From NCBI RefSeq assembly GCF_900109785.1, contig NZ_FOBH01000010.1:30265-94264 (forward strand): a stretch of DNA of 64,000 nucleotides. The letters are read 5' to 3'. The stretch is from Nitrosovibrio tenuis (GTDB lineage Bacteria > Pseudomonadota > Gammaproteobacteria > Burkholderiales > Nitrosomonadaceae). Below, piece by piece: positions 1 through 64,000 of the stretch (position 1 is its first letter; the number at the start of each line of letters is the position of its first letter). The position numbers were made by a program, and so were the translations under genes. The notes beneath the pieces were generated by a model, which searched no databases, was not told where the DNA came from, and was given only the letters and a program-made list of their open reading frames with translations.

Positions 1-2
1 GG

Positions 3-719
3 TTGATTGTTGATTCTGTTTATTTGTTTCGGCATCCCCGCGCCACGCCCTATAAGGAAATCTCGTCAACGATTTATAAGGCTGGTGTCAGCGCCCTGGG
101 CATCACTGCGTTGGTCGGCTTCCTGGTCGGCATCTCGATAAGTTATCTTTCTTCACTGCAACTGCAACGGTTCGGCGCGGAAATTTACATTATCGACCTG
201 CTCGGGCTCAGCATCATACGGGAACTGGGGCCGATGCTTACGGCTATTTTGGTCGCTGGCCGTTCCGGTTCGGCCATGACCGCCGAAATCGGCATCATGC
301 GCGTTACCCAAGAACTCGACGCTCTGGCGGCGCTCGGTATTTCTCATTCATTGCGGCTGGTTTTGCCGAAAGTGATCGCGTTGTCCATAGCCTTGCCATT
401 GCTGATCGTCTGGACCGATGCGATGGCCTTGATCGGCGGCATGGTCTCCGCGCAACTGACGCTGGATATCGGTTATCAGCAATTTCTCGATCAACTGCCC
501 AAGGCGGTGCCAATCGTTAATTTTTATATCGGTCTAGCCAAGGGGGTTACGTTTGGCATGATGATCGCCATGATCGCCTGCCATTACGGCTTTTCGATCA
601 AGCCCAACACCGAGAGTCTGGGAAATGAAACCACACATTCCGTAGTAGTGACAATCACCGTGGTGATTTTGATGGATGCCCTGTTTTCCATTCTGTTCAA
701 AAATGTGGGGTTTCCGTGA
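3..719 (+). CDS. MlaE-family lipid ABC transporter permease, copy 1 (5' end outside window)
   Basis: Inner-membrane permease of an MCE/Mla-type transporter that moves phospholipids or other lipids between inner and outer membrane. The reading frame is open to the left edge, so the N-terminus (in the second copy a STAS-like domain, residues 1-100) is missing. What remains is the complete MlaE core: hydrophobic segments, the ELGPMLTAILVAGRSG stretch and the SNTESLG-like loop (here PNTESLG) near the C-terminus. It aligns without gaps to residues 140-378 of the paralogue at 43498-44634. The stop overlaps the start of the ATPase gene by 4 bases (ATGA type), so the four genes to 2980 form one operon. 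Confidence 0.93.
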   Translation: MIVDSVYLFRHPRATPYKEISSTIYKAGVSALGITALVGFLVGISISYLSSLQLQRFGAEIYIIDLLGLSIIRELGPMLTAILVAGRSGSAMTAEIGIMRVTQELDALAALGISHSLRLVLPKVIALSIALPLLIVWTDAMALIGGMVSAQLTLDIGYQQFLDQLPKAVPIVNFYIGLAKGVTFGMMIAMIACHYGFSIKPNTESLGNETTHSVVVTITVVILMDALFSILFKNVGFP

Positions 720-1498
720 AAAAATCTTGCGCCGTGGAGCTTGAGCACATCTGGACTTATTTCGGCGAACAATTGATTCATCAGGATATCAGTTTTTGTC
801 TTGAAAACGGCGAAATACTTGGACTGGTGGGTGCGTCCGGCAGCGGTAAGACCACTTTGCTGCGCGAGATAATTGGTCTGGAAACACCCAGCCGGGGCAG
901 CCTGAAAGTCTTGGGTGAGCCAGTCCAGGAAGCCTCCGCTATCGAATGCAGGCAGCGGCGCAATGATACCGGCGTATTATTTCAGAACGGGGCGTTGTTC
1001 AGCGCCTTGAACATTTTTGACAACATCGCATTTCCACTGCGGGAACTGCATATCGGCGACGAGGAACTGGTCTCGCAAATGGTGTTCATGAAGCTGGCGA
1101 TGGTGGGACTGAAAACGCGTGACGCCATGCTCAAACCGTCCGAATTGTCCGGCGGCATGGTCAAACGTGCCGCCTTGGCCCGGGCCCTGATTCTGGAACC
1201 TCAATTGTTATTATTGGACGAGCCGACTTCAGGACTCGATCCCATCTCTGGCGAGGCTTTCGTCACCCTGCTGCGGCAACTGCATCAAGAACTTGATTTC
1301 ACGGTGATCATGGTCACGCACGATTTGCATATTTTGCGGGATTTATGCATGAAAATAGGGGTACTGGCAGAACATCGACTGGTCGCGTTGGACACGCTGG
1401 ACAAGGTGCTCGCCTGCGACCATCCTTTTGTTCAGGAATTTTTTCATGGCAATCGTGCGCAGCTGATATTCAGTTCAATGGAGGCAGGTCATGGGTAA
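716..1498 (+). CDS. MlaF-like ABC transporter ATP-binding protein, copy 1
   Basis: Cytoplasmic ATPase that energises the MlaE permease. Walker A GASGSGKTT lies near residue 38, the signature LSGGMVKRAALARA near residue 142, Walker B LLLLDEPTSGLD follows, and the H-loop reads MVTHD. The 260 residues are normal for MlaF. The GTG/ATG region overlaps the permease stop by 4 bases and its own stop overlaps the MCE gene by 8 bases, which indicates translational coupling. The sister gene is 44644-45432. Assignment to the lipid-transport branch rather than another importer rests on the neighbours and the GGMVKR signature. Confidence 0.95.
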   Translation: MKKSCAVELEHIWTYFGEQLIHQDISFCLENGEILGLVGASGSGKTTLLREIIGLETPSRGSLKVLGEPVQEASAIECRQRRNDTGVLFQNGALFSALNIFDNIAFPLRELHIGDEELVSQMVFMKLAMVGLKTRDAMLKPSELSGGMVKRAALARALILEPQLLLLDEPTSGLDPISGEAFVTLLRQLHQELDFTVIMVTHDLHILRDLCMKIGVLAEHRLVALDTLDKVLACDHPFVQEFFHGNRAQLIFSSMEAGHG

Positions 1499-2417
1499 AG
1501 ACAGCTTTGCTGTAATGACCGGATTGTTCATGGCAACACTAATCATTGGTATTGTCATCATTGTTAATTGGCTCGGCGGTGGCCAGCATCAAACGCATAC
1601 CTATGTGGCCGCGACCCACGACTCGGTGACCGGACTCAAGGCCGGTTCCACCGTTTACTACCGCGGTATCGACGTCGGGAAGGTCAGCGCCGTACGTTTC
1701 GACACAAATGATCCCGGCGTGATCGTCGTGCCGATGGAAGTGGATAGCGTAGTGCGATTTACCCGCGGCGTTTATGCGACATTGGAGCTTCAGGGCGTGA
1801 CCGGGTTGACGCGAATAGCCCTCAAGGATAGCGGCGACAATCCTGAAACGCTGCCGAGCGGCGAACATCCCGACACCCGCATTCCGATCAAGCCCTCGCT
1901 TATCGATCGGTTATCGGATGCTGGTGAGGATACGGTCAAAGAAACCCATGAACTCGTACTCAGGCTGAATCAGCTCCTGGATAAAAACAATATCCATCAA
2001 ATGAAACAGATTCTGATCAATATCGAATCCGCCACGGGCCGGTTCAACACATTGCAGAACAGCGCCGACAGAGCCCTGACCCAAGTGCCGGCGCTAACGG
2101 CGGATGCGCGTCGCGCGCTGTCCGAGGTAAATGAACTGACCGATGAATTCAAGCAATTGAGCCGGCAAATGCGGCAAGAACTGACAGCGCTTTCCCAACA
2201 ATCAGGCGAACTAATGCAAGCCGGCACTTCCGTAGGTCAACAACTACTGCAAACAACCATGCCGAGAGCCAACGCTCTCATGCTGCAGATGCAGGTCGCC
2301 ATACATCGTTTCGATCGCGTGGTGACAATGCTTGAAACCGATCCGCAAGCCTTTTTACTGGGGGCCGAACCCCTGTCACACGGACCCGGCGAACCGGGAT
2401 TCAAGGCAACGCAATGA
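1491..2417 (+). CDS. MlaD/MCE-domain substrate-binding protein, copy 1
   Basis: Membrane-anchored periplasmic MCE protein that forms the lipid-conducting ring of the transporter. An N-terminal transmembrane helix (about residues 8-28) is followed by the MCE domain (about 38-115, with VTGLKAGSTVYYRGIDVGKV) and a long helical tail to residue 308. The tail is much longer than that of E. coli MlaD (183 aa) and resembles the longer MCE proteins of betaproteobacteria. It ends with a PGEPGF motif that is also found, as PGEEGF, in the paralogue at 45436-46347. The stop overlaps the next start by 4 bases. Confidence 0.93.
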   Translation: MGKDSFAVMTGLFMATLIIGIVIIVNWLGGGQHQTHTYVAATHDSVTGLKAGSTVYYRGIDVGKVSAVRFDTNDPGVIVVPMEVDSVVRFTRGVYATLELQGVTGLTRIALKDSGDNPETLPSGEHPDTRIPIKPSLIDRLSDAGEDTVKETHELVLRLNQLLDKNNIHQMKQILINIESATGRFNTLQNSADRALTQVPALTADARRALSEVNELTDEFKQLSRQMRQELTALSQQSGELMQAGTSVGQQLLQTTMPRANALMLQMQVAIHRFDRVVTMLETDPQAFLLGAEPLSHGPGEPGFKATQ

Positions 2418-2980
2418 CACGATCACCTGGCTTGATAGCGATAACATTGATGGCAACGGTTTCCGCTTGCAGCATCGGTGCCAACCACGGCTTGCCGGTA
2501 AGGCACGATCTAGGCCCGATGGCAATATCCATGGCGCAAGGCACCGCGGTTACACTCGATGCGCCGGTCTGGCTATGGGATGAGCGGATACGCTACCGCT
2601 TGCTTTACGAAGATGCAACCGTCATCCGCTATTACAATTCGGATCGCTGGGAAGCGCCGCTCCCAGCTTTATTGGAACGTCGCTTGACGATAAACGGTAA
2701 ACGGCCGTTCACGGTACAGATAAAACTGACGCAGTTCGAACAACAATTTGAAACTTCGAATCAGGCACGCGTTGTCATGAGTCTGATGGTTAGCGCTCTC
2801 GCTGCGAGAGATTATCGGCTGATTGCCAACCGCTCGTTTAATCTGTCACAAAACACTGTTTCGCCGGATGCCGCCGGGGCAATCGCGGGCTTTGTCACAT
2901 TGACCGAACAGGCTAAAGCTGACATTCAAGCCTGGCTGGAGACTTTGTCCGATACAGAAAGAGCCGTACGGCAGCCTTGA
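2414..2980 (+). CDS. ABC-type transport auxiliary lipoprotein (PqiC/DUF330-like), copy 1
   Basis: Predicted outer-membrane lipoprotein that would dock the MCE complex to the outer membrane. It has a short signal peptide with lipobox VSAC (Cys near residue 19) and then the family pattern around residues 50-90: a hydrophobic LDAPVWLWDERIRYRLLYED segment, a YNSDRW motif and a region of LLERRL type. At 188 residues it fits the PqiC-like family. It is the last gene of the operon; no terminator hairpin was recognised after it. The paralogue is 46344-46973. Confidence 0.88.
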   Translation: MTRSPGLIAITLMATVSACSIGANHGLPVRHDLGPMAISMAQGTAVTLDAPVWLWDERIRYRLLYEDATVIRYYNSDRWEAPLPALLERRLTINGKRPFTVQIKLTQFEQQFETSNQARVVMSLMVSALAARDYRLIANRSFNLSQNTVSPDAAGAIAGFVTLTEQAKADIQAWLETLSDTERAVRQP

Positions 2981-3001
2981 CCCGACTTGTATGTAATAGC
3001 G

Positions 3002-3015
3002 GGCTCTGTTGCAAA
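3002..3015 (+). repeat. IS6-family-type terminal inverted repeat (solo)
   Basis: The 14 bases GGCTCTGTTGCAAA match the terminal repeat consensus that I know from IS6-family elements (IS26 has GGCACTGTTGCAAA). No transposase and no second copy are visible nearby. It sits exactly where the broken TMEM175-like gene loses its family similarity, so it may be an end left by a lost insertion sequence. A chance match is possible. Confidence 0.4.
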
Positions 3016-3019
3016 AAAA

Positions 3020-3512
3020 GACCAAACCAGAACTATTGCCCTTGGTCTGATTGATAGACACTAAAGATGTCTTTCCTTTAAAGTCTTGACCAACCGCCTT
3101 AGCCAGCTGCGAATCCTTTGCCTGAAACCTGATGAGTGCAAGCTCCAGGATGGAATAGGCGATGGCACCCATTAACAGAACCGTGCCATAAACCGCCCGG
3201 CAATGTGGAAAAGTGATTTTCGCCCATCCAGCCGGTGACAAATGGGGGAAGAGAAAGCCAGAAAAGCAGGTGCAGATTGGCCCACAGAATGGGTCCATTT
3301 ATCTTCTTGTACGGCATGAAACAGGTGGTGGTGATTGTTCCAGTAAATGCCGACATAGACCAAGCTGAGCACGTAGCTAATAAATACCGGAATTAGGTGG
3401 TGCAGTGCCAGCAAGATCATCTCCATGCGGCACCCCTCATTTCCAGCACCATGATGGTGATGATGGCAGCAATGACACCGTCGCTGAACGCTTCCAGTCG
3501 ATTTTTTACCAT
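3020..3512 (-). pseudogene. TMEM175/DUF1211-family potassium channel, frameshifted remnant
   Basis: Three overlapping minus-strand frames together give one TMEM175-like polytopic membrane protein. The ATG at 3512 opens with MVKNRLEAFSDGVIAAIIT, carrying the family RxxxFSDG motif. A second frame continues with the YVLSLVYVGIYWNNHHHLFH helix, a third with ILWANLHLLFWLSLPPFVTG, and the first-type frame returns with the AYSILELALI and DFKGKTSLV segments. At least three indels are therefore needed and no frame is translatable throughout. The C-terminus stops matching near 3050, next to the IS6-like repeat at 3002. Active homologues are low-selectivity K+ channels in the inner membrane. The gene is dead here unless the sequence contains several errors. 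Confidence 0.8.
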
Positions 3513-3587
3513 CAACCATTCGCGTCGGGACGCTTGCCTGAGCGCGAAACATTCCCTGCAATTTGAGTCATTAAAGCTCTGGAAACC

Positions 3588-4223
3588 TCAATCCGGTCGC
3601 TGCAGAATATAGGTATGCATCAGCTTAGCCGCGAAGAATTTAAAGAATTGCCATAAAGCTCCCGCTGACTCTCGCTTGGTAGCCGCGTTGGTGGCGTGGG
3701 CAGTGGTTAGCATCTTCACGAATTCGATCATACCAAGGCGCAAAATTCCTGCACCTACCACCGGCCCCGTGGAATCGACACCTTCGTGCAGCGTGCTATA
3801 CAATGTGGTCGTCTCGCCCCACAGCTTCCAAAATCCACCCAGCCGTACCCGTTTTTTACCAGCCAGGTAGTAAGACTTGCCGCCATGTCGAAACCCCAGT
3901 TCATATACCATGAATGTCAACGCCAGTTCGCCACTTGGCATAAAAAGGCTGAATACGCCGGACTCGGCTGGAATCGCTAGACCAAACGGAGGGAAATCAA
4001 TGTGTCCAGTGAGACCGGCCTTGTGCTGGGGGTCGGCAGTGAAGGTCTTAATGTCTTCAATGTGGATGGTTGCGTGCATCGTCAATAGTGTAGTTGCCTG
4101 CGCCCCAGCACGTGGCTCAGTTACACCTAAAGTGAAGCCCCCCGCCATGGTTTCTCGGAAAGAAACGCCTGAACCAGATTCGCGCATTTGTTTTGCGGGA
4201 AGATCGAATGGCGTTGAATTCAT
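3588..4223 (-). CDS. Conserved protein resembling the lipid-binding domain attached to GMC/cholesterol-oxidase-like enzymes
   Basis: A 211-residue protein without signal peptide or membrane segment. It carries the pattern that I associate with the extra domain of cholesterol-oxidase-like GMC oxidoreductases: FRETMAG near residue 22, IHIEDIKTFTADPQHKAGLTG around 53-73, FxLFMPSGE, then MVYELGFRHGGKSYYLAGKKRV and WGETTTLYSTLHEG. No FAD-binding Rossmann motif is present, so this is a stand-alone version of that domain or the surviving part of a larger gene. It lies in the accessory zone, divergent from nothing and 28 bases downstream of the cupin gene in the same direction. The function is unknown. 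Confidence 0.6.
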   Translation of the reverse strand: MNSTPFDLPAKQMRESGSGVSFRETMAGGFTLGVTEPRAGAQATTLLTMHATIHIEDIKTFTADPQHKAGLTGHIDFPPFGLAIPAESGVFSLFMPSGELALTFMVYELGFRHGGKSYYLAGKKRVRLGGFWKLWGETTTLYSTLHEGVDSTGPVVGAGILRLGMIEFVKMLTTAHATNAATKRESAGALWQFFKFFAAKLMHTYILQRPD

Positions 4224-4251
4224 CGCGATCTAATGTGCGATTTTTATCTCA

Positions 4252-4668
4252 CTATTTGTCGTTCTTGACCAGGTTTTTTTCATTGGTATCGACGACAAAG
4301 ACGGCCAGCAGGCGTGCGGGTTGAGTCTTACTGTTATTTGCACTGACACGATGATGATCGCCAGGGAGTTCGGCGAAGTTCTCGCCAGCGCGATAAACCT
4401 TTTCCGGACCGTCATTTACTTTGCTACGAATTTCCCCCTCCAGGACCGTTGCGTAGATGAAAGCCGACTTTGGATGGGTATGTGCTGGCGATGAGTCACC
4501 TGGCTGGTATTCGACAAGCACGCCTCTCATGCTCTTGCCGGGCACATTCGGGAGAGCGTGATCAAACACGACCGTTACCTTGGACTTATCAGTGGGCAAG
4601 TTATCGGCTGAAGATGCGCTTACGGAGAGCGCTGCGAAGGCAACTCCGCAGAGAAATCTAGTAAACAT
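4252..4668 (-). CDS. Secreted cupin-domain protein
   Basis: Small periplasmic or exported single-domain cupin of 138 residues. The chosen start at 4668 (MFTRFLCG) has AAGGAG directly upstream; a start five codons earlier is possible but would overlap that ribosome site. The signal peptide runs to about SASSA (residues 1-21). Cupin motif 1 is seen as PAHTHPKSAFIYATVLEGEI and motif 2 as YRAGENFAELPGDHH, so the metal-ligand set His-His-Glu/His is largely present. It is the third gene of a same-strand cupin/NmrA/AhpD-like group. Such groups often accompany redox or xenobiotic stress genes; the substrate is unknown. Confidence 0.82.
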   Translation of the reverse strand: MFTRFLCGVAFAALSVSASSADNLPTDKSKVTVVFDHALPNVPGKSMRGVLVEYQPGDSSPAHTHPKSAFIYATVLEGEIRSKVNDGPEKVYRAGENFAELPGDHHRVSANNSKTQPARLLAVFVVDTNEKNLVKNDK

Positions 4669-4845
4669 TGTGTTCTCCTTCATTGATAAAAATTAGTGGA
4701 TACAAATCCACCGCGGGATGCCCTCATCCCCATCTATCTAATCGCGGATCAGAAGGCATATTCTTCGGAAAAGCATGGACAGGTGAACGCGCAGCTCATC
4801 GCCCGTCTGGGGCATTGCTTTATCCGGGTGTTCACCCAGCTTGGC

Positions 4846-5598
4846 TTACTTTTGAAGGCTGGACTGGAGCCATGCCTCAAAACTCGTCGGGCCGATGCGC
4901 GCGTTATCACCAGGAATGAGGGATTGATCGTTCAACTCCGCACCGGAGTAACGTGAGTGGACGTCTGTGATTACCTTGCGTGCGTCTTGCTTTGCGATCA
5001 AGAATTGCTGGACAAGTTCGGCAAGACTTAGCCGCTCGGGACCGGCCACCTCGACGGTGCCGTTGACCGGCGCCTCCAACGTGGCGTCGACCATCGCGGC
5101 AGCCACGTCATCCGAGGCGATGGGCTGCACAAGAGCGGGAGACAATCGCACCGTTTGTCCGTCCGTTGCCGATTGAGCGATGCTGCCCAAGAACTCAAAG
5201 AACTGCGTCGAGCGGACGATCGTGTGGGGAATCTTTGACGCCTTGATCAGCTTTTCCTGGGCCATCTTCCCGCGGAAATAACCACTCTCGAGAAGGCGGT
5301 CGGTGCCGACAACCGACAGCGCAACGTGATGTCTCACGCCAGCGGTCGCTTCTGCGGCCAGAAGGTTATGACCTGACGTCTCGAAGAATTCCAAAACAGC
5401 CTTGTCCTCGAACGAAGGCGAGTTCGCAACGTCGACGACAACCTGGGCGCCTGCAAGAGCTTCAGCCAATCCCTCACCAGTGATGGTGTTGACGCCCGAG
5501 GCGGGCGACGCCGCTACTACCTCATGGCCATGCTGACGAAGCTTGTTCACCAGCTTTGTTCCAATGAGCCCGGTTCCGCCAATTACTACGATCTTCAT
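4846..5598 (-). CDS. NmrA/SDR-like NAD(P)-binding reductase
   Basis: Atypical short-chain reductase of 250 residues. The N-terminal nucleotide-binding motif GGTGLIGTKL (residues 7-16) is of the extended/atypical SDR type, followed by a VVDVANSPSF strand and the HVALSVVGTDRL segment. There is no classical YxxxK pair at the usual spacing, which is common in NmrA-like NAD(P)H sensors. The start at 5598 is preceded by AGGAG. The stop lies 178 bases before the cupin start and no attC site was recognised there. It directly follows the integron attC at 5717-5776 and might once have been the next cassette. Confidence 0.85.
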   Translation of the reverse strand: MKIVVIGGTGLIGTKLVNKLRQHGHEVVAASPASGVNTITGEGLAEALAGAQVVVDVANSPSFEDKAVLEFFETSGHNLLAAEATAGVRHHVALSVVGTDRLLESGYFRGKMAQEKLIKASKIPHTIVRSTQFFEFLGSIAQSATDGQTVRLSPALVQPIASDDVAAAMVDATLEAPVNGTVEVAGPERLSLAELVQQFLIAKQDARKVITDVHSRYSGAELNDQSLIPGDNARIGPTSFEAWLQSSLQK

Positions 5599-5716
5599 GT
5601 TTAACTCCTTATTTCGTCGTCCGCAAGTCAGGGCTAGTATGTGCCGTTAAGGCTGCAGTGAGTGCTTTGGACAAAATTCGTTGTTAATCCCGTAGACTCT
5701 GCCAAGGCCTTGGCAT

Positions 5717-5776
5717 GCCCAACGCTTGAATTAAGCCGAGCCGAGAAGCGGCTTCGGCTGGAATGAATTGTTAGCC
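5717..5776 (-). other. Integron attC recombination site, aadA-like
   Basis: Read on the minus strand the 60 bases begin with GGCTAAC, contain AATTCATTCCAGCCG, GCCGCTTCTCGGC and GGCTTAATTCAAGC, and end with GTTGGGC. This is close to the attC that I know from aadA cassettes and has the expected imperfect palindrome with simple-site cores at both ends (RYYYAAC/GTTRRRY). It begins 5 bases after the stop codon of the AhpD-like gene, the normal place in a cassette. On the plus strand the ends read GCCCAAC (5717-5723) and GTTAGCC (5770-5776). Confidence 0.87.
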
Positions 5777-6262
5777 ATGCTCACGCCTTCACAGGATAAC
5801 GGCTGGAAATGGCAATGCGATTCCAAGCATTGATGACTACCGAAAGCCACTCGACAGCCGATATTTCATCCTTTGACAGGTTGGCTGCTGCTTGCTCATA
5901 GATGGCATCTGGTACTTGCCCGTCAGAGATCAGTGTAATTGCTTCTACCAGTGCCAATGATGAGCGTTCCTTTTCGGTGAAATATCCAGTTTCCCGCCAG
6001 GCTGGCAAAACACTTATGCGATCGCTTGACTCGCCACTGGATAGGGCATCTCGAGTATGCATCCTGACACAGAACGCGCACTGGTTGAGTTGGGATGCAC
6101 GAAGGCGCAACAGATGTGAAAAGCCATCCGGGATGCTTGCGGAAGCAACGGCCTCAGCCGCCAGCTTCTCAAGGCCAATGACTGCTTGGTAAAGCACTGG
6201 AGCCGATTTACCAAGATTGATTCTTTCTGACATAAAATCTCCTTACCTGTATGTCAGGCTAA
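5723..6262 (-). mobile_element. Complete integron gene cassette carrying an AhpD-like gene
   Basis: On the minus strand a core site GTTAGCC (6263-6257) lies 24 bases before the AhpD-like start, and the attC lies just after its stop. The inverse core of that attC, GGCTAAC, is the exact reverse complement of the upstream GTTAGCC. That is expected when the first bases of an inserted cassette come from the same circular molecule. The cassette is thus about 540 bp, from the T after G6263 to the G at 5723. No integron integrase gene is in the window, so this is either a stray insertion or a remnant of an array. Confidence 0.8.
5781..6233 (-). CDS. AhpD-like / carboxymuconolactone decarboxylase-family protein (cassette gene)
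   Basis: Alkylhydroperoxidase-D-like protein of 150 residues. The redox motif is CAFCVRMH: Cys52 and Cys55, with His59 completing the usual CxxCxxxH set. The surrounding helices (LLRLRASQLNQ, WRETGYFTEKERSSLALVEAIT) are typical of the family. Such proteins reduce peroxides or protect against reactive electrophiles, usually with thiol partners. The start at 6233 has AAGGAG about 6 bases upstream. The gene fills an integron cassette (see 5723-6262), so expression depends on a promoter outside the cassette or on read-through. Confidence 0.88.
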   Translation of the reverse strand: MSERINLGKSAPVLYQAVIGLEKLAAEAVASASIPDGFSHLLRLRASQLNQCAFCVRMHTRDALSSGESSDRISVLPAWRETGYFTEKERSSLALVEAITLISDGQVPDAIYEQAAANLSKDEISAVEWLSVVINAWNRIAISSRYPVKA

Positions 6263-6271
6263 CGAATAAGC

Positions 6272-6435
6272 TTACCCGCCCGGCCGCGCAACATCTGCAC
6301 CTAGACCCTTATCCCCGCGGTTATAGACGTCCTCTCCAATGAGCATATCCGCGCCCATTAGCCGGGGTTCTGGGCCCTCCTGCTCGTTGTAGTTTTTTTG
6401 TACACGCCATAAATATCGCGATCTTTGTAGCTCAT
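6272..6435 (-). pseudogene. PRC-barrel domain protein, truncated N-terminal fragment
   Basis: The ATG at 6435 starts MSYKDRDIYGVYKK. After a one-base slip in the A-run the next frame continues with GPEPRLMGADMLIGEDVYNR and GDKGLG, the beginning of a PRC-barrel domain. Similarity then ends abruptly and the frame stops at 6272, just before the core site of the cassette. The gene was probably cut by whatever brought the cassette or the intron in. Full-length relatives are small stress- or membrane-associated proteins of unknown partner. Confidence 0.55.
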
Positions 6436-6534
6436 GATTATCTCGAGTAAAAATTTGGCAATGGATCGTCTACCTCACAATGCCATTCCGCATAATTCAT
6501 TTCATTTATAGACGAGGATAAAGAAAAAACAAGT

Positions 6535-7557
6535 TAGAGAGGGCTAAAGTTTTTATTCCCACATCTAGGCCAGATGATATGGAAGATCATGTGATCCATG
6601 CGTGAGAAAACCCACTGGGATACAAACGCCGATGGTAGTTTGCCCATCCCCCGGATAATCAGGTTGAGCCTCCCGATCAGTGCGCCGGCTGGTGCACGCT
6701 AAAACTGCTTGACCACCGCTTGAACCTTGGTTAGAAGTGAGCGAACGCTTTTCTGGACGGCTTTATTAACAACTTGCCGTTGGGATAGCGCCGCACGTTC
6801 TGGCCGAGGAAGTCAAAACCCTCGCTGACATGTGTGATCAAGGTTTTTTCCGGAGAGAGAACCAGACCACGTTCCGCCAGAAACGCTTCAACCAGCGGCT
6901 TCACTCGGTCTACGAGAATCTCCAGTGAGTTCGCCGTGATGACAAAATCGTCGGCGTAGCGAATCAGGTGCACCTGCGCTGTCTTGCCTCGCCACACCCC
7001 GGCCCTAAGACGGGAAACGCCTCGGAAGCCGCTTTTCGAGGCCATCGAGCGCAAGTTTGCCAGCACAGGCGAAATGATTCCTCCTTGCGGAGTGCCCGAA
7101 ATGGTATCGTAAAACATTTGGTTCTCAAGGTAGCCAGACTTGAGCCATTTCTGGAGTATCGATCATCCATAGGGACATGGTCGAGAAGGCAGCTAGGGCT
7201 GATGTTATTGAAGCAACCCTTGATATCGCCCTCAAGAACCCACGAAGGTGAGCGGCGGTACAGAGTGGTGAAACACCGCTCTATTGCGTCCGCACAACTC
7301 CGCCCTCGCCGAAACCATAGGAGCCGGCATCTGCCAGGGTCTCTGCAACCGGATCGAGTGCCAGCAGATACAGCGCTTGCATGGGTCGATCTCGAATTGT
7401 CGGGATGCCTAGTGGACGCAGCTTTCCGTTGGCCTTGGGGATATAGATGCGCCGTAGGGGACGAGGCCAGTAACGACAGGCCCACCTATAGAAGACCGAT
7501 CTTGATATCGGGGATACCCGGTGGTGTGTTCCATCAACGCCGTGAGCTCGACTAAAT
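6535..7557 (-). pseudogene. Group II intron reverse transcriptase/maturase, multiply frameshifted
   Basis: Minus-strand pieces in different frames line up with a bacterial group II intron-encoded protein. In order they are: the N-terminal RT block with [19 protein letters not shown] and [18 protein letters not shown] (about 7460-7310), ADAIERCF plus EGDIKGCFNNIS (7290-7190), TPQGGIISPVLANL (7100-7045), the catalytic YADDFVIT (6970-6940), LSPEKTLITH and FDFLGQNVRR (6870-6790), and the maturase domain X pattern LIGRLN-IIRGWANYHRRL (about 6690-6620). At least four frame changes are required. No intron RNA domain V was identified with confidence. The 5' end abuts a response-regulator fragment. 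Confidence 0.85.
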
Positions 7558-7665
7558 TCAGAGGGTCGCCCCATCTCGGGCGGTTAGAACCCGCGCTTCG
7601 TACAGATTCAGCATTTCCTGCGTCACCTCACGGGCAATGGGATCGTCGTCGACGACGAGTATCAT
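7558..7665 (-). pseudogene. Response regulator receiver (CheY-like) domain, N-terminal fragment
   Basis: The minus-strand frame from ATG 7665 reads MILVVDDDPIAREVTQEML, with the DD acidic pair of a receiver domain, continues with [14 protein letters not shown] and stops at 7558. Only about 35 of roughly 120 residues remain. The break coincides with the start of the reverse-transcriptase similarity, so intron insertion or a later deletion removed the rest, including the phospho-acceptor Asp. Confidence 0.7.
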
Positions 7666-7924
7666 GATTTCTGAAAGCGTGGATTGCGGTGTTCCACTCA
7701 CCACCCTACTTGAAATAAGAAGGCTTTTTATTTGTTAGTAGCACAAGATCGGCTTGCCCGAGGTCGCATTATTGCCTTTCATCTTAATGGCCACTGTTCG
7801 CTCTACCACATACGTTTTTTTCTGAAAGTATCTCTTTTCATGAAAGAGCGTCGCCGCCGTATGACACCGCAAACACCGAGGATACCGCTGCCAGACCCGA
7901 AATCAGAAAACGATCGCCGGCCGA

Positions 7925-8365
7925 TGCCCCTTACTTGCGACAGACTCACCGGCCCGAATAACGGCCATCAAAAGACGTGCCACTTACATCGGACATGAGC
8001 AGCAGTTCACATTTTCCCAGCGTATAGCCACTGAATGGGTAACGCGCATTGGCCCCCCGCCTTATCCGTTGCAAGCGGCACGCTTGCGGGCAGTAACTTG
8101 CCATTAACGCTCACTCCCTCATCCGCCGAAATAACAGTGTCCCCTCCCATGCCAGCACGCGCTTCATCATGAAGCCGTAATCTCCCGGGCAGACACCCGC
8201 CCCGATCCACCCCCGCTCTTTCGCCTCAGCGAACAGCGGCAACTCCGGCGGGCAAAAGATAACGTATGCGCCCTTCCCACCGGTTCATCGACAATCCGGT
8301 ACAAGCCAACCGGAATGATTTGGGTAATATTGACCCGCAGGTCGTGCCGAACGGGAAATTGTTGC
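7925..8365 (-). pseudogene. Conjugative transfer signal peptidase TraF (peptidase S26), decayed
   Basis: Several minus-strand frames together give a TraF-type peptidase: RVNITQIIPVGLYRI (about 8335-8290; the normal motif is S-IPVGLY), AYVIFCPPELPLFAEAKERG (8275-8215), GAGVCPGDYGFMMKRVLA (8205-8150) with the catalytic-lysine region, VSVNGKLLPASVPLATDKAG (8120-8060), and YTLGKCELLLMSDVSGTSFD with GRYSGP (8025-7955). At least three frameshifts separate these blocks. TraF matures pilin in IncP-type transfer systems, so an integrative conjugative element or plasmid once lay here. The part nearest dcd is the N-terminus. Confidence 0.8.
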
Positions 8366-8400
8366 AGGGAAGCAGTCCCGCCGGGTGCGACATAACCAAA

Positions 8401-8967
8401 TCAGATCTTGGGAAGAGTCACTCCCTGCTGTCCCTGGTATTTTCCGCCCCGGTCTTTATACGAGGTCTCGCATACTTCGTCGGACTCGAAGAAAATTACC
8501 TGGGCCACGCCCTCGTTGGCATATATCTTCGCAGGAAGCGGGGTAGTGTTGGAAAATTCCAGTGTGACATATCCTTCCCATTCCGGTTCGAATGGGGTGA
8601 CGTTGACAATAATGCCGCAACGAGCATAGGTGGATTTTCCAAGGCAGATGGTCAGCACGTTGCGCGGGATACGGAAATACTCGACAGTGCGCGCGAGCGC
8701 GAAAGAGTTGGGGGGAATAAGGCAAACGTTGCTCTTCACATCGACGAAAGAATTGGAGTCGAAATTCTTGGGATCAACGATGGCGGAATTGATATTCGTG
8801 AACAGCTTGAATTCATCCGAACAGCGAATATCGTACCCATAACTTGAAGTCCCGTAGGAAACGATCTTGTGCCCATTGGCATGCTTGATCTGGTTGGGCT
8901 CAAAGGGCTCGATCATATGGTACTCGGTCGCCATGCGGCGTATCCACCTGTCCGACTTGATAGTCAT
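8401..8967 (-). CDS. dcd: dCTP deaminase
   Basis: Converts dCTP to dUTP plus ammonia, the main cytosolic source of dUMP for thymidylate. The 188 residues match the standard length. Seen motifs include SYGYDIR near residue 42, the catalytic-loop [10 protein letters not shown] (about 110-120), [20 protein letters not shown] with the active-site Glu, and the C-terminal GKYQGQQG that closes over the nucleotide. The start at 8967 ([13 protein letters not shown]) is typical. It is followed downstream by the dead traF region and preceded by apbC in the same direction, with a 19-bp tandem duplication in the 95-bp gap. Confidence 0.97.
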
Positions 8968-9022
8968 TCTGAAGGATAGCGAATCTTGAATGAAGTCATG
9001 CGTGAGAAAAAAACGGCAGCGG

Positions 9023-9060
9023 TTTTGCTATGCCCATAATATTTTGCTATGCCCATAATA
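9023..9060. repeat. Perfect 19-bp tandem duplication between dcd and apbC
   Basis: TTTTGCTATGCCCATAATA occurs twice without spacing (9023-9041 and 9042-9060), directly after the apbC stop codon region. It has no coding role. It is one of a series of short zero-gap duplications in this window. Confidence 0.95.
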
Positions 9061-9061
9061 A

Positions 9062-10150
9062 TCAGGTGTCCTCAATCACAATCTTCGCGAATAACGCCGA
9101 ATGGTCCAACGATAACTCATCCACCTTCACAGCGAGGCGCCGGGCGATCCCACGATAAATCTCCGCTATTCGGCCGTTCGGATCGGCCACTACCGTGGGG
9201 ACGCCTGCGTCGGTATGCTCGCGGATTCTGGCGTCGAGCGGCAGACTGCCCAGCAACTCCACATCATAATCCTTGCACATTTTCTGACCCCCGCCCTCGC
9301 CAAAGATATGTTCCTCATGGCCACAGTTGGAGCAAATATGAATACTCATGTTTTCTATGATTCCCAAAATGGGAATACCCACTTTCTGGAACATTTTGAG
9401 ACCCTTACGGGCATCAAGCAGCGCGATATCCTGTGGGGTGGTAACGATTACAGCACCCGTGACCGGCACTTTCTGCGCGAGCGTCAACTGGATGTCTCCG
9501 GTTCCCGGCGGCATATCCACTATAAGGTAATCCACGTCGTTCCAGCGGGTATCATTCAACAATTGCTGCAACGCCTGAGTAACCATCGGTCCGCGCCACA
9601 CCATGGGTGTTTCCACATCGATCAGGAAACCGATCGACATGGCCTGGATGCCATGCGCCATCATCGGCTCAATGCTCTTGCCATCAGGCGATTCGGGTCG
9701 GCCACTAATGCCCAGCATCTGCGGCTGCGAGGGACCATAAATATCCGCATCCAGAATACCAACCGAAGCACCCTCCGCCGCCAGCGCCAGGGCCAGGTTG
9801 ACCGCGGTGGCGGATTTGCCGACACCGCCCTTGCCGGATGCCACCGCAATGATGTTCTTTACTCCGGGAATGAGCTTGACCCCGCGTTGAACGCTGTGAG
9901 ACACGATCTTGCTCGTGACGTTAACGCTCACGCTGCCGATTCCGGGAATGCTTTCGACCTTGTCGACAATCTGTTTGCGAATGCTTTCTATTACGCTTTT
10001 TGCCGGATAACCCAGTACGATATCAAGCGAGACGTTGTTGCCATCTATCAGGATGTTGCGTGCTTCATTGCTGGTCACATAATCCCTGCCAGTGCTGGCG
10101 TCCACGATCTCCTTGAGAGCCGATTGTATTTGCTGTTCCGTGATAGCCAC
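9062..10150 (-). CDS. apbC: Iron-sulfur cluster carrier protein ApbC (Mrp/NBP35 family)
   Basis: Cytosolic P-loop ATPase that binds and hands over [4Fe-4S] clusters. An N-terminal DUF59-like domain (residues 5-75) is followed by the deviant Walker A GKGGVGKSATAVNLALALA near residue 107, the switch region DADIYGPSQP, and the cluster-binding CSNCG pair around residue 280. I chose GTG at 10150 (VAITEQQIQ) because GGAGG lies 7 bases upstream and this gives the usual 362 residues; an ATG start at 10219 would add an unconserved 23-residue extension. It is divergent from metG, as in many proteobacteria. Confidence 0.95.
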   Translation of the reverse strand: MAITEQQIQSALKEIVDASTGRDYVTSNEARNILIDGNNVSLDIVLGYPAKSVIESIRKQIVDKVESIPGIGSVSVNVTSKIVSHSVQRGVKLIPGVKNIIAVASGKGGVGKSATAVNLALALAAEGASVGILDADIYGPSQPQMLGISGRPESPDGKSIEPMMAHGIQAMSIGFLIDVETPMVWRGPMVTQALQQLLNDTRWNDVDYLIVDMPPGTGDIQLTLAQKVPVTGAVIVTTPQDIALLDARKGLKMFQKVGIPILGIIENMSIHICSNCGHEEHIFGEGGGQKMCKDYDVELLGSLPLDARIREHTDAGVPTVVADPNGRIAEIYRGIARRLAVKVDELSLDHSALFAKIVIEDT

Positions 10151-10395
10151 CCCGAGACTCCTCCCTTTATGTACTCCTTGTACTCCTTGACCTGCGATGC
10201 TCAAATGAATCAATGACAACCCTCAATATTAACAAATATCGCGGCTCAGAACCTTGCGAGTTGAAGGATATCGGATAAATCGTCGTACGCAAATTCAAAC
10301 CGCTCAGGAGAATCGCAACCCGAATCGCAGCCGGTATTTCCAGTTCAAGCTCACTGTTTGCTACAATTGCATATGACAATTTTTATAGACTATTG

Positions 10396-12609
10396 ATGAA
10401 CAAACGAAAAATTCTCGTTACCTCAGCACTTCCCTACGCGAATGGCAGCATCCATCTAGGACACCTGGTGGAATACATCCAGACCGATATCTGGGTGCGC
10501 TTTCAGAAAATGCAAGAGCACGAGGTGCACTACGTCTGTGCAGACGACACCCATGGCACACCCGTCATGCTGCGCGCCGAACAGGAAGGCATTACGCCCA
10601 AGCAATTGATAGACCGTGTGTGGAAGGAACATAAGGCCGATTTTGACGGCTTTTATGTCGATTTCGACAGCTATTACAGCACGGACTCGCCAGAGAATCA
10701 GGAATTTTGCAATGATATCTACCGGCAGCTCGAAGCAGAAGGTCTGATTGATAAACGTTCGGTCGAGCAGTTTTTTGACCCGGTGAAGCAGATGTTTTTG
10801 CCTGATCGGTATATCAAAGGCGAATGCCCAAATTGCCATGCCAAAGATCAATATGGGGACTCCTGCGAAGCGTGCGGCGCCACCTACTCGCCAACGGATC
10901 TGATCGACGCTTACTCTGCTGTCTCGGGAGCAAAACCGCAACGCCAGGCTTCAGACCATTACTTCTTCAAGCTTTCGGACCCACGTTGCAAGGCTTTTCT
11001 CCAGGATTGGGTGTTCGAGTCGTTTTCGGATCCAGCGGGTATAGCCCTGGAAAAAAAGCAACGGCTGCAACCAGAAGCGGCGAACAAAATGAATGAATGG
11101 CTCTCAGCCGGCCTGGCGGACTGGGACATTTCGCGGGACCCCCCGTATTTCGGTTTCCCAATCCCCGGCACATCCGGCCAGAAATTTTTCTACGTCTGGC
11201 TGGATGCACCTGTGGGCTACTTTGGCAGCTTCAAGCATTACTTCAAACAGGAGCGTAGATCTGAAGTAGAGATCGACGAGTTCCTGCGATCCAGCCGCAG
11301 CACTGAGATGATTCATTTTATCGGCAAGGACATTCTTTATTTTCATGCGTTGTTTTGGCCCGCCATGCTGGAATTCTCGGGCTACCGCACGCCCACGCAG
11401 ATTTACGCTCATGGATTCCTTACCGTCAACGGCCAAAAGATGTCCAAGTCGCGCGGGACCTTCATTACCGCGGAGAGCTATCTGAATCAGGGCCTGAACC
11501 CGGAATGGCTACGCTATTACTATGCTGCCAAACTCAACGATACCATGGAAGATATCGATCTCAATTTCGACGATTTCATCGCGCGAGTCAATAGCGATCT
11601 GGTAGGGAAATACATCAATATCGCCAGCAGATGCGCGGGGTTTATCACCAAAAAGTTTGGCGGCAAGCTTACCGGCACCCTTTCCGAGGCGAACAGGAAA
11701 TGGTTCAATCAATTCATATTCTGCCCGCTGGGCGAAGAAGATACCTTTCTCGGCCGTCATATTTCCATTGCGAACTATTATGATAGCCGGGAGTACGGCA
11801 AAGCCATAAAGGAAATCATGCTGGCGGCGGACGTCGCCAATCAGTATGTGGACCGGATGAAGCCGTGGCTTCTGGCAAAAGATAGCAAAAATGATGCGGA
11901 GTTGCATGAAATATGCAGTGTAGCCTTGAATATGTTCCGGATTCTGACTGTGTACCTCAAACCGGTTCTGCCAAAGCTTGCCGCAAAAGCGGAGCAGTTC
12001 CTGGCTGTGGATGCGTTCACATGGAAGGATGCCAATTCGCAAAACAGGCTGTTACCCCACGGTCACCAAATTAATCATTATGAGCACCTGATGAGCCGCC
12101 TCGATGCAAAACAGATTGACGCACTCATCAACGCGAATAAGGAAACCCTGCAGCCCGGTGGGCAGTCCAGTGGGCTGCCGCCGCAAGCCAGACAAACGGA
12201 AGCCATGGATAAAACGCCCTCAACCCCTTCCAATCCACCGAGAAATGTGGAGATCGCGGTAGCACCCCCTGTACCAACCATACCAACCATCACAATCGAT
12301 GATTTTGGCAAGGTCGATCTCAGGGTTGCGAAAATCGTCAATGCCGAGCATGTGGAGGGCGCAGATAAGTTGCTGAAGCTCACGCTGGATATAGGAACGG
12401 AGCAGCGCACCGTCTTCGCAGGAATAAAGGCGGGCTACGACCCGGAACAGCTCAAGGGCCGCCTGACCATCATGGTGGCTAATCTTGCGCCGCGCAAGAT
12501 GAAGTTCGGCGTATCGGAAGGCATGGTGGTTGCTGCAAGCGATGAAAACGGCGGGCCCTACCTACTTGCCCCTGATGAAGGAGCGCAACCGGGAATGAAA
12601 GTAAAGTAG
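10396..12609 (+). CDS. metG: Methionyl-tRNA synthetase, long form with C-terminal tRNA-binding domain
   Basis: Charges tRNA-Met with methionine. The class I HIGH motif appears as HLGH (about residues 20-23), the zinc knuckle as [18 protein letters not shown], and KMSKS near residue 350. A low-complexity linker (about 590-630, rich in Pro, Thr and Ile, with a 9-bp tandem duplication at 12272) leads to the dimerising EMAP/OB-fold tRNA-binding domain [20 protein letters not shown]. The full length of 737 residues is slightly above E. coli MetG (677). ATG 10396 was chosen over TTG 10393. Confidence 0.98.
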
Positions 12610-12723
12610 CCGCGCAGCGCGTCGATGATTAAACGCTCGAACACCGAGCCAGAGCCATATCTCAGGAATATTTCCCAGATATCAGCAGCGAGGCCACTCC
12701 GTTAAAAATAATCAAGCATGGAA

Positions 12724-13524
12724 TTACCCGATTGACTTGCGCCGCCGCACCATAGCGCCCATCAACCCTAGGCCGGCAAGCAGCATGGCATAGGTCTCGG
12801 GCTCTGGCACCACAGCCACGGTGCCAGAAATGCCGTATTGGAGCTGCGGCAATACGCTCTGGTTCGCGTAATCGCTACCGCCGACAAATATTGAGTAATC
12901 TCCCGCTGCAAGGTGAAAGGTTTTAGACACCATGTGGTCCGGCACGCCGTCGCCCCCTGCAATCACCCCAGTCCCATAATCTACGCTGCCGTCATAGGCA
13001 GAGCCGATGTACGTGAAGATGCTTGGTGGATCGTTGTTATCGTTGGTAATGCTCCAGTCGTTCAGCGCCCTGAATGAACCCTCGGTGTTGCCGGCCCCAG
13101 CAATCGCATCGCGAATAGCAGTAGAACCAGGTCCAAAGTCATGATCTGCCAAAAACGGAGCAACGTGCGCAAGTCCGCTATAAAGCGAGAACCCCGGCGT
13201 TAGCCCGCCCTCAACCGGAACCGGATTGGGAACAGCGGCCGTCGGATCAGGCGTGAAAACCTGGCTCTGGAACGATACCTTTACGTCGGCGTCATTGTTC
13301 AGGTGAAACCGGTAAGCCCGGGTTTTATGGCTATCTCCCCAGTCCGCATCGGTTCCGTCGACCCAGCCAAAGTTGCCGGGAACCGAATTATTCCAGCGGG
13401 TCTGACTCTCCCCGGCAATCCCGTTGAAAGTGCCGAAATCACGACCACTGTATGTAATATGGGCCATTGCTGGCAGTGAAGTCATCCCGGCGAGAAACAG
13501 CGCATATTTTAATGATGTTTTCAT
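12724..13524 (-). CDS. Secreted PEP-CTERM sorting-signal protein, function unknown
   Basis: A 266-residue exported protein. The N-terminal signal peptide runs MKTSLKYALFLAGMTSLPAMA; the mature part is rich in Gly, Asp, Asn and Ser, which suggests an extracellular beta-rich domain. The C-terminus has the tripartite PEP-CTERM signal: VPEPETYAMLLAGLGLMG, a hydrophobic helix, and a basic RRRK tail. Such proteins are processed by exosortase (EpsH/XrtA) and linked to extracellular polysaccharide or biofilm. The mature domain resembles calcium-binding-like surface proteins only in composition. It stands alone; neither neighbour is functionally linked. Confidence 0.9.
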   Translation of the reverse strand: MKTSLKYALFLAGMTSLPAMAHITYSGRDFGTFNGIAGESQTRWNNSVPGNFGWVDGTDADWGDSHKTRAYRFHLNNDADVKVSFQSQVFTPDPTAAVPNPVPVEGGLTPGFSLYSGLAHVAPFLADHDFGPGSTAIRDAIAGAGNTEGSFRALNDWSITNDNNDPPSIFTYIGSAYDGSVDYGTGVIAGGDGVPDHMVSKTFHLAAGDYSIFVGGSDYANQSVLPQLQYGISGTVAVVPEPETYAMLLAGLGLMGAMVRRRKSIG

Positions 13525-13621
13525 ATTGATTCTCCAAGTATTTATTGGTGAAAAATCATCGAGTTAGCATTATAGCATTGGCTCGATGGAACATTATTAG
13601 CGGGGGACATTGACAAGTCAA

Positions 13622-13638
13622 TGCGGCATATTGCCGCA
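13622..13638. promoter_or_regulatory. 17-bp palindrome, copy C (candidate operator)
   Basis: TGCGGCATATTGCCGCA has perfect 7-bp inverted arms (TGCGGCA/TGCCGCA) around a 3-base centre. It is the exact reverse complement of the copy at 14233-14249. It lies about 100 bases upstream of the PEP-CTERM gene start, so it could serve that gene, the receptor cluster, or both. Confidence 0.5.
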
Positions 13639-14215
13639 GCCCGAGCCATGAATCATCCGGAATCCAGCAACGAACGCGGACAGGATGGCTTTGCAGGTCA
13701 GCTATAAACAACCATCGTGACCAGGGGATAAATACGGATCTCCCTGGGAAAGTTATAGAGCGAGTGCGCTATGACGGGAGTTAATGTCCTATTTGACGTG
13801 TATTGATATGCCGATTCATTAATATGCCGATTGATTAGATTGCGAATTCAGTTTTTATATTTATCTATCGCAGAGAAAAAGTGTAGTCACAGCCGGTATT
13901 TTTTGCTCCCAAGCCTATCAGGGCGTAACCCCCAACGGGCGGGGGTTCCTCGACCATCATTAATTACGTTACTTCACCGCACGCCCAGCCCAGCCCGTTC
14001 CATGCCTTCTTATCCCTGCAGTAATAGCGGTAAGGCGATTAAAACGATTAACGATAACATGCACGCCGAGCGGAAGAACGGGATGTATCGCGCCGTTTTG
14101 TCCGGTTATGTACGCTTCGACCATCACAATCTCGTGGCACCGGCTTGGCAAATTGTCCTGATTCCTTGGCTGATGTATATGTTTATGTCATACATTATCC
14201 ATATTTAAGCAGGAG

Positions 14216-14249
14216 TGCGGCAATTTGTCGCATGCGGCAATATGCCGCA
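14216..14249. promoter_or_regulatory. Two head-to-tail copies of the 17-bp palindrome (candidate tandem operator)
   Basis: Copy A (14216-14232, TGCGGCAATTTGTCGCA) has one arm mismatch. Copy B (14233-14249, TGCGGCAATATGCCGCA) is perfect. They are contiguous, about 260 bases before the TonB receptor start. Tandem palindromes of this size are typical binding sites for dimeric repressors or activators. No regulator gene is adjacent, so the protein that binds is unknown. Confidence 0.55.
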
Positions 14250-14506
14250 TTCCCAATTTGATGGGTTTACCTTACATTTCTCCCTGCGCGCATATGAATG
14301 TTTTAGATAAGCCTCTGAGAAATGGTTATATGTTCCTCGGAGCCATAGCGCCGCGCTGTCATGCCCAGGCTTTTTTCAGAATTTGCATGCCCCGGAAATT
14401 ATACGAACCGAGAGCCGTATGATTCCGAAAGAGCCTCCGGAAAAACGTTTGGCATTTCAGCTTCCCGTTTCACTCGGTTGGCATAATTCAGACGAAAAGA
14501 AGAAAA

Positions 14507-16453
14507 ATGAGAACAAGAAAAATCACAGTAACCGCAACATCGATAGCCGTAATTGCAGCCTCCTCGGGATTAACCATGGCGCAAAGCACACCACAATCTT
14601 CGGGTACCACCACCCTGTCTCCGGTCGTCGTGACGTCCAACCCGATCATTGATCGCGTGCGCATTGACCCGTTTTCTAGCACATCCGCGGTGGTAACCGA
14701 AAGCCAGCTTCGCGATCAGAATGCGTTCGATCTTGCCACGGCGCTGCGCCGTACCCCTGGGGTGCAAATATCACGCTACAACCCGGTAGGCGCCTTTGGC
14801 GGCGATCAGGGTGGGGCCGTCTTCATTCGCGGCATGGGCGTCAGCCGTCCGGGCAGCGAAATCAAGACGTACATCGATGGCATTCCCTTTTACATGGGTG
14901 TCTGGAATCATCCATTGCTTGATTTATTGCCGGTCAACGGCATGCAAGCCATCACCGTATACAAGAGCCCGCAACCACAAATCAACGGCAACAACTTTGC
15001 CTCCATCAACCTGGAAACCAAGCGCGCAACCGAGGATGGCATACAGGCCGGCGCAAGGATTTCCGGAGGCTACTTCAACACTTTTATCGAGCAGGCGGAT
15101 CTGGTTGGCCGCAAGGGAGATGTGGATTTCATGCTGGCGCAAGGCCATGCCCAGTCGGATGGCCAACGACTCAACGCGAGTGGGGAACTGAATAATGTCA
15201 TGGGCCGCATCGGCATGAGGTTGAATAGCAACTGGTCGGTTGGCACAAGCTTTCTTTATGTGGTCAATACGGCGCGCGATCCCGGTGACATCCGCCTGCC
15301 GAGGCCTGCCGTGGCACCGCAATATAATACCGAGGCAGGATTGGTCTCCGCTTTTATCTCGCATCGCCACGATGACTGGCGCGGCGATTTGCGTTTTTAT
15401 TACAGCAAGGGAGAAGGCAACTGGCTGTATCAACCCGCCCCGGATGGGGACACGCTCACCAATTTTGAAACGATTGGCTTCCGCTGGAAAGAGCAGTTTT
15501 CGCTATGGAAGGGAGGAGCCATTGTGGCGGGCCTGGACAGCGACTGGATTTCAGGCGATGTGCGATTCAATAGGGTGGCCCCGGCTCCGCAGGATAGTTT
15601 TAAAGCGCCCACTTTCCGCGTCACGTCCCCTTACGTGGCGTTGAGCCAAACGATCGAGCTGGGCAAAGGCTGGTCGCTTGTGCCGGCCGCCGGTGTGCGC
15701 GTCTATGACCATAGCCAGTTCCAGACAAAAACCTCGCCCCATGCGGGACTCTCCCTGATATCCGACTGGATCACGATCTTTGGCAATGTTTCGCGCGGCA
15801 TCAATTATCCCGGATTGGAAACGCCCGTTCTCTCCGCCGCGATACCCGCGCTGGGACAAAGCTGGAAACAGCTTGCGGCGGAAGAACTCAATCATGCGGA
15901 AATCGGCGTGAAGCTGACCCCCATCGACGCGACGCAAATCGATATCAGCCTGTTCATCGATCAGGTGAAGAACCGCTATATCTTTGGCTTTCCGCCCAAT
16001 GTTCCGCCGCCTCCCCAGTTTCTGAATCTGGGTACCTATCTGATGCGTGGCGCAGAAATCGCAATCAGACAGAATATCACGCGTAACTGGACCGTGTTTG
16101 GCGGTCTGACCTTGCTTGACCCCAGCATCGACAACTTACCCTACACACCAAAAAGAGCTGTCACGGCGGGCATCAACGGGCAGATGGGACCCATCCGCTT
16201 AACGGTCGATACCCAGTATCAGTCCAGTGTATTGGCGCTTAACCGGCCACGTGCAGCGGGCGCAATCAATACCGAGAGCGTTCATTCATTTGCGATCATG
16301 AATGCCCGCGTATCTTACCAACTGCCGATGCTGGGCAAACGCGGCGAAATCTTCGTGGCCATGGAGAATTTGCTTGATGTCCAATACGCCTATCGGCCGG
16401 GGTATCCCATGCCCGGACGCTGGGGTCAGGTCGGGTTTTCCGCGAGTTTCTGA
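14507..16453 (+). CDS. TonB-dependent outer-membrane receptor, putative metallophore receptor
   Basis: Outer-membrane 22-strand barrel receptor of 648 residues. The signal peptide ends near TMAQ (residue 25); a TonB-box-like LSPVVVTS follows at about 37-44. The plug domain spans roughly 55-165 with TALRRTPGVQISRYNP and GGAVFIRGMG, and the barrel continues to a C-terminal aromatic Phe (GFSASF), the BAM recognition signature. The energising TonB system is elsewhere. It is the first gene of the sulfur-carrier cluster and lies 86 bases before the E1 gene. By analogy with PdtK-type receptors it would import a metal-thiocarboxylate complex; the ligand is inferred only from context. Confidence 0.88.
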   Translation: MRTRKITVTATSIAVIAASSGLTMAQSTPQSSGTTTLSPVVVTSNPIIDRVRIDPFSSTSAVVTESQLRDQNAFDLATALRRTPGVQISRYNPVGAFGGDQGGAVFIRGMGVSRPGSEIKTYIDGIPFYMGVWNHPLLDLLPVNGMQAITVYKSPQPQINGNNFASINLETKRATEDGIQAGARISGGYFNTFIEQADLVGRKGDVDFMLAQGHAQSDGQRLNASGELNNVMGRIGMRLNSNWSVGTSFLYVVNTARDPGDIRLPRPAVAPQYNTEAGLVSAFISHRHDDWRGDLRFYYSKGEGNWLYQPAPDGDTLTNFETIGFRWKEQFSLWKGGAIVAGLDSDWISGDVRFNRVAPAPQDSFKAPTFRVTSPYVALSQTIELGKGWSLVPAAGVRVYDHSQFQTKTSPHAGLSLISDWITIFGNVSRGINYPGLETPVLSAAIPALGQSWKQLAAEELNHAEIGVKLTPIDATQIDISLFIDQVKNRYIFGFPPNVPPPPQFLNLGTYLMRGAEIAIRQNITRNWTVFGGLTLLDPSIDNLPYTPKRAVTAGINGQMGPIRLTVDTQYQSSVLALNRPRAAGAINTESVHSFAIMNARVSYQLPMLGKRGEIFVAMENLLDVQYAYRPGYPMPGRWGQVGFSASF

Positions 16454-16539
16454 CAATCTGGACAGAAGACGCGGGTATTTTAATTTTCAGCCTGTAGCGT
16501 CAGGGAATGGGCTTTTAAGATCAGAACGTGGAGTTTTAA

Positions 16540-17712
16540 ATGCAACTATTACCGCTCGTAGAGCCTTCGGAAGAGTTAAGCAAGGATGAAATTTCACGGT
16601 ACAGCCGCCATCTGCTGATTCCCGACGTGGGTCTGGAAGGACAAAAACGCCTCAAGAACAGCAAGGTTCTGGCGATAGGCGCGGGCGGCCTGGGGTCGCC
16701 CGTACTCCTGTATCTCGCCGCAGCCGGGGTCGGAACTTTAGGAATCATCGACTTCGACGTGGTCGACGAGTCCAATCTGCAGAGGCAGATCATTCATGGC
16801 CAATCCGACATCGGCAGGTTTAAATCCCTTAGTGCAAAAGATTCAATTAGCGAATTAAACCCTTATGTTCGCGTCCAGCTCCATAACGAACGTCTGGAAA
16901 CGTCAAATGCCTTGGAAATCATTTCGGGCTACGACCTGATTGTGGACGGAACCGATAATTTTTCCACGCGCTACCTGGTCAACGACGCCTGCGTGCTTGC
17001 GGGGAAACCCTATGTCTGGGGCTCCATCTTCCGGTTCGAGGGGCAGGCTTCGGTCTTTTGGGAAGACGCGCCGGGCGGTCGCGGCCTGAACTATCGTGAT
17101 CTGTATCCGGAACCGCCGCCAGCGGAAATGGCGCCTTCATGTGCGGAAGGAGGAGTCCTGGGTATTCTTTGTGCGTCGATCGGCTCAATCATGGCGACCG
17201 AGGCCATCAAGTTAATTACCGGCATGGGCGAATCCTTACTCGGGCGGCTTGCAGTCTATGACGCCCTCGACATGACATTCAAATTCATTCCCCTGCGGCG
17301 CGCCCCGGTAAGAACCCCGATAACCGGCTTGATCGATTACCAGGAATTCTGCGGGCTGAAACGGCCGGCGGCAGGGGACAAAACAGGCGTGCCGGTAATC
17401 ACCCCATTGGAGCTTCAAAAAATACGGGAAACCGGCACGGCCATGCAGCTCATCGATGTTCGCGGAATCGAGGAATGGAACATCGTACGCATAGAAGGCG
17501 CCAACCATATTCCCAAAAACAAGATAATGTCCGAGGAGGTTTTATCTCGGTTGAATAAAGAGGATTTCATCGTGCTGCACTGCAAGATGGGCGTTCGTTC
17601 CCGAGATGTTCTGGTTGAAATGCAAAAGCAGGGTTTTACCAATGTAAAAAGCCTGGATGGCGGGATTCTCGCCTGGATCAGAGACGTGGATCAGTCCTTA
17701 CCCAGTTATTGA
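16540..17712 (+). CDS. MoeZ-type adenylyltransferase/sulfurtransferase (E1 plus rhodanese)
   Basis: Adenylates the C-terminal Gly of a ubiquitin-like sulfur carrier and then transfers sulfur to form its thiocarboxylate. The N-terminal ThiF/MoeB domain has the nucleotide loop GAGGLGSP (residues 47-54), DGTDNFSTRYLVND, and the conserved Cys201 in SCAEGGVLG. The C-terminal rhodanese domain (about 285-388) has active Cys348 in HCKMGVRS. The two CxxC zinc pairs of E. coli MoeB are missing, as in actinobacterial MoeZ, which it resembles closely (GLNYRDLYPEPPP, VYDALDM). At 390 residues it fits MoeZ, QbsC and PdtF-type proteins. The partner carrier is at 18347. Confidence 0.93.
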   Translation: MQLLPLVEPSEELSKDEISRYSRHLLIPDVGLEGQKRLKNSKVLAIGAGGLGSPVLLYLAAAGVGTLGIIDFDVVDESNLQRQIIHGQSDIGRFKSLSAKDSISELNPYVRVQLHNERLETSNALEIISGYDLIVDGTDNFSTRYLVNDACVLAGKPYVWGSIFRFEGQASVFWEDAPGGRGLNYRDLYPEPPPAEMAPSCAEGGVLGILCASIGSIMATEAIKLITGMGESLLGRLAVYDALDMTFKFIPLRRAPVRTPITGLIDYQEFCGLKRPAAGDKTGVPVITPLELQKIRETGTAMQLIDVRGIEEWNIVRIEGANHIPKNKIMSEEVLSRLNKEDFIVLHCKMGVRSRDVLVEMQKQGFTNVKSLDGGILAWIRDVDQSLPSY

Positions 17713-17806
17713 GTGCCCGGTTATCGAGCGAGCGTCATTAGCAAATGTCTTACCGCAGTGCCGGATTGTAAGTCACCTGAATATCAACATTATGGAGTTA
17801 AAAATC

Positions 17807-18250
17807 ATGCTGACCATTCATACCAAACTCGTCGAAGCGATGCTTGCTCAAGCACACAGGGATCATCCCATCGAAACATGCGGCGTTATAGCCGGCCCGG
17901 AAGGATCCAATCTTCCACTGCGCTTGATCCCGATGCGCAATGCGGCTCAGTCGGAAACATTTTTCAAATTCGACGCGCAAGAGCAATTGCGCGTCTGGAG
18001 AGAGATGGAGGCCCGGGGAGAAGAACCTATCGTCATCTATCACTCCCACACCCGTACACAAGCCTACCCAAGCCGAACCGATATCCAGTACGCAACCGAG
18101 CCTCGGTCCCATTATGTCATCATCCCAACGGATTATTCGTACGGAGAAGAGATCCGCAGTTTCCGCATCTGTGATGGAATGGTGACCGAAGAGCGCGTCA
18201 GAATGCTGAATTCATATGAGTCAAATTTAGAACTGGCAATGGTCGCTTGA
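17807..18250 (+). CDS. JAMM/MPN+ metallopeptidase (Mov34, Mec/QbsD-like)
   Basis: Zinc isopeptidase-like protein of 147 residues. The complete JAMM signature is visible: Glu23 in PIETCGVIAG, then His79-Ser-His81, seven residues, Ser89 and Asp92 (HSHTRTQAYPSRTD). Family members either trim a sulfur-carrier precursor (QbsD on QbsE) or release an amino acid adduct from the carrier (Mec on CysO). I chose ATG 17807 because GGAG lies 9 bases upstream; ATG 17792 is a weaker alternative. It lies between the E1 and the carrier gene, the same order as in the pdt locus. An imperfect 18-bp direct repeat starts in its last codons (18233 and 18256). Confidence 0.92.
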   Translation: MLTIHTKLVEAMLAQAHRDHPIETCGVIAGPEGSNLPLRLIPMRNAAQSETFFKFDAQEQLRVWREMEARGEEPIVIYHSHTRTQAYPSRTDIQYATEPRSHYVIIPTDYSYGEEIRSFRICDGMVTEERVRMLNSYESNLELAMVA

Positions 18251-18346
18251 CGTAGCTGGCAATGGTCGCCTGAATGGTATTGATCAGCTCTGCCAACCCG
18301 TATCAGCCAACCAGCCTTTCGTATTCTTCAATAAAAAAGGAGCAAC

Positions 18347-18619
18347 ATGTCAATTACCGTACATATCCCCACCATACTCAGGCCGCTCACCGACAATCAA
18401 AAACGCGTCGAAATTGCGGGTTTGAATGTTATCGACGTTATTGAAGCGATGGAGCAGCAGTATCCGGGTGTCAAGGAGAAACTGGTCGCCGGAGGGAAGG
18501 CACACCGCTTCATGAATATATATGTCAATGACGATGACATCCGGTTTAATGACGGCCTTTCAACGAGGCTGAACGATGGCGATTCGTTGACCATTTTGCC
18601 TGCGGTAGCAGGGGGATAA
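18347..18619 (+). CDS. CysO/ThiS/MoaD-like ubiquitin-fold sulfur carrier protein
   Basis: A 90-residue beta-grasp protein that would carry sulfur as a C-terminal thiocarboxylate. The start has a strong AAAGGAG site. It is strikingly like actinobacterial CysO: N-terminal VHIPTILRPLT, central HRFMNIYVNDDDIRF, and C-terminal DGDSLTILPAVAGG. It ends directly in the reactive Gly-Gly, with no extra residues to be removed. The neighbouring E1 (16540) should activate it and the JAMM protein (17807) may deconjugate it. No cysteine synthase CysM is nearby, so cysteine synthesis, the role of CysO in mycobacteria, is not supported here. Confidence 0.94.
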   Translation: MSITVHIPTILRPLTDNQKRVEIAGLNVIDVIEAMEQQYPGVKEKLVAGGKAHRFMNIYVNDDDIRFNDGLSTRLNDGDSLTILPAVAGG

Positions 18620-18656
18620 GCACAGCCCATCCTATAACGCAGGAAAAAACAAGCGC

Positions 18657-20642
18657 ATGAATATTCCACTCGACGGGCCTCTGAATCGTCCCCTATATCG
18701 TCCTCTGGACTGCCTCCCGGGTCGTCCAATGGATCGAGCCTTATCCGGTTGCGCGATAGCGGGCCAACTGAAGAGTACAAGCCCGGATTTTGCTTCGATT
18801 GCGTCCTCGCTGCACTACCAGTCGACCGCGCTGGGTATGGAAATTGAAACAACAGAAAATGGCTCGGGCAGCACAGCCTTCTCTTTTGGATTCAAGACAC
18901 CTCATACCATGCCGGTACGGTGCAATGTAACAAGATGGAGGAATCCTTCCAGGCATAGTCCCGTGACAGAGAATACCATGCAGGCGGCTTGCGGCCTGAT
19001 GTCAGTGCATGGACGAGCCAGCGGTAAACTCCAGCCTCTGGGGTTGAACTATGTTTCGACACTCACTGCGGCGTTGGCGCTTCAGGGTGGTATTGCTGCC
19101 TCGATTGGTCAGCTACGCGGCCTCTCGACCTTGAACAGCAACATTTCGATGGGATCTGCAGGTTTATTGAGTGTGGCGCAGTATATCGCCGGTGCGACCG
19201 CTTCAGAGTCTCCCGAAACGCTTTTGCCCCAGCATACCGCCCACGCGACTGGCTTTCCCTTCGTTTCATTGGATGGCGTCGTCTTTGAACTCGAAACACT
19301 GGATGCGGGACCTTGGCGTAAATTCTGGTCCGCGATCGGAGTAAGTTCAGCGGCAGCAGGCAAAGGATGGTCCGCCTTTTTGCTTCGGTATGCGAAGGCC
19401 ATATCCCCTGTACCTGAAGAATTATCCAGCGCAATATCGAAGTTTAGTTATCACCGTCTTTCGCAAATATGTACCAGCACCGGCATGGCTATTTGCCCCG
19501 TGCGCTCCATCGATGTCAGAGCCCAGGACGAGGATAGCAAGCGTATCTGGCTGCAGGGTCCCTGGGAGTTCCTTTTCGAGACGAATTTTAAAGAGAACCT
19601 CAGGGACGGACGGTCTAGCCGCGCCATCGGCGATTTGCCCACCGGTAACTTGCCCTTGAGCGGGCTCACCGTTATCGAATCATGCCGGCGGATCCAGGGC
19701 CCCCTCGCCGGCCACCTCCTGGCGCTCCTGGGGGCGGACGTCATCAGGATAGAACCGCCGGGCGGAGATCCCCTGCGGGGCATGCCACCGATGGCCGAGG
19801 GCTGTTCCGCACGGTTCGACGCACTCAACCGTCTCAAGACCATCAGGGAGATCGATATCAAATCTCCGGCGGGGCAGGCAGAAATCACGGACCTGGTGCG
19901 GCATGCCGACATTTTTCTGCATAACTGGGCCCCGGGCAAAGCGGTCCTGTTTAATCTCGATCATGAGGATATGGTCCGTATCAATCCCTCGCTGATTTAT
20001 GCCTATGCCGCTGGTTGGTCAACAGACAGCGCGGGCCATGCCTCCTCAAGTTCAATGCCTGGCACCGACTTTATGACCCAGGCTTATTCCGGCGTTGCCA
20101 GAAAAATTGCCGAAAACTCGGGTACCCGGGGCGGATCCTTGTTTACGGTGCTTGATGTGCTCGGGGGCGTCGTTGCGGCACAAGGAGCCACCATCGCACT
20201 GCTCAATCGCTGCATGAATAACACGGGCGCCAGAGTCACTTCGTCACTCATGAGCGCCGCAACACTGCTGTGTGCGGATGATTTTCAGAATCTCTATAAC
20301 CTGCCGGGCAGGGGTGCTCCAGCTTCAAAAAGCATTATTGTCAATATCTACATCACGAAGCGCGGAAAAATTGCGGTGGAGTGCCGGGACTTGAAAACCT
20401 TGGCGCGATTAGCGGAAATCCTTGATGCTGTTATGTATACGGAAAGTGATTTTCCGCAGTGCCTGGACAGTTTGTTCCTGTCGAGGACAGCGAACGAGTG
20501 GGCCGAGATTTTTGAACAAGCCGGCATTCCGTCAGCAGTCGTCATTGAAGATCTTGCAGAGCTGCAAACCGTGGCGTATCTGCAACCCGATTTGAGCCCC
20601 GGCCCCTATACAAAAGTCAATTCTCCCTGGAGTTTCACATGA
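18657..20642 (+). CDS. Double-length family III CoA-transferase (CaiB/BaiF), N-terminal half degenerate
   Basis: 661 residues, well above the usual 380-420. The C-terminal half (about 335-655) is a clear CaiB/BaiF domain: GLTVIESCRRIQGPLAGHLL, LGADVIRIEPPGGDPLRG, the FDALNRLKTIREIDI block, the HNWAPG loop and a PGTDFMTQAYSG motif. The N-terminal half contains a second, shortened region resembling the later part of the fold (QAACGLMSVHG, GLNYVSTLTAALALQGGIAA). The first 30 residues are a Pro/Leu/Arg repeat of odd composition, so the true start may be later. It follows the carrier by 37 bases and overlaps the ligase gene by 4. A CoA or acyl transfer onto the metallophore precursor is inferred. 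Confidence 0.85.
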   Translation: MNIPLDGPLNRPLYRPLDCLPGRPMDRALSGCAIAGQLKSTSPDFASIASSLHYQSTALGMEIETTENGSGSTAFSFGFKTPHTMPVRCNVTRWRNPSRHSPVTENTMQAACGLMSVHGRASGKLQPLGLNYVSTLTAALALQGGIAASIGQLRGLSTLNSNISMGSAGLLSVAQYIAGATASESPETLLPQHTAHATGFPFVSLDGVVFELETLDAGPWRKFWSAIGVSSAAAGKGWSAFLLRYAKAISPVPEELSSAISKFSYHRLSQICTSTGMAICPVRSIDVRAQDEDSKRIWLQGPWEFLFETNFKENLRDGRSSRAIGDLPTGNLPLSGLTVIESCRRIQGPLAGHLLALLGADVIRIEPPGGDPLRGMPPMAEGCSARFDALNRLKTIREIDIKSPAGQAEITDLVRHADIFLHNWAPGKAVLFNLDHEDMVRINPSLIYAYAAGWSTDSAGHASSSSMPGTDFMTQAYSGVARKIAENSGTRGGSLFTVLDVLGGVVAAQGATIALLNRCMNNTGARVTSSLMSAATLLCADDFQNLYNLPGRGAPASKSIIVNIYITKRGKIAVECRDLKTLARLAEILDAVMYTESDFPQCLDSLFLSRTANEWAEIFEQAGIPSAVVIEDLAELQTVAYLQPDLSPGPYTKVNSPWSFT

Positions 20643-22312
20643 ACGATTCCGGAATCATAGACCTGGTTCCTGCCGAGGTTCGCAGCCAGTGGGCCCGGAA
20701 TGGAACCTATCCCAACAAATCACTTTACGAATTATTCTGCGAGCATGTAAGGCGGCACCCCGATGCCCCAGCCGTTATATCCCTCGATCACACCATTACT
20801 TATTTACGGCTACTGGATAAGGTTCATCGCCTCGCTTCGAGCTTGAAGGCGCTTGGAATTGTTTCCGGCGATGTTATTGCATACCAGCTCCCCAATAGTT
20901 GGCATAGCTGCGCGATCGATCTCGCGGCGGCTGCGCTTGGCGCGATTGTCGCGCCTTTCCCGCCAGGCCGCGGCCGGCTTGATATTCATTCCTTGCTCCA
21001 AAGGTGTGATGCGCGTGTAATTATTGTCGAACGGGAACACGCCAAAATCGATCTTTGTGAAGTTATTGAGTCGTTGCGCTCGACCCTGTTGTCGCTACGT
21101 ATTCTCATCGTCGACGATATCAGCGGGAAGGTCCCGAAAGGCTGGCATACGCTGGACGATTTGTTTCAGGCTGAACCTATCGGTTCGGCTCATTTACCGG
21201 CGGTTTCCCCCCACTCACCCGTTCGCTTCCTGATCTCATCGGGGACGGAATCCGAGCCAAAATGGGTTGCCTATTCGCACAACGCGCTGGCTGGCGGACG
21301 AGGCCGTTTTCTACAACGCATCCATCCCGATGGAAGCGCTTTTAAAGGGCTGTACCTGGTGCCGCTTGGCACGGCATTTGGTTCAACCGCGACATTTGGT
21401 GTTTTGTCCTGGCTTGGCGGATCGGTCGTTCTCCTGCGTCAATTCGATGTTGCGGCTGCCATTCAAACTATTGCGGAGCTGAAGCCGGCCTACATCTTTG
21501 GCGTTCCCACCATGTTTCAACGTATCGCCGCGGACCCGGCATTATCGAAAATCGATACCTCCAGCCTGATCGCCATCATTAGTGGCGGAGCGAAAATCGA
21601 CGAGGCATCGATCCGCAGGTGTACCGAGGCGTTCGGGTGCGGTTTTATCAGCTTGTACGGTTCGGCGGATGGCGTGAATTGCCATACCACACTTGACGAT
21701 GACCTGGAAACGATTCTCCGTAAGACGGGGCGGCCAAATCCCGACGTGTGTTCCCTCCGCATAGTCGATGATCAGAAGTGTGAAGTGCCGCGCGGCTGTA
21801 TCGGCGAGATTGCGGCCAGAGGTCCGATAAGCCCCATGCAATATGTCAATGCTCCTGACCTGGATGCCTTGTACCGGGACAAGGAAGGCTGGGTTTATAC
21901 CGGAGACCTGGGCTTTATTGATGAGGACGGGTATCTGGTGCTGTCCGGACGGAAAAAGGACATCATTATTCGCGGCGGCGTCAATATCAGTCCCGCCCAA
22001 ATCGAAAACCTTGCTGTTTCCCATCCGGCAGTCGTCAGCGCTGCCTGTGTACCGGTCGCTGATCCGGACCTGGGGCACCGGGTTTGCCTCTGCCTGGTAT
22101 TGAGAGACGGTGTCGAACGCCCCTCCCTTTCCCAGTTTACCCGCTACCTGCACGAGCAGGGCTTGGAAACCAGCAAGCTACCGGAATATCTGCGCTATTG
22201 CCGGCAGTTGCCGCTCAACCCGGCGGGGAAAGTCGATAAGAAGCAGCTAACGGCGGAAGTGGAGTTTACCCAGCAGACCTCTATCCCACGCCTCGCCCAA
22301 TATGCTCATTAA
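20639..22312 (+). CDS. AMP-dependent acyl/aryl-acid ligase (class I adenylate-forming)
   Basis: Activates a carboxylic acid as acyl-AMP, then probably as a thioester. The A3-type P-loop reads LISSGTESEPKW (about residues 197-208), the A5 motif is SLYGSADG, the A7/A8 block is GWVYTGDLGFIDEDGYLVLSGRKKD, and the catalytic lysine lies in the C-terminal NPAGKVDKKQL. The length of 557 is normal. The start overlaps the stop of the CoA-transferase (ATGA), so translation is coupled. In the pdt and qbs loci a homologous ligase activates the ring carboxylate for attack by the thiocarboxylated carrier. The same role is likely here, but the substrate cannot be read from the sequence. Confidence 0.92.
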   Translation: MNDSGIIDLVPAEVRSQWARNGTYPNKSLYELFCEHVRRHPDAPAVISLDHTITYLRLLDKVHRLASSLKALGIVSGDVIAYQLPNSWHSCAIDLAAAALGAIVAPFPPGRGRLDIHSLLQRCDARVIIVEREHAKIDLCEVIESLRSTLLSLRILIVDDISGKVPKGWHTLDDLFQAEPIGSAHLPAVSPHSPVRFLISSGTESEPKWVAYSHNALAGGRGRFLQRIHPDGSAFKGLYLVPLGTAFGSTATFGVLSWLGGSVVLLRQFDVAAAIQTIAELKPAYIFGVPTMFQRIAADPALSKIDTSSLIAIISGGAKIDEASIRRCTEAFGCGFISLYGSADGVNCHTTLDDDLETILRKTGRPNPDVCSLRIVDDQKCEVPRGCIGEIAARGPISPMQYVNAPDLDALYRDKEGWVYTGDLGFIDEDGYLVLSGRKKDIIIRGGVNISPAQIENLAVSHPAVVSAACVPVADPDLGHRVCLCLVLRDGVERPSLSQFTRYLHEQGLETSKLPEYLRYCRQLPLNPAGKVDKKQLTAEVEFTQQTSIPRLAQYAH

Positions 22313-23513
22313 CCCGGAAAACCCCGGCAACCGGACGCATACCGGGCTGGCCCGATCGCTGTCGGGCGAGGTGAGAAAGTTTGTGGATGAAATGATTATC
22401 CCGAACGAGTCCCGGTTGGCTCAGAGCGGCGATGATGGATCCCGGCTGCAGTCGGAGCTGGCTGAAGAGGCACGATGTGCCGGACTATGGGGTTTATTCT
22501 ACCCGCTCTCCCATGGGGGGAAAATCGCCTCTCTTGAAGACTATCTGGTTATCGCTGAACAGGAAGGACGAACTGAATATTCCCCGGCAATTCTCGGGAG
22601 TCACTCCGCGCTGGACGCGCATATGCTTCTCAAATTCGGTACCGATGAAATCCGCAAAAACTTCCTGGAGCCGATGGCATCCGGGGAAGCAATCCCCAGC
22701 TATGGCATGACGGAGCCGGGGCATGGCGGATCGTTTCCCGCCCTGATAACGACCTCTGCATACCTGTCAAACGGGCACTGGATTATCAATGGCAGAAAAT
22801 GGTTTGTCGGCAACACGGACCGGGCGACATTCGTAACCGTCCTGGCGCGTACTGCCGCAAAGGATACTGCTCTCCCGAAGGCGCTGTCCATGATTGTCGT
22901 CCCGACTGATTCTCCCGGATTCAAGGTTGAGCGCCAGATCACCATGATGGGTCGCTCTCTTGGCCAGGGCGAGATATCTTTTACCGAAGTGGAGGTCCCC
23001 GAACATAACTTGTTGGGCGGCAGCGGCAGCGGTATGGATTTGATGGGTCAGCGGCTGGGTATTGGCAGACTGCTCCGCTCGATGAACTGGGTGGGATTGG
23101 CCCAGCGATGTTTCGACCTGATGGGCGCTCGAATCAATTCCGAGCGCGGCAGAACCGCTCGATTGCCGGAGAAACAGTTGGTGCGTCAGCATGTGGTCAA
23201 CGTGTACCAGGCTATTGCGAGCGCACGCGAATTAATTCGGGTTGCCGCCCGAAGCGTCGATGCCCAGCGTCCAAACAATGTAGAGATCAACATTGCGAAA
23301 ATCGCCGCGTCACAGGCCCTGTGCCTTGCTTCGGACTCGGCAGTGCAGCTTTATGGCGCCGAAGGTATCAGCGATCTCACTCCCCTTTCCGGTATTTATA
23401 GAGTCGCGCGTACGTCGCGCATACTCGATGGCACAGACGAGTCGCTTATCAGCTCCACTGGCCGCCGGCTCATCAGCTTCTATGAAGAACACGACACGTA
23501 TCATTTTGCGTGA
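22302..23513 (+). CDS. Acyl-CoA dehydrogenase-family flavoprotein
   Basis: 403 residues with the ACAD architecture: helical N-terminal domain, then SYGMTEPGHGGSFPALITT and GRKWFVGNTDRATF (FAD/substrate region, 125-175), GRSLGQGEISFTEVEVPE, and the C-terminal LYGAEGISDLTPLSGIYRVARTSRILDGTDE. The Glu in DGTDE/DESL is at the usual late position. The gene overlaps the ligase by 11 bases and ends the tightly coupled block; a strong hairpin follows at 23520. It may oxidise a dihydro ring or acyl precursor. In a dipicolinate-type pathway the dehydrogenation of dihydrodipicolinate would be a candidate, which is inference. Confidence 0.9.
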   Translation: MLINPENPGNRTHTGLARSLSGEVRKFVDEMIIPNESRLAQSGDDGSRLQSELAEEARCAGLWGLFYPLSHGGKIASLEDYLVIAEQEGRTEYSPAILGSHSALDAHMLLKFGTDEIRKNFLEPMASGEAIPSYGMTEPGHGGSFPALITTSAYLSNGHWIINGRKWFVGNTDRATFVTVLARTAAKDTALPKALSMIVVPTDSPGFKVERQITMMGRSLGQGEISFTEVEVPEHNLLGGSGSGMDLMGQRLGIGRLLRSMNWVGLAQRCFDLMGARINSERGRTARLPEKQLVRQHVVNVYQAIASARELIRVAARSVDAQRPNNVEINIAKIAASQALCLASDSAVQLYGAEGISDLTPLSGIYRVARTSRILDGTDESLISSTGRRLISFYEEHDTYHFA

Positions 23514-23519
23514 ATATAT

Positions 23520-23549
23520 CTGAACCCGCCGGTTGATCGGCCGGTTCAG
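23520..23549 (+). terminator. Strong hairpin after the acyl-CoA dehydrogenase gene
   Basis: A 13-bp stem with one mismatch and a TTGA-type 4-base loop: outer arms CTGAACC/GGTTCAG, inner GCCGG/TCGGC-type pairing. It starts 7 bases after the stop codon. There is no T-run behind it, so it may attenuate rather than stop transcription, or protect the upstream mRNA. Confidence 0.55.
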
Positions 23550-23633
23550 ATAAGGCAGACATGGCAGACATGCGGGTACTGCAAGAATCATGATCTTCAT
23601 CTTTTATTCATTCACTGGCGCACGCTCCCGACA

Positions 23634-24902
23634 ATGCTGAAGACCCGAACGATGCAACATCCCGCCATTACGGACATCTGGTTTCGCGTGGTGCTCATAT
23701 TTGCAATGTCTCTGCCTATGCTGGTGTTGTATGCCACAAGCACCCTTGGACCGCTCCTCGGGTCCGACTTGCGCTTTGGGCCCGCATCGCTGGGTTATCT
23801 GGTGATGAGCTCATTTGGCGTGGCGGCGGTTTTATCGCTTTGGGCGGGCGCGTTTGTGGATCGCATCGGTTCACGTAATGCGCTGATCGTGCTTTTCTCC
23901 ACCATCGCTTCCGCTTTTACATGGATTGCATCGGTTGAAAGCTATTATGGTTTAATCGGGGCCACCGCCCTATGCGGCATTGCTCAGGCTCTCGCGAATC
24001 CGGTTACCAATTTACTGATCGCCCAGCAGGTTCCTCCGGCGAAGAAGGCAAAGATTGTAGGACTCAAGCAATCCGGCGTTCAGCTCGCCGCGCTCTTCGC
24101 TGGTCTGGTGCTGCCCGGTATCGCATTTGAGTATGGCTGGCGTACCGCATTCGCCATGGTCGTACCGGTGGCAATATTATTCGCGCTCACGGCCCCTTTC
24201 GTCACCCCAAAAACACATCCGGGAACAGGCAGAGGCTTCACTTTTTTCCCACCGAATTCATTTTTGCTGCGGTTGATGGGGATTCAGTTCTGCGTAGGCG
24301 TGTCGCTTTCTGCTTTCGTCACCTTTCTGCCGACCTTTGCCATCCAGCATGGAATGCCCCTATCGCTGGCCGGCACGCTGATTGCGGTCCTTGGCGTAAT
24401 GGGGATGTGCTCGCGGATAGTGCTAACGCCCATGGGTGCAAAATTTAAAGACGAATCGCTACTGCTGCTTTTACTGATCGCCATAGCCGCCTGCTCGATG
24501 GGTGTAATGATGCTTACGGATGCTGAAAACCATTGGCGCTTGTGGGTGGGCGCGGTGGGTGTTGGGCTCACCGCAGTGGGCACTAACGCGATAGCAATGA
24601 GCATGCTGATCAGGGATGCGGCTTTTGGTCCGGTAACTGTTGCATCGGGTTTTGTTTCGGTTGCCTTCTTCGGCGGCTTCGCACTGGGGCCGCCTTTTTT
24701 TGGCGCGATATCAAATTATTCCGGGGCAAATTATTCCGGGGACCCGCTGTTTGGCTGGACCGCGCTGATAGGTGTGCTTTTATCGGCATGTATGATGTCC
24801 TCGGCATTAGCATCGGCACGCCGCAGGGCTCGGGCGTCACTGATGGCGGCCGATGCCATGCAGCCCACGAACGTAGTGGCATTCAAGCGGACCCCTGAAT
24901 GA
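23634..24902 (+). CDS. MFS transporter (12-TM), probable metallophore exporter or precursor carrier
   Basis: 422 residues with twelve hydrophobic segments. The MFS signature between TM2 and TM3 reads GAFVDRIGSRNALI (about 82-95), and a second-half counterpart is present near 270. The start is ATG 23634 or ATG 23652 (MQHPAITD), the latter being closer to the family. A five-residue internal duplication (NYSGANYSGD, from a perfect 15-bp tandem repeat at 24712-24741) lies in a loop near TM11. By position it fits PdtE/QbsJ-type permeases, but an unrelated organic-acid carrier is possible. Confidence 0.87.
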   Translation: MLKTRTMQHPAITDIWFRVVLIFAMSLPMLVLYATSTLGPLLGSDLRFGPASLGYLVMSSFGVAAVLSLWAGAFVDRIGSRNALIVLFSTIASAFTWIASVESYYGLIGATALCGIAQALANPVTNLLIAQQVPPAKKAKIVGLKQSGVQLAALFAGLVLPGIAFEYGWRTAFAMVVPVAILFALTAPFVTPKTHPGTGRGFTFFPPNSFLLRLMGIQFCVGVSLSAFVTFLPTFAIQHGMPLSLAGTLIAVLGVMGMCSRIVLTPMGAKFKDESLLLLLLIAIAACSMGVMMLTDAENHWRLWVGAVGVGLTAVGTNAIAMSMLIRDAAFGPVTVASGFVSVAFFGGFALGPPFFGAISNYSGANYSGDPLFGWTALIGVLLSACMMSSALASARRRARASLMAADAMQPTNVVAFKRTPE

Positions 24903-24980
24903 GTGATGTAAAGCTCAGTTGGCAATCGGGCTGGTGGGCGGTCGGCTGAATTGCCAACCATGCGTTTTCCAACGATATGG

Positions 24981-25766
24981 TTAGAGATTACTCAAGAATT
25001 CCGTCACTTCACGGACGAACAAGTCAGGAGCGGTTCTCATCGCGCTGTGCTGTTGACCCTGGAGCAATTTGATCTGGCTGAAAGGCAGGGCCTGGTGAAG
25101 CTTCTCGGCGATCCGATGACGTCGTGGGGGGCTATCGCCGCCAAGCAGGAGCATGGTGAAAATTTGCAGAGCATGAAATCGCGCAGGTTCAAAAATATAG
25201 CGGTCAATGCCCTGCAACTCTCGGGGAATGGTGTGAACTGCGGCGATCCGCCCGTGCCAACTCGGTCCGCCTTGCATGGCAGCGATCTCCTGGGAAGGGG
25301 TTTTGACGATGTCGCGGAAAAAAAGCAGCAGGACCTCCTCCCGGTTCCCGGCTTTCAGCAGGTATTGCATGGTTGCGTTGAGTTCCGCAGACCAGGCGCT
25401 GCCAGCCAGGGAAATAGATGGCTCATACAGTATGAGACCGCCAATGTTTGGCGTCAGGAGCGCGGCTTCCAGCGCGCAGAGTCCCCCAAAAGAATGCCCA
25501 AGGAGATGTACGCTACCGCCGATGCCATCGACAACCCTGGCGATATCTTCGCACTCGCGTTCGAATGCATAGCTGTTGGCATCTCCGCTGCGGCCGCGCC
25601 CCCGCCGATCGATCGTCCAAACGCTGAAATGGCGTTCAAGCGCTGGCAATACCGGCGCCCAGGCAAGATGGTCTCCGGAAGTGCCGTGCACGAGTAACAG
25701 GGGTTCGCCCGCACCGCTATGCCAGCATGCAATGGATGTTCCATCGCTGGAGGAAATCAATTCCAT
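24981..25766 (-). CDS. Alpha/beta-hydrolase fold enzyme
   Basis: 261 residues. The oxyanion region reads LLVHGTSGDHLAW (27-39), the nucleophile elbow GHSFGG (about 94-99) has Ser at the usual place, and a late Asp (LLGGDSPP) and His (QQHSAM) complete the triad. It resembles non-haem haloperoxidase or esterase-like soluble hydrolases. It is convergent with the MFS gene and divergent from the porin gene, whose start is only about 17 bases away, so both promoters must overlap coding sequence or one start is misplaced. The substrate is unknown; a hydrolase is also recalled in pdt-type loci. Confidence 0.88.
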   Translation of the reverse strand: MELISSSDGTSIACWHSGAGEPLLLVHGTSGDHLAWAPVLPALERHFSVWTIDRRGRGRSGDANSYAFERECEDIARVVDGIGGSVHLLGHSFGGLCALEAALLTPNIGGLILYEPSISLAGSAWSAELNATMQYLLKAGNREEVLLLFFRDIVKTPSQEIAAMQGGPSWHGRIAAVHTIPRELQGIDRYIFEPARFHALQIFTMLLLGGDSPPRRHRIAEKLHQALPFSQIKLLQGQQHSAMRTAPDLFVREVTEFLSNL

Positions 25767-25783
25767 GAGTTTTGCAAGTTCGA

Positions 25784-27379
25784 ATGCATAAGGCCTGCCA
25801 TTTTATTAGAGATAGCGTGAGGGTAATCAATATTTGTCGTGCTTCAGGATGCCACCGCGACGGATCGCGCAGGCCATTGAAGCGGTTAATTCTAGGGACA
25901 GTGATCGGTTCCGTATTGCAAATGAGTGGCACGCTGAATGCGGAAGAAATTAACAAACCAGAAATTAACAAACCTTTAGGCCAGATTAACGAATACCTGC
26001 GCGTTACGGGTGAGCTTTACGGCAGTTATGAGGCATGGAATTATTTCCGGCCAAGTCCAGCGGTAAATAATAACAATGATTACGATTTGTGGGCGCTGCG
26101 CGCCAGGCTGAGCGCACTGCTTACCACGCCCTATTTGGATGGCTATGCGCAAGCTCAGTATGTCGGATTATACGGCCTTCCCGACAATGCCGTTGCGTCC
26201 CCTGGAGGGCCCTTGGGGCTGGGGGCCGCGTATTTCCAGGCAAATCAATCGACCAATGCCAGTAATATTTTTCTGAAACAGGCTTATCTTAACTTCAAGC
26301 TCAATTCATTGGGGTTGCCGGGCGCTTTCCTGAAAATCGGTCGGTTTGAATTCATGGACGGCATGGAATACAGGACGGGCAACGACAAGTTCGATGGCCT
26401 GAAAAGGACGCGTATTGCGCAGCGCCTCATAGCGTCGAATGTAGTCCATGTCGGGCGGAGCTTCGACGGCTTTGCTGCCGTATACGATCGTCCCGCTTTC
26501 GATATCACGGTGACGGGTATCCGTCCAACCCGGGGCGGCTTCACCGTCCAGGGACAGAATGAAATCAGTGATATCAATCTTTTCTATACCGCTCTGACCG
26601 GCAAGAAAGACGTGTTGTTGCCCGGAACCGAAGGGCGGATCTTCTACGTCAATTACGATGACAAGCGCGATACCCAAGTGGTGGATAACCGCGCCATCGC
26701 CAGCAGACCCTCGTTGAACGATCAGAAACTGAGTATTCACACAATAGGCGCCCACCTGCTGAGCCTTCATCAACTGGAATCGGGCAGCATCGACGCCTTG
26801 CTATGGGGAGCTTATCAGTTTGGCAACTGGACCAACCAGGATCATCAAGCGTGGGCCATCGCTGCCGAGGCGGGCTACCAATGGACCGAGCTTCCCCTCA
26901 AGCCATGGTTACGAGCGATCTATTTTCGAAGCTCGGGGGATGACAATGCAAGAGATGGCAGCCATAAGACTTTTTTTACAATGCTTCCCAGCGGGCGCGC
27001 CTACGCCAAGCTGCCTTTTTACAATCTGATGAATTTACAGGACGCGTTCATCCAGTTGACCGTACTACCCACTCCAAAAACCACACTGACCATTGACATG
27101 CATCATCTGTCGCTTACCGACTCGCATGACCTGTTCTACGGCGGATTGGGGCCAACGTCAGGCTCAGGAGCATTCGGTTATTCCGGGCGGCCTTCGCCTT
27201 CAAATGGCAACAGCGATGTGGGGCAACTGGTGGACATAAGCTTCACACACGTACTCAACAAGAACCTGTCATGGCGGTTTTATTACGGACATGCCTTCGG
27301 CGGCAGCGTTGTAAAAAACATTTATCAAGGAAAAAAGGACGCCGATACCGTTTACCTGGATTTCAACCTGGTCTTTTGA
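25784..27379 (+). CDS. Alginate-export (AlgE)-like outer-membrane porin
   Basis: Outer-membrane beta-barrel of about 530 residues. The signal peptide is LKRLILGTVIGSVLQMSGTLNA, preceded by an uncertain N-terminus: ATG 25784 is given, but GTG 25817 is equally possible. After a perfect-looking EINKP duplication (15-bp tandem at 25946) the mature part shows alternating aromatic strands and family motifs such as LRARLSALLTTPYLDGYAQ, KQAYLNFKL, GRFEFMDGMEYRTGN and a terminal LDFNLVF ending in Phe. Such porins pass anionic polysaccharides or small solutes. Next to a GH88-like gene, uronic-acid oligosaccharides are possible; passage of the cluster's own product is the alternative. Confidence 0.82.
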   Translation: MHKACHFIRDSVRVINICRASGCHRDGSRRPLKRLILGTVIGSVLQMSGTLNAEEINKPEINKPLGQINEYLRVTGELYGSYEAWNYFRPSPAVNNNNDYDLWALRARLSALLTTPYLDGYAQAQYVGLYGLPDNAVASPGGPLGLGAAYFQANQSTNASNIFLKQAYLNFKLNSLGLPGAFLKIGRFEFMDGMEYRTGNDKFDGLKRTRIAQRLIASNVVHVGRSFDGFAAVYDRPAFDITVTGIRPTRGGFTVQGQNEISDINLFYTALTGKKDVLLPGTEGRIFYVNYDDKRDTQVVDNRAIASRPSLNDQKLSIHTIGAHLLSLHQLESGSIDALLWGAYQFGNWTNQDHQAWAIAAEAGYQWTELPLKPWLRAIYFRSSGDDNARDGSHKTFFTMLPSGRAYAKLPFYNLMNLQDAFIQLTVLPTPKTTLTIDMHHLSLTDSHDLFYGGLGPTSGSGAFGYSGRPSPSNGNSDVGQLVDISFTHVLNKNLSWRFYYGHAFGGSVVKNIYQGKKDADTVYLDFNLVF

Positions 27380-27392
27380 AGGTATATTGAAT

Positions 27393-28556
27393 ATGCATAT
27401 ATTGAAAACACAACCGTGTAATACCGTAGAACGGCTATTAAGCCGTGAAGAGATGATGGATGCGCTTGAGTTATTGGTTCATCGCATGGATATCATTGAC
27501 ACAAAAAGTATGAATGGCTTCCCTCTTTATTCGCCAGCAGCCACGGATCGGTGGACGATCTCGCCGGGCGGCTCCTGGGCTGGAGGGTTTTGGAGCGGAT
27601 GGTGGTGGCTGCGATCCCGGCTGACCGGATCAGCTTCGGATCGGCGCAAAGCATCCGAAATCTGCCAACGCTTGACGCAAAAGATCAGTGCGGATTCTCT
27701 GAACCGGAGCCTGATCTTTTGGTACGGCGCTGCCCTCGGCAGCCTCTGGTTTGGCGATGCCGGTGCACAAAAACTTGCGGCGGAATCCATTGTCGCAATT
27801 GGAGCTTCCTATGACCCGGAAATGGATTGCATTCCTCTGGGCACAGACATGGGCGGCGGCAAAGAAGGGAATCAACGTGCCGGAATAGATACGCTTGCTT
27901 CCTTGATCCAGCTTTTCAATAGCAGCCAGCATAATGTTTACCATGACATCGCACACTGTCATACAGACACCGTATTGCGCGCCTGTTTTACCGGTAGTGG
28001 AGCATTCCATGCAGATGCATACTACCGAAAATGGGTTCTGCGGCCCACCGATCAAGCCGGTGACTGGTCTCGCGGCCAGGCTTGGGGCATGCTGGGATTA
28101 AGCCGGGCCGCGGCGCACTGGGGAGAGCCGTACTTAACCCATGCGCGTATCGCATGCGAATACTGGAAGCATTCACGTCCCGAAGCCGCCGCCCCCCTGA
28201 ATAGACTGAGTCATCCTTCAGGTCCGCCGCATCTTTCAAGCCATTATGATCCTTCATCTTCCGTCATCGCATGCCTTGCCATGCTCTGCCTGGCTGCTCT
28301 GACGCCTGATGGCAATCAATGGCGCATTGATGCCCATCGGGGAATTACGGCCGTCATTCGCAGCCCCTACTTTACCGTGTTCCAGGAACATGTCGGCGAT
28401 CAGGGGAAGCAAAATATCGCTTCCGGAATCTTTTGGGGCTGCTGTTACGAGACCCATCACGGTAAGAATGAACTGGTTGAATCCGCGTGGGGGAGTTTCT
28501 TTCTCATGGCGGCGCTCTGCATACTCACCGATGTCATCGAGCCACACTACTGCTAA
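27393..28556 (+). CDS. GH88-like (unsaturated glucuronyl hydrolase-type) protein
   Basis: 387 residues of the (alpha/alpha)6 barrel type. Recognisable GH88/GH105 landmarks are SWAGGFWSGWWWL near residue 62, the NQRAGIDTLASLIQLF segment with the conserved Asp, and DWSRGQAWGMLGLSRAAAHW around 213-232, followed by DPSSSVIACLAM. The place where I expect the first catalytic Asp (HDLGF in characterised enzymes) reads WYGAALG, so activity may be altered or lost. No signal peptide is seen, hence cytoplasmic. ATG 27393 has GAAGG upstream. It lies 13 bases after the porin gene, so both are probably co-transcribed. Confidence 0.68.
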   Translation: MHILKTQPCNTVERLLSREEMMDALELLVHRMDIIDTKSMNGFPLYSPAATDRWTISPGGSWAGGFWSGWWWLRSRLTGSASDRRKASEICQRLTQKISADSLNRSLIFWYGAALGSLWFGDAGAQKLAAESIVAIGASYDPEMDCIPLGTDMGGGKEGNQRAGIDTLASLIQLFNSSQHNVYHDIAHCHTDTVLRACFTGSGAFHADAYYRKWVLRPTDQAGDWSRGQAWGMLGLSRAAAHWGEPYLTHARIACEYWKHSRPEAAAPLNRLSHPSGPPHLSSHYDPSSSVIACLAMLCLAALTPDGNQWRIDAHRGITAVIRSPYFTVFQEHVGDQGKQNIASGIFWGCCYETHHGKNELVESAWGSFFLMAALCILTDVIEPHYC

Positions 28557-28592
28557 GTTAAATATCCGTAAAGGAAATCTAAAGGAAATCAG

Positions 28593-29918
28593 ATGATGAA
28601 CCGCCTGCTCCCACGATTGGCCAACCGTATCACTCTCTGCCTGTTTTTAACGGTCTTCGCCTCCTCCTTGGTTGTTGCTCAGGAAGTGGATTCCGGCTCC
28701 ATCCTTTTGCACGCCGCACGAGTCTTTGATGGCAATAACATCAGAACAGATACATCTGTACTGGTAGTCAATGGGCATATAGCGCGAATCGATAAGCGTG
28801 AATCATTCAGGCCTGGCGACGCGAGAGTCATTGACCTGGGCGATGCAACCCTCTTACCCGGTTTTATCGAATTGCACGCCCATCTGTCATTTCAAAACGT
28901 TCCGGCCGACACCGTTCTCAAGCACGGAATTACCACCATTCGGGATGTAGGAGGACCCATACACAAACCCTATGGCGGTAACGGAAGCTTGCGTGTGCTG
29001 ACATCCGGACCCATCCTTACTGCACCCGGCGGTTACCCAATCCCGATGCTGGGAACAACCAATATCGCGGTGCCTGTTTCCACAGAGAAAGAAGCGCGCG
29101 CAACCGTCCGCACCCTGATTAACGAGGGAGCTGTTGTAATTAAAATCGCGCTTGAACCCGGCGGCGAAGCGGGCGCCCCCTGGTCCTCCGGTCATGGTCA
29201 TGGACACGATCATGGCCATGGACACGTTCCTGATCGTGGTCAACACTCTGATCAGGATCATAATCGTGGCCGTCATGATCAGCCAGCCGCGGAACACGCA
29301 AACGCCCATAACAAGTCTGCCCACGGTGCCGCCCCTCCGCAGGCCGAATGGCCGCTGTTATCGGAGCGCATCGTGAAAGCGATCGTGGATGAAGCCCATA
29401 AAAACAATCGCCATGTGACAGCGCATATTGCCGAGCAAAAAGGAGCTCAGATTGCGGTCAATGCCGGAGTGGACGAATGGGCTCACATGCCTTGCGACAT
29501 TATTCCGGAACCGCTGCTGAAGAAAGCGGTGGCGCAGAAAGTCAAAATAGTCACCACGCTGGACACCCTGTCGAAATGTTCAGGCATTGCTCACAATACC
29601 CACAACTGGACAAGACTGGGCGGTGAGCTTTTATACGGTGCTGAGATCGCACACCCGGACATCCCGAGAGGTATCGATGCGCAGGAACTCATCCATATGA
29701 AGCAAATGGGAAATATGGGAGTGATCGATGTCCTGCGCGCCGCAACGTCGAAGGCAGGTCAGCAATTGAATTTACCCTTGCTGGGCACTTTGCAACCGGG
29801 CGCCCCCGCCGATATGATCGCGGTCAAAGGCGATCCCACCCACAATCTGAAAGCTTTGGAATATCCCGATCTGGTTATTTCGGGAGGCAGGATTGTGGTG
29901 AATAATTTTGGAAATTAG
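28593..29918 (+). CDS. Secreted amidohydrolase with a His-rich insertion
   Basis: 441 residues, metal-dependent amidohydrolase superfamily. A signal peptide (to about VVAQE, residue 30) puts it in the periplasm. The metal-binding HAH of strand 1 reads ELHAHLSF near residue 95; HVTAHIAEQ supplies a later His pair and GTLQPGAPADMIAVKGDP is the usual C-terminal motif. Between residues 190 and 245 an inserted loop holds alternating Gly-His and Asp-His (GHGHGHDHGHGH) and more scattered His, suited to bind Zn, Cu or Ni. It follows the GH88-like gene by 36 bases and converges with the RND gene 14 bases away. The substrate is unknown. Confidence 0.85.
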   Translation: MMNRLLPRLANRITLCLFLTVFASSLVVAQEVDSGSILLHAARVFDGNNIRTDTSVLVVNGHIARIDKRESFRPGDARVIDLGDATLLPGFIELHAHLSFQNVPADTVLKHGITTIRDVGGPIHKPYGGNGSLRVLTSGPILTAPGGYPIPMLGTTNIAVPVSTEKEARATVRTLINEGAVVIKIALEPGGEAGAPWSSGHGHGHDHGHGHVPDRGQHSDQDHNRGRHDQPAAEHANAHNKSAHGAAPPQAEWPLLSERIVKAIVDEAHKNNRHVTAHIAEQKGAQIAVNAGVDEWAHMPCDIIPEPLLKKAVAQKVKIVTTLDTLSKCSGIAHNTHNWTRLGGELLYGAEIAHPDIPRGIDAQELIHMKQMGNMGVIDVLRAATSKAGQQLNLPLLGTLQPGAPADMIAVKGDPTHNLKALEYPDLVISGGRIVVNNFGN

Positions 29919-29931
29919 AAGCGTTACCCAT

Positions 29932-32900
29932 TCACGCATTCGGCATCTGATCCAGCTTGAGCGGTCCCTTGCCGGAAAAACGATCCAGATAGAGATAGAT
30001 CACAGGCGTAATGAAAAGCGTGATGACCTGGGAAAACAGCAGTCCGCCTACCACGGCAAGACCAAGCGGCTGGCGCAACTCGGCGCCGGCTCCCAATCCG
30101 AGCGCGATGGGGAGTGCACCCATCAACGCCGCTAGGGTAGTCATCATGATAGGCCGAAAACGCAGCAGACAAGCGGTTCGGATCGCCTCGCGCGGAGGCA
30201 TGCCCTCGTTGCGCTGCGCATCCAGCGCAAAGTCGATCATCATGATGGCGTTCTTTTTCACGATACCGATCAGCATCAGGATGCCGATCATGGCGATAAT
30301 GGATAACTCCATCTTGAACAGCCACAGCATTGCCAGCGCGCCCACCGCCGCGGATGGCAGGCCGGAAAGGATCGTGAGGGGGTGAATGTAGCTTTCATAA
30401 AGTACCCCCAGCAATACATAGATTACCAGCAGCGCCGCAATGATCAGTATCACCTGGCTGGCTTGCGAAGACTGGAATGCCGCGGCATCGCCAGCATAGC
30501 TGGTCAAGATGCTCGCAGGCATATTCAGTTCACGCTTGAATTGTTCGATACGGGCCGAGGCATCCCCGAGCGCGGCCCCTGGAGCGAGATTGAAGGAGAT
30601 CGTCAACGCTTCGAGCTGGCCCGCATGATTGATCGCAATGGGTCCCACCTCGCGCTCGACCGATGCAACGCTCGATAGCGGGACCAGCCTGTCATTCTTG
30701 CCTCGTAGATAGATCTTCTCGAATGCGCTCTCGTCGGCGCGGGCTTCGGCACTGACCTGCAAAATAACCTGATAGCTGTCGCTGGATGTGTAGATGGTCG
30801 AAACCTGGCGTTCGCCAAAAGCACTGTACAGCGTCGAGCGAATATCGGACATCTGCACACCCAGCAGATTGACTTTGTCGCGATTGATTTTGAGCCGCGC
30901 TTGCAAGCCCTTTAGCTGCGAATCACTGGTGACATCCCGAAAAACCGGTTCCGCGCGCATGCGCGACATAAGGCCATCGGCTGCCGCCCGCAGTTCCTCG
31001 GCCTGCACGCTGCGCATGACGTACTGATAGCGGCTCTTGCTGGTACGGCCGCCCAGCCTGAGATTCTGGATGGGGTTTATGAAAACGTTGACCCCGGGTA
31101 TCGCGCGCACCTCCCGGCGCAGGCTCTCGACCACTTTGTCGAGATGTGGGCGTTCGCTTCGCGGTTTGAGCGTCATGAACAGACGAGCGCTATTGCTATC
31201 GCTGGCGTTGACAATCAGCGTGTCGACCGCCGGGTTGGCGCGAATGACGGCGCCGGTACGCTGCAGCAACTCAGCCATGGCGGGGAAGGAAATATCCTCG
31301 ACAGCCTCCACTGTAATCAGAGCTTGACCGATATCCTCGTTGGGAAAAAAACCCTTGGGCAACGCCACGAACAGCACGCCCGTGGCAACGAAAGTGGCCG
31401 CTGCGATTCCCAGCACCAGACGAAGATGACGCAGCGCCAAATCGAGCATGCGCTCATAGCCAGCCAATGTTTTAGCAAAGCCGCGCTCGAACCATTCGGT
31501 CCATTTCAGGCTGAGGCCCTCGGTCTGATGCCCGGCAATGTAACGACTGGTCATCACCGGAACCAATGTGAGCGATACGACGGCTGACATCAAAACCGCT
31601 ATCCCCACGACGGCGGCAAATTCATGAAAAAGCAACCCGATCACACCGGGCATGAAGAAAATTGGAATGAAAACGGCTACCAGCGAGAGGGAAATCGAGA
31701 TGATCGTAAAGCTGACTTCTCTGGATCCCTGCAAGGCCGCCTGCAACGGGGGCATCCCCTTTTCAATGTGTCGGACGATGTTCTCGAGCATCACAATGGC
31801 GTCATCCACCACCAACCCGACCGCAAGCGTGATGGCCAGCAATGAAATATTGTCCAGGCTGTAATCGAGAAGACGCATTACTGCCACGGTCCCCAAGAGT
31901 GAGATTGGTAATGACAGGGCTGGGATCAATGTGGCGGAAGCTTTGCGCAGGAACAGGAAAATCACGAGCAACACGAGCACGATCGTGATCGCCAGCGTGA
32001 CCTGCACATCATGAATAGAGTCCCGGATTGAAACCGAACGGTCACTGGTCAATTTAAGATGAACGGACGACGGCATCTGCGCAACCAGGGTTGGGATGGC
32101 GGCCTTGATCGCATCCACGGTGGCAACCGTATTGGCGCCCGGCTGGCGTTGCACCGAAAGCGTGATAGCGCGTTCGCCATTCACCCAACTCGCCGTCTTG
32201 ACCGACTCGACACTATCTTCGACATTCGCTACCTCTGAAAGCCTTATCGGATTTCCCGCTGGTGAGGTAGCGACAATCAGGTTCGCAAACTCGGCGGCAT
32301 TGCTGAGCTGTCGATTGGCCTGGATGGTGAGCGCCTGGCGCGGCCCTTCAAGCGTGCCAATCGGAGAATTGGCGTTCGCGGTGCGAATGGCAGCGGCGAC
32401 GTCATCCAGGGTCAAATTGCGGACCGCGAGCGCTTCCGGAATTGCGCGCACCCGCACTGCGAACTTTTTTTGCCCATTGATCTGTACCTGCGCCACACCG
32501 GTAAGCGTTGACAGTGTCGGCGCAATAAGATCCTCGGCATAACTGTTCAAATCCGACAGCGACATCGAGGGCGAAGTCAGGGCAAGAAAAATAATCGGCG
32601 CGTCGGCGGGATTGATCTTGCGGTACGAGGGAGGTGCAGTCATCTCCACCGGAAGCGATCGCTGGGCACGTAGCAACGCCGCCTGCACGTCGATGGAAGC
32701 AGCGTCGATATCGCGGTTCTGCTCGAACTCCAGGGTAATGGATGTATTGCCGAGCGTACTGGTCGAGCTGATTACCGAAAGGCCCGAGATTGTGGAAAAC
32801 TGCCGTTCCAGTTGAGTGGCCACCGAGGAGGCCATGGTTTCCGGGCTTGCGCCCGGCAGTGTCGCGGTGACGGAAATAGTGGGAGAGTCGTAGCTTGGCA

Positions 32901-33009
32901 GAGCGGCGATGGGCAATCCGCCGTAGGCGATAATGCCAGCCACCACGGCCGAGGCCGACAACAACATCGTCATCACCGGGCGGCGGATACATAATTCGGA
33001 AAGGTTCAT
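29932..33009 (-). CDS. RND-family efflux permease (MdtB/MdtC/AcrB-type)
   Basis: Proton-driven inner-membrane exporter of 1025 residues. It starts MNLSELCIRRPVMTMLL, and TM4 holds the proton-relay pair in LAVGLVVDDAIVMLENIV (near residue 405), with the matching Lys in GIVKKNAIMMIDFA of TM10. Two large periplasmic loops are present. The N-terminal IRRPV-type sequence and overall motifs resemble MdtB/MuxB more than AcrB. The adaptor gene at 33069 is upstream in the same direction with a 59-bp gap. No outer-membrane channel gene is attached, so a shared TolC-like protein must be used. Substrates are probably hydrophobic toxins. Confidence 0.95.
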   Translation of the reverse strand: MNLSELCIRRPVMTMLLSASAVVAGIIAYGGLPIAALPSYDSPTISVTATLPGASPETMASSVATQLERQFSTISGLSVISSTSTLGNTSITLEFEQNRDIDAASIDVQAALLRAQRSLPVEMTAPPSYRKINPADAPIIFLALTSPSMSLSDLNSYAEDLIAPTLSTLTGVAQVQINGQKKFAVRVRAIPEALAVRNLTLDDVAAAIRTANANSPIGTLEGPRQALTIQANRQLSNAAEFANLIVATSPAGNPIRLSEVANVEDSVESVKTASWVNGERAITLSVQRQPGANTVATVDAIKAAIPTLVAQMPSSVHLKLTSDRSVSIRDSIHDVQVTLAITIVLVLLVIFLFLRKASATLIPALSLPISLLGTVAVMRLLDYSLDNISLLAITLAVGLVVDDAIVMLENIVRHIEKGMPPLQAALQGSREVSFTIISISLSLVAVFIPIFFMPGVIGLLFHEFAAVVGIAVLMSAVVSLTLVPVMTSRYIAGHQTEGLSLKWTEWFERGFAKTLAGYERMLDLALRHLRLVLGIAAATFVATGVLFVALPKGFFPNEDIGQALITVEAVEDISFPAMAELLQRTGAVIRANPAVDTLIVNASDSNSARLFMTLKPRSERPHLDKVVESLRREVRAIPGVNVFINPIQNLRLGGRTSKSRYQYVMRSVQAEELRAAADGLMSRMRAEPVFRDVTSDSQLKGLQARLKINRDKVNLLGVQMSDIRSTLYSAFGERQVSTIYTSSDSYQVILQVSAEARADESAFEKIYLRGKNDRLVPLSSVASVEREVGPIAINHAGQLEALTISFNLAPGAALGDASARIEQFKRELNMPASILTSYAGDAAAFQSSQASQVILIIAALLVIYVLLGVLYESYIHPLTILSGLPSAAVGALAMLWLFKMELSIIAMIGILMLIGIVKKNAIMMIDFALDAQRNEGMPPREAIRTACLLRFRPIMMTTLAALMGALPIALGLGAGAELRQPLGLAVVGGLLFSQVITLFITPVIYLYLDRFSGKGPLKLDQMPNA

Positions 33010-33068
33010 CACTGACGCGCTGCCGGACTATTCTTGTCCACAAGATCCCAGCATGCTGGAATGCTCAT

Positions 33069-34268
33069 CTATTCCCCGACCCCCGCCTTGCTGCCTCCAG
33101 GCTTGGCTTCCTTTCCGGGCTTCGCTTCCCTTACCACACTGCCCGGCCTGAGGTTCTGAGCACCTTCCATGATTACGCGCACCTCTGGCGCAATGCCATC
33201 CCCTTCCACGATCGCCACCTCATCCTGGACCAGGCGTACATTGACCGGCAGCAGGTTTACCTTGTTATCGCTATCGACCACATAAAGGAATTTCCTTTCC
33301 GGGCCCGTCTGCACTGCCTGCACCGGAACTGTAAGCGCTCCGGTCAGCGTGCGCGGCGCGAGCGACACCGTCACGAACATTCCGGGCCAGAGGTGGCTAT
33401 CCGCATTGGGGAACTCCGCTTTGAGACGAATTGTGCCGCTTGCAGTATCGATCATGTTATCGATGAATATCAGGCGTCCCGTTCTCATCTGTCCGGAGGC
33501 AGCGTCCAGTTCCACGTTGACCATCACATCGCCTTTGGCAAGCGCGTCTTCCAAAGGTACGAACTCCCGTTCCGGCAGGGTAAAACTGACGTTGATCGGA
33601 TCGACCTGCGTGATGCTCACCAGCGCATCATTCGGCTGCACCAGACTGCCCTGATACACCGAAATGGCGCCCGTGCGCCCCGCAATCGGTGCTGTGATCT
33701 CGCTGAAGCCGCGAGCAATAAGGTTAGCCTGCACTGTGGCCTGATCGACCGCGAGCTGGCCGCGCATCGCGTCGACCTGGTTTTCCGCCACGTCAAGGGC
33801 AGCCTGCGAAATAAAATTCTGGCGAAAAAGTTCACGCTGGCGTTCCAGGTTTCGCTCGGCATTCCTCAGATCGGCGCGGGATTTCGCCAGTTGTCCTTCG
33901 GTCTTGCTGAGATTGGCATCTTCGGTGCGGGCATCAAGCGTAAACAGTCTCTCTCCCTTTCGCACGAATTGTCCTTCCTTGATGTTCACCGATCTGATCG
34001 CGGCGCTGAGTTGTGGCCGCACCGCGACCGTCTGTTGGGCGGACACCGTACCATTGGCCGTAAGCCTGACCGGTACGTCGCTCTGCTTGACCACAGCGGT
34101 TATCACCGGAATTACCTCGGCTGGCTTGCTCTTTGCGTCCGTCGCGCTGCTCTGGTTGCGCCAGACCCAGGCGCCGGCGATTAGAATGACGATCAAAACG
34201 CCAGCCAGGGTTACGCTCAGGCGGGGCCTGCCACGTACTGCCGGGCTTGTTTGGGGAATAGCTTCCAT
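33069..34268 (-). CDS. RND efflux periplasmic adaptor (MdtA/HlyD-like membrane-fusion protein)
   Basis: 399 residues. An N-terminal membrane anchor (about 20-38) is followed by barrel-sandwich lipoyl halves (VAVRPQLSAAIRSVNIKEGQFVRKG and the later GRTGAISVYQGSLV), a coiled-coil hairpin between them (about 105-165), a beta-barrel domain and a C-terminal tail with tandem Lys-Pro-Gly units (EAKPGKEAKPGG). It bridges the RND pump at 29932 to an outer-membrane channel. The start at 34268 is the first ATG. It lies 68 bases downstream of the YbbA-type ATPase gene in the same direction. Confidence 0.94.
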   Translation of the reverse strand: MEAIPQTSPAVRGRPRLSVTLAGVLIVILIAGAWVWRNQSSATDAKSKPAEVIPVITAVVKQSDVPVRLTANGTVSAQQTVAVRPQLSAAIRSVNIKEGQFVRKGERLFTLDARTEDANLSKTEGQLAKSRADLRNAERNLERQRELFRQNFISQAALDVAENQVDAMRGQLAVDQATVQANLIARGFSEITAPIAGRTGAISVYQGSLVQPNDALVSITQVDPINVSFTLPEREFVPLEDALAKGDVMVNVELDAASGQMRTGRLIFIDNMIDTASGTIRLKAEFPNADSHLWPGMFVTVSLAPRTLTGALTVPVQAVQTGPERKFLYVVDSDNKVNLLPVNVRLVQDEVAIVEGDGIAPEVRVIMEGAQNLRPGSVVREAKPGKEAKPGGSKAGVGE

Positions 34269-34336
34269 TCAATCTATACGCGGCAGTTGCGGCAGTTGGG
34301 CAACCCGAGTGAATGGGCCTGGATAGCGGTTCCGGG

Positions 34337-35023
34337 TCAATTTACGATTTTTCCCCCGGCCAGCCGTATCCGCCATGCGCACCGGCTGGATATCGCCTCG
34401 TCATGCGTCACCAGAACCAATGTAGTGCCCCGCTCGCGGTTCAGCTCAAACATGAGTTCTATGATTTGCGCACCCGTGGCGGAATCCAGATTGCCGGTCG
34501 GCTCGTCGGCAAGAAGTAATTGCGGTTGAGTAACAAATGCGCGCGCGATGGCGACGCGCTGTTGCTCGCCGCCGGAAAGCTGTCTGGGATAATGCTTCAG
34601 ACGCATTCCGAGCCCGACCCGTTCAAGCAATCGCAATGCAGGGGTATATACTTCATTAGCGCCAGTGAGCTCCAGTGGCAGCATTACATTCTCGATCGCA
34701 GTCAATGCGGGCAATAATTGAAATGACTGAAACACGAAACCTAGTATGCGGCCCCGCACCGCCGCCCGCGCGTCTTCGTCCAGCGAGAAAATATCCTGTC
34801 CATCCAGGTGAACCTTGCCGCTGGAAGGGGTATCTAATCCTGCCAGCAGGCCCAGCAAGGTGGACTTACCCGAGCCCGACGCTCCCACCACGGCGACCGA
34901 ATCGCCGGCAACGACTTCCAGATTGATGTTCTCCAGGATTGTAAGCTTGTCGTCTCCGGTGCTGACCTGCTTCGTCAACCCGATTGCCTGCACAATAGGG
35001 CGTACAACAAGGTTATCCGACAT
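34337..35023 (-). CDS. YbbA/LolD-type ABC transporter ATP-binding protein
   Basis: 228 residues from MSDNLVVRP. Walker A GASGSGKST, signature LSGGEQQRVAIARA, Walker B LLLADEPTGNLD and H-loop VTHD are all present; the LADEPTGNLD form is typical of the MacB/LolD/YbbA group. Partners of this group are FtsX-type permeases (YbbP), but none is adjacent: the next gene is the RND adaptor. Divergent pairing with the TesA-type esterase is the ybbA/tesA arrangement of E. coli. The start was set at 35023, because a longer reading frame would run through the esterase signal peptide. The start codons of the two genes share CATG. Confidence 0.9.
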   Translation of the reverse strand: MSDNLVVRPIVQAIGLTKQVSTGDDKLTILENINLEVVAGDSVAVVGASGSGKSTLLGLLAGLDTPSSGKVHLDGQDIFSLDEDARAAVRGRILGFVFQSFQLLPALTAIENVMLPLELTGANEVYTPALRLLERVGLGMRLKHYPRQLSGGEQQRVAIARAFVTQPQLLLADEPTGNLDSATGAQIIELMFELNRERGTTLVLVTHDEAISSRCAWRIRLAGGKIVN

Positions 35024-35705
35024 GAAAAATTTCCTGATTACTCTCTGTATTTTATCAAGTTTCTTAGCAGCCGGCTCAGGTGCGGCAACCGCGCCCGCGC
35101 CGGCGCCTGCACCTGGCGCCACCACTACTATCCTGGTATTTGGCGACAGTTTGTCCGCCGGCTACGGTCTGCCGCAGGAAGCTGGATGGGTTAATCTGCT
35201 GAAGAGGCGGCTGCAAACGGTATCACAGGTGTCCCTGATCAACAACAGCATCAGTGGCGAAACCACAATGGGCGGACGTAATCGCATCGAGCAAGCACTT
35301 AAAACACATCGTCCGGATATCGTCATTGTCGAGCTCGGAGGCAATGATGGGCTGCGCGGTGCGTCTATTGACTCCATCCGTGACAATCTCGAAGCCATCA
35401 TTGAAGCTTGCCAGCGACACAAGGCGACAGTGCTACTGGCGGGGATGCAACTCCCACCTAACTATGGCATGTCATACACACAAAAGTTTCAGGATATTTA
35501 CCCGCAGCTGGCCAAACGCCACGGGCTCAAACTGGTGCCATTTCTCCTGGATGGGTTCGGCAACAAGCGAGAGTTTTTTCAGGCAGACGGGATACATCCG
35601 ACGGCCCAGGCGCAAGAAAGAATTGTGGAAAACGTGTGGAAGGTCCTAAAAACCATGCTTAAATCTCAGCAGATACTTGCCTTTGAAAATAAGCGAGCTA
35701 ACTGA
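35022..35705 (+). CDS. TesA-type GDSL arylesterase/lysophospholipase
   Basis: Periplasmic SGNH hydrolase of 227 residues. The signal peptide MKNFLITLCILSSFLAAGSG is followed by an Ala/Pro-rich spacer (APAPAPAPG). Catalytic blocks are GDSLSAGYG (block I Ser), SISGETT with block II Gly, GGNDGLRG (block III Asn) and DGIHPT (Asp/His of block V). It hydrolyses thioesters and lysophospholipids in homologues. The stop codon sits inside a perfect 12-bp tandem duplication (35697-35720). It is divergent from the YbbA-type gene with overlapping start codons. Confidence 0.93.
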   Translation: MKNFLITLCILSSFLAAGSGAATAPAPAPAPGATTTILVFGDSLSAGYGLPQEAGWVNLLKRRLQTVSQVSLINNSISGETTMGGRNRIEQALKTHRPDIVIVELGGNDGLRGASIDSIRDNLEAIIEACQRHKATVLLAGMQLPPNYGMSYTQKFQDIYPQLAKRHGLKLVPFLLDGFGNKREFFQADGIHPTAQAQERIVENVWKVLKTMLKSQQILAFENKRAN

Positions 35706-35784
35706 TCCGCTAACTGATCCGGGTACTAGTTTACACCATCCTGCCCGCTATCTTCGCCAACCCTTAAATCATCATGAAACAAAA

Positions 35785-36276
35785 ATGACTTATAACTATC
35801 GGCAAATTTTATTGGCAGCTGATTTGTCCGATGAAAGGGATCATGTCCCGCGGCAGGCAAAACATCTGGCTCAAACATTCCATGCAGATTTGAGCGTTAT
35901 CCACGTACTGGATAACATACCCATGCCGGATACCGCTTACGGAACGGCGGTTCCACTGAATCAAGACTCATCATATGAAATGCTTGAAACGGTCAAATCC
36001 CGATTGAAGCAACTCGGCGATGAGTTGGGCATAGACCCGTCCCATCGCTGGATGGTCTGGGGGGTACCTGGAGAGGAAATTGTCCGGCTTGCCGAGCAAG
36101 AGCGTATCGATCTGATTATTGTCGGCTCGCATGCACGCCATGGCTTGGGCTTATTATTGGGATCGACAGCGAGCAGTGTTTTGCATCACGCCAAATGCGA
36201 TGTATTGGCGATCCGCTTACCGGATGAAGTTGCACGAGAACAGCCGTGGGGCCAGCCGAGCAGTCAGCGTATCTAG
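35785..36276 (+). CDS. Universal stress protein (UspA family)
   Basis: 163-residue cytoplasmic UspA-like protein. It starts MTYNYRQILLAADLSDERD, the family N-terminus with Asp near residue 14, and the ATP-binding signature GSHARHGLGLLLGSTASSVL (G-2x-G-9x-G-S type) lies near 121-140. The start 35785 was chosen over an upstream ATG that would add 36 unconserved residues and overlap tesA. A 79-bp gap separates it from tesA. The role is protection in stationary phase or under stress; no partner is encoded nearby. Confidence 0.9.
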   Translation: MTYNYRQILLAADLSDERDHVPRQAKHLAQTFHADLSVIHVLDNIPMPDTAYGTAVPLNQDSSYEMLETVKSRLKQLGDELGIDPSHRWMVWGVPGEEIVRLAEQERIDLIIVGSHARHGLGLLLGSTASSVLHHAKCDVLAIRLPDEVAREQPWGQPSSQRI

Positions 36277-36368
36277 AAGGCAGCCCAAGATCCGCCACGT
36301 TGAACCCGTCAGGCGAACCTTACTGTATTAGGACCACTCTACATCAGCCATCTGTTTAGTCTGAATGT

Positions 36369-37169
36369 TTACCAGAATTTCCACCAGGGTTCGCCGCTCA
36401 CTCCAGTCGAATCAGAGAGAAACCGGCTGCCGGGAAAATTTGTTTTCATTACGCGCGCCGCATCATCCCGCAGATCAGTCATGCCCAATGCATCATACGC
36501 TTTCATCATAATGAATAACGCCTCCTCGGTAGCTGGAGTTTGCGGGTATTCCTTCAAGGCATACTGCGCACGGTTGGCAGCCGCAATGTAACCGCCTCGT
36601 CTCATGTAATAGCGCGCCACCTGTACTTCATTCAATGCCACCACGTTAACCAGATGCTTCATCCGTTGCACCGCATCCGGTGCGTATTTGCTCTTGGGAA
36701 ACCGAGTCACCAATTCCCTGAAATTTTCGAATGACTCGCGCGATGCCTTCGGGTCGCGCTCGCTCATATCCTGATTGAGGATTTTTTCCGATACGATACC
36801 CATCAAGCCGATATCATCGTTAAAATTCGCCAGTCCTTTGAGATAATAAGCATAATCCACGTTCATATGATTCGGATGCAGCTTGATAAAACGGTCGGCG
36901 GCGGCAAGGGCCTGAGCCTGCTCGCTATCCTTGTAATATGCGTACGCAATCTCGAGCTGAGCCTGTTGCGCATAGCGGCCATAGGGATAACGCGCTTCCA
37001 GCCCTTCGAATAGTTTAATTGCGGCCGCGTAATTACCCTCGTTCAATTCCGTCTTTGCTTCGGAATAGTACTTGCTGGCGGACCAATTCTTGGAATCCTC
37101 CAGCTTTTTAGGCAGTAGACCGCACGCCGATAGCGTCAACAGGAGAAATAAAGCTAGACTACGTGACAT
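36369..37169 (-). CDS. bamD: Outer membrane protein assembly factor BamD
   Basis: Lipoprotein of the BAM complex that inserts beta-barrels in the outer membrane. Signal peptide and lipobox read LLTLSACG (Cys near residue 16), followed by TPR-like helices: YYSEAKTELNEGNYAAAIKLFEGLEARYPYG, EIAYAYYKDSEQAQALAAADRFIKLHP, and VDYAYYLKGLANF. The 266 residues are standard. The start at 37169 is chosen because the lipobox is then at normal distance; an ATG eight codons earlier exists. It diverges from rluD with overlapping start codons. Confidence 0.95.
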   Translation of the reverse strand: MSRSLALFLLLTLSACGLLPKKLEDSKNWSASKYYSEAKTELNEGNYAAAIKLFEGLEARYPYGRYAQQAQLEIAYAYYKDSEQAQALAAADRFIKLHPNHMNVDYAYYLKGLANFNDDIGLMGIVSEKILNQDMSERDPKASRESFENFRELVTRFPKSKYAPDAVQRMKHLVNVVALNEVQVARYYMRRGGYIAAANRAQYALKEYPQTPATEEALFIMMKAYDALGMTDLRDDAARVMKTNFPGSRFLSDSTGVSGEPWWKFW

Positions 37170-38199
37170 GATAAATTTACGGGAAGGTAACACGGAACAG
37201 TTTCATTATAGCGCAAAGCCCGCGCCGTCCGAACCGGCTGAAATCATCCTCACCATCCCACAGCATTATGCCGGGATGCGGCTCGACCAGGTTCTGGCGA
37301 AGCTTCTGCCAGACTGGTCCCGGAGTTCTTTGCAGAGATGGATTCTGGACAAACGGATAAGTGTTGAGGGGCGCGAAGCCGTTGCCAAACAGAGAATGTG
37401 GGGCGGGGAAAAAATCGAGATCAGGCCATCTCATCCCATCCAAACCGATCATACACCCGAAGCCATTCCACTGGATATCATCTACGAGGATGAGGCACTC
37501 ATCGTCATCAATAAAGCTCCAGGGCTGGTGGTGCATCCCGGCAGCGGAAACTGGCACGGAACCATGCTGAATGCCTTATTGCATCATGCCGTGTGCTTGA
37601 AGGAATTACCACGCGCGGGCATCGTTCACCGGCTGGATAAAGACACCAGTGGACTGCTGGTCGTGGCAAAAACCCTGGAAGCCCAAACCAGCCTCGTGCG
37701 GCAGTTGCAAAATCATACGGTAAAGCGCGATTATCTCGCGCTGGTGCTGGGTCATGTAAAGGATGATGGATCGGTCGATGCACCGGTAGGCAGACACCCG
37801 GTCCATCGCACAAAAATGGCGGTCGTCGCGAGCGGTAAAGAAGCGCGGACCTATTATAGGGTCCTCGAAGAATTCGGAGGATGCACGTTATTGCAATGCA
37901 GCCTGGACACAGGCCGTACACACCAGATTCGCGTACACATGCATTCCATTGGTTACCCCCTGGCGGGCGATCCGATGTACGGCGGCAAGCCAAAAAGGAC
38001 GGCGCCCCATGCCGGGCAGTTGATCGCCGAATTTCCGCGACAGGCATTGCATGCGCAAAGGCTGGAATTGACCCATCCACAGCACGGAAAGCGGATGGCT
38101 TGGGAGGTGGAGCTGCCCGAAGATATGAGCAGGCTCTTACGGATGCTGCGGCAATATCGCGATAACAATCCCTTCCAGTCAACATGCATGATTGGATAG
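37168..38199 (+). CDS. rluD: Ribosomal large subunit pseudouridine synthase D
   Basis: Makes pseudouridines 1911, 1915 and 1917 in helix 69 of 23S rRNA. The N-terminal S4-like domain reads RLDQVLAKLLPDWSRSSLQRWI (55-76). The catalytic Asp is in GIVHRLDKDTSGLLVVAKT, and QVRVHM-type RIRVHMHSIGYPLAGDPMYGG follows. 343 residues from ATG 37168. The gene runs into pgeF with a 16-base overlap. The order bamD(divergent)-rluD-pgeF is the same as yfiO-rluD-yfiH in E. coli. Confidence 0.96.
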   Translation: MINLREGNTEQFHYSAKPAPSEPAEIILTIPQHYAGMRLDQVLAKLLPDWSRSSLQRWILDKRISVEGREAVAKQRMWGGEKIEIRPSHPIQTDHTPEAIPLDIIYEDEALIVINKAPGLVVHPGSGNWHGTMLNALLHHAVCLKELPRAGIVHRLDKDTSGLLVVAKTLEAQTSLVRQLQNHTVKRDYLALVLGHVKDDGSVDAPVGRHPVHRTKMAVVASGKEARTYYRVLEEFGGCTLLQCSLDTGRTHQIRVHMHSIGYPLAGDPMYGGKPKRTAPHAGQLIAEFPRQALHAQRLELTHPQHGKRMAWEVELPEDMSRLLRMLRQYRDNNPFQSTCMIG

Positions 38200-38930
38200 T
38201 GCCGGACTGGCCCGCACCACGTAATGTCAAGGCAGTGTTTACCACGCGTAACGGTGGAACCGGCAGCGGGCCTTATGCCAGCCTCAATCTGGGTGACCAT
38301 GTCGGGGATGATCCGCTAACCGTCGAGAAAAACCGCGCTCTGCTGCGCCACGCTCTACCGGATGAACCCAGATGGCTGAATCAGGTGCACGGCAATGTCC
38401 CGATCAGCATCGACGGGGACTGCACGGCCCCATGTCATGGGGATGCCGCGTTCAGCCTCCGTCCAGGCAATGTCTGCGCCGTACTCGTAGCCGACTGTCT
38501 GCCGATACTTTTATGCAACCATGCCGGGACCATGGTGGGAGTCATTCATGCGGGCTGGAGAGGAATGGCCGAAGGGGTGATCGAACGGACCCTATCCAGA
38601 ATAAATACCACAGCAACGCGACATACGCGAATGATGGCATGGCTCGGCCCGGCGATCGGGCCCAACCATTTCGAGGTAGGCGAAGAGGTACGCCAAGCCT
38701 TTATCGGGCATGACAGAAAAGCGGACGTGGCTTTTCTCCCTAATTTCCGCAATGAGGCGAAATGGTTCGCCGATCTTTTTACACTGGCGCGGCAGCGATT
38801 GGTGAAAGCCGGTGTGGGTGAAATCTACGGTGGCGGCCAATGTACTTTCAGCGATCCAACGCGATTTTTTTCCTATCGGCGTGACGGTATAACCGGGCGG
38901 ATGGCGGGATTGATCTGGCTGGCCGGTTAA
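38184..38930 (+). CDS. pgeF: Peptidoglycan editing factor PgeF (YfiH, laccase domain)
   Basis: Cytosolic enzyme that removes wrongly incorporated residues from UDP-MurNAc precursors. 248 residues. The metal-binding set of the family is seen as LNQVHGN (His near 69), VADCLPILL (Cys near 107) and VIHAGWRGMAEGVIERTL (His near 122). FTTRNGGTGSGPYASLNLG near the N-terminus is typical. The start at 38184 lies inside rluD, consistent with translational coupling. Confidence 0.95.
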   Translation: MHDWIVPDWPAPRNVKAVFTTRNGGTGSGPYASLNLGDHVGDDPLTVEKNRALLRHALPDEPRWLNQVHGNVPISIDGDCTAPCHGDAAFSLRPGNVCAVLVADCLPILLCNHAGTMVGVIHAGWRGMAEGVIERTLSRINTTATRHTRMMAWLGPAIGPNHFEVGEEVRQAFIGHDRKADVAFLPNFRNEAKWFADLFTLARQRLVKAGVGEIYGGGQCTFSDPTRFFSYRRDGITGRMAGLIWLAG

Positions 38931-39141
38931 AGCGTCATTTTCGGGTTTCAGGCGCATGGGAAACGGATTGTGAGAAATTTAGGTGCTGGTCCGCCCTGTG
39001 TCGCACCATTCAGCGTTGTTGCGCCTTGTCCTCACCCTCGAAAACCATACACTTCCCTTGCCCAACTGCCGGATTTAGCTTGAACGCCTGAATTTGCATT
39101 CTGCAACAGCGTATAATCGCGCTTTTTTCACGTAGGCCCTG

Positions 39142-39948
39142 ATGTCTGTTCTTGCCTGGATCATCGCCACCAGCCTGCTTGGCGCTACATTAAGCGTATC
39201 GTTTGCCGCCGTGCTGACGCTGAATACGCGCGCCTCATGGGTGCAAATGCTGATCTCGTATGCAATTGGCGCACTGCTGGGGGCTGCGTTTCTCAATACC
39301 TTGCCGGAGGCGCTCGAGCTTTCCAAAAATCCTGCACAAATGACCGCGACAGTGCTGTTCGGCATTCTATTGTTCTTCATTCTGGAAAAGTTGGTATTGT
39401 GGCGGCACTGCCATGCCGAGGAATGCGAAGTTCATGATCGCCTGCATGGCGCCCCCGCCGTCGTGGCTGCGGCAACCCACAACCATGATAATGGCCGCAG
39501 CGGCATGATGATCATGCTGGGCGATACGTTCCATAGTTTCGTCGACGGCATACTCATTGCCGCGGCGTTCATGGCAGATGTGCAACTTGGTATTGTGACC
39601 GCCATCGCCATCATCGCTCATGAGATTCCTCAGGAAGCAGGCGACTTTCTGATTCTTCTCAATTCCGGCTACAGCCGCCGCCAGGCTTTTCTGTTTAATC
39701 TTTTGTCCAGTCTCGCTACGCTGCTCGGCGGGTTGGCAACCTACTTCATGTTACAGGACATGAACCACATCATCCCTTCACTGCTGGGACTCGCTTCAGC
39801 CAGTATGATTTACGTGGCAATGTCCGATTTGATTCCCGGCCTGCACAAGCGTCCCGAAATCGATGCAACCATCCAGCAGGTCGCGCTTATTACTTTGGGC
39901 ATCAGCTCCATCTGGCTGGCCGGCAGCCTCTTTACGCATCCTGCATAG
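39142..39948 (+). CDS. ZIP-family metal transporter
   Basis: Inner-membrane divalent-metal importer (Zn, Fe or similar), 268 residues, eight predicted helices. TM4 has HSFVDGILIAAAF and TM5 HEIPQEAGDFLILLNSG, the two metal-coordinating motifs of ZIPs. A His-containing cytoplasmic loop (HCHAEECEVHDRLHG and THNHDNG, about 93-120) precedes them. A Zur or Fur site was not recognised. It stands alone, with about 210 bp free upstream that hold no visible gene. Confidence 0.93.
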   Translation: MSVLAWIIATSLLGATLSVSFAAVLTLNTRASWVQMLISYAIGALLGAAFLNTLPEALELSKNPAQMTATVLFGILLFFILEKLVLWRHCHAEECEVHDRLHGAPAVVAAATHNHDNGRSGMMIMLGDTFHSFVDGILIAAAFMADVQLGIVTAIAIIAHEIPQEAGDFLILLNSGYSRRQAFLFNLLSSLATLLGGLATYFMLQDMNHIIPSLLGLASASMIYVAMSDLIPGLHKRPEIDATIQQVALITLGISSIWLAGSLFTHPA

Positions 39949-40039
39949 TTGTTGAACGTTGCAGGGATTCTCGCTTCAAACACTTCAGTCGTGAACCTTA
40001 TCCTTTGATCCTTATTTCTTCTTTATAAGCAACTCCCAT

Positions 40040-41389
40040 ATGGCATCGCTCAAACAACCACCCCCAAAAATCGGTTTCGTGTCGCTTGGCTGTCCCAAGG
40101 CGCTCGTCGATTCCGAGCAAATCCTTACACAGTTGCGTGCGGAAGGTTATGATACCTCTTCCAGTTATGACGACGCCGATCTGGTGGTCGTCAACACTTG
40201 CGGATTCATCGATAGCGCGGTGGAGGAGTCGTTGGACGCGATCGGTGAAGCCTTGGCCGAAAATGGCAAGGTCATCGTCACTGGCTGTCTTGGCGCAAAA
40301 GAGGGCGGTGATGTGATCAGGCAAGCTCATCCGCAAGTGCTGGCAGTTACCGGACCGCAGGCCCTGCCAGAGGTGATGGCGGCGGTACACATGCATTTGC
40401 CGCAGCCGCACGATCCCTTTACCAGCCTTGTTCCCCCGCAAGGGATACGGCTCACGCCCAGACACTACGCATACGTCAAGATTTCCGAAGGCTGCAACCA
40501 CCGCTGCACTTTTTGCATCATCCCATCCATGCGTGGCGATCTGGTCAGCCGTCCGGTGAACCAGGTCATGCAGGAAGCCGAAAATCTGGTCAATGCAGGC
40601 GTAAAGGAACTATTGATCATCTCTCAGGACACCAGTGCTTATGGAGTGGATATCAAATACCGCACGGGCTTCTGGCAAGGCAGACCGCTTAAAACCCGTA
40701 TGACCGAGCTGGTTCGCGCTCTGGGTGAGTTTGGCGTATGGGTGAGGCTGCATTACGTGTATCCCTATCCGCATGTCGATGAAGTGATTCCGCTGATGGA
40801 GGAGGGAAAAATTCTTCCCTATCTCGATGTACCGTTTCAGCATGCGAGTCGGCGCATTTTGAAAGCGATGAAACGGCCAGCCAGTTCTGAAAACAATCTG
40901 GAGCGTATCAGGCGCTGGCGAGAGATGTGTCCGGATATCACATTGCGCAGTACATTTATTGTTGGATTCCCCGGTGAAACCGAAGCGGAGTTCGAGCTGC
41001 TTCTGGAGTTCCTGGAGGAGGCACAGCTGGATCGTGTCGGCTGCTTCGCGTATTCGCCGGTAGAAGGCGCAGTGGCAAACGCTCTACCCGATCATGTCGC
41101 CGATGAAGTCAAAGAAGAGCGGCGCGCCCAATTCATGGCATTGCAGCAAAAGATCAGTACCGCGCGCCTGACTCGAAAAATCGGCAAACGTATAACCGTG
41201 CTGGTGGATGAAGTACGGAAAGACAAGGCGATCGCCCGCAGCAGCGCCGACGCACCCGAAATCGACGGTGTGGTTTATATCAATAACGGCAAAAATTTGA
41301 AACCGGGCGATTTTGCCGAAGTCGAAGTTACGGGATCCGATGCGCACGATCTGCGGGCCAGAACTGTAATAAGTAAGAACCACTTATAG
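40040..41389 (+). CDS. rimO: Ribosomal protein S12 methylthiotransferase RimO
   Basis: Radical-SAM enzyme that methylthiolates Asp88 of ribosomal protein S12. The N-terminal UPF0004 domain carries the auxiliary-cluster cysteines in [21 protein letters not shown] and VTGCLGAK; the radical-SAM motif is [17 protein letters not shown] near 150; a C-terminal TRAM domain ([16 protein letters not shown]) binds RNA. 449 residues, standard for RimO. The PSMRG pattern and SLGCPKAL distinguish it from MiaB. It is a single gene. Confidence 0.97.
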
Positions 41390-41529
41390 TTGCGTCATTC
41401 GCAGCTGCACTCGACCAGCTATACTCGATGTCATTGCGCTAATTGTGGAATGCTCCACTTATCGTACCTGCTTCTGTCTGGCTGGTAACCAAAAAGAACT
41501 TGAAAGCTCATAACAACACAAGGAAGTCG

Positions 41530-41997
41530 ATGAAAAAGATTCTTGCCCTGACTTTGTGGTTTGCCACGCTTACCGCTACGGCAGACGAAGTCGATAAACG
41601 CCAAATTCTGCCACTTACCGAACACCAGCGAAACCACGTGCTCACCGAAATGCGCGATCTGCTATCGGGTACACAAAATATTCTCGGTGCGATTTCCAGA
41701 GAAGACATGATCGCGGTGGCAGGCGAGGCTCGATCGCTCGGCATGGGAATGGTTCATAAAGGCGAAGACCATCTCCAGGCCGTGCTTCCCAGGGAATTCA
41801 CGCAGCTTGGCATGTCTGTACACAAGTCATTCGACAAGATAGCGCTTGACGCGGAATCCTTGAAAGATCTCAAGCATACGCTACGGCAGTTAACTGAATT
41901 GATGCAGAAATGCAATGCATGCCATTCCAGCTACCAGATCCGCGTCAAGGATGAACCGGCCGATTCGGGAATGCGGCATTCGCATCATCAGCATTAG
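41530..41997 (+). CDS. Periplasmic c-type cytochrome, cytochrome c'-like
   Basis: 155-residue exported haemoprotein. Start chosen at 41530 with AGGAAG upstream. The signal peptide is MKKILALTLWFATLTATA. The mature helices (TEHQRNHVLTEMRDLL, FTQLGMSVHKSFDKIALD) end with one haem-binding site CNACHSSY near residue 134, and the position near the C-terminus is as in cytochrome c' four-helix bundles. A His-rich tail (HSHHQH) closes the protein. In ammonia oxidisers such proteins bind or scavenge nitric oxide; the sequence alone does not show this. Confidence 0.82.
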   Translation: MKKILALTLWFATLTATADEVDKRQILPLTEHQRNHVLTEMRDLLSGTQNILGAISREDMIAVAGEARSLGMGMVHKGEDHLQAVLPREFTQLGMSVHKSFDKIALDAESLKDLKHTLRQLTELMQKCNACHSSYQIRVKDEPADSGMRHSHHQH

Positions 41998-42312
41998 AAA
42001 ACGATGCTGACAGCATAGCCTGCACATCGCCTCGTCCTGCTACTCTGCTAAAGAAGGCACGCAGGACCATGTGTGGGAAGGTATTCGGAAGGGCGAGATC
42101 TAAGGAAAAAGGACGAGATTCAAGAAAAAAAATCAGGGCTAAAGCAATATCTTAAAATCCTACTTCAACCCTGATTCTGCGATTTATTATTGTTGCGCTA
42201 TTATTATTGTTGTGAGTTACTCCCCGCTAATACAACTTTCTACCGTCGACCTCTTATCTCCAACTGCTGAAGCTTTAGCAAGACCAGAACAATATACTTG
42301 ACCGGCTTCTCG
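41998..42312. other. Intergenic region between cytochrome and PEP-CTERM genes
   Basis: 315 bases with no gene. It holds a loose inverted repeat AATCAGGG/CCCTGATT (42131-42138 and 42169-42176, 30-base loop), which could weakly terminate both convergent genes, and a near-tandem TTATTATTGTTG at 42184 and 42201. Confidence 0.5.
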
Positions 42313-43092
42313 TTAGCTTCTCCTGCGCCGGCTCATCCAGAACCCAGCCAAGGCAATCCCCACTAAAGCCGCAGTTCCTGGTTCCGGAACTTCCCCCGTT
42401 TGCGGCTTTGGATCGCCCGGAGGTACTACTAAAATCCCCGGTTCACTCCTGATCTGGCTGATCTTGAAATAATCGTATTTATTATCCGCACCTCCAGTAT
42501 TGTAAAGGGCCGGGGCAAAAATCAGATACTGGCCGGTGAGATTCGTATTGAAGGACGTCAGAACATTAGTGGAAACATCGTTGAAGCTGAACAAGCTGAA
42601 ACCGAGACCGGAGAGATCGGAGAATTTTGCATTTGTAAAGTCATACCCTACGCCGAGGCCAGCGCCACCGATCCATGCGCGGATATCGGCATCGTTGTTC
42701 TTCCAGCCGATCATGAAACCCGTGGGGTGAAACAACGCATTGCCGAACTCGAAGACAACGACATCGTCCCTTCCATAATTATCGATCGCATGGTTGGGGG
42801 AACTCCCTTCATTGCTTTGATCGGGGTTTCTCACGCCAATTCCGCCGTCATATACGCTGATTGTCGCCTTCTCGAATGCACCCGAGCCGCTGTCATTATT
42901 GGTAGAGTACGCACGCGCCTTGAGAATATCCCCGCCTTTATTGAATGTGCAGGAGTTTCCCGCATTGCTGCTGCAATTATCCACGGTCGAACTCGAGTTC
43001 TGGATCGTATCCCACGTTATTACAGACGCCGTAGCGATTCCGGCCAACCCTGAACCCGCCATAACCATTCCCGCTACTATCAGCTTCTTCAT
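42313..43092 (-). CDS. Secreted PEP-CTERM sorting-signal protein
   Basis: 259 residues. Signal peptide MKKLIVAGMVMAGSGLAGIATA, a mature part rich in Ser, Asn, Gly and Asp with two Cys (DNCSSNAGNSCTF), and the C-terminal sorting signal VPEPGTAALVGIALAGFW with a RRRR tail. The mature half has the look of the choice-of-anchor-type exported proteins. It would be processed by exosortase. It is unlike the other PEP-CTERM protein at 12724 outside the signal and tail. Function unknown. Confidence 0.9.
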   Translation of the reverse strand: MKKLIVAGMVMAGSGLAGIATASVITWDTIQNSSSTVDNCSSNAGNSCTFNKGGDILKARAYSTNNDSGSGAFEKATISVYDGGIGVRNPDQSNEGSSPNHAIDNYGRDDVVVFEFGNALFHPTGFMIGWKNNDADIRAWIGGAGLGVGYDFTNAKFSDLSGLGFSLFSFNDVSTNVLTSFNTNLTGQYLIFAPALYNTGGADNKYDYFKISQIRSEPGILVVPPGDPKPQTGEVPEPGTAALVGIALAGFWMSRRRRS

Positions 43093-43497
43093 TTCTTCTC
43101 CGAAACAATATAATTTTTGTTATTTATGCCTTATTTAAGCATTAAGCAAATACTATGCCAATCAAAAGAATACAATATAAACAGTAAGTTATTTACGACA
43201 GGAAATAAAAGAATCGAATCATTGTAAAAATTTCCGGCATTTGTCTCTTCGTTAGACGTTGGCGGGATTAGCGCAGGGCTTCATCACGTGATGGAAGGGG
43301 GGTTGGCTTAAAACCAATGCTTGACCTGAAAACCGTGTATGGGTTCTACTAGCGGAATCCCTCAGATCAGCCCGCAGTTGGCCTACGCCAAAGAAAGGCA
43401 AATTTCTTATCAACAAAATTTCCGTGTTAGCAGAACAGAGCTGGCATGGCATCGGCGGAATAGGATTTACGGTCATCAGTCTTGCTTGAGAATAATC
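43093..43497. other. Intergenic region upstream of the second Mla operon
   Basis: 405 bases. An AT-rich part near the PEP-CTERM start (43100-43220) is probably its promoter region. A perfect 12-bp palindrome CATCACGTGATG lies at 43282-43293, extended by CTT/GAAG flanks with a one-base offset, about 200 bases before the permease start. An open frame reaches back to 43339 in phase with the permease, but its composition is not protein-like. Confidence 0.5.
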
Positions 43498-44634
43498 ATG
43501 CCCCAGGATCAGGACAGCATATTTTCCATGGTATTGCGCCGCGTAACCGGTGAGGATGGCGCGCCGCGTCTAATTCTTTCGGGTAGTTGCACGCTTACCA
43601 CCTTGGGAAATCGCATGCAGACTTTGTTCTCCGAGCTTGTTCGGTATGCCGCTGATCCGGAATTGCACTGGGATCTGTCCGAAATAGCACAAATGGATGA
43701 TGCTGGCGCGGTCCTGTTATGGCGGGCCTGGGGTGCGCGCCGCCCCAGGCATTTGACCGTTCGGCCCGAGCATGAAAGATTATTCAGCCGTTTGGAAAAA
43801 ATGCCGCCCCCTCCCCCGCCCGTTTCGCGGGATTGGCTATGGCCGGTTACGGTTCTGGGAAAGGCGGTCTTTCTTCTCTGGGAACATTTCATCGCCCTGG
43901 TATTGCTGTCCGGGCAATTAGCGCTGGATGTAAAATATCTGATAAGTCATCCCGCACGTATTCCGTGGCGTGAAATTTCCGCAAATCTCTACCGCACTGG
44001 CGCGCAGGCGCTGGGCATTACCGCCCTGGTGGGATTTCTGATCGGTATCGTGTTGAGCTACCTTTCCTCCAGGCAATTGCAGACCTATGGAGCTGACATT
44101 TTCATTATCAATATTCTTGGCGTAAGCATTATTCGTGAACTCGGCCCCATGCTCGCGGCAATACTGGTGGCGGGCCGTTCCGGTTCCTCCATGACGGCAC
44201 AGTTGGGCGTGATGAGAGTCACGGAGGAGCTCGACGCGCTGACGGTAATGGGTATACCCCACAGTCTTCGCCTGGTACTGCCGAAAGTCATGGCACTGGG
44301 TATCGCCATGCCTTTGGTAGTGTTGTGGACGAGTGCCATCGCCCTGGTCGGAGGAATGGTTATCGCCGAAATTCAGCTTGGGCTAAGCTATAATTTTTTC
44401 CTGAATAAGCTGCCGGACGTGGTACCTCGTGCCAACCTGTGGCTGGGATTGGGCAAAGGCGTGGTATGCGGCATGGTGATAGCGCTGATTTCCTGCCATT
44501 TCGGTTTGAGAATAAAATCCAATACTGAAAGCCTCGGCGAGGGCACTACAAATTCCGTAGTAACAGCCATCACTGTCGTGATTATCATCGATGCGATTTT
44601 TGCCATTATTTTTTCCAATGTTGGATTAAAGTAA
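43498..44634 (+). CDS. STAS-fused MlaE-family lipid ABC transporter permease, copy 2
   Basis: 378 residues from ATG 43498. The N-terminal 100 residues resemble a STAS/MlaB-like domain (DLSEIAQMDDAGAVLLWRAW), then a run of prolines (PPPPPPV) and the MlaE core: REISANLYRTGAQALGITALVGFLIG, ELGPMLAAILVAGRSGSSMTA, SNTESLGEGTTNSV. The fused STAS domain explains why no separate mlaB gene is present in either operon. The copy at the left window edge is the paralogue and has the same order of partners. A 10-base gap leads to the ATPase gene. Confidence 0.94.
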   Translation: MPQDQDSIFSMVLRRVTGEDGAPRLILSGSCTLTTLGNRMQTLFSELVRYAADPELHWDLSEIAQMDDAGAVLLWRAWGARRPRHLTVRPEHERLFSRLEKMPPPPPPVSRDWLWPVTVLGKAVFLLWEHFIALVLLSGQLALDVKYLISHPARIPWREISANLYRTGAQALGITALVGFLIGIVLSYLSSRQLQTYGADIFIINILGVSIIRELGPMLAAILVAGRSGSSMTAQLGVMRVTEELDALTVMGIPHSLRLVLPKVMALGIAMPLVVLWTSAIALVGGMVIAEIQLGLSYNFFLNKLPDVVPRANLWLGLGKGVVCGMVIALISCHFGLRIKSNTESLGEGTTNSVVTAITVVIIIDAIFAIIFSNVGLK

Positions 44635-44643
44635 GGCAATCCG

Positions 44644-45432
44644 ATGATTACTGAACGCTGCGTTATCGAGATCGACGGGCTGTACACCCGGTTCGGCAGC
44701 CATGTGGTGCACGAGGACATCAATCTTTGTGTGCGTCACGGGGAAGTGCTTGCGCTGGTCGGTGGCTCAGGCTCTGGCAAGACTGCCCTGATGCGTGAGA
44801 TGCTTGGTCTGGATATGCCGGCCCAAGGTACGGTCCGGGTTTTCGGCGAGCCCCTGCACGGCCACGACCGTAGAATGCTTCAGTACCTGCGTAATCGTTG
44901 CGGGGTTTTATTTCAAAATGGCGCATTATTCAGTGCGCTATCGGTATACGACAATATCGCGCTGCCCATGCGCGAGCTGCGAACGCTCGATGAGGGCATG
45001 ATCCGCGATCTCGTCATGCTCAAACTCAAAATGGTGGATATCGCACCAATGCATGCGACCAAGATGCCTGCGGAGCTTTCCGGCGGCATGGTCAAACGCA
45101 TCGCATTGGCGCGAGCCATGGCGCTGGATCCGGAGCTCCTGTTTCTGGATGAGCCCACCGCCGGGCTGGACCCGGTACTGAGCGATGGATTCGTCAAACT
45201 GATTCAGACGATGCGCCGCGAATTGACGCTGACCATTGTAATGGCGACCCATGATCTGGATACGTTGGTAGCGCTTTCCGATCGCATTGCAGTTCTGGCT
45301 GAACAGCGCGTGGTCGCGCTGGGAAGCCTGAAGGAGGTAATCAAGACGGACCATCCGTTTATCAGGAATTACTTCTTTGGCGAGCGCGGCAAAAGGACAT
45401 TAGGCAACATTGGAAATTCTTATGGGGGATGA
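44644..45432 (+). CDS. MlaF-like ABC transporter ATP-binding protein, copy 2
   Basis: 262 residues. Walker A GGSGSGKTALM, signature LSGGMVKRIALARA, Walker B LLFLDEPTAGLD and H-loop MATHD are intact. It pairs with the permease at 43498 and is the sister of 716-1498; both share the FQNGALFSALxxxDNIAxPxRELxxxDE stretch (positions vary). The start has no strong ribosome site; coupling to the upstream gene is likely. Confidence 0.95.
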   Translation: MITERCVIEIDGLYTRFGSHVVHEDINLCVRHGEVLALVGGSGSGKTALMREMLGLDMPAQGTVRVFGEPLHGHDRRMLQYLRNRCGVLFQNGALFSALSVYDNIALPMRELRTLDEGMIRDLVMLKLKMVDIAPMHATKMPAELSGGMVKRIALARAMALDPELLFLDEPTAGLDPVLSDGFVKLIQTMRRELTLTIVMATHDLDTLVALSDRIAVLAEQRVVALGSLKEVIKTDHPFIRNYFFGERGKRTLGNIGNSYGG

Positions 45433-45435
45433 ATT

Positions 45436-46347
45436 ATGGAAAACCGTGCCCATGCCCTTGTGGCGGGGTTGTTCGTAATGATTCTGAGTATCGCCGCCGC
45501 AGCCGTTGCCCTGTGGTTTGGCGGGGATACGACGCCACGCGACAAATACCTGATCGTGTCCGAATCTCCTGTCACAGGGCTCAATCAGCAGGCAACCGTG
45601 CGCTACCGGGGGGTTACTGTGGGCAAAGTGGAGAATATCCGCCTGGACCCGGAGAAACTGCAAACCGTTCTGATCCGTATTGCCGTGGACAAGAATTTGC
45701 CGCTTACAACAAAGGCATACGCGCAGCTTGGCTATCAGGGTTTGACAGGCCTTGCGTTCGTACAACTGAACGACGAGGGCGGCCAGGCTGAACGATTGAC
45801 CACCGACCCGGATAATCCCGCACAGATTCCCCTGCGCCCCTCCGCGTTGGACAGCATAACTGATGCAGGACAACGGCTGCTTGGGAAGGCAAATGGGTTG
45901 GTGGATCGGTTGAATGTGCTGCTGGGCGATCAAAATCAAACCCATTTTTCACACATACTGGAAAATACCGCGAGCGTAACCGGCCGCCTGCACAACGTCG
46001 TTAGCCAGCTTGAACCCGGACTTAAATCCCTGCCCGGGCTGGCTGCCGATGCCAGTGCCGTACTCAAGCACACGGACGAGCTGGTCATGGGCCTCAACGA
46101 CATCAGTACCCGCATAAATCAGCACGGCGGTCCGATCGACAGCCTATCGCAAACCGCCGGAGAGCTCACCGATACTCTACATAAATTGCGGGAAACAACC
46201 GAAGGGATCACGCGCAGCACCCGCAGTGTGGAGCGGGTCCTCCTGCAATTTGAAGAACAGCCCCGGAGCCTGCTGTTTGGCAGATCACCGCCTCCGCCCG
46301 GCCCTGGCGAGGAAGGTTTTGTATCACCGCGGGAAATTTCCAGATGA
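45436..46347 (+). CDS. MlaD/MCE-domain substrate-binding protein, copy 2
   Basis: 303 residues: membrane helix at about 8-28, MCE domain (ESPVTGLNQQATVRYRGVTVGKVE, LGYQGLTGLAFVQL) and a long helical tail. The C-terminus ends PPPPGPGEEGFVSPREISR, echoing PGEPGF of copy 1 at 1491-2417. It begins 3 bases after the ATPase stop and overlaps the lipoprotein gene by 4 bases. Confidence 0.93.
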   Translation: MENRAHALVAGLFVMILSIAAAAVALWFGGDTTPRDKYLIVSESPVTGLNQQATVRYRGVTVGKVENIRLDPEKLQTVLIRIAVDKNLPLTTKAYAQLGYQGLTGLAFVQLNDEGGQAERLTTDPDNPAQIPLRPSALDSITDAGQRLLGKANGLVDRLNVLLGDQNQTHFSHILENTASVTGRLHNVVSQLEPGLKSLPGLAADASAVLKHTDELVMGLNDISTRINQHGGPIDSLSQTAGELTDTLHKLRETTEGITRSTRSVERVLLQFEEQPRSLLFGRSPPPPGPGEEGFVSPREISR

Positions 46348-46973
46348 AAAAATTTATAATCTTTGCGATCTTGGCGATCGCCGGATGTGCCGCGCCTCGT
46401 GCCCAAACACAGATAATAGTGTACGACTTCGGGTTGCAGCGTCTGGCGGCTATGTCCGGCGCTTCGAGCATATCCGGAAATGCGCAGCTGCGAGCAAGCC
46501 TGCTGGTGCCGGATGTGGTAGCACCAATCTGGCTGGATAGCACGGCAATTCAATTTCGTCTGGCATACCATGACCTCGCGCAAATCTATTCCTATGCCAG
46601 CAACCGCTGGGCTGCTACACCTGCAATCCTGCTCAGCCAACGAATCAGAAGCCGGATTGCCATGGCCAATCATGACGGCGTAATAAGCGCTACCGAAGGT
46701 GCGCGGACAGACTATGTGTTACGCCTTGAGCTTGAGGAGTTCACCCAGATATTCGATACCGCCGACCACAGCCGCGCCATCGTCAAATTACGCGCGAGCC
46801 TTATCGATCGCCGAACACGTCTCTTGATGAGTCAGCGAAGCTTCAGCATCGAGCAATCGGCACCGGCACCTAACGCATCCGGTGCAGTGCGCGCGCTGAC
46901 GGACGCGAGCGATAACTTGATCGGGACCCTTATTGGATGGCTTGTGGAGGAACTGCCGGATAGGAAAAGCTAG
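46344..46973 (+). CDS. ABC-type transport auxiliary lipoprotein (PqiC/DUF330-like), copy 2
   Basis: 209 residues with lipobox LAIAGC (Cys near residue 14). The family core appears as ASLLVPDVVAPIWLDSTAIQ with a FRLAYHD and YASNRWA follow-up, and LLSQRIRSRI. It is the last gene of operon 2. The preceding segment IIVYDFG is the usual start of the mature domain. The paralogue is 2414-2980. Confidence 0.88.
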   Translation: MKKFIIFAILAIAGCAAPRAQTQIIVYDFGLQRLAAMSGASSISGNAQLRASLLVPDVVAPIWLDSTAIQFRLAYHDLAQIYSYASNRWAATPAILLSQRIRSRIAMANHDGVISATEGARTDYVLRLELEEFTQIFDTADHSRAIVKLRASLIDRRTRLLMSQRSFSIEQSAPAPNASGAVRALTDASDNLIGTLIGWLVEELPDRKS

Positions 46974-47087
46974 GAGGGAAAATTCCTGGGCGGCAACCGG
47001 AGGCGTTGTGCTCGCGCCCGCCTTCCGACTATTTACAGAGGACAATTAGTACAATTCAGTTGATAGGCTTTTTCTGAGGAAGTACGC

Positions 47088-48188
47088 ATGAGATGCTTGT
47101 TTTCAATACCAGCATTGTTTGCGCTAGCGCTGCTTACCGCTTGCGCGAACAAAGCTCAGCTTATGAATCCGGCCTCATCTGGAAAATCTACCCCGTCTGG
47201 CTATCCGACGGTCGAGCATCCGGTTGGGGGTTGTGCTGCCGGGAAAAATCCATTCGACTGCGATCGCAGGGCTATCCTTGCAATGTCGGGAGGATATGAA
47301 GTCCAGTTCAAATTCGACGAGACGGTGGTACTGATGCCCGGCTATACGCGTAAGGAGCCAAAGCGTAGCATGGGTTTTGAATACGTGGTGCTGGTTGAAG
47401 ACGCGGGCCGGCGGATTTCGCTCCAACACATTCTGGTAATGGGCAACACCGTCACCAAGCATTGGCGCCAGGATTGGGTATACGAATCGCCCAAACGCTG
47501 GGTATATACAGGTAACCAGCACTTCGAGCAGCAGGAGCGCGATCCTGCCGAAATACCTGGTACATGGACACAACTTGTTTATGAAGTGAACGATGGGCCG
47601 CGCTACTCCGGCAGTGGGAAGTGGAACCACAGATATGGAGTATCAACCTGGACTTCTGACCGCAATTGGCGGCCGTTGCCCCGGCGCGAGTACACCAAGC
47701 GCAGCGACTATCAGTTGATCAATACTGAAAATCGACAGACCATCACTCCTCAAGGTTGGGCCCACGAACAGGACAATACAAAAGTCATCCGTACCAAGGA
47801 CGGTAAAGACACGTTGTTGGTCCGTGAATTCGGCTTTAATGATTATCGTCGAATTGAAGGCTACGACTTTGAACCCGCGCTGGCCTATTGGAAGGCCACG
47901 TCTGAATTTTGGGCAAGCGTACGCGCGCGCTGGGATAAAATATTCACCACGCATGGCTCGGTTACGCTGTCTATCATTCCCGCCGATGAGACCTTTAATA
48001 TGGCAGTGCTCGAACTTGCTGACGCGTACCGGAAAAACCCCCAGTTAGACTTATACCAAGCCAAGCTTGACGATATTTTCAGTAAATACGTCAATGTCAG
48101 AGCTTCTGCGTCTGTCAACGGGAGCTGGGCACATTTGCGCCACGCAGACGTATTTCATCCCACCCCAGCCAATCAACCTCAGCTCTGA
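47088..48188 (+). CDS. DUF6607-like lipoprotein of unknown function
   Basis: 366 residues. Signal peptide with lipobox LLTACA (Cys near residue 19). The mature part contains FKFDETVVLMPGYTRKEPKR, ISLQHILVMGNTVTKHWRQDWVYE and WNHRYGVSTWTSDRNWRPLPRREY, all conserved-looking Trp/Tyr-rich patterns that I associate with the DUF6607 family. The membrane-anchored protein faces the periplasm or outside. It follows the second Mla operon by 114 bases. A small hairpin (48354) and the DUF4197 gene in the opposite direction lie downstream. Confidence 0.72.
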   Translation: MRCLFSIPALFALALLTACANKAQLMNPASSGKSTPSGYPTVEHPVGGCAAGKNPFDCDRRAILAMSGGYEVQFKFDETVVLMPGYTRKEPKRSMGFEYVVLVEDAGRRISLQHILVMGNTVTKHWRQDWVYESPKRWVYTGNQHFEQQERDPAEIPGTWTQLVYEVNDGPRYSGSGKWNHRYGVSTWTSDRNWRPLPRREYTKRSDYQLINTENRQTITPQGWAHEQDNTKVIRTKDGKDTLLVREFGFNDYRRIEGYDFEPALAYWKATSEFWASVRARWDKIFTTHGSVTLSIIPADETFNMAVLELADAYRKNPQLDLYQAKLDDIFSKYVNVRASASVNGSWAHLRHADVFHPTPANQPQL

Positions 48189-48353
48189 AATGATGTACCG
48201 TAGTCTTCCGTGCACGCCCGATTCCTGCCAATCAGAACGCCCGGCCGAATAAACTCAACATCATCTCCGCCGCAGTAACTGTTCAGAAACAGTTGGATGT
48301 TAATCAAGTGTTTGATACGCCTTGCGCGTTGATATATTGGGAGGGTAGCAATC

Positions 48354-48373
48354 CGACGCGTTAGTATGCGTCG
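48354..48373. terminator. Short hairpin between convergent genes
   Basis: CGACGC (48354-48359) and GCGTCG (48368-48373) form a 6-bp stem with an 8-base loop between the genes ending at 48188 and 48397. A second short inverted repeat, AACTGTT/AACAGTT, lies just upstream near 48277. Both are weak; a bidirectional terminator function is a guess. Confidence 0.35.
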
Positions 48374-48396
48374 CGTTTATGTATGTTTGTTATGTA

Positions 48397-49086
48397 TTAT
48401 TGACCCTGCTTGAGGGCGCCAAACACGCTCTGCAGCAATCCCTTGGTCTGACCCATCGGATTGCTGCGGATGGCACGCTCTTCCTCCGCCATCATGAGGT
48501 AAAGCCCATCCAGGGTTTTCCGGGTAACGTAATTTTCAATGTTGGCATCTTTTTCCGCAACCAAACCAAATTTCGCGCCTTTACCTGCAAATTCGTTGTA
48601 TTTCTTCAATACGCCTGCCTGATCCGTGGCATTTTTTACAATAGGCAAAAATTTCTCGGTCAATGCCTCCGATGTTGTGTTACGGAAGTACTGCGTTGCT
48701 GCATCATTTCCTCCGGTAACAATATTTTTGGCGTCTTCCAGTGACATGTTGTTTACAGCATCCAATAGCAACGGCTTGGCTTCGGCCGCCGCCGTTTCTG
48801 CCGCGCGATTCATGGCCAGGATTAAATTATCCGCATATTTGCTCATGCCCAAAGTGCGCATGACCCCTTCCGCCTTTTGCAATGTTCCAGGCAGCGGAAT
48901 TTTAACCTTGGGGTTATCAGAAAATCCATTTGCAATCCCCAGCTTATCTACCGCTGCGCTGGCGCTTTGAGTGAGCGCCTGCTTCAGGCCGCCGGATACA
49001 TCTTCACTGGAAAGGGCATCGATATCTGCAGCAGAGGCGGGCGAGAAAATGAGAAGCCAAACAAGTAAAACAGCAACGGTCCGCAT
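48397..49086 (-). CDS. DUF4197 family exported protein
   Basis: 229 residues with a signal peptide (to about SPASA, residue 19). The mature part is mostly helical and carries the family landmarks: DVSGGLKQALTQSASAAVDKLG, GFSDNPKVKIPLPGTLQKAEG, LILAMNRAAETAAAEAKPLL and the C-terminal NPMGQTKGLLQSVFG. Proteins of this family are periplasmic and of unknown role. It is a single gene between the DUF6607-like gene (convergent) and lipA (same direction). Confidence 0.9.
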   Translation of the reverse strand: MRTVAVLLVWLLIFSPASAADIDALSSEDVSGGLKQALTQSASAAVDKLGIANGFSDNPKVKIPLPGTLQKAEGVMRTLGMSKYADNLILAMNRAAETAAAEAKPLLLDAVNNMSLEDAKNIVTGGNDAATQYFRNTTSEALTEKFLPIVKNATDQAGVLKKYNEFAGKGAKFGLVAEKDANIENYVTRKTLDGLYLMMAEEERAIRSNPMGQTKGLLQSVFGALKQGQ

Positions 49087-49268
49087 GGGGCAACTCCTTT
49101 CGAGTGCATCACTTATATGCTTCTGAATAAGCCATAACCCGCGGTGCGTTTAATGGACTACGCTGCTATGGCCAGCTGAGCATCCACAGGTATAGGAAAC
49201 TTTACGGTAGTTCCTGGCTGGCTGCCAAAAAGTCTGTTTATCTTTATCGAAGGATTTTAACTGAGCCG

Positions 49269-50228
49269 CTACGTTACACCTGCTTCGTGCGCCTGCTGGT
49301 CGGCATGATAGCTGGAGCGCACCATTGGACCGCATGCGGCGTTGCTGAAACCCATCTCAATTGCGGCGCGCTCGAATTCCTTGAACCCTTCCGGCGGAAC
49401 GTAGCGCATCACAGGCAAATGCCCGGTACTGGGCTGAAGGTATTGCCCGATCGTAAGCATCTCGACATCGTGTTTGCGCAAATCGCGCATCACTTCAAGG
49501 ATCTCCTCATCGGTTTCCCCCAGACCCAGCATCAAGCCGGATTTAGTGGGGATCTCCGGAAAGCGGGCTTTAAAGTCTTTCAGCAATTTGAGCGAGTGAG
49601 CATAATCCGCGCCGGGCCGGCACTGCCGGTACAGACGCGGGACAGTTTCCAGATTATGGTTCAACACGTCGGGAGGACAGGCGCACAACTTTTCCAGCGC
49701 GACTTCCAGCCTTCCCCGGAAATCCGGCACGAGAATTTCGACTTTCGTCCGCGGAGAATAAGCCCGGACCTGGCGGATACATTCCACAAAATGCTGAGCG
49801 CCTCCGTCACGTAAATCATCGCGGTCAACGCTGGTAATGACGACATACTTCAGCCTCATCGCGGCGATGGATTGGGCCAGGTGCAAGGGTTCATCGGCAT
49901 CCGGCGGCTTGGGCTTGCCGTGGGCCACATCGCAGAATGGGCAACGACGTGTGCAGAGGTCACCCAGAATCATGAAAGTGGCTGTGCCCTTGCCGAAGCA
50001 TTCGCCAATGTTGGGGCAGGACGCCTCCTCACATACGGTATGCAGCTTCTGCTCCCGTAGAATCCGCTTGACCTCGTAAAACTCCTGGCTGTTGGATGAG
50101 CGCACGCGAATCCATGAGGGTTTGCGCAGCAGCTCACCAGGAGCTTGGGGCACGATTTTAACCGGGTTGCGCGCGGTCTTGGCAGCGCCCTTCTGGCGGG
50201 TTTCGGCTTGCGGAATTTCGTTGGTCAT
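49269..50228 (-). CDS. lipA: Lipoyl synthase
   Basis: Radical-SAM enzyme that inserts two sulfurs into protein-bound octanoyl groups. 319 residues. The auxiliary cluster set [21 protein letters not shown] and the radical-SAM motif [15 protein letters not shown] are present (near 75-105); the C-terminal RSSYHAD contains the Ser ligand. It follows lipB with a 19-base gap and belongs to the dacA-dat-ybeD-lipB-lipA cluster. Confidence 0.97.
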
Positions 50229-50247
50229 GACAAGGCGGAGATGTTAT

Positions 50248-50964
50248 TCATCGGGAAAGGTAAACGGCTCGGAACGGCTCAATATGGGTCTCAGCAAGCG
50301 ATTTGGAAAGCGGCGGCTCAGAGACAGGCTCGGAAGTGCTCACAAGTCTCGCCTGTATTTTTTCGGAGAGCTTGATGCTTAACGTTTCCAGCCCGTCGGT
50401 GATCCCAAGGTCTCTGGTTTGGGTTATTCGCAATCCTGGATACCCACACGGGTTTATCGCGGTGAATGGTATCAGGTCCATATCCACGTTGAGAGCCAGG
50501 CCGTGGTAACAACAGCCGTTTCTTATTTTCAGCCCCAACGCGGCAATTTTTGCGCCATCCACATACACGCCGGGAGCATCCGTGCGGCCTTCCCCGTCAA
50601 TATGGTAATCCCGAAGCAAGTCTACCACGGCACCTTCCATTTTTCTGACCAGTTCGCGAACGCCAAGTTTAAGACGGCGCATGTCGAGCAGCAAATAGGC
50701 GATGATTTGACCGGGGCCGTGGTATGTGATCTGACCGCCTCGGTCCGTTCGAATCACAGGAATCCCAGCGTTATAGAGCAAATGTTCCGGTTTGCAGGCA
50801 ACACCCTGCGTATAAACTGGCGGGTGCTCCAAAAACCATATTTCATCAGGAACACTCCGCGTACGAGATGCCGTGAAATCCTTCATGGCCTGCCACGTCG
50901 AAAAATAATCCGCAAGGCCCTTATATCTGATTTGAATGTTTGTACGATCGGTGTTTGAGTTCAA
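50248..50964 (-). CDS. lipB: Octanoyl-[ACP]:protein N-octanoyltransferase
   Basis: Transfers octanoate from acyl carrier protein to apo-lipoyl domains. 238 residues. Motifs: RGGQITYHGPGQIIAYLLLD, the catalytic Lys in GAKIAALGLKIRNGC and the Cys in NPCGYPGLRITQ. The tail after about 210 residues is longer than in E. coli LipB. It sits between ybeD and lipA, the usual lipoate order. Confidence 0.96.
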   Translation of the reverse strand: MNSNTDRTNIQIRYKGLADYFSTWQAMKDFTASRTRSVPDEIWFLEHPPVYTQGVACKPEHLLYNAGIPVIRTDRGGQITYHGPGQIIAYLLLDMRRLKLGVRELVRKMEGAVVDLLRDYHIDGEGRTDAPGVYVDGAKIAALGLKIRNGCCYHGLALNVDMDLIPFTAINPCGYPGLRITQTRDLGITDGLETLSIKLSEKIQARLVSTSEPVSEPPLSKSLAETHIEPFRAVYLSR

Positions 50965-50977
50965 TGTACGGAATATT

Positions 50978-51292
50978 TTAAAGCACCATCGTTACCATTG
51001 GATGATCGCACAGTTCCTGGTATAGCGCGTCGAGTTGCGCGCGTGAAGTAGCACGAATCGTACAGGTGAGGCTCAAATAGGTATTTTTTTTACTTATCCT
51101 GGCCTCCAGTCTGGCCTCGTTAAAGTCAGGCGCATGGCGCTTTACAATCGCTAATATTGCCTGGGTGAATTCTTGCCGGCCATGTTCCAGTGATGCCGCG
51201 CTGGGCGATTCCTGCGAAGTGACACGTCCGATAATCTTGATGGGAAAATCGCACGGATACTCAATGAGCGGGGGCTGATCGGATGAGTTCAT
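50978..51292 (-). CDS. YbeD-like DUF493 family protein
   Basis: 104 residues, no signal. The alpha-beta DUF493 fold pattern is visible: IEYPCDFPIKIIGR at the start, a middle helix (HGRQEFTQAILAIVKRH) and the YLSLTCTIRATSRAQLDALYQEL stretch. Proteins of this family sit next to lipB in many proteobacteria; YbeD has been proposed to be an allosteric or regulatory protein related to lipoate metabolism, which remains unproved. Confidence 0.93.
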   Translation of the reverse strand: MNSSDQPPLIEYPCDFPIKIIGRVTSQESPSAASLEHGRQEFTQAILAIVKRHAPDFNEARLEARISKKNTYLSLTCTIRATSRAQLDALYQELCDHPMVTMVL

Positions 51293-51361
51293 AGATTGGG
51301 TCGAGGCCTGTCAAGCTCCTGGCATGTTGCTTTGGAACCTCTGAATAAGTCCGAGGTTCCT

Positions 51362-52222
51362 TCAATCTTTCGAAGCCGCACCTCGCATAACGGTCAGTTT
51401 ATAATCCTGGTAGAGTCGATATAGCTGCTCGAACATTGCTCCGGGTTTGCCGTCACCCACGGGCTTGCCATCAAGCCGGGTGATGGGCATGATTTCTTTG
51501 GTTGAAGAGGTAAGCAGTATTTCCTGGGCGGTGCGCACTTCATACTCGGAAATCTCTCTTACTTCATACGGTATTTGATAAGCGTCGGCCAACTCAAGCA
51601 CGACATCGTAAGTAATGCCGGGCAGCATCAGATGATTTTTCGGCGGCGCCAGCAGAATGTCGTTCCGTACCACAAAAATGTTGCTCGCCGCTCCTTCCGT
51701 CATAAAACCTTCCCGTAACAGCACTGTCTCCATCGCACCCGCATCGATCGCCATTTGACGCAGCAATACGTTGGGTAGAAGCGAAATGGCCTTGATGTCG
51801 CAGCGTAGCCATCGGTTGTCATTGGCGGTAATGGCAGCCGCCCCAGTGGCAAGCAGTTCACGCGGAGGCGTTAACAGCGGATTGCTCATGATGAATACCG
51901 TGGGCGCGACTCCTTTTGGAAAAGCGTGATCCCGCTTGGCAACACCACGGGTAACGTGAAGGTAAAGCGATTGATCATCATTTTCATTTTCCGCGACGAC
52001 TTGTTCCAGCAAGCTCCTCCATTCGTCATCAGAATGCGGATTTTGCAGTCGAATGCCATCCAGGCTGTGCTGCAAGCGCTGCAAATGTTCGATCAGCCGA
52101 AAAGGCTTGCGCGAATATACAGGGATGACCTCATATACGCCATCGCCAAAAATGAAGCCTCTGTCCAGCACGGGAATGCGTGCTTCTTCAATAGGCATGA
52201 AATTACCGTTGAGATAAATCAT
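51362..52222 (-). CDS. dat: D-amino acid aminotransferase (class IV PLP)
   Basis: 286 residues. Fold-type IV pattern: VLDRGFIFGDGVYEVIPVY near the start, the PLP-lysine region RGVAKRDHAFPKG, and the signature EGFMTEGAASNIFVVRNDILLAPPKN. It makes D-Ala/D-Glu from the keto acids and fits next to the D-alanine carboxypeptidase gene 52256. A branched-chain aminotransferase-like role is the alternative; the SNIF motif and gene context favour dat. Confidence 0.9.
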   Translation of the reverse strand: MIYLNGNFMPIEEARIPVLDRGFIFGDGVYEVIPVYSRKPFRLIEHLQRLQHSLDGIRLQNPHSDDEWRSLLEQVVAENENDDQSLYLHVTRGVAKRDHAFPKGVAPTVFIMSNPLLTPPRELLATGAAAITANDNRWLRCDIKAISLLPNVLLRQMAIDAGAMETVLLREGFMTEGAASNIFVVRNDILLAPPKNHLMLPGITYDVVLELADAYQIPYEVREISEYEVRTAQEILLTSSTKEIMPITRLDGKPVGDGKPGAMFEQLYRLYQDYKLTVMRGAASKD

Positions 52223-52255
52223 GATGACCCTTGCAAAAATCCGTGCGAACTGGTT

Positions 52256-53395
52256 TTAATTGAATAACAACCGCATACTATCCCAGGCGCGGCCGAAAAA
52301 GTTCGCTGTATGCACAGTCTCCAGCGCGACCAGTGGATGCTCAGCCATTGGCTTGCCATTGAGCGTAAACTTTACCGTGCCCACTTTCTGTCCCGCACTG
52401 ATGGGCGCGATCAAGGGTTGCTTATATTCCATTTTGGCTTTCAGTTTATCCGCCTGATGTTTGGGAAGGGAAAAGTAAACATCAGAGCCAAATCCTGTCT
52501 TGAGCTTGTCCTGCGTGCCCTTCCATAGTTGAATGACGGTTACTTCGCGCTCCTTTGGGTATAAACGAACGGTATCGTAGAACTGAAAGCCGTAATTCAA
52601 CAACCGCTGACTTTCCATCGCCCGCGCATTATCCGAGGCGGTGCCCATCACAACGGCAATCAACCTCCGTTCACCACGCCTGGCGGAAGATATTAGGCAG
52701 TATCCGGCGGCTTCGGTATACCCGGTCTTGACTCCGTCTATGTTGGGATCGAGCCATAGCAGACGGTTGCGGTTGACTTGGGTAATCTTGTTATAGGCAT
52801 ATTCGCGTAGCGAATAGAGCGGATAGTACTCGGGAAAGTCCCGTATTATGGCCGCTGCAAGCAGGCCGAGATCATGGGCGGTACTATAATGCTCGGGATG
52901 GGGAAGCCCGGTGGAATTGGCAAACCGGGTATTCCTCATGCCCAAACGTCCCGCCTCCTTGTTCATCATCTGCACGAAAGCACCCTCCGAGCCTGCGACA
53001 GCTTCCGCCAGCGCTACGGATGCGTCATTACCGGACTGGACGATCATTCCGCGCACTAGTTCATCAACCGTCACCGGTCTGCTAGGTTCGATAAACATGC
53101 GTGAACCCTGCACGCGCCAGGCATGCTCCGACACGGGCACAGCTTGGGTCAAGGCGATGCGTTTCTGATAAAGAGCACCGAAAACGACGTACGCCGTCAT
53201 CAGCTTTGTAAGTGATGCCGGTTCAGCACGCTCGTGAACATTTTGACTTGCCAGCGTCTGTCCAGTTTGAAAATCGATGAGAACGTACGATTTGGCAGCC
53301 ACGGACAAGTCTTGCGGCGCGGCGTGAATTTGGGGTTGCTGGGCCGTTGCGGATAATGCGAACAGAGACAGCAACAGAGGAAATAAACGTTTCAT
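52256..53395 (-). CDS. dacA: D-alanyl-D-alanine carboxypeptidase (PBP5/6 type)
   Basis: Low-molecular-weight penicillin-binding protein, 379 residues from MKRLFPLL. Signal peptide to about SATA. The catalytic SxxK is ASLTKLMTAY, the SxN is SGND and the KTG is DGVKTGYTEAAGYC. The C-terminal end (SMRLLFN) is amphipathic, suited to anchor to the inner membrane. It opens the dacA-dat-ybeD-lipB-lipA run, which is common in betaproteobacteria and gammaproteobacteria. A seven-codon longer start exists and is less likely. Confidence 0.95.
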   Translation of the reverse strand: MKRLFPLLLSLFALSATAQQPQIHAAPQDLSVAAKSYVLIDFQTGQTLASQNVHERAEPASLTKLMTAYVVFGALYQKRIALTQAVPVSEHAWRVQGSRMFIEPSRPVTVDELVRGMIVQSGNDASVALAEAVAGSEGAFVQMMNKEAGRLGMRNTRFANSTGLPHPEHYSTAHDLGLLAAAIIRDFPEYYPLYSLREYAYNKITQVNRNRLLWLDPNIDGVKTGYTEAAGYCLISSARRGERRLIAVVMGTASDNARAMESQRLLNYGFQFYDTVRLYPKEREVTVIQLWKGTQDKLKTGFGSDVYFSLPKHQADKLKAKMEYKQPLIAPISAGQKVGTVKFTLNGKPMAEHPLVALETVHTANFFGRAWDSMRLLFN

Positions 53396-53472
53396 AGACA
53401 ACTTTAAAAACGCCATTATACTCCAGCCGAATGGGAGGCGTTATCTATCAGGCCGACCGGCACACAGCTTAT

Positions 53473-53502
53473 CCCAGCCTTATTCTGCCCAGCCTTATTC
53501 TG
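53473..53502. repeat. Perfect 15-bp tandem duplication upstream of dacA
   Basis: CCCAGCCTTATTCTG occurs twice without spacing (53473-53487, 53488-53502). It lies between the dacA start and the small lipoprotein gene, possibly within the dacA promoter. Confidence 0.95.
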
Positions 53503-53557
53503 CCTTACTCGCTCCTTCTCTACTTTTCCTGCCTAGCGTTCTAGCGTTGGCAAGGGG

Positions 53558-53827
53558 CTAGCGGCGACACAGACTGAATCCATCATTCCAACCCAGGCGA
53601 TATTGCGTATCACTGGCAAACCGGCGTTTGTCCTTGAGTGCAAAGGAGGTTTTCTTTGCGGTCTCGCAACCGTCAATATAGCCATCCTTGAAGGCGGGGG
53701 GATAACCGGTAAGATTATAGACGGGCCGTGCGCTTGGCCGCGGCGGTCCACCGGAACGCTGAGCCTGTTCCGTGGCCGCGCAACCTGCTAACGCCGTTAT
53801 CAGAAAAAACGCCGCGATTGAGCGCAT
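53558..53827 (-). CDS. Small lipoprotein, function unknown
   Basis: 89 residues. Signal peptide with lipobox LAGCA (Cys near residue 16). The mature part is Pro/Arg-rich (RSGGPPRPSARP), then FKDGYIDGCETAK and a second Cys near the end (FSLCRR); the paired Gly-Tyr-x-Asp-Gly motifs (GYIDGC and LGWNDGF) resemble a conserved small lipoprotein family that I cannot name. No neighbour suggests a function. Confidence 0.7.
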   Translation of the reverse strand: MRSIAAFFLITALAGCAATEQAQRSGGPPRPSARPVYNLTGYPPAFKDGYIDGCETAKKTSFALKDKRRFASDTQYRLGWNDGFSLCRR

Positions 53828-53883
53828 CGCAAGCCTCTCGCATATAGAACCAATCCGTAGCCGTTACTCCAGACCAAGACAGG

Positions 53884-55410
53884 TCAACGTCTGCGGCCAC
53901 CACCGAAAATACCGCCCAAAACACCCCGGAAGATCTCGCGGCCAACTTGCGAGCCAATCGAGCGAGCCGCGCTTTTCGCGACCGAATCAAGGATGCCTGG
54001 CTGATGGCCGCCCCGCGGCCCGGTTCTTCCAAGTAGCATACCGCCAAGCATGCCTATCATATCGTCTGCGGATTCTGTCCGCGCTGGGCTTCCTGCCTTC
54101 GACACGGCCTCCCTGCCAGTGTCCTGCCTGATCGCGGTACGGCTTTTGATGATTTCATACGCGGATTCACGGTCAATCGTCTGCTCGTAATGACCGTAAA
54201 TAACCGACGATTTGATATTGGCCGCGCGTTCGGCATCGGAAACAGGACCTATTCTGGACGCCGGCGGAAAAATGAAGACGCGCTCAACCATTGCAGGACG
54301 GCCCTTCTCGTCCAACAGGGAGACGAGGGCTTCTCCAACGGACAGCTCAGTAATGGCTTCCGCTGTGTTCAAATCGGGGTTGGCGCGCATGGTTTGGGCT
54401 GCAGACTTGACTGCTTTCTGGTCACGCGGCGTAAAAGCGCGTAGCGCATGTTGCACACGATTGCCAAGCTGACCCAAAATAGTCTCAGGGACGTCCAGTG
54501 GGTTCTGTGTAACGAAATAGACCCCCACGCCTTTGGAACGTATCAATCGCACCACCTGCTCGATTTTCTCCAGCAACGGCTTCGGCGCCTCGTTAAATAG
54601 CAGATGAGCTTCGTCAAAGAAAAATACCAGCTTCGGTTTCTCCGGATCGCCGATTTCGGGCAGGTGCTCGAACAGCTCCGAAAGTATCCATAATAGAAAC
54701 GTGGAATACAGTTTTGGCGAGTTCATCAGCTTGTCGGCCGCCAGAATATTAATCATGCCACGGCCTCTGCTATCACTCTGAAGCATGTCATGGATATCGA
54801 GCATCGGCTCGCCGAAAAAGCTGATTCCCCCCTGTTGCTCGATCTCCAGCAAGGCACGCTGGATTGCACCGATCGAGGCGGCAGAAACATTGCCATACTG
54901 GACAGTGAAATTCCTTGCGTCATCGCCAACAAATTGCAACATTGCCCGTAGATCTTTCAGATCAAGGAGCAGCAAGCCGTTATCGTCGGCAATCTTGAAA
55001 ACCAGGGTCAGCACGCCTTGTTGCGTATCGTTCAGATTGAGCAATCGTCCCAACAGCAGAGGCCCCATGTCCGATATCGTGGCCCGCACCGGGTGGCCGG
55101 ATTTTCCATAAATATCCCAGAACGTAACCGGGCAGGCTTCCCATTTGGGCTCTTCGAGTTTGAACTGAGCGAGCCGTTCCCTTATTTTTGCAGAACTCGT
55201 GCCCGGGGCAGCCAAGCCCGAGAGGTCCCCTTTGATGTCCGCCATGAACACGGGCACACCAATCGACGAGAATCGCTCAGCCAATACCTGTAGCGTAACG
55301 GTTTTGCCGGTGCCGGTTGCGCCGGTAATGAGCCCATGCCGGTTGGCAAAGGCCGGCAGTAAACCGATTGAACGGTCGGAGCGCGCAATGAGCAAAGGTT
55401 CTGGCATCAT
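53884..55410 (-). CDS. HerA-like (DUF853) ATPase
   Basis: 508 residues. Walker [13 protein letters not shown] near residue 30, Walker [13 protein letters not shown], and the arginine-finger-like [14 protein letters not shown] are characteristic of DUF853/YjgR, a family of HerA/FtsK-type ATPases without a known partner. The C-terminal 60 residues are Gly/Arg-rich ([10 protein letters not shown]). The start was set at the first of two Met codons in MMPEPLL. The function is not known; a DNA- or envelope-related translocase role is inferred from the family. Confidence 0.93.
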
Positions 55411-55472
55411 AATCTCAAGCCGCCTGGACGATCGCACGCATCAGCTTGAGAAAATCACGCGTTCTTTTTTTT

Positions 55473-56384
55473 TCATCCGGTCCAGCTCGCAATTTCCAGC
55501 AATAAAATCAGCATAAGCCACAACACCAGGGTCCGCCAGACCAGGCCAACCGCGCTTTGCAGAAAATCCATGTCGGCTTGTTCGCCCACACCTAATTCCG
55601 GACGATAGTACTCACCGCCGGGCTCCCGCAATGAATCGCCCAGGCAGACCCCCAGTGCACCGGCGCCACTGGCGAGAATGATCCCCTGGTTATGGTTCAT
55701 CCATGACGCGGCCTGCGCACGCCAGCAATAAACCGCATCCTCAAAATTGCCTGTAATGGCGAAACTCATGGCGGTCATCCGTGCTGGAAGCCAGTCTATG
55801 ATGTCAAACGCCTTGACGGCAAAGTCGCCGAAAGCATCGGGGCGCCCACGCCAGCGTTCATTCAATAACTCCGCCAAGCGATACAGTACCGGGCCGAGCG
55901 ACCCCGGCAGCAACGCGAAGGAGATAATAATCCCGAACACATAGCGATGCGAATGTATCAGTCCCATTTCGATTGCAATCCGCGCTATTTCCTGGCTGCC
56001 TAGTTCATCAGCCTGAACCCCGTGCAATGCCCTCAACCGCTTGCGCGCGAGAGGCAAGTCCCCATTCTTGAGAGCTTCTCCTATTTCAGTGAAGGAATGG
56101 CTAAATTGGCGAAAACCCATGGTGAGGTAAAGTATTATGACATTCCAGACCCATGCCAGCAGAGGACTGAGACTGTACAATAAATAGTATACCCAGCCCG
56201 TGACTATCAATACCGGGACGACCGCGGCAATCCAGGCGGCGATGCCATGACGGCGCTCACCCGTGTTGAAGTAGCGCTCGAGCGAATCGGCATAGGAAAG
56301 GAACAGCATTATGACCGGATTGCGGTCGCTACTGGGATGCCAGCGCTCAAGCAGAAGAGCAGAAATTAGCGAGAAAAAAGTCAT
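55473..56384 (-). CDS. CobD/CbiB-family membrane protein
   Basis: 303 residues with about five hydrophobic segments. The beginning MTFFSLISALLLERWHP and the middle LIHSHRYVFGIIISFALLPGSLGPVLYRLAE are typical of the CobD/CbiB-like family, whose founders amidate cobyric acid in cobalamin synthesis. No other cobalamin gene lies in this window, and the stand-alone members (as YbfM/AmpE-like proteins in betaproteobacteria) may have a different task. It lies 63 bases upstream of the HerA-like gene in the same direction. Confidence 0.85.
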   Translation of the reverse strand: MTFFSLISALLLERWHPSSDRNPVIMLFLSYADSLERYFNTGERRHGIAAWIAAVVPVLIVTGWVYYLLYSLSPLLAWVWNVIILYLTMGFRQFSHSFTEIGEALKNGDLPLARKRLRALHGVQADELGSQEIARIAIEMGLIHSHRYVFGIIISFALLPGSLGPVLYRLAELLNERWRGRPDAFGDFAVKAFDIIDWLPARMTAMSFAITGNFEDAVYCWRAQAASWMNHNQGIILASGAGALGVCLGDSLREPGGEYYRPELGVGEQADMDFLQSAVGLVWRTLVLWLMLILLLEIASWTG

Positions 56385-56594
56385 TGCCTAAAAGCCCAGG
56401 TGAGCCACGGTCCTATTTATCCCATGAGAAAATACCGTGAATTTGATCATTCCGGGAGAATACCCAGAATCCAGCCCAACCATTACGAATAGCATGCACA
56501 CGCCACGGCACATTCCACCCAATACCGGCTTCCGCAGGTATGACGTCTGTACTTTTTGCGTATGGGAGCATTTGCCCTCCCGTTTATTTGAACG

Positions 56595-57473
56595 TTATCG
56601 CAACACCGATTTGAGCAATTTACCCATCTCTGCCGGGTTTCGAGTTACTTTTATCCCGCACTCTTCCATCACCGCAAGCTTCTCCTGCGCCGTTCCTTTT
56701 CCACCTGAGATCACGGCGCCGGCATGCCCCATGCGCTTTCCCTGCGGAGCGGTCACCCCCGCGATAAAGCCCACCAGCGGCTTTTTTATGTTATCCCTGG
56801 CCCAACGTGCGCAATCTTCCTCATCGGAGCCGCCAATTTCACCCACCATCAAAACCGCATCGGTTTCATCGTCATCATTGAATAATTTCATCACATCGAG
56901 ATGTCTCAAACCATTTACCGGATCCCCGCCGATGCCGATACAGGTGGATTGCCCCAGTCCCTGCTCCATCAATTGCGCCACCGCTTCATACGTCAGCGTG
57001 CCCGAGCGCGATACGACGCCGATGCGCCCTTTCTTGTGGATGTAGCCGGGCATGATTCCAATCTTGATTTCGTCGGGCGTTATGATGCCAGGACAGTTGG
57101 GACCGATTAACCGGGTTTTGCGCCCACGCATCCTGTAGCTGGTGCGTATCATGTCTCGAACCGGAATGCCCTCGGTAATGCAGATCACCAGATCCAGTTC
57201 CGCATCCACAGCCTCGTCGATTGCTGCTGCGGCAAATGGCGGCGGCACGTAAATAATGGAAACGGTTGCGCCGGTCGCCTCCTTCGCCTCCTTGACCGTA
57301 GCAAAAACCGGAATACCTTCAAAATCTTCGCCCGCTCGCTTCGGATTCACTCCGGCGACAAAGCAATCCTTTCCATTGGCATAATCCCGACACATGCGCG
57401 TGTGAAACTGCCCGGTCTTTCCGGTGATGCCCTGAGTCATGATCCGGGTGTTCCGGTTAACCAGAATGGACAT
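56595..57473 (-). CDS. sucD: Succinyl-CoA ligase, alpha subunit
   Basis: Together with SucC makes succinate and ATP from succinyl-CoA in the citric acid cycle. 292 residues. CoA-binding GITGKTGQFHTRMCRDYANG at the N-terminus, GPNCPGIITPDEIKIGIMPG, and the phospho-His in GHAGAVISGGKGTAQEK. It begins 2 bases after the sucC stop. Downstream about 210 bases hold no gene before the CobD-like gene. Confidence 0.98.
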   Translation of the reverse strand: MSILVNRNTRIMTQGITGKTGQFHTRMCRDYANGKDCFVAGVNPKRAGEDFEGIPVFATVKEAKEATGATVSIIYVPPPFAAAAIDEAVDAELDLVICITEGIPVRDMIRTSYRMRGRKTRLIGPNCPGIITPDEIKIGIMPGYIHKKGRIGVVSRSGTLTYEAVAQLMEQGLGQSTCIGIGGDPVNGLRHLDVMKLFNDDDETDAVLMVGEIGGSDEEDCARWARDNIKKPLVGFIAGVTAPQGKRMGHAGAVISGGKGTAQEKLAVMEECGIKVTRNPAEMGKLLKSVLR

Positions 57474-57475
57474 GC

Positions 57476-58645
57476 CTATGCGCTGCCCCTGGCTGCGGTA
57501 ACGGCCTTCTCCGCGGCGTCAGCCATGTTTGCCGCCGGGATAATCGGCAACCCGGACTCGGCCAGGATGTTCTTGCCCAGATCCACATTCGTGCCCTCCA
57601 GGCGCACCACCAGCGGCACATTCAGCTTTACCTCCCGGGCCGCTGCCACTATGCCTTCCGCGATCACGTCGCATTTCATGATGCCGCCAAATATGTTGAC
57701 CAATATCGCTTGCAGTTGGGGATTGCGCAGCATCAGTTTGAAGGCTTCCGCCACTTTGTCGGCCGTGGCTCCGCCGCCGACATCGAGAAAATTGGCAGGA
57801 TTTCCTCCGTAGAGTTTTATGATGTCCATGGTCGCCATCGCGAGACCTGCACCATTCACAAGACAACCGATATTGCCGTCCAGCGAGATATAAGATAGGC
57901 CGTGTTCGGCCGCTTCAATCTCAGCCGGATCCTCTTCGTCCAGATCACGCAGGGCGGCAATGTCGGGATGACGGAATAGGGCGTTATCGTCAAAATTCAT
58001 TTTCGCATCAAGCGCGAGGACATGATTTTTCGCATCGAGTACGAGCGGATTGATTTCCACCAACGAGGCGTCGATGCTATCAAAAGCCCGGTACAAAGCC
58101 TGCAGGAGTTTGGCAGCATCTCCTACAACTGGTTCCATGATGCCTATCCTGCGGGCAATGTCATCTGCGTCTTGCCCGGTCAGCCCGGCGACCGGATCGA
58201 TAAATACTTTGTGTATCCTTTCCGGCGTCCTGGCGGCAACCTCCTCGATATCCATCCCGCCTTCCGAACTTGCCAACAGGCAGACACTTCGGCTGGTACG
58301 ATCAACGGTCACGCCAATATAAAACTCTTTCCTGATATCAGCGCCCTGCTCGATCAGCAATCGCCGCACAACTTGACCCCGCGGCCCGGTCTGATGCGTA
58401 ACAAGCGTCATACCCAGCATTTTCTCAGCCAATTGTTTCACTTCCTCAAGCGACTTCGCCACCTTTACACCGCCGCCCTTGCCGCGCCCCCCGGCATGAA
58501 TCTGCGCTTTAACCACCCAGACGTCGCCGCCGAGCTTTTTCGCGGCTTCCACGGCTTCGTTAACGCTGAAACAGGCTATTCCCCTGGGGGTGGCAACGCC
58601 AAATCCGCGCAAGATTTCTTTAGCCTGGTATTCGTGGATTTTCAT
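57476..58645 (-). CDS. sucC: Succinyl-CoA ligase, beta subunit
   Basis: 389 residues, ATP-grasp protein. It starts [22 protein letters not shown], which fixes the start at 58645. Motifs: [19 protein letters not shown], the NPLVL metal region, [19 protein letters not shown] and [17 protein letters not shown]. It pairs with sucD; no other TCA gene is attached here. Confidence 0.98.
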
Positions 58646-58790
58646 AATCGAGGCAGCAATGCTGACAATGAAGTATATCGTAAACACTTTGCCGGCATCA
58701 GGTGCAGAAAGGCAGGCGCACTTTTAACCCGCTGTTCAAAGATTCACCTGCACATCTGAATAGCGGCTTCGTGTCTAGGCTTGGTTCGGC

Positions 58791-59528
58791 TCACTCCGTT
58801 ATCTCTACCTCGCAAAGAACCACGGTGACGTTATCTTTTCCACCAGCAGCCAAAGCTGCTCCGATCAGGCTTGCAGCCTTGTCATCCAGCGAAGTTGGAG
58901 AAATGAGTATGTCGCGAATTTCGCAATCGTCCACCATGTCCGTTAGCCCATCCGAACAAAGAAGGAAGACATCGTGGTTAAGTACTTTACCCTTCAAAAT
59001 ATCAGGGTATGCCAACGGATCATTACCCACTACCCGGAGTATGAGGTTTTTTCTCGGGTGGTGTCTGGCATCCTCCGGTGTCAACATCCCCTCATCCACG
59101 AGCTGCTGAACCCATGAGTGATCCTTTGTTAGTTGGCGCAAACGTCCATTCCTCAGCAGGTAAACTCTGCTGTCTCCAATATGACCGATAGCATAATTAC
59201 TGTCGGAAAACGACAGAAGGTCTCCGGTGCAACCCATCCCCTCATCCTGGGGATGCTTTGCGGTATGCTCAATTATTCGCTTAATAGAGCACTGGAATAC
59301 TTTTTCGATCAGCGCACACCTTGCTTCTTCGGAAACTGGAGCTTTATCGCCAAAAATAGCCTGGGCCGTTGCTATAAAATATCCGCTCGCGAGTTCCCCG
59401 GCCGCCGCGCCGCCCATCCCATCGGAAACGGCAAAAACGCCGGCTTCAGGCATGGCCAGATAAGTATCTTCATTGTTGGTGCGCACAAGACCTACGTGAG
59501 TCGTCCCGATCGAGCGTATTCTAACCAC
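58791..59528 (-). CDS. PP2C-family serine/threonine phosphatase
   Basis: 245 residues from GTG 59528 (an alternative TTG start at 59561 would add 11 hydrophobic residues). All PP2C metal motifs are present: RTNNEDTYL, FAVSDGMGGAAAGE, GHIGDSRVYLLR, the LTKDHSWVQQLVDEG stretch and LLCSDGLTDMVDD, ending with GKDNVTVVLCEV. It dephosphorylates Ser/Thr proteins; a partner kinase is not in the window. It is a single gene with a 400-bp upstream region. Confidence 0.93.
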   Translation of the reverse strand: MVRIRSIGTTHVGLVRTNNEDTYLAMPEAGVFAVSDGMGGAAAGELASGYFIATAQAIFGDKAPVSEEARCALIEKVFQCSIKRIIEHTAKHPQDEGMGCTGDLLSFSDSNYAIGHIGDSRVYLLRNGRLRQLTKDHSWVQQLVDEGMLTPEDARHHPRKNLILRVVGNDPLAYPDILKGKVLNHDVFLLCSDGLTDMVDDCEIRDILISPTSLDDKAASLIGAALAAGGKDNVTVVLCEVEITE

Positions 59529-59929
59529 GAGCCCCAGGCCGCCAATAAGCAAAAGTCGCAATCAAAACCTTCCTCATGCGATCTAAATTGAAAAAATTCA
59601 AACTCTCACTCTCGCTTTGCTGCCTGGACAATTCAGAACTTGGGGTCAATATAATTGGCCTTATCATTCGGACGGTACTCAAACGTTCGGACGACACCGA
59701 AAACGGGTTCAATTTCTAACCCCATCCTGAGTGCATAGTAGAATTCGGTTGGCCATCGCAGACTTCCTGGTCGTCTACATTTAACCCGATCTAACGGAAA
59801 TCATTCGCAGGAATTGACTTACTTTCTTCTAAAGAATTCTAAAGAATCTACGACTCCCATTGACTGGTGCCAACGCCAACCATGGCACTCTACCGCTCAT
59901 TCCGTGTTTCGGTATAGGAGCCCAAGTGT
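59529..59929. other. Intergenic region between the PP2C and histidine-phosphatase genes
   Basis: About 400 bases. A plus-strand reading frame 59576-59719 (MRSKLKKFKLSLSLCCLDNS and onward, 47 aa) has no ribosome site or family and is not called. A perfect 10-bp tandem duplication (TTCTAAAGAA) lies at 59827-59846. The TTGACT at 59815 could be a -35 element for the gene at 59930, without a clear -10. Confidence 0.45.
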
Positions 59930-60563
59930 ATGGCTACACTGATATTGATGCGTCATGGCCACGTTGAAGGGATTTATCCTGAGCGCTTTCGCGGACGCGC
60001 CGAGCTTCCGCTCAGCGCACTCGGCGTGCGTCAGGCGCAGGCGCTTGCTGACCGGCTGTCCGTCCGTTATGCACCGGTTGCGCTATACACCAGCCCCATG
60101 GGGCGATGTAGCAACCGCTATCCCCATCTCCCGCGGCATGAATATTCCATCTCAGCCGCTAATGGACCTGCAAGATCTCGACTATGACGAGTGGCAGGGC
60201 TTCACCTACGAGGTAGCAAAACAACGGTGGCCGGTCCTCTATGAGACTTGGAAGGAGAGGCCTCATCTGATGCGTTTCCCTGGAGGGGAGTCATTGCAGG
60301 ACCTCGTCGCACGCACCGCTGACGTAGTGCGAGAAGTGTTGGCGCGACATCCCGATGACTCCGATCAACTGCTACTGGTGGCGCACGATAGCGTAAACCG
60401 TGCAATGTTGCTTCAGCTGTTGGATCAGCCGCTTTCCGCCTATTGGCGACTTGCACAGAGCCCTTGCGGAATCAATGAAATCGTTATCGACAAGCAAAAA
60501 AGAATAAGCATTCGCTGCATAAATGACACAGCTCATCTCGAGGGCCTAGCCGCACAGCAATAA
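59930..60563 (+). pseudogene. Histidine phosphatase (phosphoglycerate mutase/CobC-like), single frameshift
   Basis: ATG 59930 opens LILMRHGHVEG with the catalytic RHG motif and runs in frame to about 60105 (ALYTSPMGR). The rest continues in the next frame: VATAIPISRGMNIPSQPL, DLDYDEWQGFTYEVAKQRW, PGGESLQDLVAR, and the second catalytic His in LLVAHDSVNRAML. Together about 210 residues, the normal size. A single-base indel at the GGGG run near 60100-60110 separates them. Either the gene is newly broken or the sequence has one error. Active homologues remove phosphate from sugars or alpha-ribazole phosphate. Confidence 0.85.
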
Positions 60564-60568
60564 AGGAT

Positions 60569-60599
60569 CAGGCACGATTATTTAAGATAATCGTGCCTG
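60569..60599. terminator. Perfect bidirectional hairpin between convergent genes
   Basis: CAGGCACGATTAT (60569-60581) and ATAATCGTGCCTG (60587-60599) are exact inverted repeats with a 5-base loop. It starts 6 bases after the histidine-phosphatase stop and precedes the 3' end of the gene at 60627. A-T pairs at the apex and no flanking T-run. Confidence 0.75.
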
Positions 60600-60626
60600 G
60601 CCCTGTTATCACCCTATATCACCCTA

Positions 60627-60902
60627 TTACTGCTTATACGGTTTCTTGTTCATTACTTCCTGATCTCTGTATTCGTCTTTCACTCCCTTCGGCAAATCCT
60701 TGGGCACTTTCATGGCCTCAGAGGTTGAGCTTGGCCCCTTCGTGGAACTGTCCCGGTCTCCCTTGGTCGTGGTTTGAGAAGAAGAGCCGGAGCTGCCCAT
60801 TGTTTCCTTGTTCTTGTCCGAACTATCGGATGCAGCGGCAGCGCCGAAGCTGCAAACAGCCGTGAAGGCGGCCAGAATAACAGTCGATATGAATTTATTC
60901 AT
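60627..60902 (-). CDS. Small secreted Ser/Thr/Lys-rich protein, unknown function
   Basis: 91 residues. Signal peptide to about AAAAS (residue 24). The mature part is disordered-looking: SSDKNKETMGSSGSSSQTTT, then KDLPKGVKDEYRDQEV and a Lys-rich tail. No domain was recognised. A perfect 10-bp tandem duplication (TATCACCCTA, 60607-60626) touches its 3' end. Confidence 0.6.
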   Translation of the reverse strand: MNKFISTVILAAFTAVCSFGAAAASDSSDKNKETMGSSGSSSQTTTKGDRDSSTKGPSSTSEAMKVPKDLPKGVKDEYRDQEVMNKKPYKQ

Positions 60903-60986
60903 TTCAAGCTCCTATGGATGTTGCGGTGGGTAGATAAAATATGTATTTCAGTGACTCAAACAATACCTATACCCTTCGAGATGGTC

Positions 60987-61002
60987 GGTGCGCTAACGCA
61001 CC
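60987..61002. repeat. REP-like hairpin GGTGCG-CTAA-CGCACC
   Basis: 6-bp stem with 4-base loop followed by GTAGGTTGG, the tail often seen with intergenic palindromic repeats in proteobacteria. Only one copy is in the window. It precedes the integrase remnant. Confidence 0.4.
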
Positions 61003-61068
61003 GTAGGTTGGATTCCTGCCGGAAAATCAAATTGAGCCGTTAGAGCTGTGATGGGATCAATCAAATAA

Positions 61069-61341
61069 ACCTTTAGCGCTAAGGAAGCCAAAGACAAAGC
61101 TTGCGCTGTTGCCCGCGTAGAGGTGACCTTGCATGGCCTTCGCCGTAGCTTTGGCAGTCTGTGCGAATGGATAGAGATGCCCGCCGGAATCGCTACCCAG
61201 ATATAGGGACCGGCACCGCAAAGAGCGCGTGAGCAAAACTATATCCGCCGCTCGCTCGATCTGTTGCGCAAAGGGGGATATTAAGATCGAAGCCTCGAAA
61301 TTGGAAAAGCCGGAATTGAGTTTATGCCAGTACAAACGGGT
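61069..61341 (+). pseudogene. Tyrosine (phage-type) integrase, C-terminal remnant with in-frame stops
   Basis: Plus-strand frame starting after a TAA at 61066: AKEAKDKACAVARVEVTLHGLRRSFGSL and onward, containing the HxxR box (HGLR), then EWIEMPAGIATQI, a TAG where homologues have Met-Gly-His, QNYIRRSLDLLRK with the nucleophilic Tyr, a TAA, and GIEFMPVQTG. It covers roughly the last 90 residues of a P4/phage-type integrase. The minus-strand frame over the same bases has no features and is considered spurious. It marks an old integration boundary for the decayed region to the right. Confidence 0.82.
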
Positions 61342-61347
61342 TTAAAG

Positions 61348-61608
61348 TCATTTTCTTTTGACCAGCTCGAATCCCTTGTTTTTCATGCAAGCCAATACAT
61401 ATTCGTCAACATAACTCAACCAGACGGCAGTCCCCGTGTCCGCGTAATTATCCTTATCGGCCTTATTCCTTGCCACAACTCGACATTCCTTTAGTTCCGC
61501 CATGTAATCTACTCTTTCTCCTCCACGGGTATATTTTCCGTAGTAAGAAGAAGGCGTCGTCGAACATCCGGCCAATCCAACCAGAAACAGCGCCACAATC
61601 ATTCTCAA
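61348..61608 (-). CDS. Small lipoprotein, unknown function
   Basis: 86 residues. Signal peptide with lipobox LAGCS (Cys near residue 15). The mature part contains SYYGKYTRGGERVDY, ELKECRVVARNKADKDNYADTG, and a second and third Cys (DEYVLACMKNKGFELVKRK). The LACMKNKGFELV end is a pattern found in small lipoproteins of phage or integrated elements (cf. lysis-related), but I cannot name the family. It overlaps no other gene. Confidence 0.65.
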   Translation of the reverse strand: MRMIVALFLVGLAGCSTTPSSYYGKYTRGGERVDYMAELKECRVVARNKADKDNYADTGTAVWLSYVDEYVLACMKNKGFELVKRK

Positions 61609-62395
61609 TTTTTGCCCCTCCCTACTGAATAGCAGACTTCATTGTATGCTAATGACGGATTAATAACCCGGAGCCAAGCTTACACAGTTAGCCCCCAGCG
61701 TAGCTTTAGCGGATGAAAAGCCGGCGCCTTCACCGGCCTGAGGGGAGTCCTTAAAGGCGTATTTGGTGAAGAGCGCGCGAATTATGCCTATGTATAACCA
61801 TCAAGCCGCTGCGATAATTAGCAAGAAATTGACTTCTCTTTTGAAGTAACGCCGCCAATGTTATGCATGGGGACGAATTTTTAACGGGTTTGTTGTTGTG
61901 ATTCGGATTGCCTCGAAAGACAAAGCTTTGAATTACTCCAAGGGTTAAATCACTGACCCTAGCGGACATTATTTTGAAGTGCCACCTGATTTATTGTTTG
62001 AGTTTGAGTTTGAGATGGGGCGAGATACAGGGCAATAGCAACATGGATATATAATCCCGAGAGAATCTAAATAATTAAATGCCGGGTTAAGGTCTTAGAT
62101 TCAAAACCAACATCTATGGGGCACTCATTCTGGAGTATCGTAAATGAGGTAATTCGGCGATTCTCCGGCCCCCTCACTCCTTCCCTCCCCATAGCTTAGT
62201 AAAGTCCGGGGTGTAGTTTTACGTTATATTTGTTGCTCTATCAAGAACGCTTGTCTTCGCACCTGCTCAGTCAGCCGCAATATCTCTTCAGCTTTAACCT
62301 TAAGCTCCAAGCACTTCCCGCAGCGGGCAACTCGCGCCCTATGCTTCGATGGCGGCGAGGTTGGCGTTAAGATTGTTGAGGTTATTCACGTCTTT
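61609..62395. other. Gene-poor stretch with decayed fragments
   Basis: About 790 bases. No intact gene is seen. A minus-strand open frame with no start codon (62224-62376) ends in a coiled-coil-like segment (KVKAEEILRLTEQVRRQAFL) and may be a protein remnant. A GCCGG/CCGGC hairpin is near 61720. Confidence 0.45.
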
Positions 62396-62880
62396 TTATT
62401 GTTTTGTTACCTGTTTGACATGTACAGCCGATCTAATGTTCTCGAGTACGGAAGCGTCAGGCATAATGGCACGCACAGGACGCACTACTTCCTCAAACCG
62501 TTCGGCATAGGGCTTGTTCGCCCATTTGGAGCTGGTTCTCAAAATTTCGTCCTGCCTCAATGCTTCATTCCATGCCGCAGTATCATTTGCCTCCCAGTGT
62601 ACAAGATAGGGATTGCTGATTTTGGCTTTATAAACTTCCTCGGCGGTAGCTGCATCAGCTTCAGCTTTTTTCACGGCTGATACTTTTTTGCCAGGTTTTT
62701 CGCAAACAGCATGAAATACGCCTTCTCCTACAGAACCTGGCATGATTGCAAACTTGCCTTCGTTTTCACCTTTCAGGGTGGTGCGATCAGCAACCTTTCC
62801 TAGGCCATCTCAATTGGCGATTACGATCTCCACGTTATTTGGAAAGAGCTCGTTGCCCCTTCCTCGCCTTGATCAATTCC
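62396..62880 (-). pseudogene. Phage-like structural/scaffold-type protein, degenerate
   Basis: The intact frame from ATG 62743 gives 115 residues (MPGSVGEGVFHAVCEKPGKK, YLVHWEANDTAAWNEALRQD, NKPYAERFEEVVRPVRAIMP). Upstream in the same frame DGLGKVADRTTLKGENEGKF continues the similarity to before the ATG but is cut from GNELFPNNVEIVIAN by a TGA near 62815, and another frame change follows. The ERFEEVV pattern resembles phage head-assembly or scaffold proteins, which is only a weak hint. Probably dead. Confidence 0.45.
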
Positions 62881-62890
62881 TCCTTCAGAC

Positions 62891-63650
62891 CTAGCCTAGG
62901 TTCTTCGGTACCACTTCCTGCCGATGGGATGAGGAAAATCCTGCCATAAGCGACTCTCCGCTTGAATCGCCAACTGCCTGGACGTCGTATTTATCTCCTC
63001 TTGCTGGATTACAAATGACACTGAAGTTTGTGCCTATTCGACCCATAGCATCTGCTTGAGCCACTACCTGTACAGTCCACGGATTAGGATTACTACCGCC
63101 AAGCCGAAACCTTACCCTAACTATCTCACCTAGTTTGAACCCTGAGCCCCCGATTACCAGACTGCGAGTATTCTGACTGGCTGTAGGACGGCCTTCTACG
63201 GAGATAATCGGTCTGGTTTGGGGGGGCAGGAGTCCCGACACCGGATGAAGTTGAGCCCCAAAGCGTTGCTCAAGCTGTTCAATTCGTTGTAGCAATATCG
63301 ATATACTTACACCCTGAACAGTCAAGCTCCCAGTTATCTCCACGTTTCCTTCAAATAGCCCTGCAAGGCGGCCTCCTTTACCATTAACGCCTATACCTTA
63401 AGGGCTATCACCGACAATCCCAATCCATTTTTTACTTTTGCCGACTACCCCGGGGTAAGCGTCTGCTTCACTTTCTCCCCAAACACCGATGAATTCTTTG
63501 CTGTGGCCTCCCACACCTACATGGTTACTACTAGATCCATATACACCACCCCCGCTATCGCTAGTCCCTTCTACGTCGCGCCCACCCCCAGAGTGCTGAC
63601 CGCTAATTGCAGGAATACCTTTATTTGTTGATTTCTCCGAAAATCGCCAT
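62891..63650 (-). pseudogene. Gly-rich repeat protein (phage-tail/adhesin-like), broken by frameshift and stop
   Basis: ATG 63650 has AAGGAG upstream and begins MAIFGEINK. A one-base slip then leads to GIPAISGQHSGGGRDVEGTS, and the pattern continues with units VYGSSSNHVGVGGHS, FIGVWGESEADAYPGVVGKS and IGIVGDSP (period about 12-15, G-x-G-x-S). A TAA near 63398 interrupts, after which GIGVNGKGGRLAGLFEGNVE joins in frame to the open region 63343-62891 with a coiled coil (LLQRIEQLEQRFG) and a beta-rich end (SLVIGGSGFKLGEIVRVRF). One frameshift and one nonsense codon are needed. A tail-fibre or surface-protein origin is inferred from the repeat. Confidence 0.7.
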
Positions 63651-63840
63651 AAATTTTTCTCCTTAATTATAAAAAACGATGGGCATTGAATGTTTGTACA
63701 GACAAATATTGCCGCGCCCTTCGTCCGTGGACTTAGCTATACTTCACGATTTCTCTTAAATTCAGTTCGCTTGATCGAAACATTAACTTAGCTGGTGCAC
63801 GGATTTTACAAAATGATCTTCTTCATTCTTTTTAGCACAA

Positions 63841-63868
63841 ATGTAATCTTTGTCTAAAAAGATTACAT
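63841..63868. repeat. Perfect 11-bp inverted repeat
   Basis: ATGTAATCTTT (63841-63851), GTCTAA loop, AAAGATTACAT (63858-63868). It lies between the repeat-protein pseudogene and the transposase end. It may be a hairpin or an operator; no gene depends on it visibly. Confidence 0.5.
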
Positions 63869-63937
63869 CGTGTGACTCTACCCCGATAAACAGCATCCCT
63901 AGCACTGACGTCCCCCCAATTCTGCTGGGATTCAAAA

Positions 63938-64000
63938 CTAGAATCTGGCCGCTTCTGGCAGTCTGACCTGCTTGGTTTTAACGTATTCGCTTGGGGTCAG
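63938..64000 (-). mobile_element. IS3-type transposase C-terminus (cut by the window edge)
   Basis: The minus-strand frame entering at the right edge reads LTPSEYVKTKQVRLPEAARF and stops with TAG at 63938. The LTPSEY motif is the usual end of IS3-family OrfB integrase domains (L-x-P-x-EY). The insertion end would lie near 63905-63920 (TGACGTCCCCCC on the plus strand), but the terminal repeat cannot be checked without the other end. Confidence 0.55.

Follow-up and report, generated by a model that had tools for sequence, protein, structure and literature searches.

The pdt gene order closest to the locus reported here, pdtCKPELMFGHIJON (PSF113_2605–2618), was published for F113, and the available part of that report (PMC3570484) gives 13 letters against 14 locus tags; the 14-gene set is pieced together from several loci. 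F113 was compared by this published order only, with O taken as the dehydrogenase and N as the GH88-like gene by order and count. The PdtF, G, H, I and J core was described in Nitrosomonas europaea and Nitrosospira multiformis as siderophore neighborhood 4a by Iyer et al. 2006 (PMC1779556, available part), and the five-gene core has thus been known in nitrifiers since 2006. A table in a 2022 review scores N. europaea negative for both siderophore and chalkophore biosynthesis (PMC9693385), and the portion available of the N. communis genome note reports siderophore synthesis genes without naming them (PMC4714114). The literature searched contained nothing on this locus in nitrifiers besides Iyer et al. 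2006, and no paper in it brought the terms 'thiocarboxylic' and 'chalkophore' together.

Gene content and order of the locus

The window, a 64,000-nucleotide stretch of a Nitrosovibrio tenuis contig (NZ_FOBH01000010.1), comes from an ammonia-oxidizing soil bacterium. Its positions 14507–29918 hold a PDTC-type thiocarboxylate cassette lying between the two genes of a receptor/amidohydrolase pair, and the product class predicted from these genes is likely a thiocarboxylate metallophore. The features are as follows.

14507..16453, + strand: TonB-dependent outer-membrane receptor, 648 aa (PF07715)
16540..17712, + strand: E1-like adenylyltransferase fused to a rhodanese, PdtF position (PF00899, PF00581)
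17807..18250, + strand: JAMM/JAB metallopeptidase, PdtG position, corrected start (PF14464)
18347..18619, + strand: ThiS/MoaD/CysO-like sulfur carrier with a Gly-Gly end, PdtH position (PF02597)
18657..20642, + strand: two-domain type III CoA-transferase of the PdtI/PtmU4 kind (PF02515 in two stretches)
20639..22312, + strand: AMP-forming acid:CoA ligase of the PdtJ/PtmA3 kind (PF00501 and tree)
22302..23513, + strand: acyl-CoA dehydrogenase homologue, presumed PdtO position (PF00441, PF02770, PF02771)
23634..24902, + strand: MFS transporter, predicted exporter (PF07690)
24981..25766, − strand: alpha/beta hydrolase (PF12697)
25772..27379, + strand: Alginate_exp-family porin of the outer membrane, with an uncertain start (PF13372)
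27387..28556, + strand: GH88-fold protein, presumed PdtN position, probable ATG at 27393 (profile and fold matches)
28593..29918, + strand: amidohydrolase, predicted to be secreted and metal-dependent, arginine carboxypeptidase/prolidase group (PF01979)
29190..29333, + strand: His-rich insert of the amidohydrolase, 48 aa with 12 His

All genes that a preliminary description of this DNA had listed from receptor to amidohydrolase are present on the + strand, by Pfam or, for the GH88-like gene, by profile and fold; the alpha/beta hydrolase was missing from its list. Two gene overlaps in the locus are real, that of the CoA-transferase with the ligase (4 bases) and that of the ligase with the dehydrogenase (11 bases). 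The E1/JAMM overlap is an open-reading-frame artefact, because JAMM homology starts at residue 50–51 of the long frame in six of the eight loci compared (32–33 in the other two), the protein begins with MLT at the corrected start in 34/34 nitrifier loci, and GGAG precedes the ATG at 17807, 94 bases past the end of E1. The start of the CoA-transferase is uncertain, with homology beginning near residue 23–25.

The E1/rhodanese, JAMM, carrier, two-domain CoA-transferase and ligase thus occur in one locus, as in the PDTC-type core. The best NCBIfam model for the E1/rhodanese protein is MoeZ, at 629 bits and hence below the cut-off of 647, and its rhodanese Cys348 is kept in all 64 aligned rows. 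JAMM Glu, His, His and Asp are present in 68/68 rows and Ser in 64. The best solved relatives of the carrier are 4n6e and CysO (3dwg), and the window's carrier has no residues beyond its Gly-Gly. In the C-terminal domain of the CoA-transferase, as in the PtmA3/PtmU4 cassette, an Asp is conserved: Asp471, which we take from motif reading to be the residue named for PtmU4, stands in 76 of 77 rows, the remaining one being a gap. The carrier runs on into the CoA-transferase at one locus (L057), and a metagenome-assembled genome labeled 'Proteobacteria bacterium' (L012) groups with the nitrifiers.

The signature CoA-transferase was found in 35/125 Nitrosomonadaceae genomes (34/124 besides the source) and, outside the family, in three of 399 genomes sampled in the order. 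The GH88-like gene is present in 39/125; all 35 genomes with the CoA-transferase carry both, 32 of them on the same contig, and the four with GH88 alone are decayed loci whose carriers end other than in Gly-Gly. Comparing gene order across the family, as the preliminary description had proposed, reveals a gene set conserved in members that have the cassette. Receptor, E1, JAMM, carrier, CoA-transferase, ligase, dehydrogenase, MFS, GH88 and amidohydrolase genes keep one order in 15/15 Nitrosospira loci, the window counted, and this identity argues that the array is not a product of chance. The alpha/beta hydrolase accompanies 9 of the 15 Nitrosospira and 17 of the 19 Nitrosomonas stretches, the porin 13 and 17, respectively, and an RND gene lies beside the locus in 6/15 Nitrosospira stretches.

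The order E1–JAMM–carrier–CoA-transferase–ligase–dehydrogenase–MFS–GH88 is shared by the window, a Methylococcales metagenome-assembled genome (L007) and 18/19 Pseudomonas loci, so that the dehydrogenase, MFS and GH88-like genes follow the core as in PDTC-type loci. The pdt-type order put forward in the preliminary description accordingly agrees with Pseudomonas and with the order published for F113 (PMC3570484, available part). Within this order, the alpha/beta hydrolase and porin sit between MFS and GH88 in nitrifiers and in L007. Among the genes it had called new neighbors, the porin and amidohydrolase are, together with the alpha/beta hydrolase, what the nitrifier lineage adds (L007 has the porin and the alpha/beta hydrolase as well), and the GH88-like gene belongs to the PDTC-type cassette. 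It had also reported AraC and methyltransferase genes to be absent, and no relative of the Alcaligenes queries was detected in the 15 Nitrosospira and 19 Nitrosomonas stretches (tblastn, 1e-10); the two genes vary, with AraC in 3/19 and the methyltransferase in 10/19 Pseudomonas stretches, some of which are truncated.

The twelve actinobacterial stretches all have a CoA-transferase, and 11/12 have MFS, GH88, dehydrogenase and ligase relatives, each; E1, JAMM and carrier were found in none of the 12, which counts against the explanation preferred below. What is new here, on the evidence of gene neighborhoods, is that the GH88-like, dehydrogenase and MFS genes appear as cassette members in Proteobacteria and Actinobacteria. 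A search for plasmid-borne copies returned only two plasmid records, with distant matches.

The GH88-fold protein and the receptor/amidohydrolase pair

The GH88-like protein matches no Pfam or NCBIfam model at E 0.001, and its fold is nevertheless as the preliminary description had called it: its profile matches the unsaturated glucuronyl hydrolase (UGL) 2ahf at E 7e-20, and its predicted model (pLDDT 90.6) aligns with 2fv0 in Foldseek at TM 0.80. In 31 sound rows, from which the run-on translation at L020 is excluded, the position of UGL Asp88 is occupied by Asn (17), Tyr (11) or His (3) and is directly followed by an invariant Arg (Arg105, counting from 27393); the position of UGL Asp149 corresponds to Asp166 and is Asp in 31/31. 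The protein does not fit an unsaturated glucuronyl hydrolase, which has both Asp residues, since only the Asp149 equivalent is kept. The loss of UGL Asp88 across this family, as read from the alignment, is new here.

The receptor resembles solved receptors only weakly and in its N-terminal part, and its nearest NCBIfam models, of siderophore and haem types, score below their cut-offs. Its type occurs in 15/15 Nitrosospira cassette loci and 1/19 Nitrosomonas stretches; its absence from the other 18 Nitrosomonas stretches counts against the best explanation given below. The receptor tree has long branches that meet, and no conclusion is drawn from it. Copper receptors of the CrtA type resemble the window's receptor in being TonB receptors with copper-linked neighbors (PMC12914433, available part). 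We think this identity unlikely from length and neighbors, as that source gives 707–911 aa for CrtA, vs 648 aa here, and PepSY_TM neighbors, which are not seen here; no CrtA-named chain is among the receptor's solved-structure matches, a set that may not include CrtA.

The best solved relative of the amidohydrolase is 3mtw. Its HxH, Lys and two His are kept in 37–38 of 39 rows, and its signal peptide was judged by eye. The His-rich insert follows the strand bearing Lys184 and is disordered in a low-confidence model (pLDDT 61, too poor for use). It is found in 28/28 cassette-linked copies and in 4/4 whole copies of the stand-alone pair, and is missing from six of six paralogues and one fragment. 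Where receptor copies were read without an adjacent cassette, an amidohydrolase came next in 6/6 (4 whole, 2 fragments). Also new here are the setting of the cassette, flanked by a TonB receptor on one side and the amidohydrolase that carries the His-rich insert on the other, and the retention of this pair in cassette-less relatives.

Candidate metal and proposed pathway

The comparative context, on balance, leans to copper. The model NF033672 ('copper uptake system-associated') is found in 5/250 genomes of the order and at 4 of 27 cassette loci (L010, L014, L018 and L101), the 27 being 8 beta and 19 Pseudomonas loci with L007 and the qbs locus left out. The window's receptor type occurs in three of these 27, with NF033672 adjoining the receptor in all three, and a receptor homologue adjoins NF033672 in 5/9 NF033672 places. 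Three of the four NF033672 loci (L014, L018 and L101) have no GH88 gene and may for that reason make different products. Against copper, NF033672 was detected in 0/125 Nitrosomonadaceae genomes, in a search that also returned its controls in 0/14 genomes. A SigC-like sigma factor and a Met/His-rich membrane protein lie beside 11/12 actinobacterial cassettes, and a copper-ATPase relative beside 5/12. The SigC matches reach 175–187 bits, below the NCBIfam cut-off of 219, and a different sigma model slightly outscores SigC at L020 and L022. SigC governs copper acquisition genes in another actinobacterium, according to the part available of PMC7924339.

The reading we prefer, held with modest confidence on the favorable side of even, is that the PDTC-type cassette makes a small metallophore of the thioacid class, with copper as its likely metal, and that the cell takes the metal complex back. 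By analogy with PtmA3/PtmU4 and with pdt and qbs, the ligase would activate an aromatic acid as its CoA ester and the CoA-transferase-like protein would pass sulfur to the acid; the E1/rhodanese would put this sulfur on the Gly-Gly end of the carrier, which JAMM would first trim where the carrier has a tail. With less support, the acid may be of the dipicolinate type, drawn from lysine biosynthesis, since no scaffold gene was recognized in the cluster. On this view, its ring might be finished by the dehydrogenase together with the altered GH88-fold enzyme, the MFS transporter and porin might export the thioacid, the TonB receptor might bring in the metal complex, and the periplasmic amidohydrolase might hydrolyze it and keep the metal on its His-rich insert. 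More tentatively, and short of an even chance, ammonia oxidizers and some methane oxidizers would make a thiocarboxylate chalkophore using a ubiquitin-like sulfur relay, a repurposed GH88-fold finishing enzyme and periplasmic unloading by a His-rich-loop amidohydrolase, and relatives that have kept just the receptor and amidohydrolase would rely on copper carriers made by other cells.

The strongest rival, which we nonetheless consider unlikely, keeps the thioacid chemistry and makes iron the metal, with PDTC or an analogue acting as a siderophore that enters by the TonB receptor. Ammonia oxidizers need much iron, the nearest receptor models are the siderophore and haem types mentioned above, and in genus g2 (L117) ECF sigma and FecR genes precede a receptor that carries an STN domain, an arrangement typical of iron systems. 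The available parts of two papers name PDTC and thioquinolobactin among the siderophores of Pseudomonas (PMC10393863) and report the isolation of Fe-PDTC from a Streptomyces (PMC7374359). Against iron, a CAS assay led to the report that N. europaea cannot make siderophores (PMC3050691, available part), copper-type neighbors occur at other cassette loci, and Fur boxes above the window's 95th percentile were found upstream of 1/16 receptor and 2/34 E1 genes, a background level in a simple tally of consensus matches, which may miss weak sites. Fur-box control of the kind expected for an iron siderophore is therefore not supported. The CAS result, the description of PDTC as a Pseudomonas siderophore and the g2 arrangement also weigh against the preferred copper reading.

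A zinc or broad-metal metallophore made by the same chemistry is rather improbable. In 10/12 actinobacterial stretches the cassette has ZnuA-like and ABC-3 genes as neighbors, which points to zinc or manganese and against copper, His-rich inserts bind zinc too, and one cited paper, by its title, deals with a role of PDTC in how Pseudomonas putida uses zinc; the NF033672 and copper-ATPase neighbors, and Zur boxes at background above the same percentile (0/16 upstream of receptors, 1/34 upstream of E1), speak against it. Export of the thioacid as an antimicrobial or metal-detoxifying agent, with the receptor and amidohydrolase serving another ligand, is more improbable still: it would suit the Nitrosomonas stretches, which keep MFS and porin (17/19 each) with a receptor in one, the nearby RND genes of Nitrosospira, and thioplatensimycin as an antibiotic of the same chemistry (PMC6006322, available part), but not the receptor's presence in every Nitrosospira cassette locus or the retention of the His-rich insert in every whole amidohydrolase that is linked to the receptor or the cassette.

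Ammonia oxidation, through ammonia monooxygenase, needs copper, and a copper-fetching cluster would matter for this reason. If the cluster serves copper, it offers a direct genetic test of nitrifier copper gain, distinguishes strains able to make the carrier from strains able only to use it, and adds the thioacid class to the known chalkophores.

Comparison with known systems

The Pseudomonas pdt loci share the F–G–H–I–J core followed by dehydrogenase, MFS and GH88-like genes in identical order; the nitrifier loci differ in lacking AraC, the methyltransferase and the L and M positions, in having another receptor, and in the additional alpha/beta hydrolase, porin and amidohydrolase. The qbs cluster (L025/L096, assigned by gene content) shares E1, JAMM, carrier, CoA-transferase and ligase, whereas L025 carries extra scaffold genes, the dehydrogenase, the window-type MFS and GH88 are absent from it, the carrier ends in GGCF and the ligase lies on a long separate branch. 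A thioquinolobactin-type product is rejected on the dehydrogenase and GH88 genes, present in the window and absent from L025. The PtmA3/PtmU4 cassette shares the ligase and the two-domain type III CoA-transferase with its conserved Asp, but its carrier, E1 and JAMM are encoded outside the cluster and its acid is an aminodihydroxybenzoate (PMC6006322, available part). With the GH88 enzymes of the UGL type (2ahf, 1vd5) the GH88-like protein has in common the fold and the Asp149 equivalent, and differs in the replacement of Asp88 beside the invariant Arg. Relative to neighborhood 4a, as set out in the available part of Iyer et al. 2006 (PMC1779556), the dehydrogenase, MFS and GH88 genes, the receptor/amidohydrolase pair and the copper context are additional here.

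Gene content and distribution of the cassette

The gene anatomy of the window locus lends good support to its assignment as a PDTC-type (pyridine-2,6-bis(thiocarboxylate)) thiocarboxylate metallophore cluster. A thioacid metallophore is its very probable product, the metal and acid of which we infer. Twelve genes at the locus have family assignments. The genes named in the preliminary description all stand, but a minus-strand alpha/beta hydrolase was missing from its list, and the proposed E1/JAMM overlap disappears because JAMM begins at 17807 instead of 17657. The nearest named cassette locus is that of Nitrosospira sp. 56-18 (68% in the CoA-transferase). The neighbouring genes include:

12724–13524, minus strand: PEP-CTERM protein, upstream of the receptor
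29932–34268, minus strand: RND permease and membrane-fusion protein, directly downstream of the cassette locus

Some further loci also have PEP-CTERM relatives close to the receptor or the cassette. The RND permease scores below cut-off against its closest NCBIfam models (RND_permease_2 and MdtC/MdtB), and its gene is found in 6/15 Nitrosospira stretches and in the cassette-less loci L116–L118. By eye, the window also holds two look-alike gene sets (716–2980 and 44644–48188), each beginning with ABC-type ATP-binding proteins.

The two-domain CoA-transferase occurs in 35 of 125 Nitrosomonadaceae genomes, namely 15 of 23 from the window's genus (g1, called Nitrosospira) and 20 from g3 (called Nitrosomonas), and in 6 of 399 genomes sampled from the order, three of these six lying outside the family. 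We compared the window with stretches of at most 20 kb from 14 Nitrosospira and 19 Nitrosomonas loci; the twentieth Nitrosomonas match (genome G094) was not included. E1, JAMM, carrier, CoA-transferase and ligase are each present in all 34 nitrifier stretches, window counted. All 15 Nitrosospira stretches also hold the dehydrogenase, MFS, GH88-like, amidohydrolase and TonB receptor genes; for Nitrosomonas, where several stretches end early at contig ends, the numbers are 17/19 for dehydrogenase and MFS, 16/19 for GH88-like, 13/19 for amidohydrolase and, in contrast to Nitrosospira, 1/19 for the receptor. In a ligase tree of 75 rows (the ligase was found in 76 of 85 loci and L075 was dropped for length), the 15 Nitrosospira sequences form a single clade (support 97/95) and the nitrifiers group with a Methylococcales MAG locus, L007 (100/100). 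In L008 and L075, both from Nitrosomonas MAG_42, the ligase match is in two pieces with several ORFs between them, as though the gene had been interrupted by an element.

Among the 34 nitrifier carriers, 23 terminate at Gly-Gly and 10 carry 1–11 extra residues; in L057 (a Nitrosospira locus, G003:C26), the carrier and the CoA-transferase share a single open reading frame that has an internal Gly-Gly. A peptidase cutting after Gly-Gly would be needed wherever residues lie beyond it, including in the L057 fusion, which fits a putative role of JAMM as the carrier-trimming enzyme. Four Nitrosomonas genomes with the GH88-like gene but no CoA-transferase contain a decayed locus (L097–L100), in which JAMM, carrier and GH88-like genes are left and E1, CoA-transferase and ligase went undetected. 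Their carriers end in AGN, TAD or TAG rather than AGG, and have thus lost Gly-Gly.

The receptor–amidohydrolase pair

The cassette is flanked by the two members of a gene pair that is also found on its own, since all six stand-alone receptors examined precede an amidohydrolase. Of the 125 family genomes, 23 have the TonB receptor. They are the 15 Nitrosospira with a cassette, G069, and seven lacking the CoA-transferase (G002, G009 as a fragment, G017, G029, G035, G146 and G147). In G003 a second receptor copy, a partial one, is also present. The six stand-alone contexts comprise five of these seven genomes and the second G003 copy. The amidohydrolase follows in each (whole in four, a fragment in two), and RND and membrane-fusion genes come next in three, as in the window.

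Metal-site residues are retained in the amidohydrolase. A His-rich insert is present in 28/28 cassette-linked proteins (21–53 residues, 8–16 His) and in 4/4 whole stand-alone pair proteins (20–37 residues, 6–10 His). At the same position, six of six paralogues have 5–6 residues with 1–2 His, and one fragment, L119, has four residues with no His. The insert follows the strand bearing Lys184 and, by the usual topology of the amidohydrolase fold, presumably lies at the active-site mouth. The cassette-less receptor of L117 (genus g2) has an STN domain, with ECF sigma and FecR genes before it; L118, from the same genus and also cassette-less, has the same ORF lengths.

The GH88-like protein

The GH88-like protein has no match in Pfam or NCBIfam. 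Among the best 120 of its 138 relatives, source names are 'glucuronyl hydrolase', 'unsaturated chondroitin disaccharide hydrolase' and, once, 'hypothetical protein'. A 32-row profile matches structures of unsaturated glucuronyl hydrolase (UGL; 2ahf, E = 7e-20), and the predicted model (pLDDT 90.6) superimposes on UGL 2fv0 with a TM of 0.80; a D88N mutant structure is among the matches to the model. In the 31 sound rows of the profile alignment, the column facing UGL Asp88 holds Asn (17), Tyr (11) or His (3) and is directly followed by Arg in all 31, and Asp149 faces Asp in all 31; we take both UGL aspartates to have catalytic roles. Judged from these residues, the reaction appears to have changed from that of UGL, and perhaps acts on an acid. 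The gene is present in 39/125 family genomes, comprising all 35 with CoA-transferase and four others, and shares a contig with the CoA-transferase gene in 32 of the 35 (co-occurrence Fisher p = 7e-27, related genomes not being independent).

Metal context and relation to the pdt and qbs clusters

Given a thioacid metallophore, copper is somewhat favoured as the main metal. NF033672, a 'copper uptake system-associated' family, is commoner at cassette loci (4 of 27; 8 beta, 19 Pseudomonas) than in order genomes (5 of 250), but it occurs in 0/125 genomes of the family and GH88 is absent from three of the four NF033672 cassette loci. In all three of the 27 loci with the window's receptor type, NF033672 adjoins the receptor, and such a receptor is adjacent in 5 of 9 NF033672 places, four of which come from genomes picked for holding the cassette and five from the order sample. 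This grouping is possibly an uncharacterised copper uptake unit. The pairing is seen in L014, L018, L101, L111 and L112; DUF2946 genes lie nearby in L018, L111 (slightly below cut-off) and L112, as does a di-haem oxidoreductase match in L018.

Actinobacterial stretches also point to copper, with SigC-like sigma factors and Met/His-rich membrane proteins in 11/12 and a copper-ATPase relative in 5/12, two of the five scoring 491 and 487 bits against TIGR01511 (cut-off 397). According to a passage of PMC7924339, SigC regulates copper acquisition as well as ctpB and the nrp operon. However, the SigC-like matches score below cut-off, ZnuA/ABC-3 genes occur in 10/12 of these stretches, sigma and FecR genes precede the receptor in genus g2, and PDTC is called a siderophore in a passage of PMC10393863. 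Upstream of the receptor and E1, matches to Fur-box and Zur-box consensuses were at background level. In the actinobacterial loci L019–L032, a conserved Met/His-rich membrane protein adjoins the cassette MFS gene; the one copy scanned (L024) had no Pfam or NCBIfam match.

Within the genus of P. wayambapalatensis, 18/398 sampled genomes were positive for the CoA-transferase, and we compared 16 stretches from 15 of these, plus L011 and L018, excluding G230 (split match). The complete array was not seen in any single Pseudomonas stretch. Five loci (L011, L082, L084, L086 and L087) share one gene order: TonB receptor, methyltransferase, MFS, TPP-enzyme-like protein (our reading; no Pfam match), class III aminotransferase, E1, JAMM, carrier, CoA-transferase, ligase, dehydrogenase, MFS and GH88-like. 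In L093 and L094, neither of which has a called receptor, an AraC gene lies ahead of the methyltransferase gene. Pieced together from several loci, the array has 14 genes. Passages of two papers (including PMC3570484) give pdtCKPELMFGHIJON as locus tags PSF113_2605–2618, also 14; because the counts agree, we infer that the dehydrogenase is pdtO and the GH88-like gene pdtN, the F113 cluster being known here by gene order and count rather than sequence.

The F–J core itself is not new, since the part of Iyer et al. 2006 (PMC1779556) covering it already listed it for N. europaea and N. multiformis. Like the Pseudomonas pdt clusters, the nitrifier loci retain F-G-H-I-J-O-MFS-N, but they have no genes related to those at C, P, L and M. 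The locus L025, assigned to the qbs (thioquinolobactin) type by gene content, differs from them in being without the dehydrogenase, nitrifier-type MFS and GH88 genes, all of which are found in the nitrifier loci.
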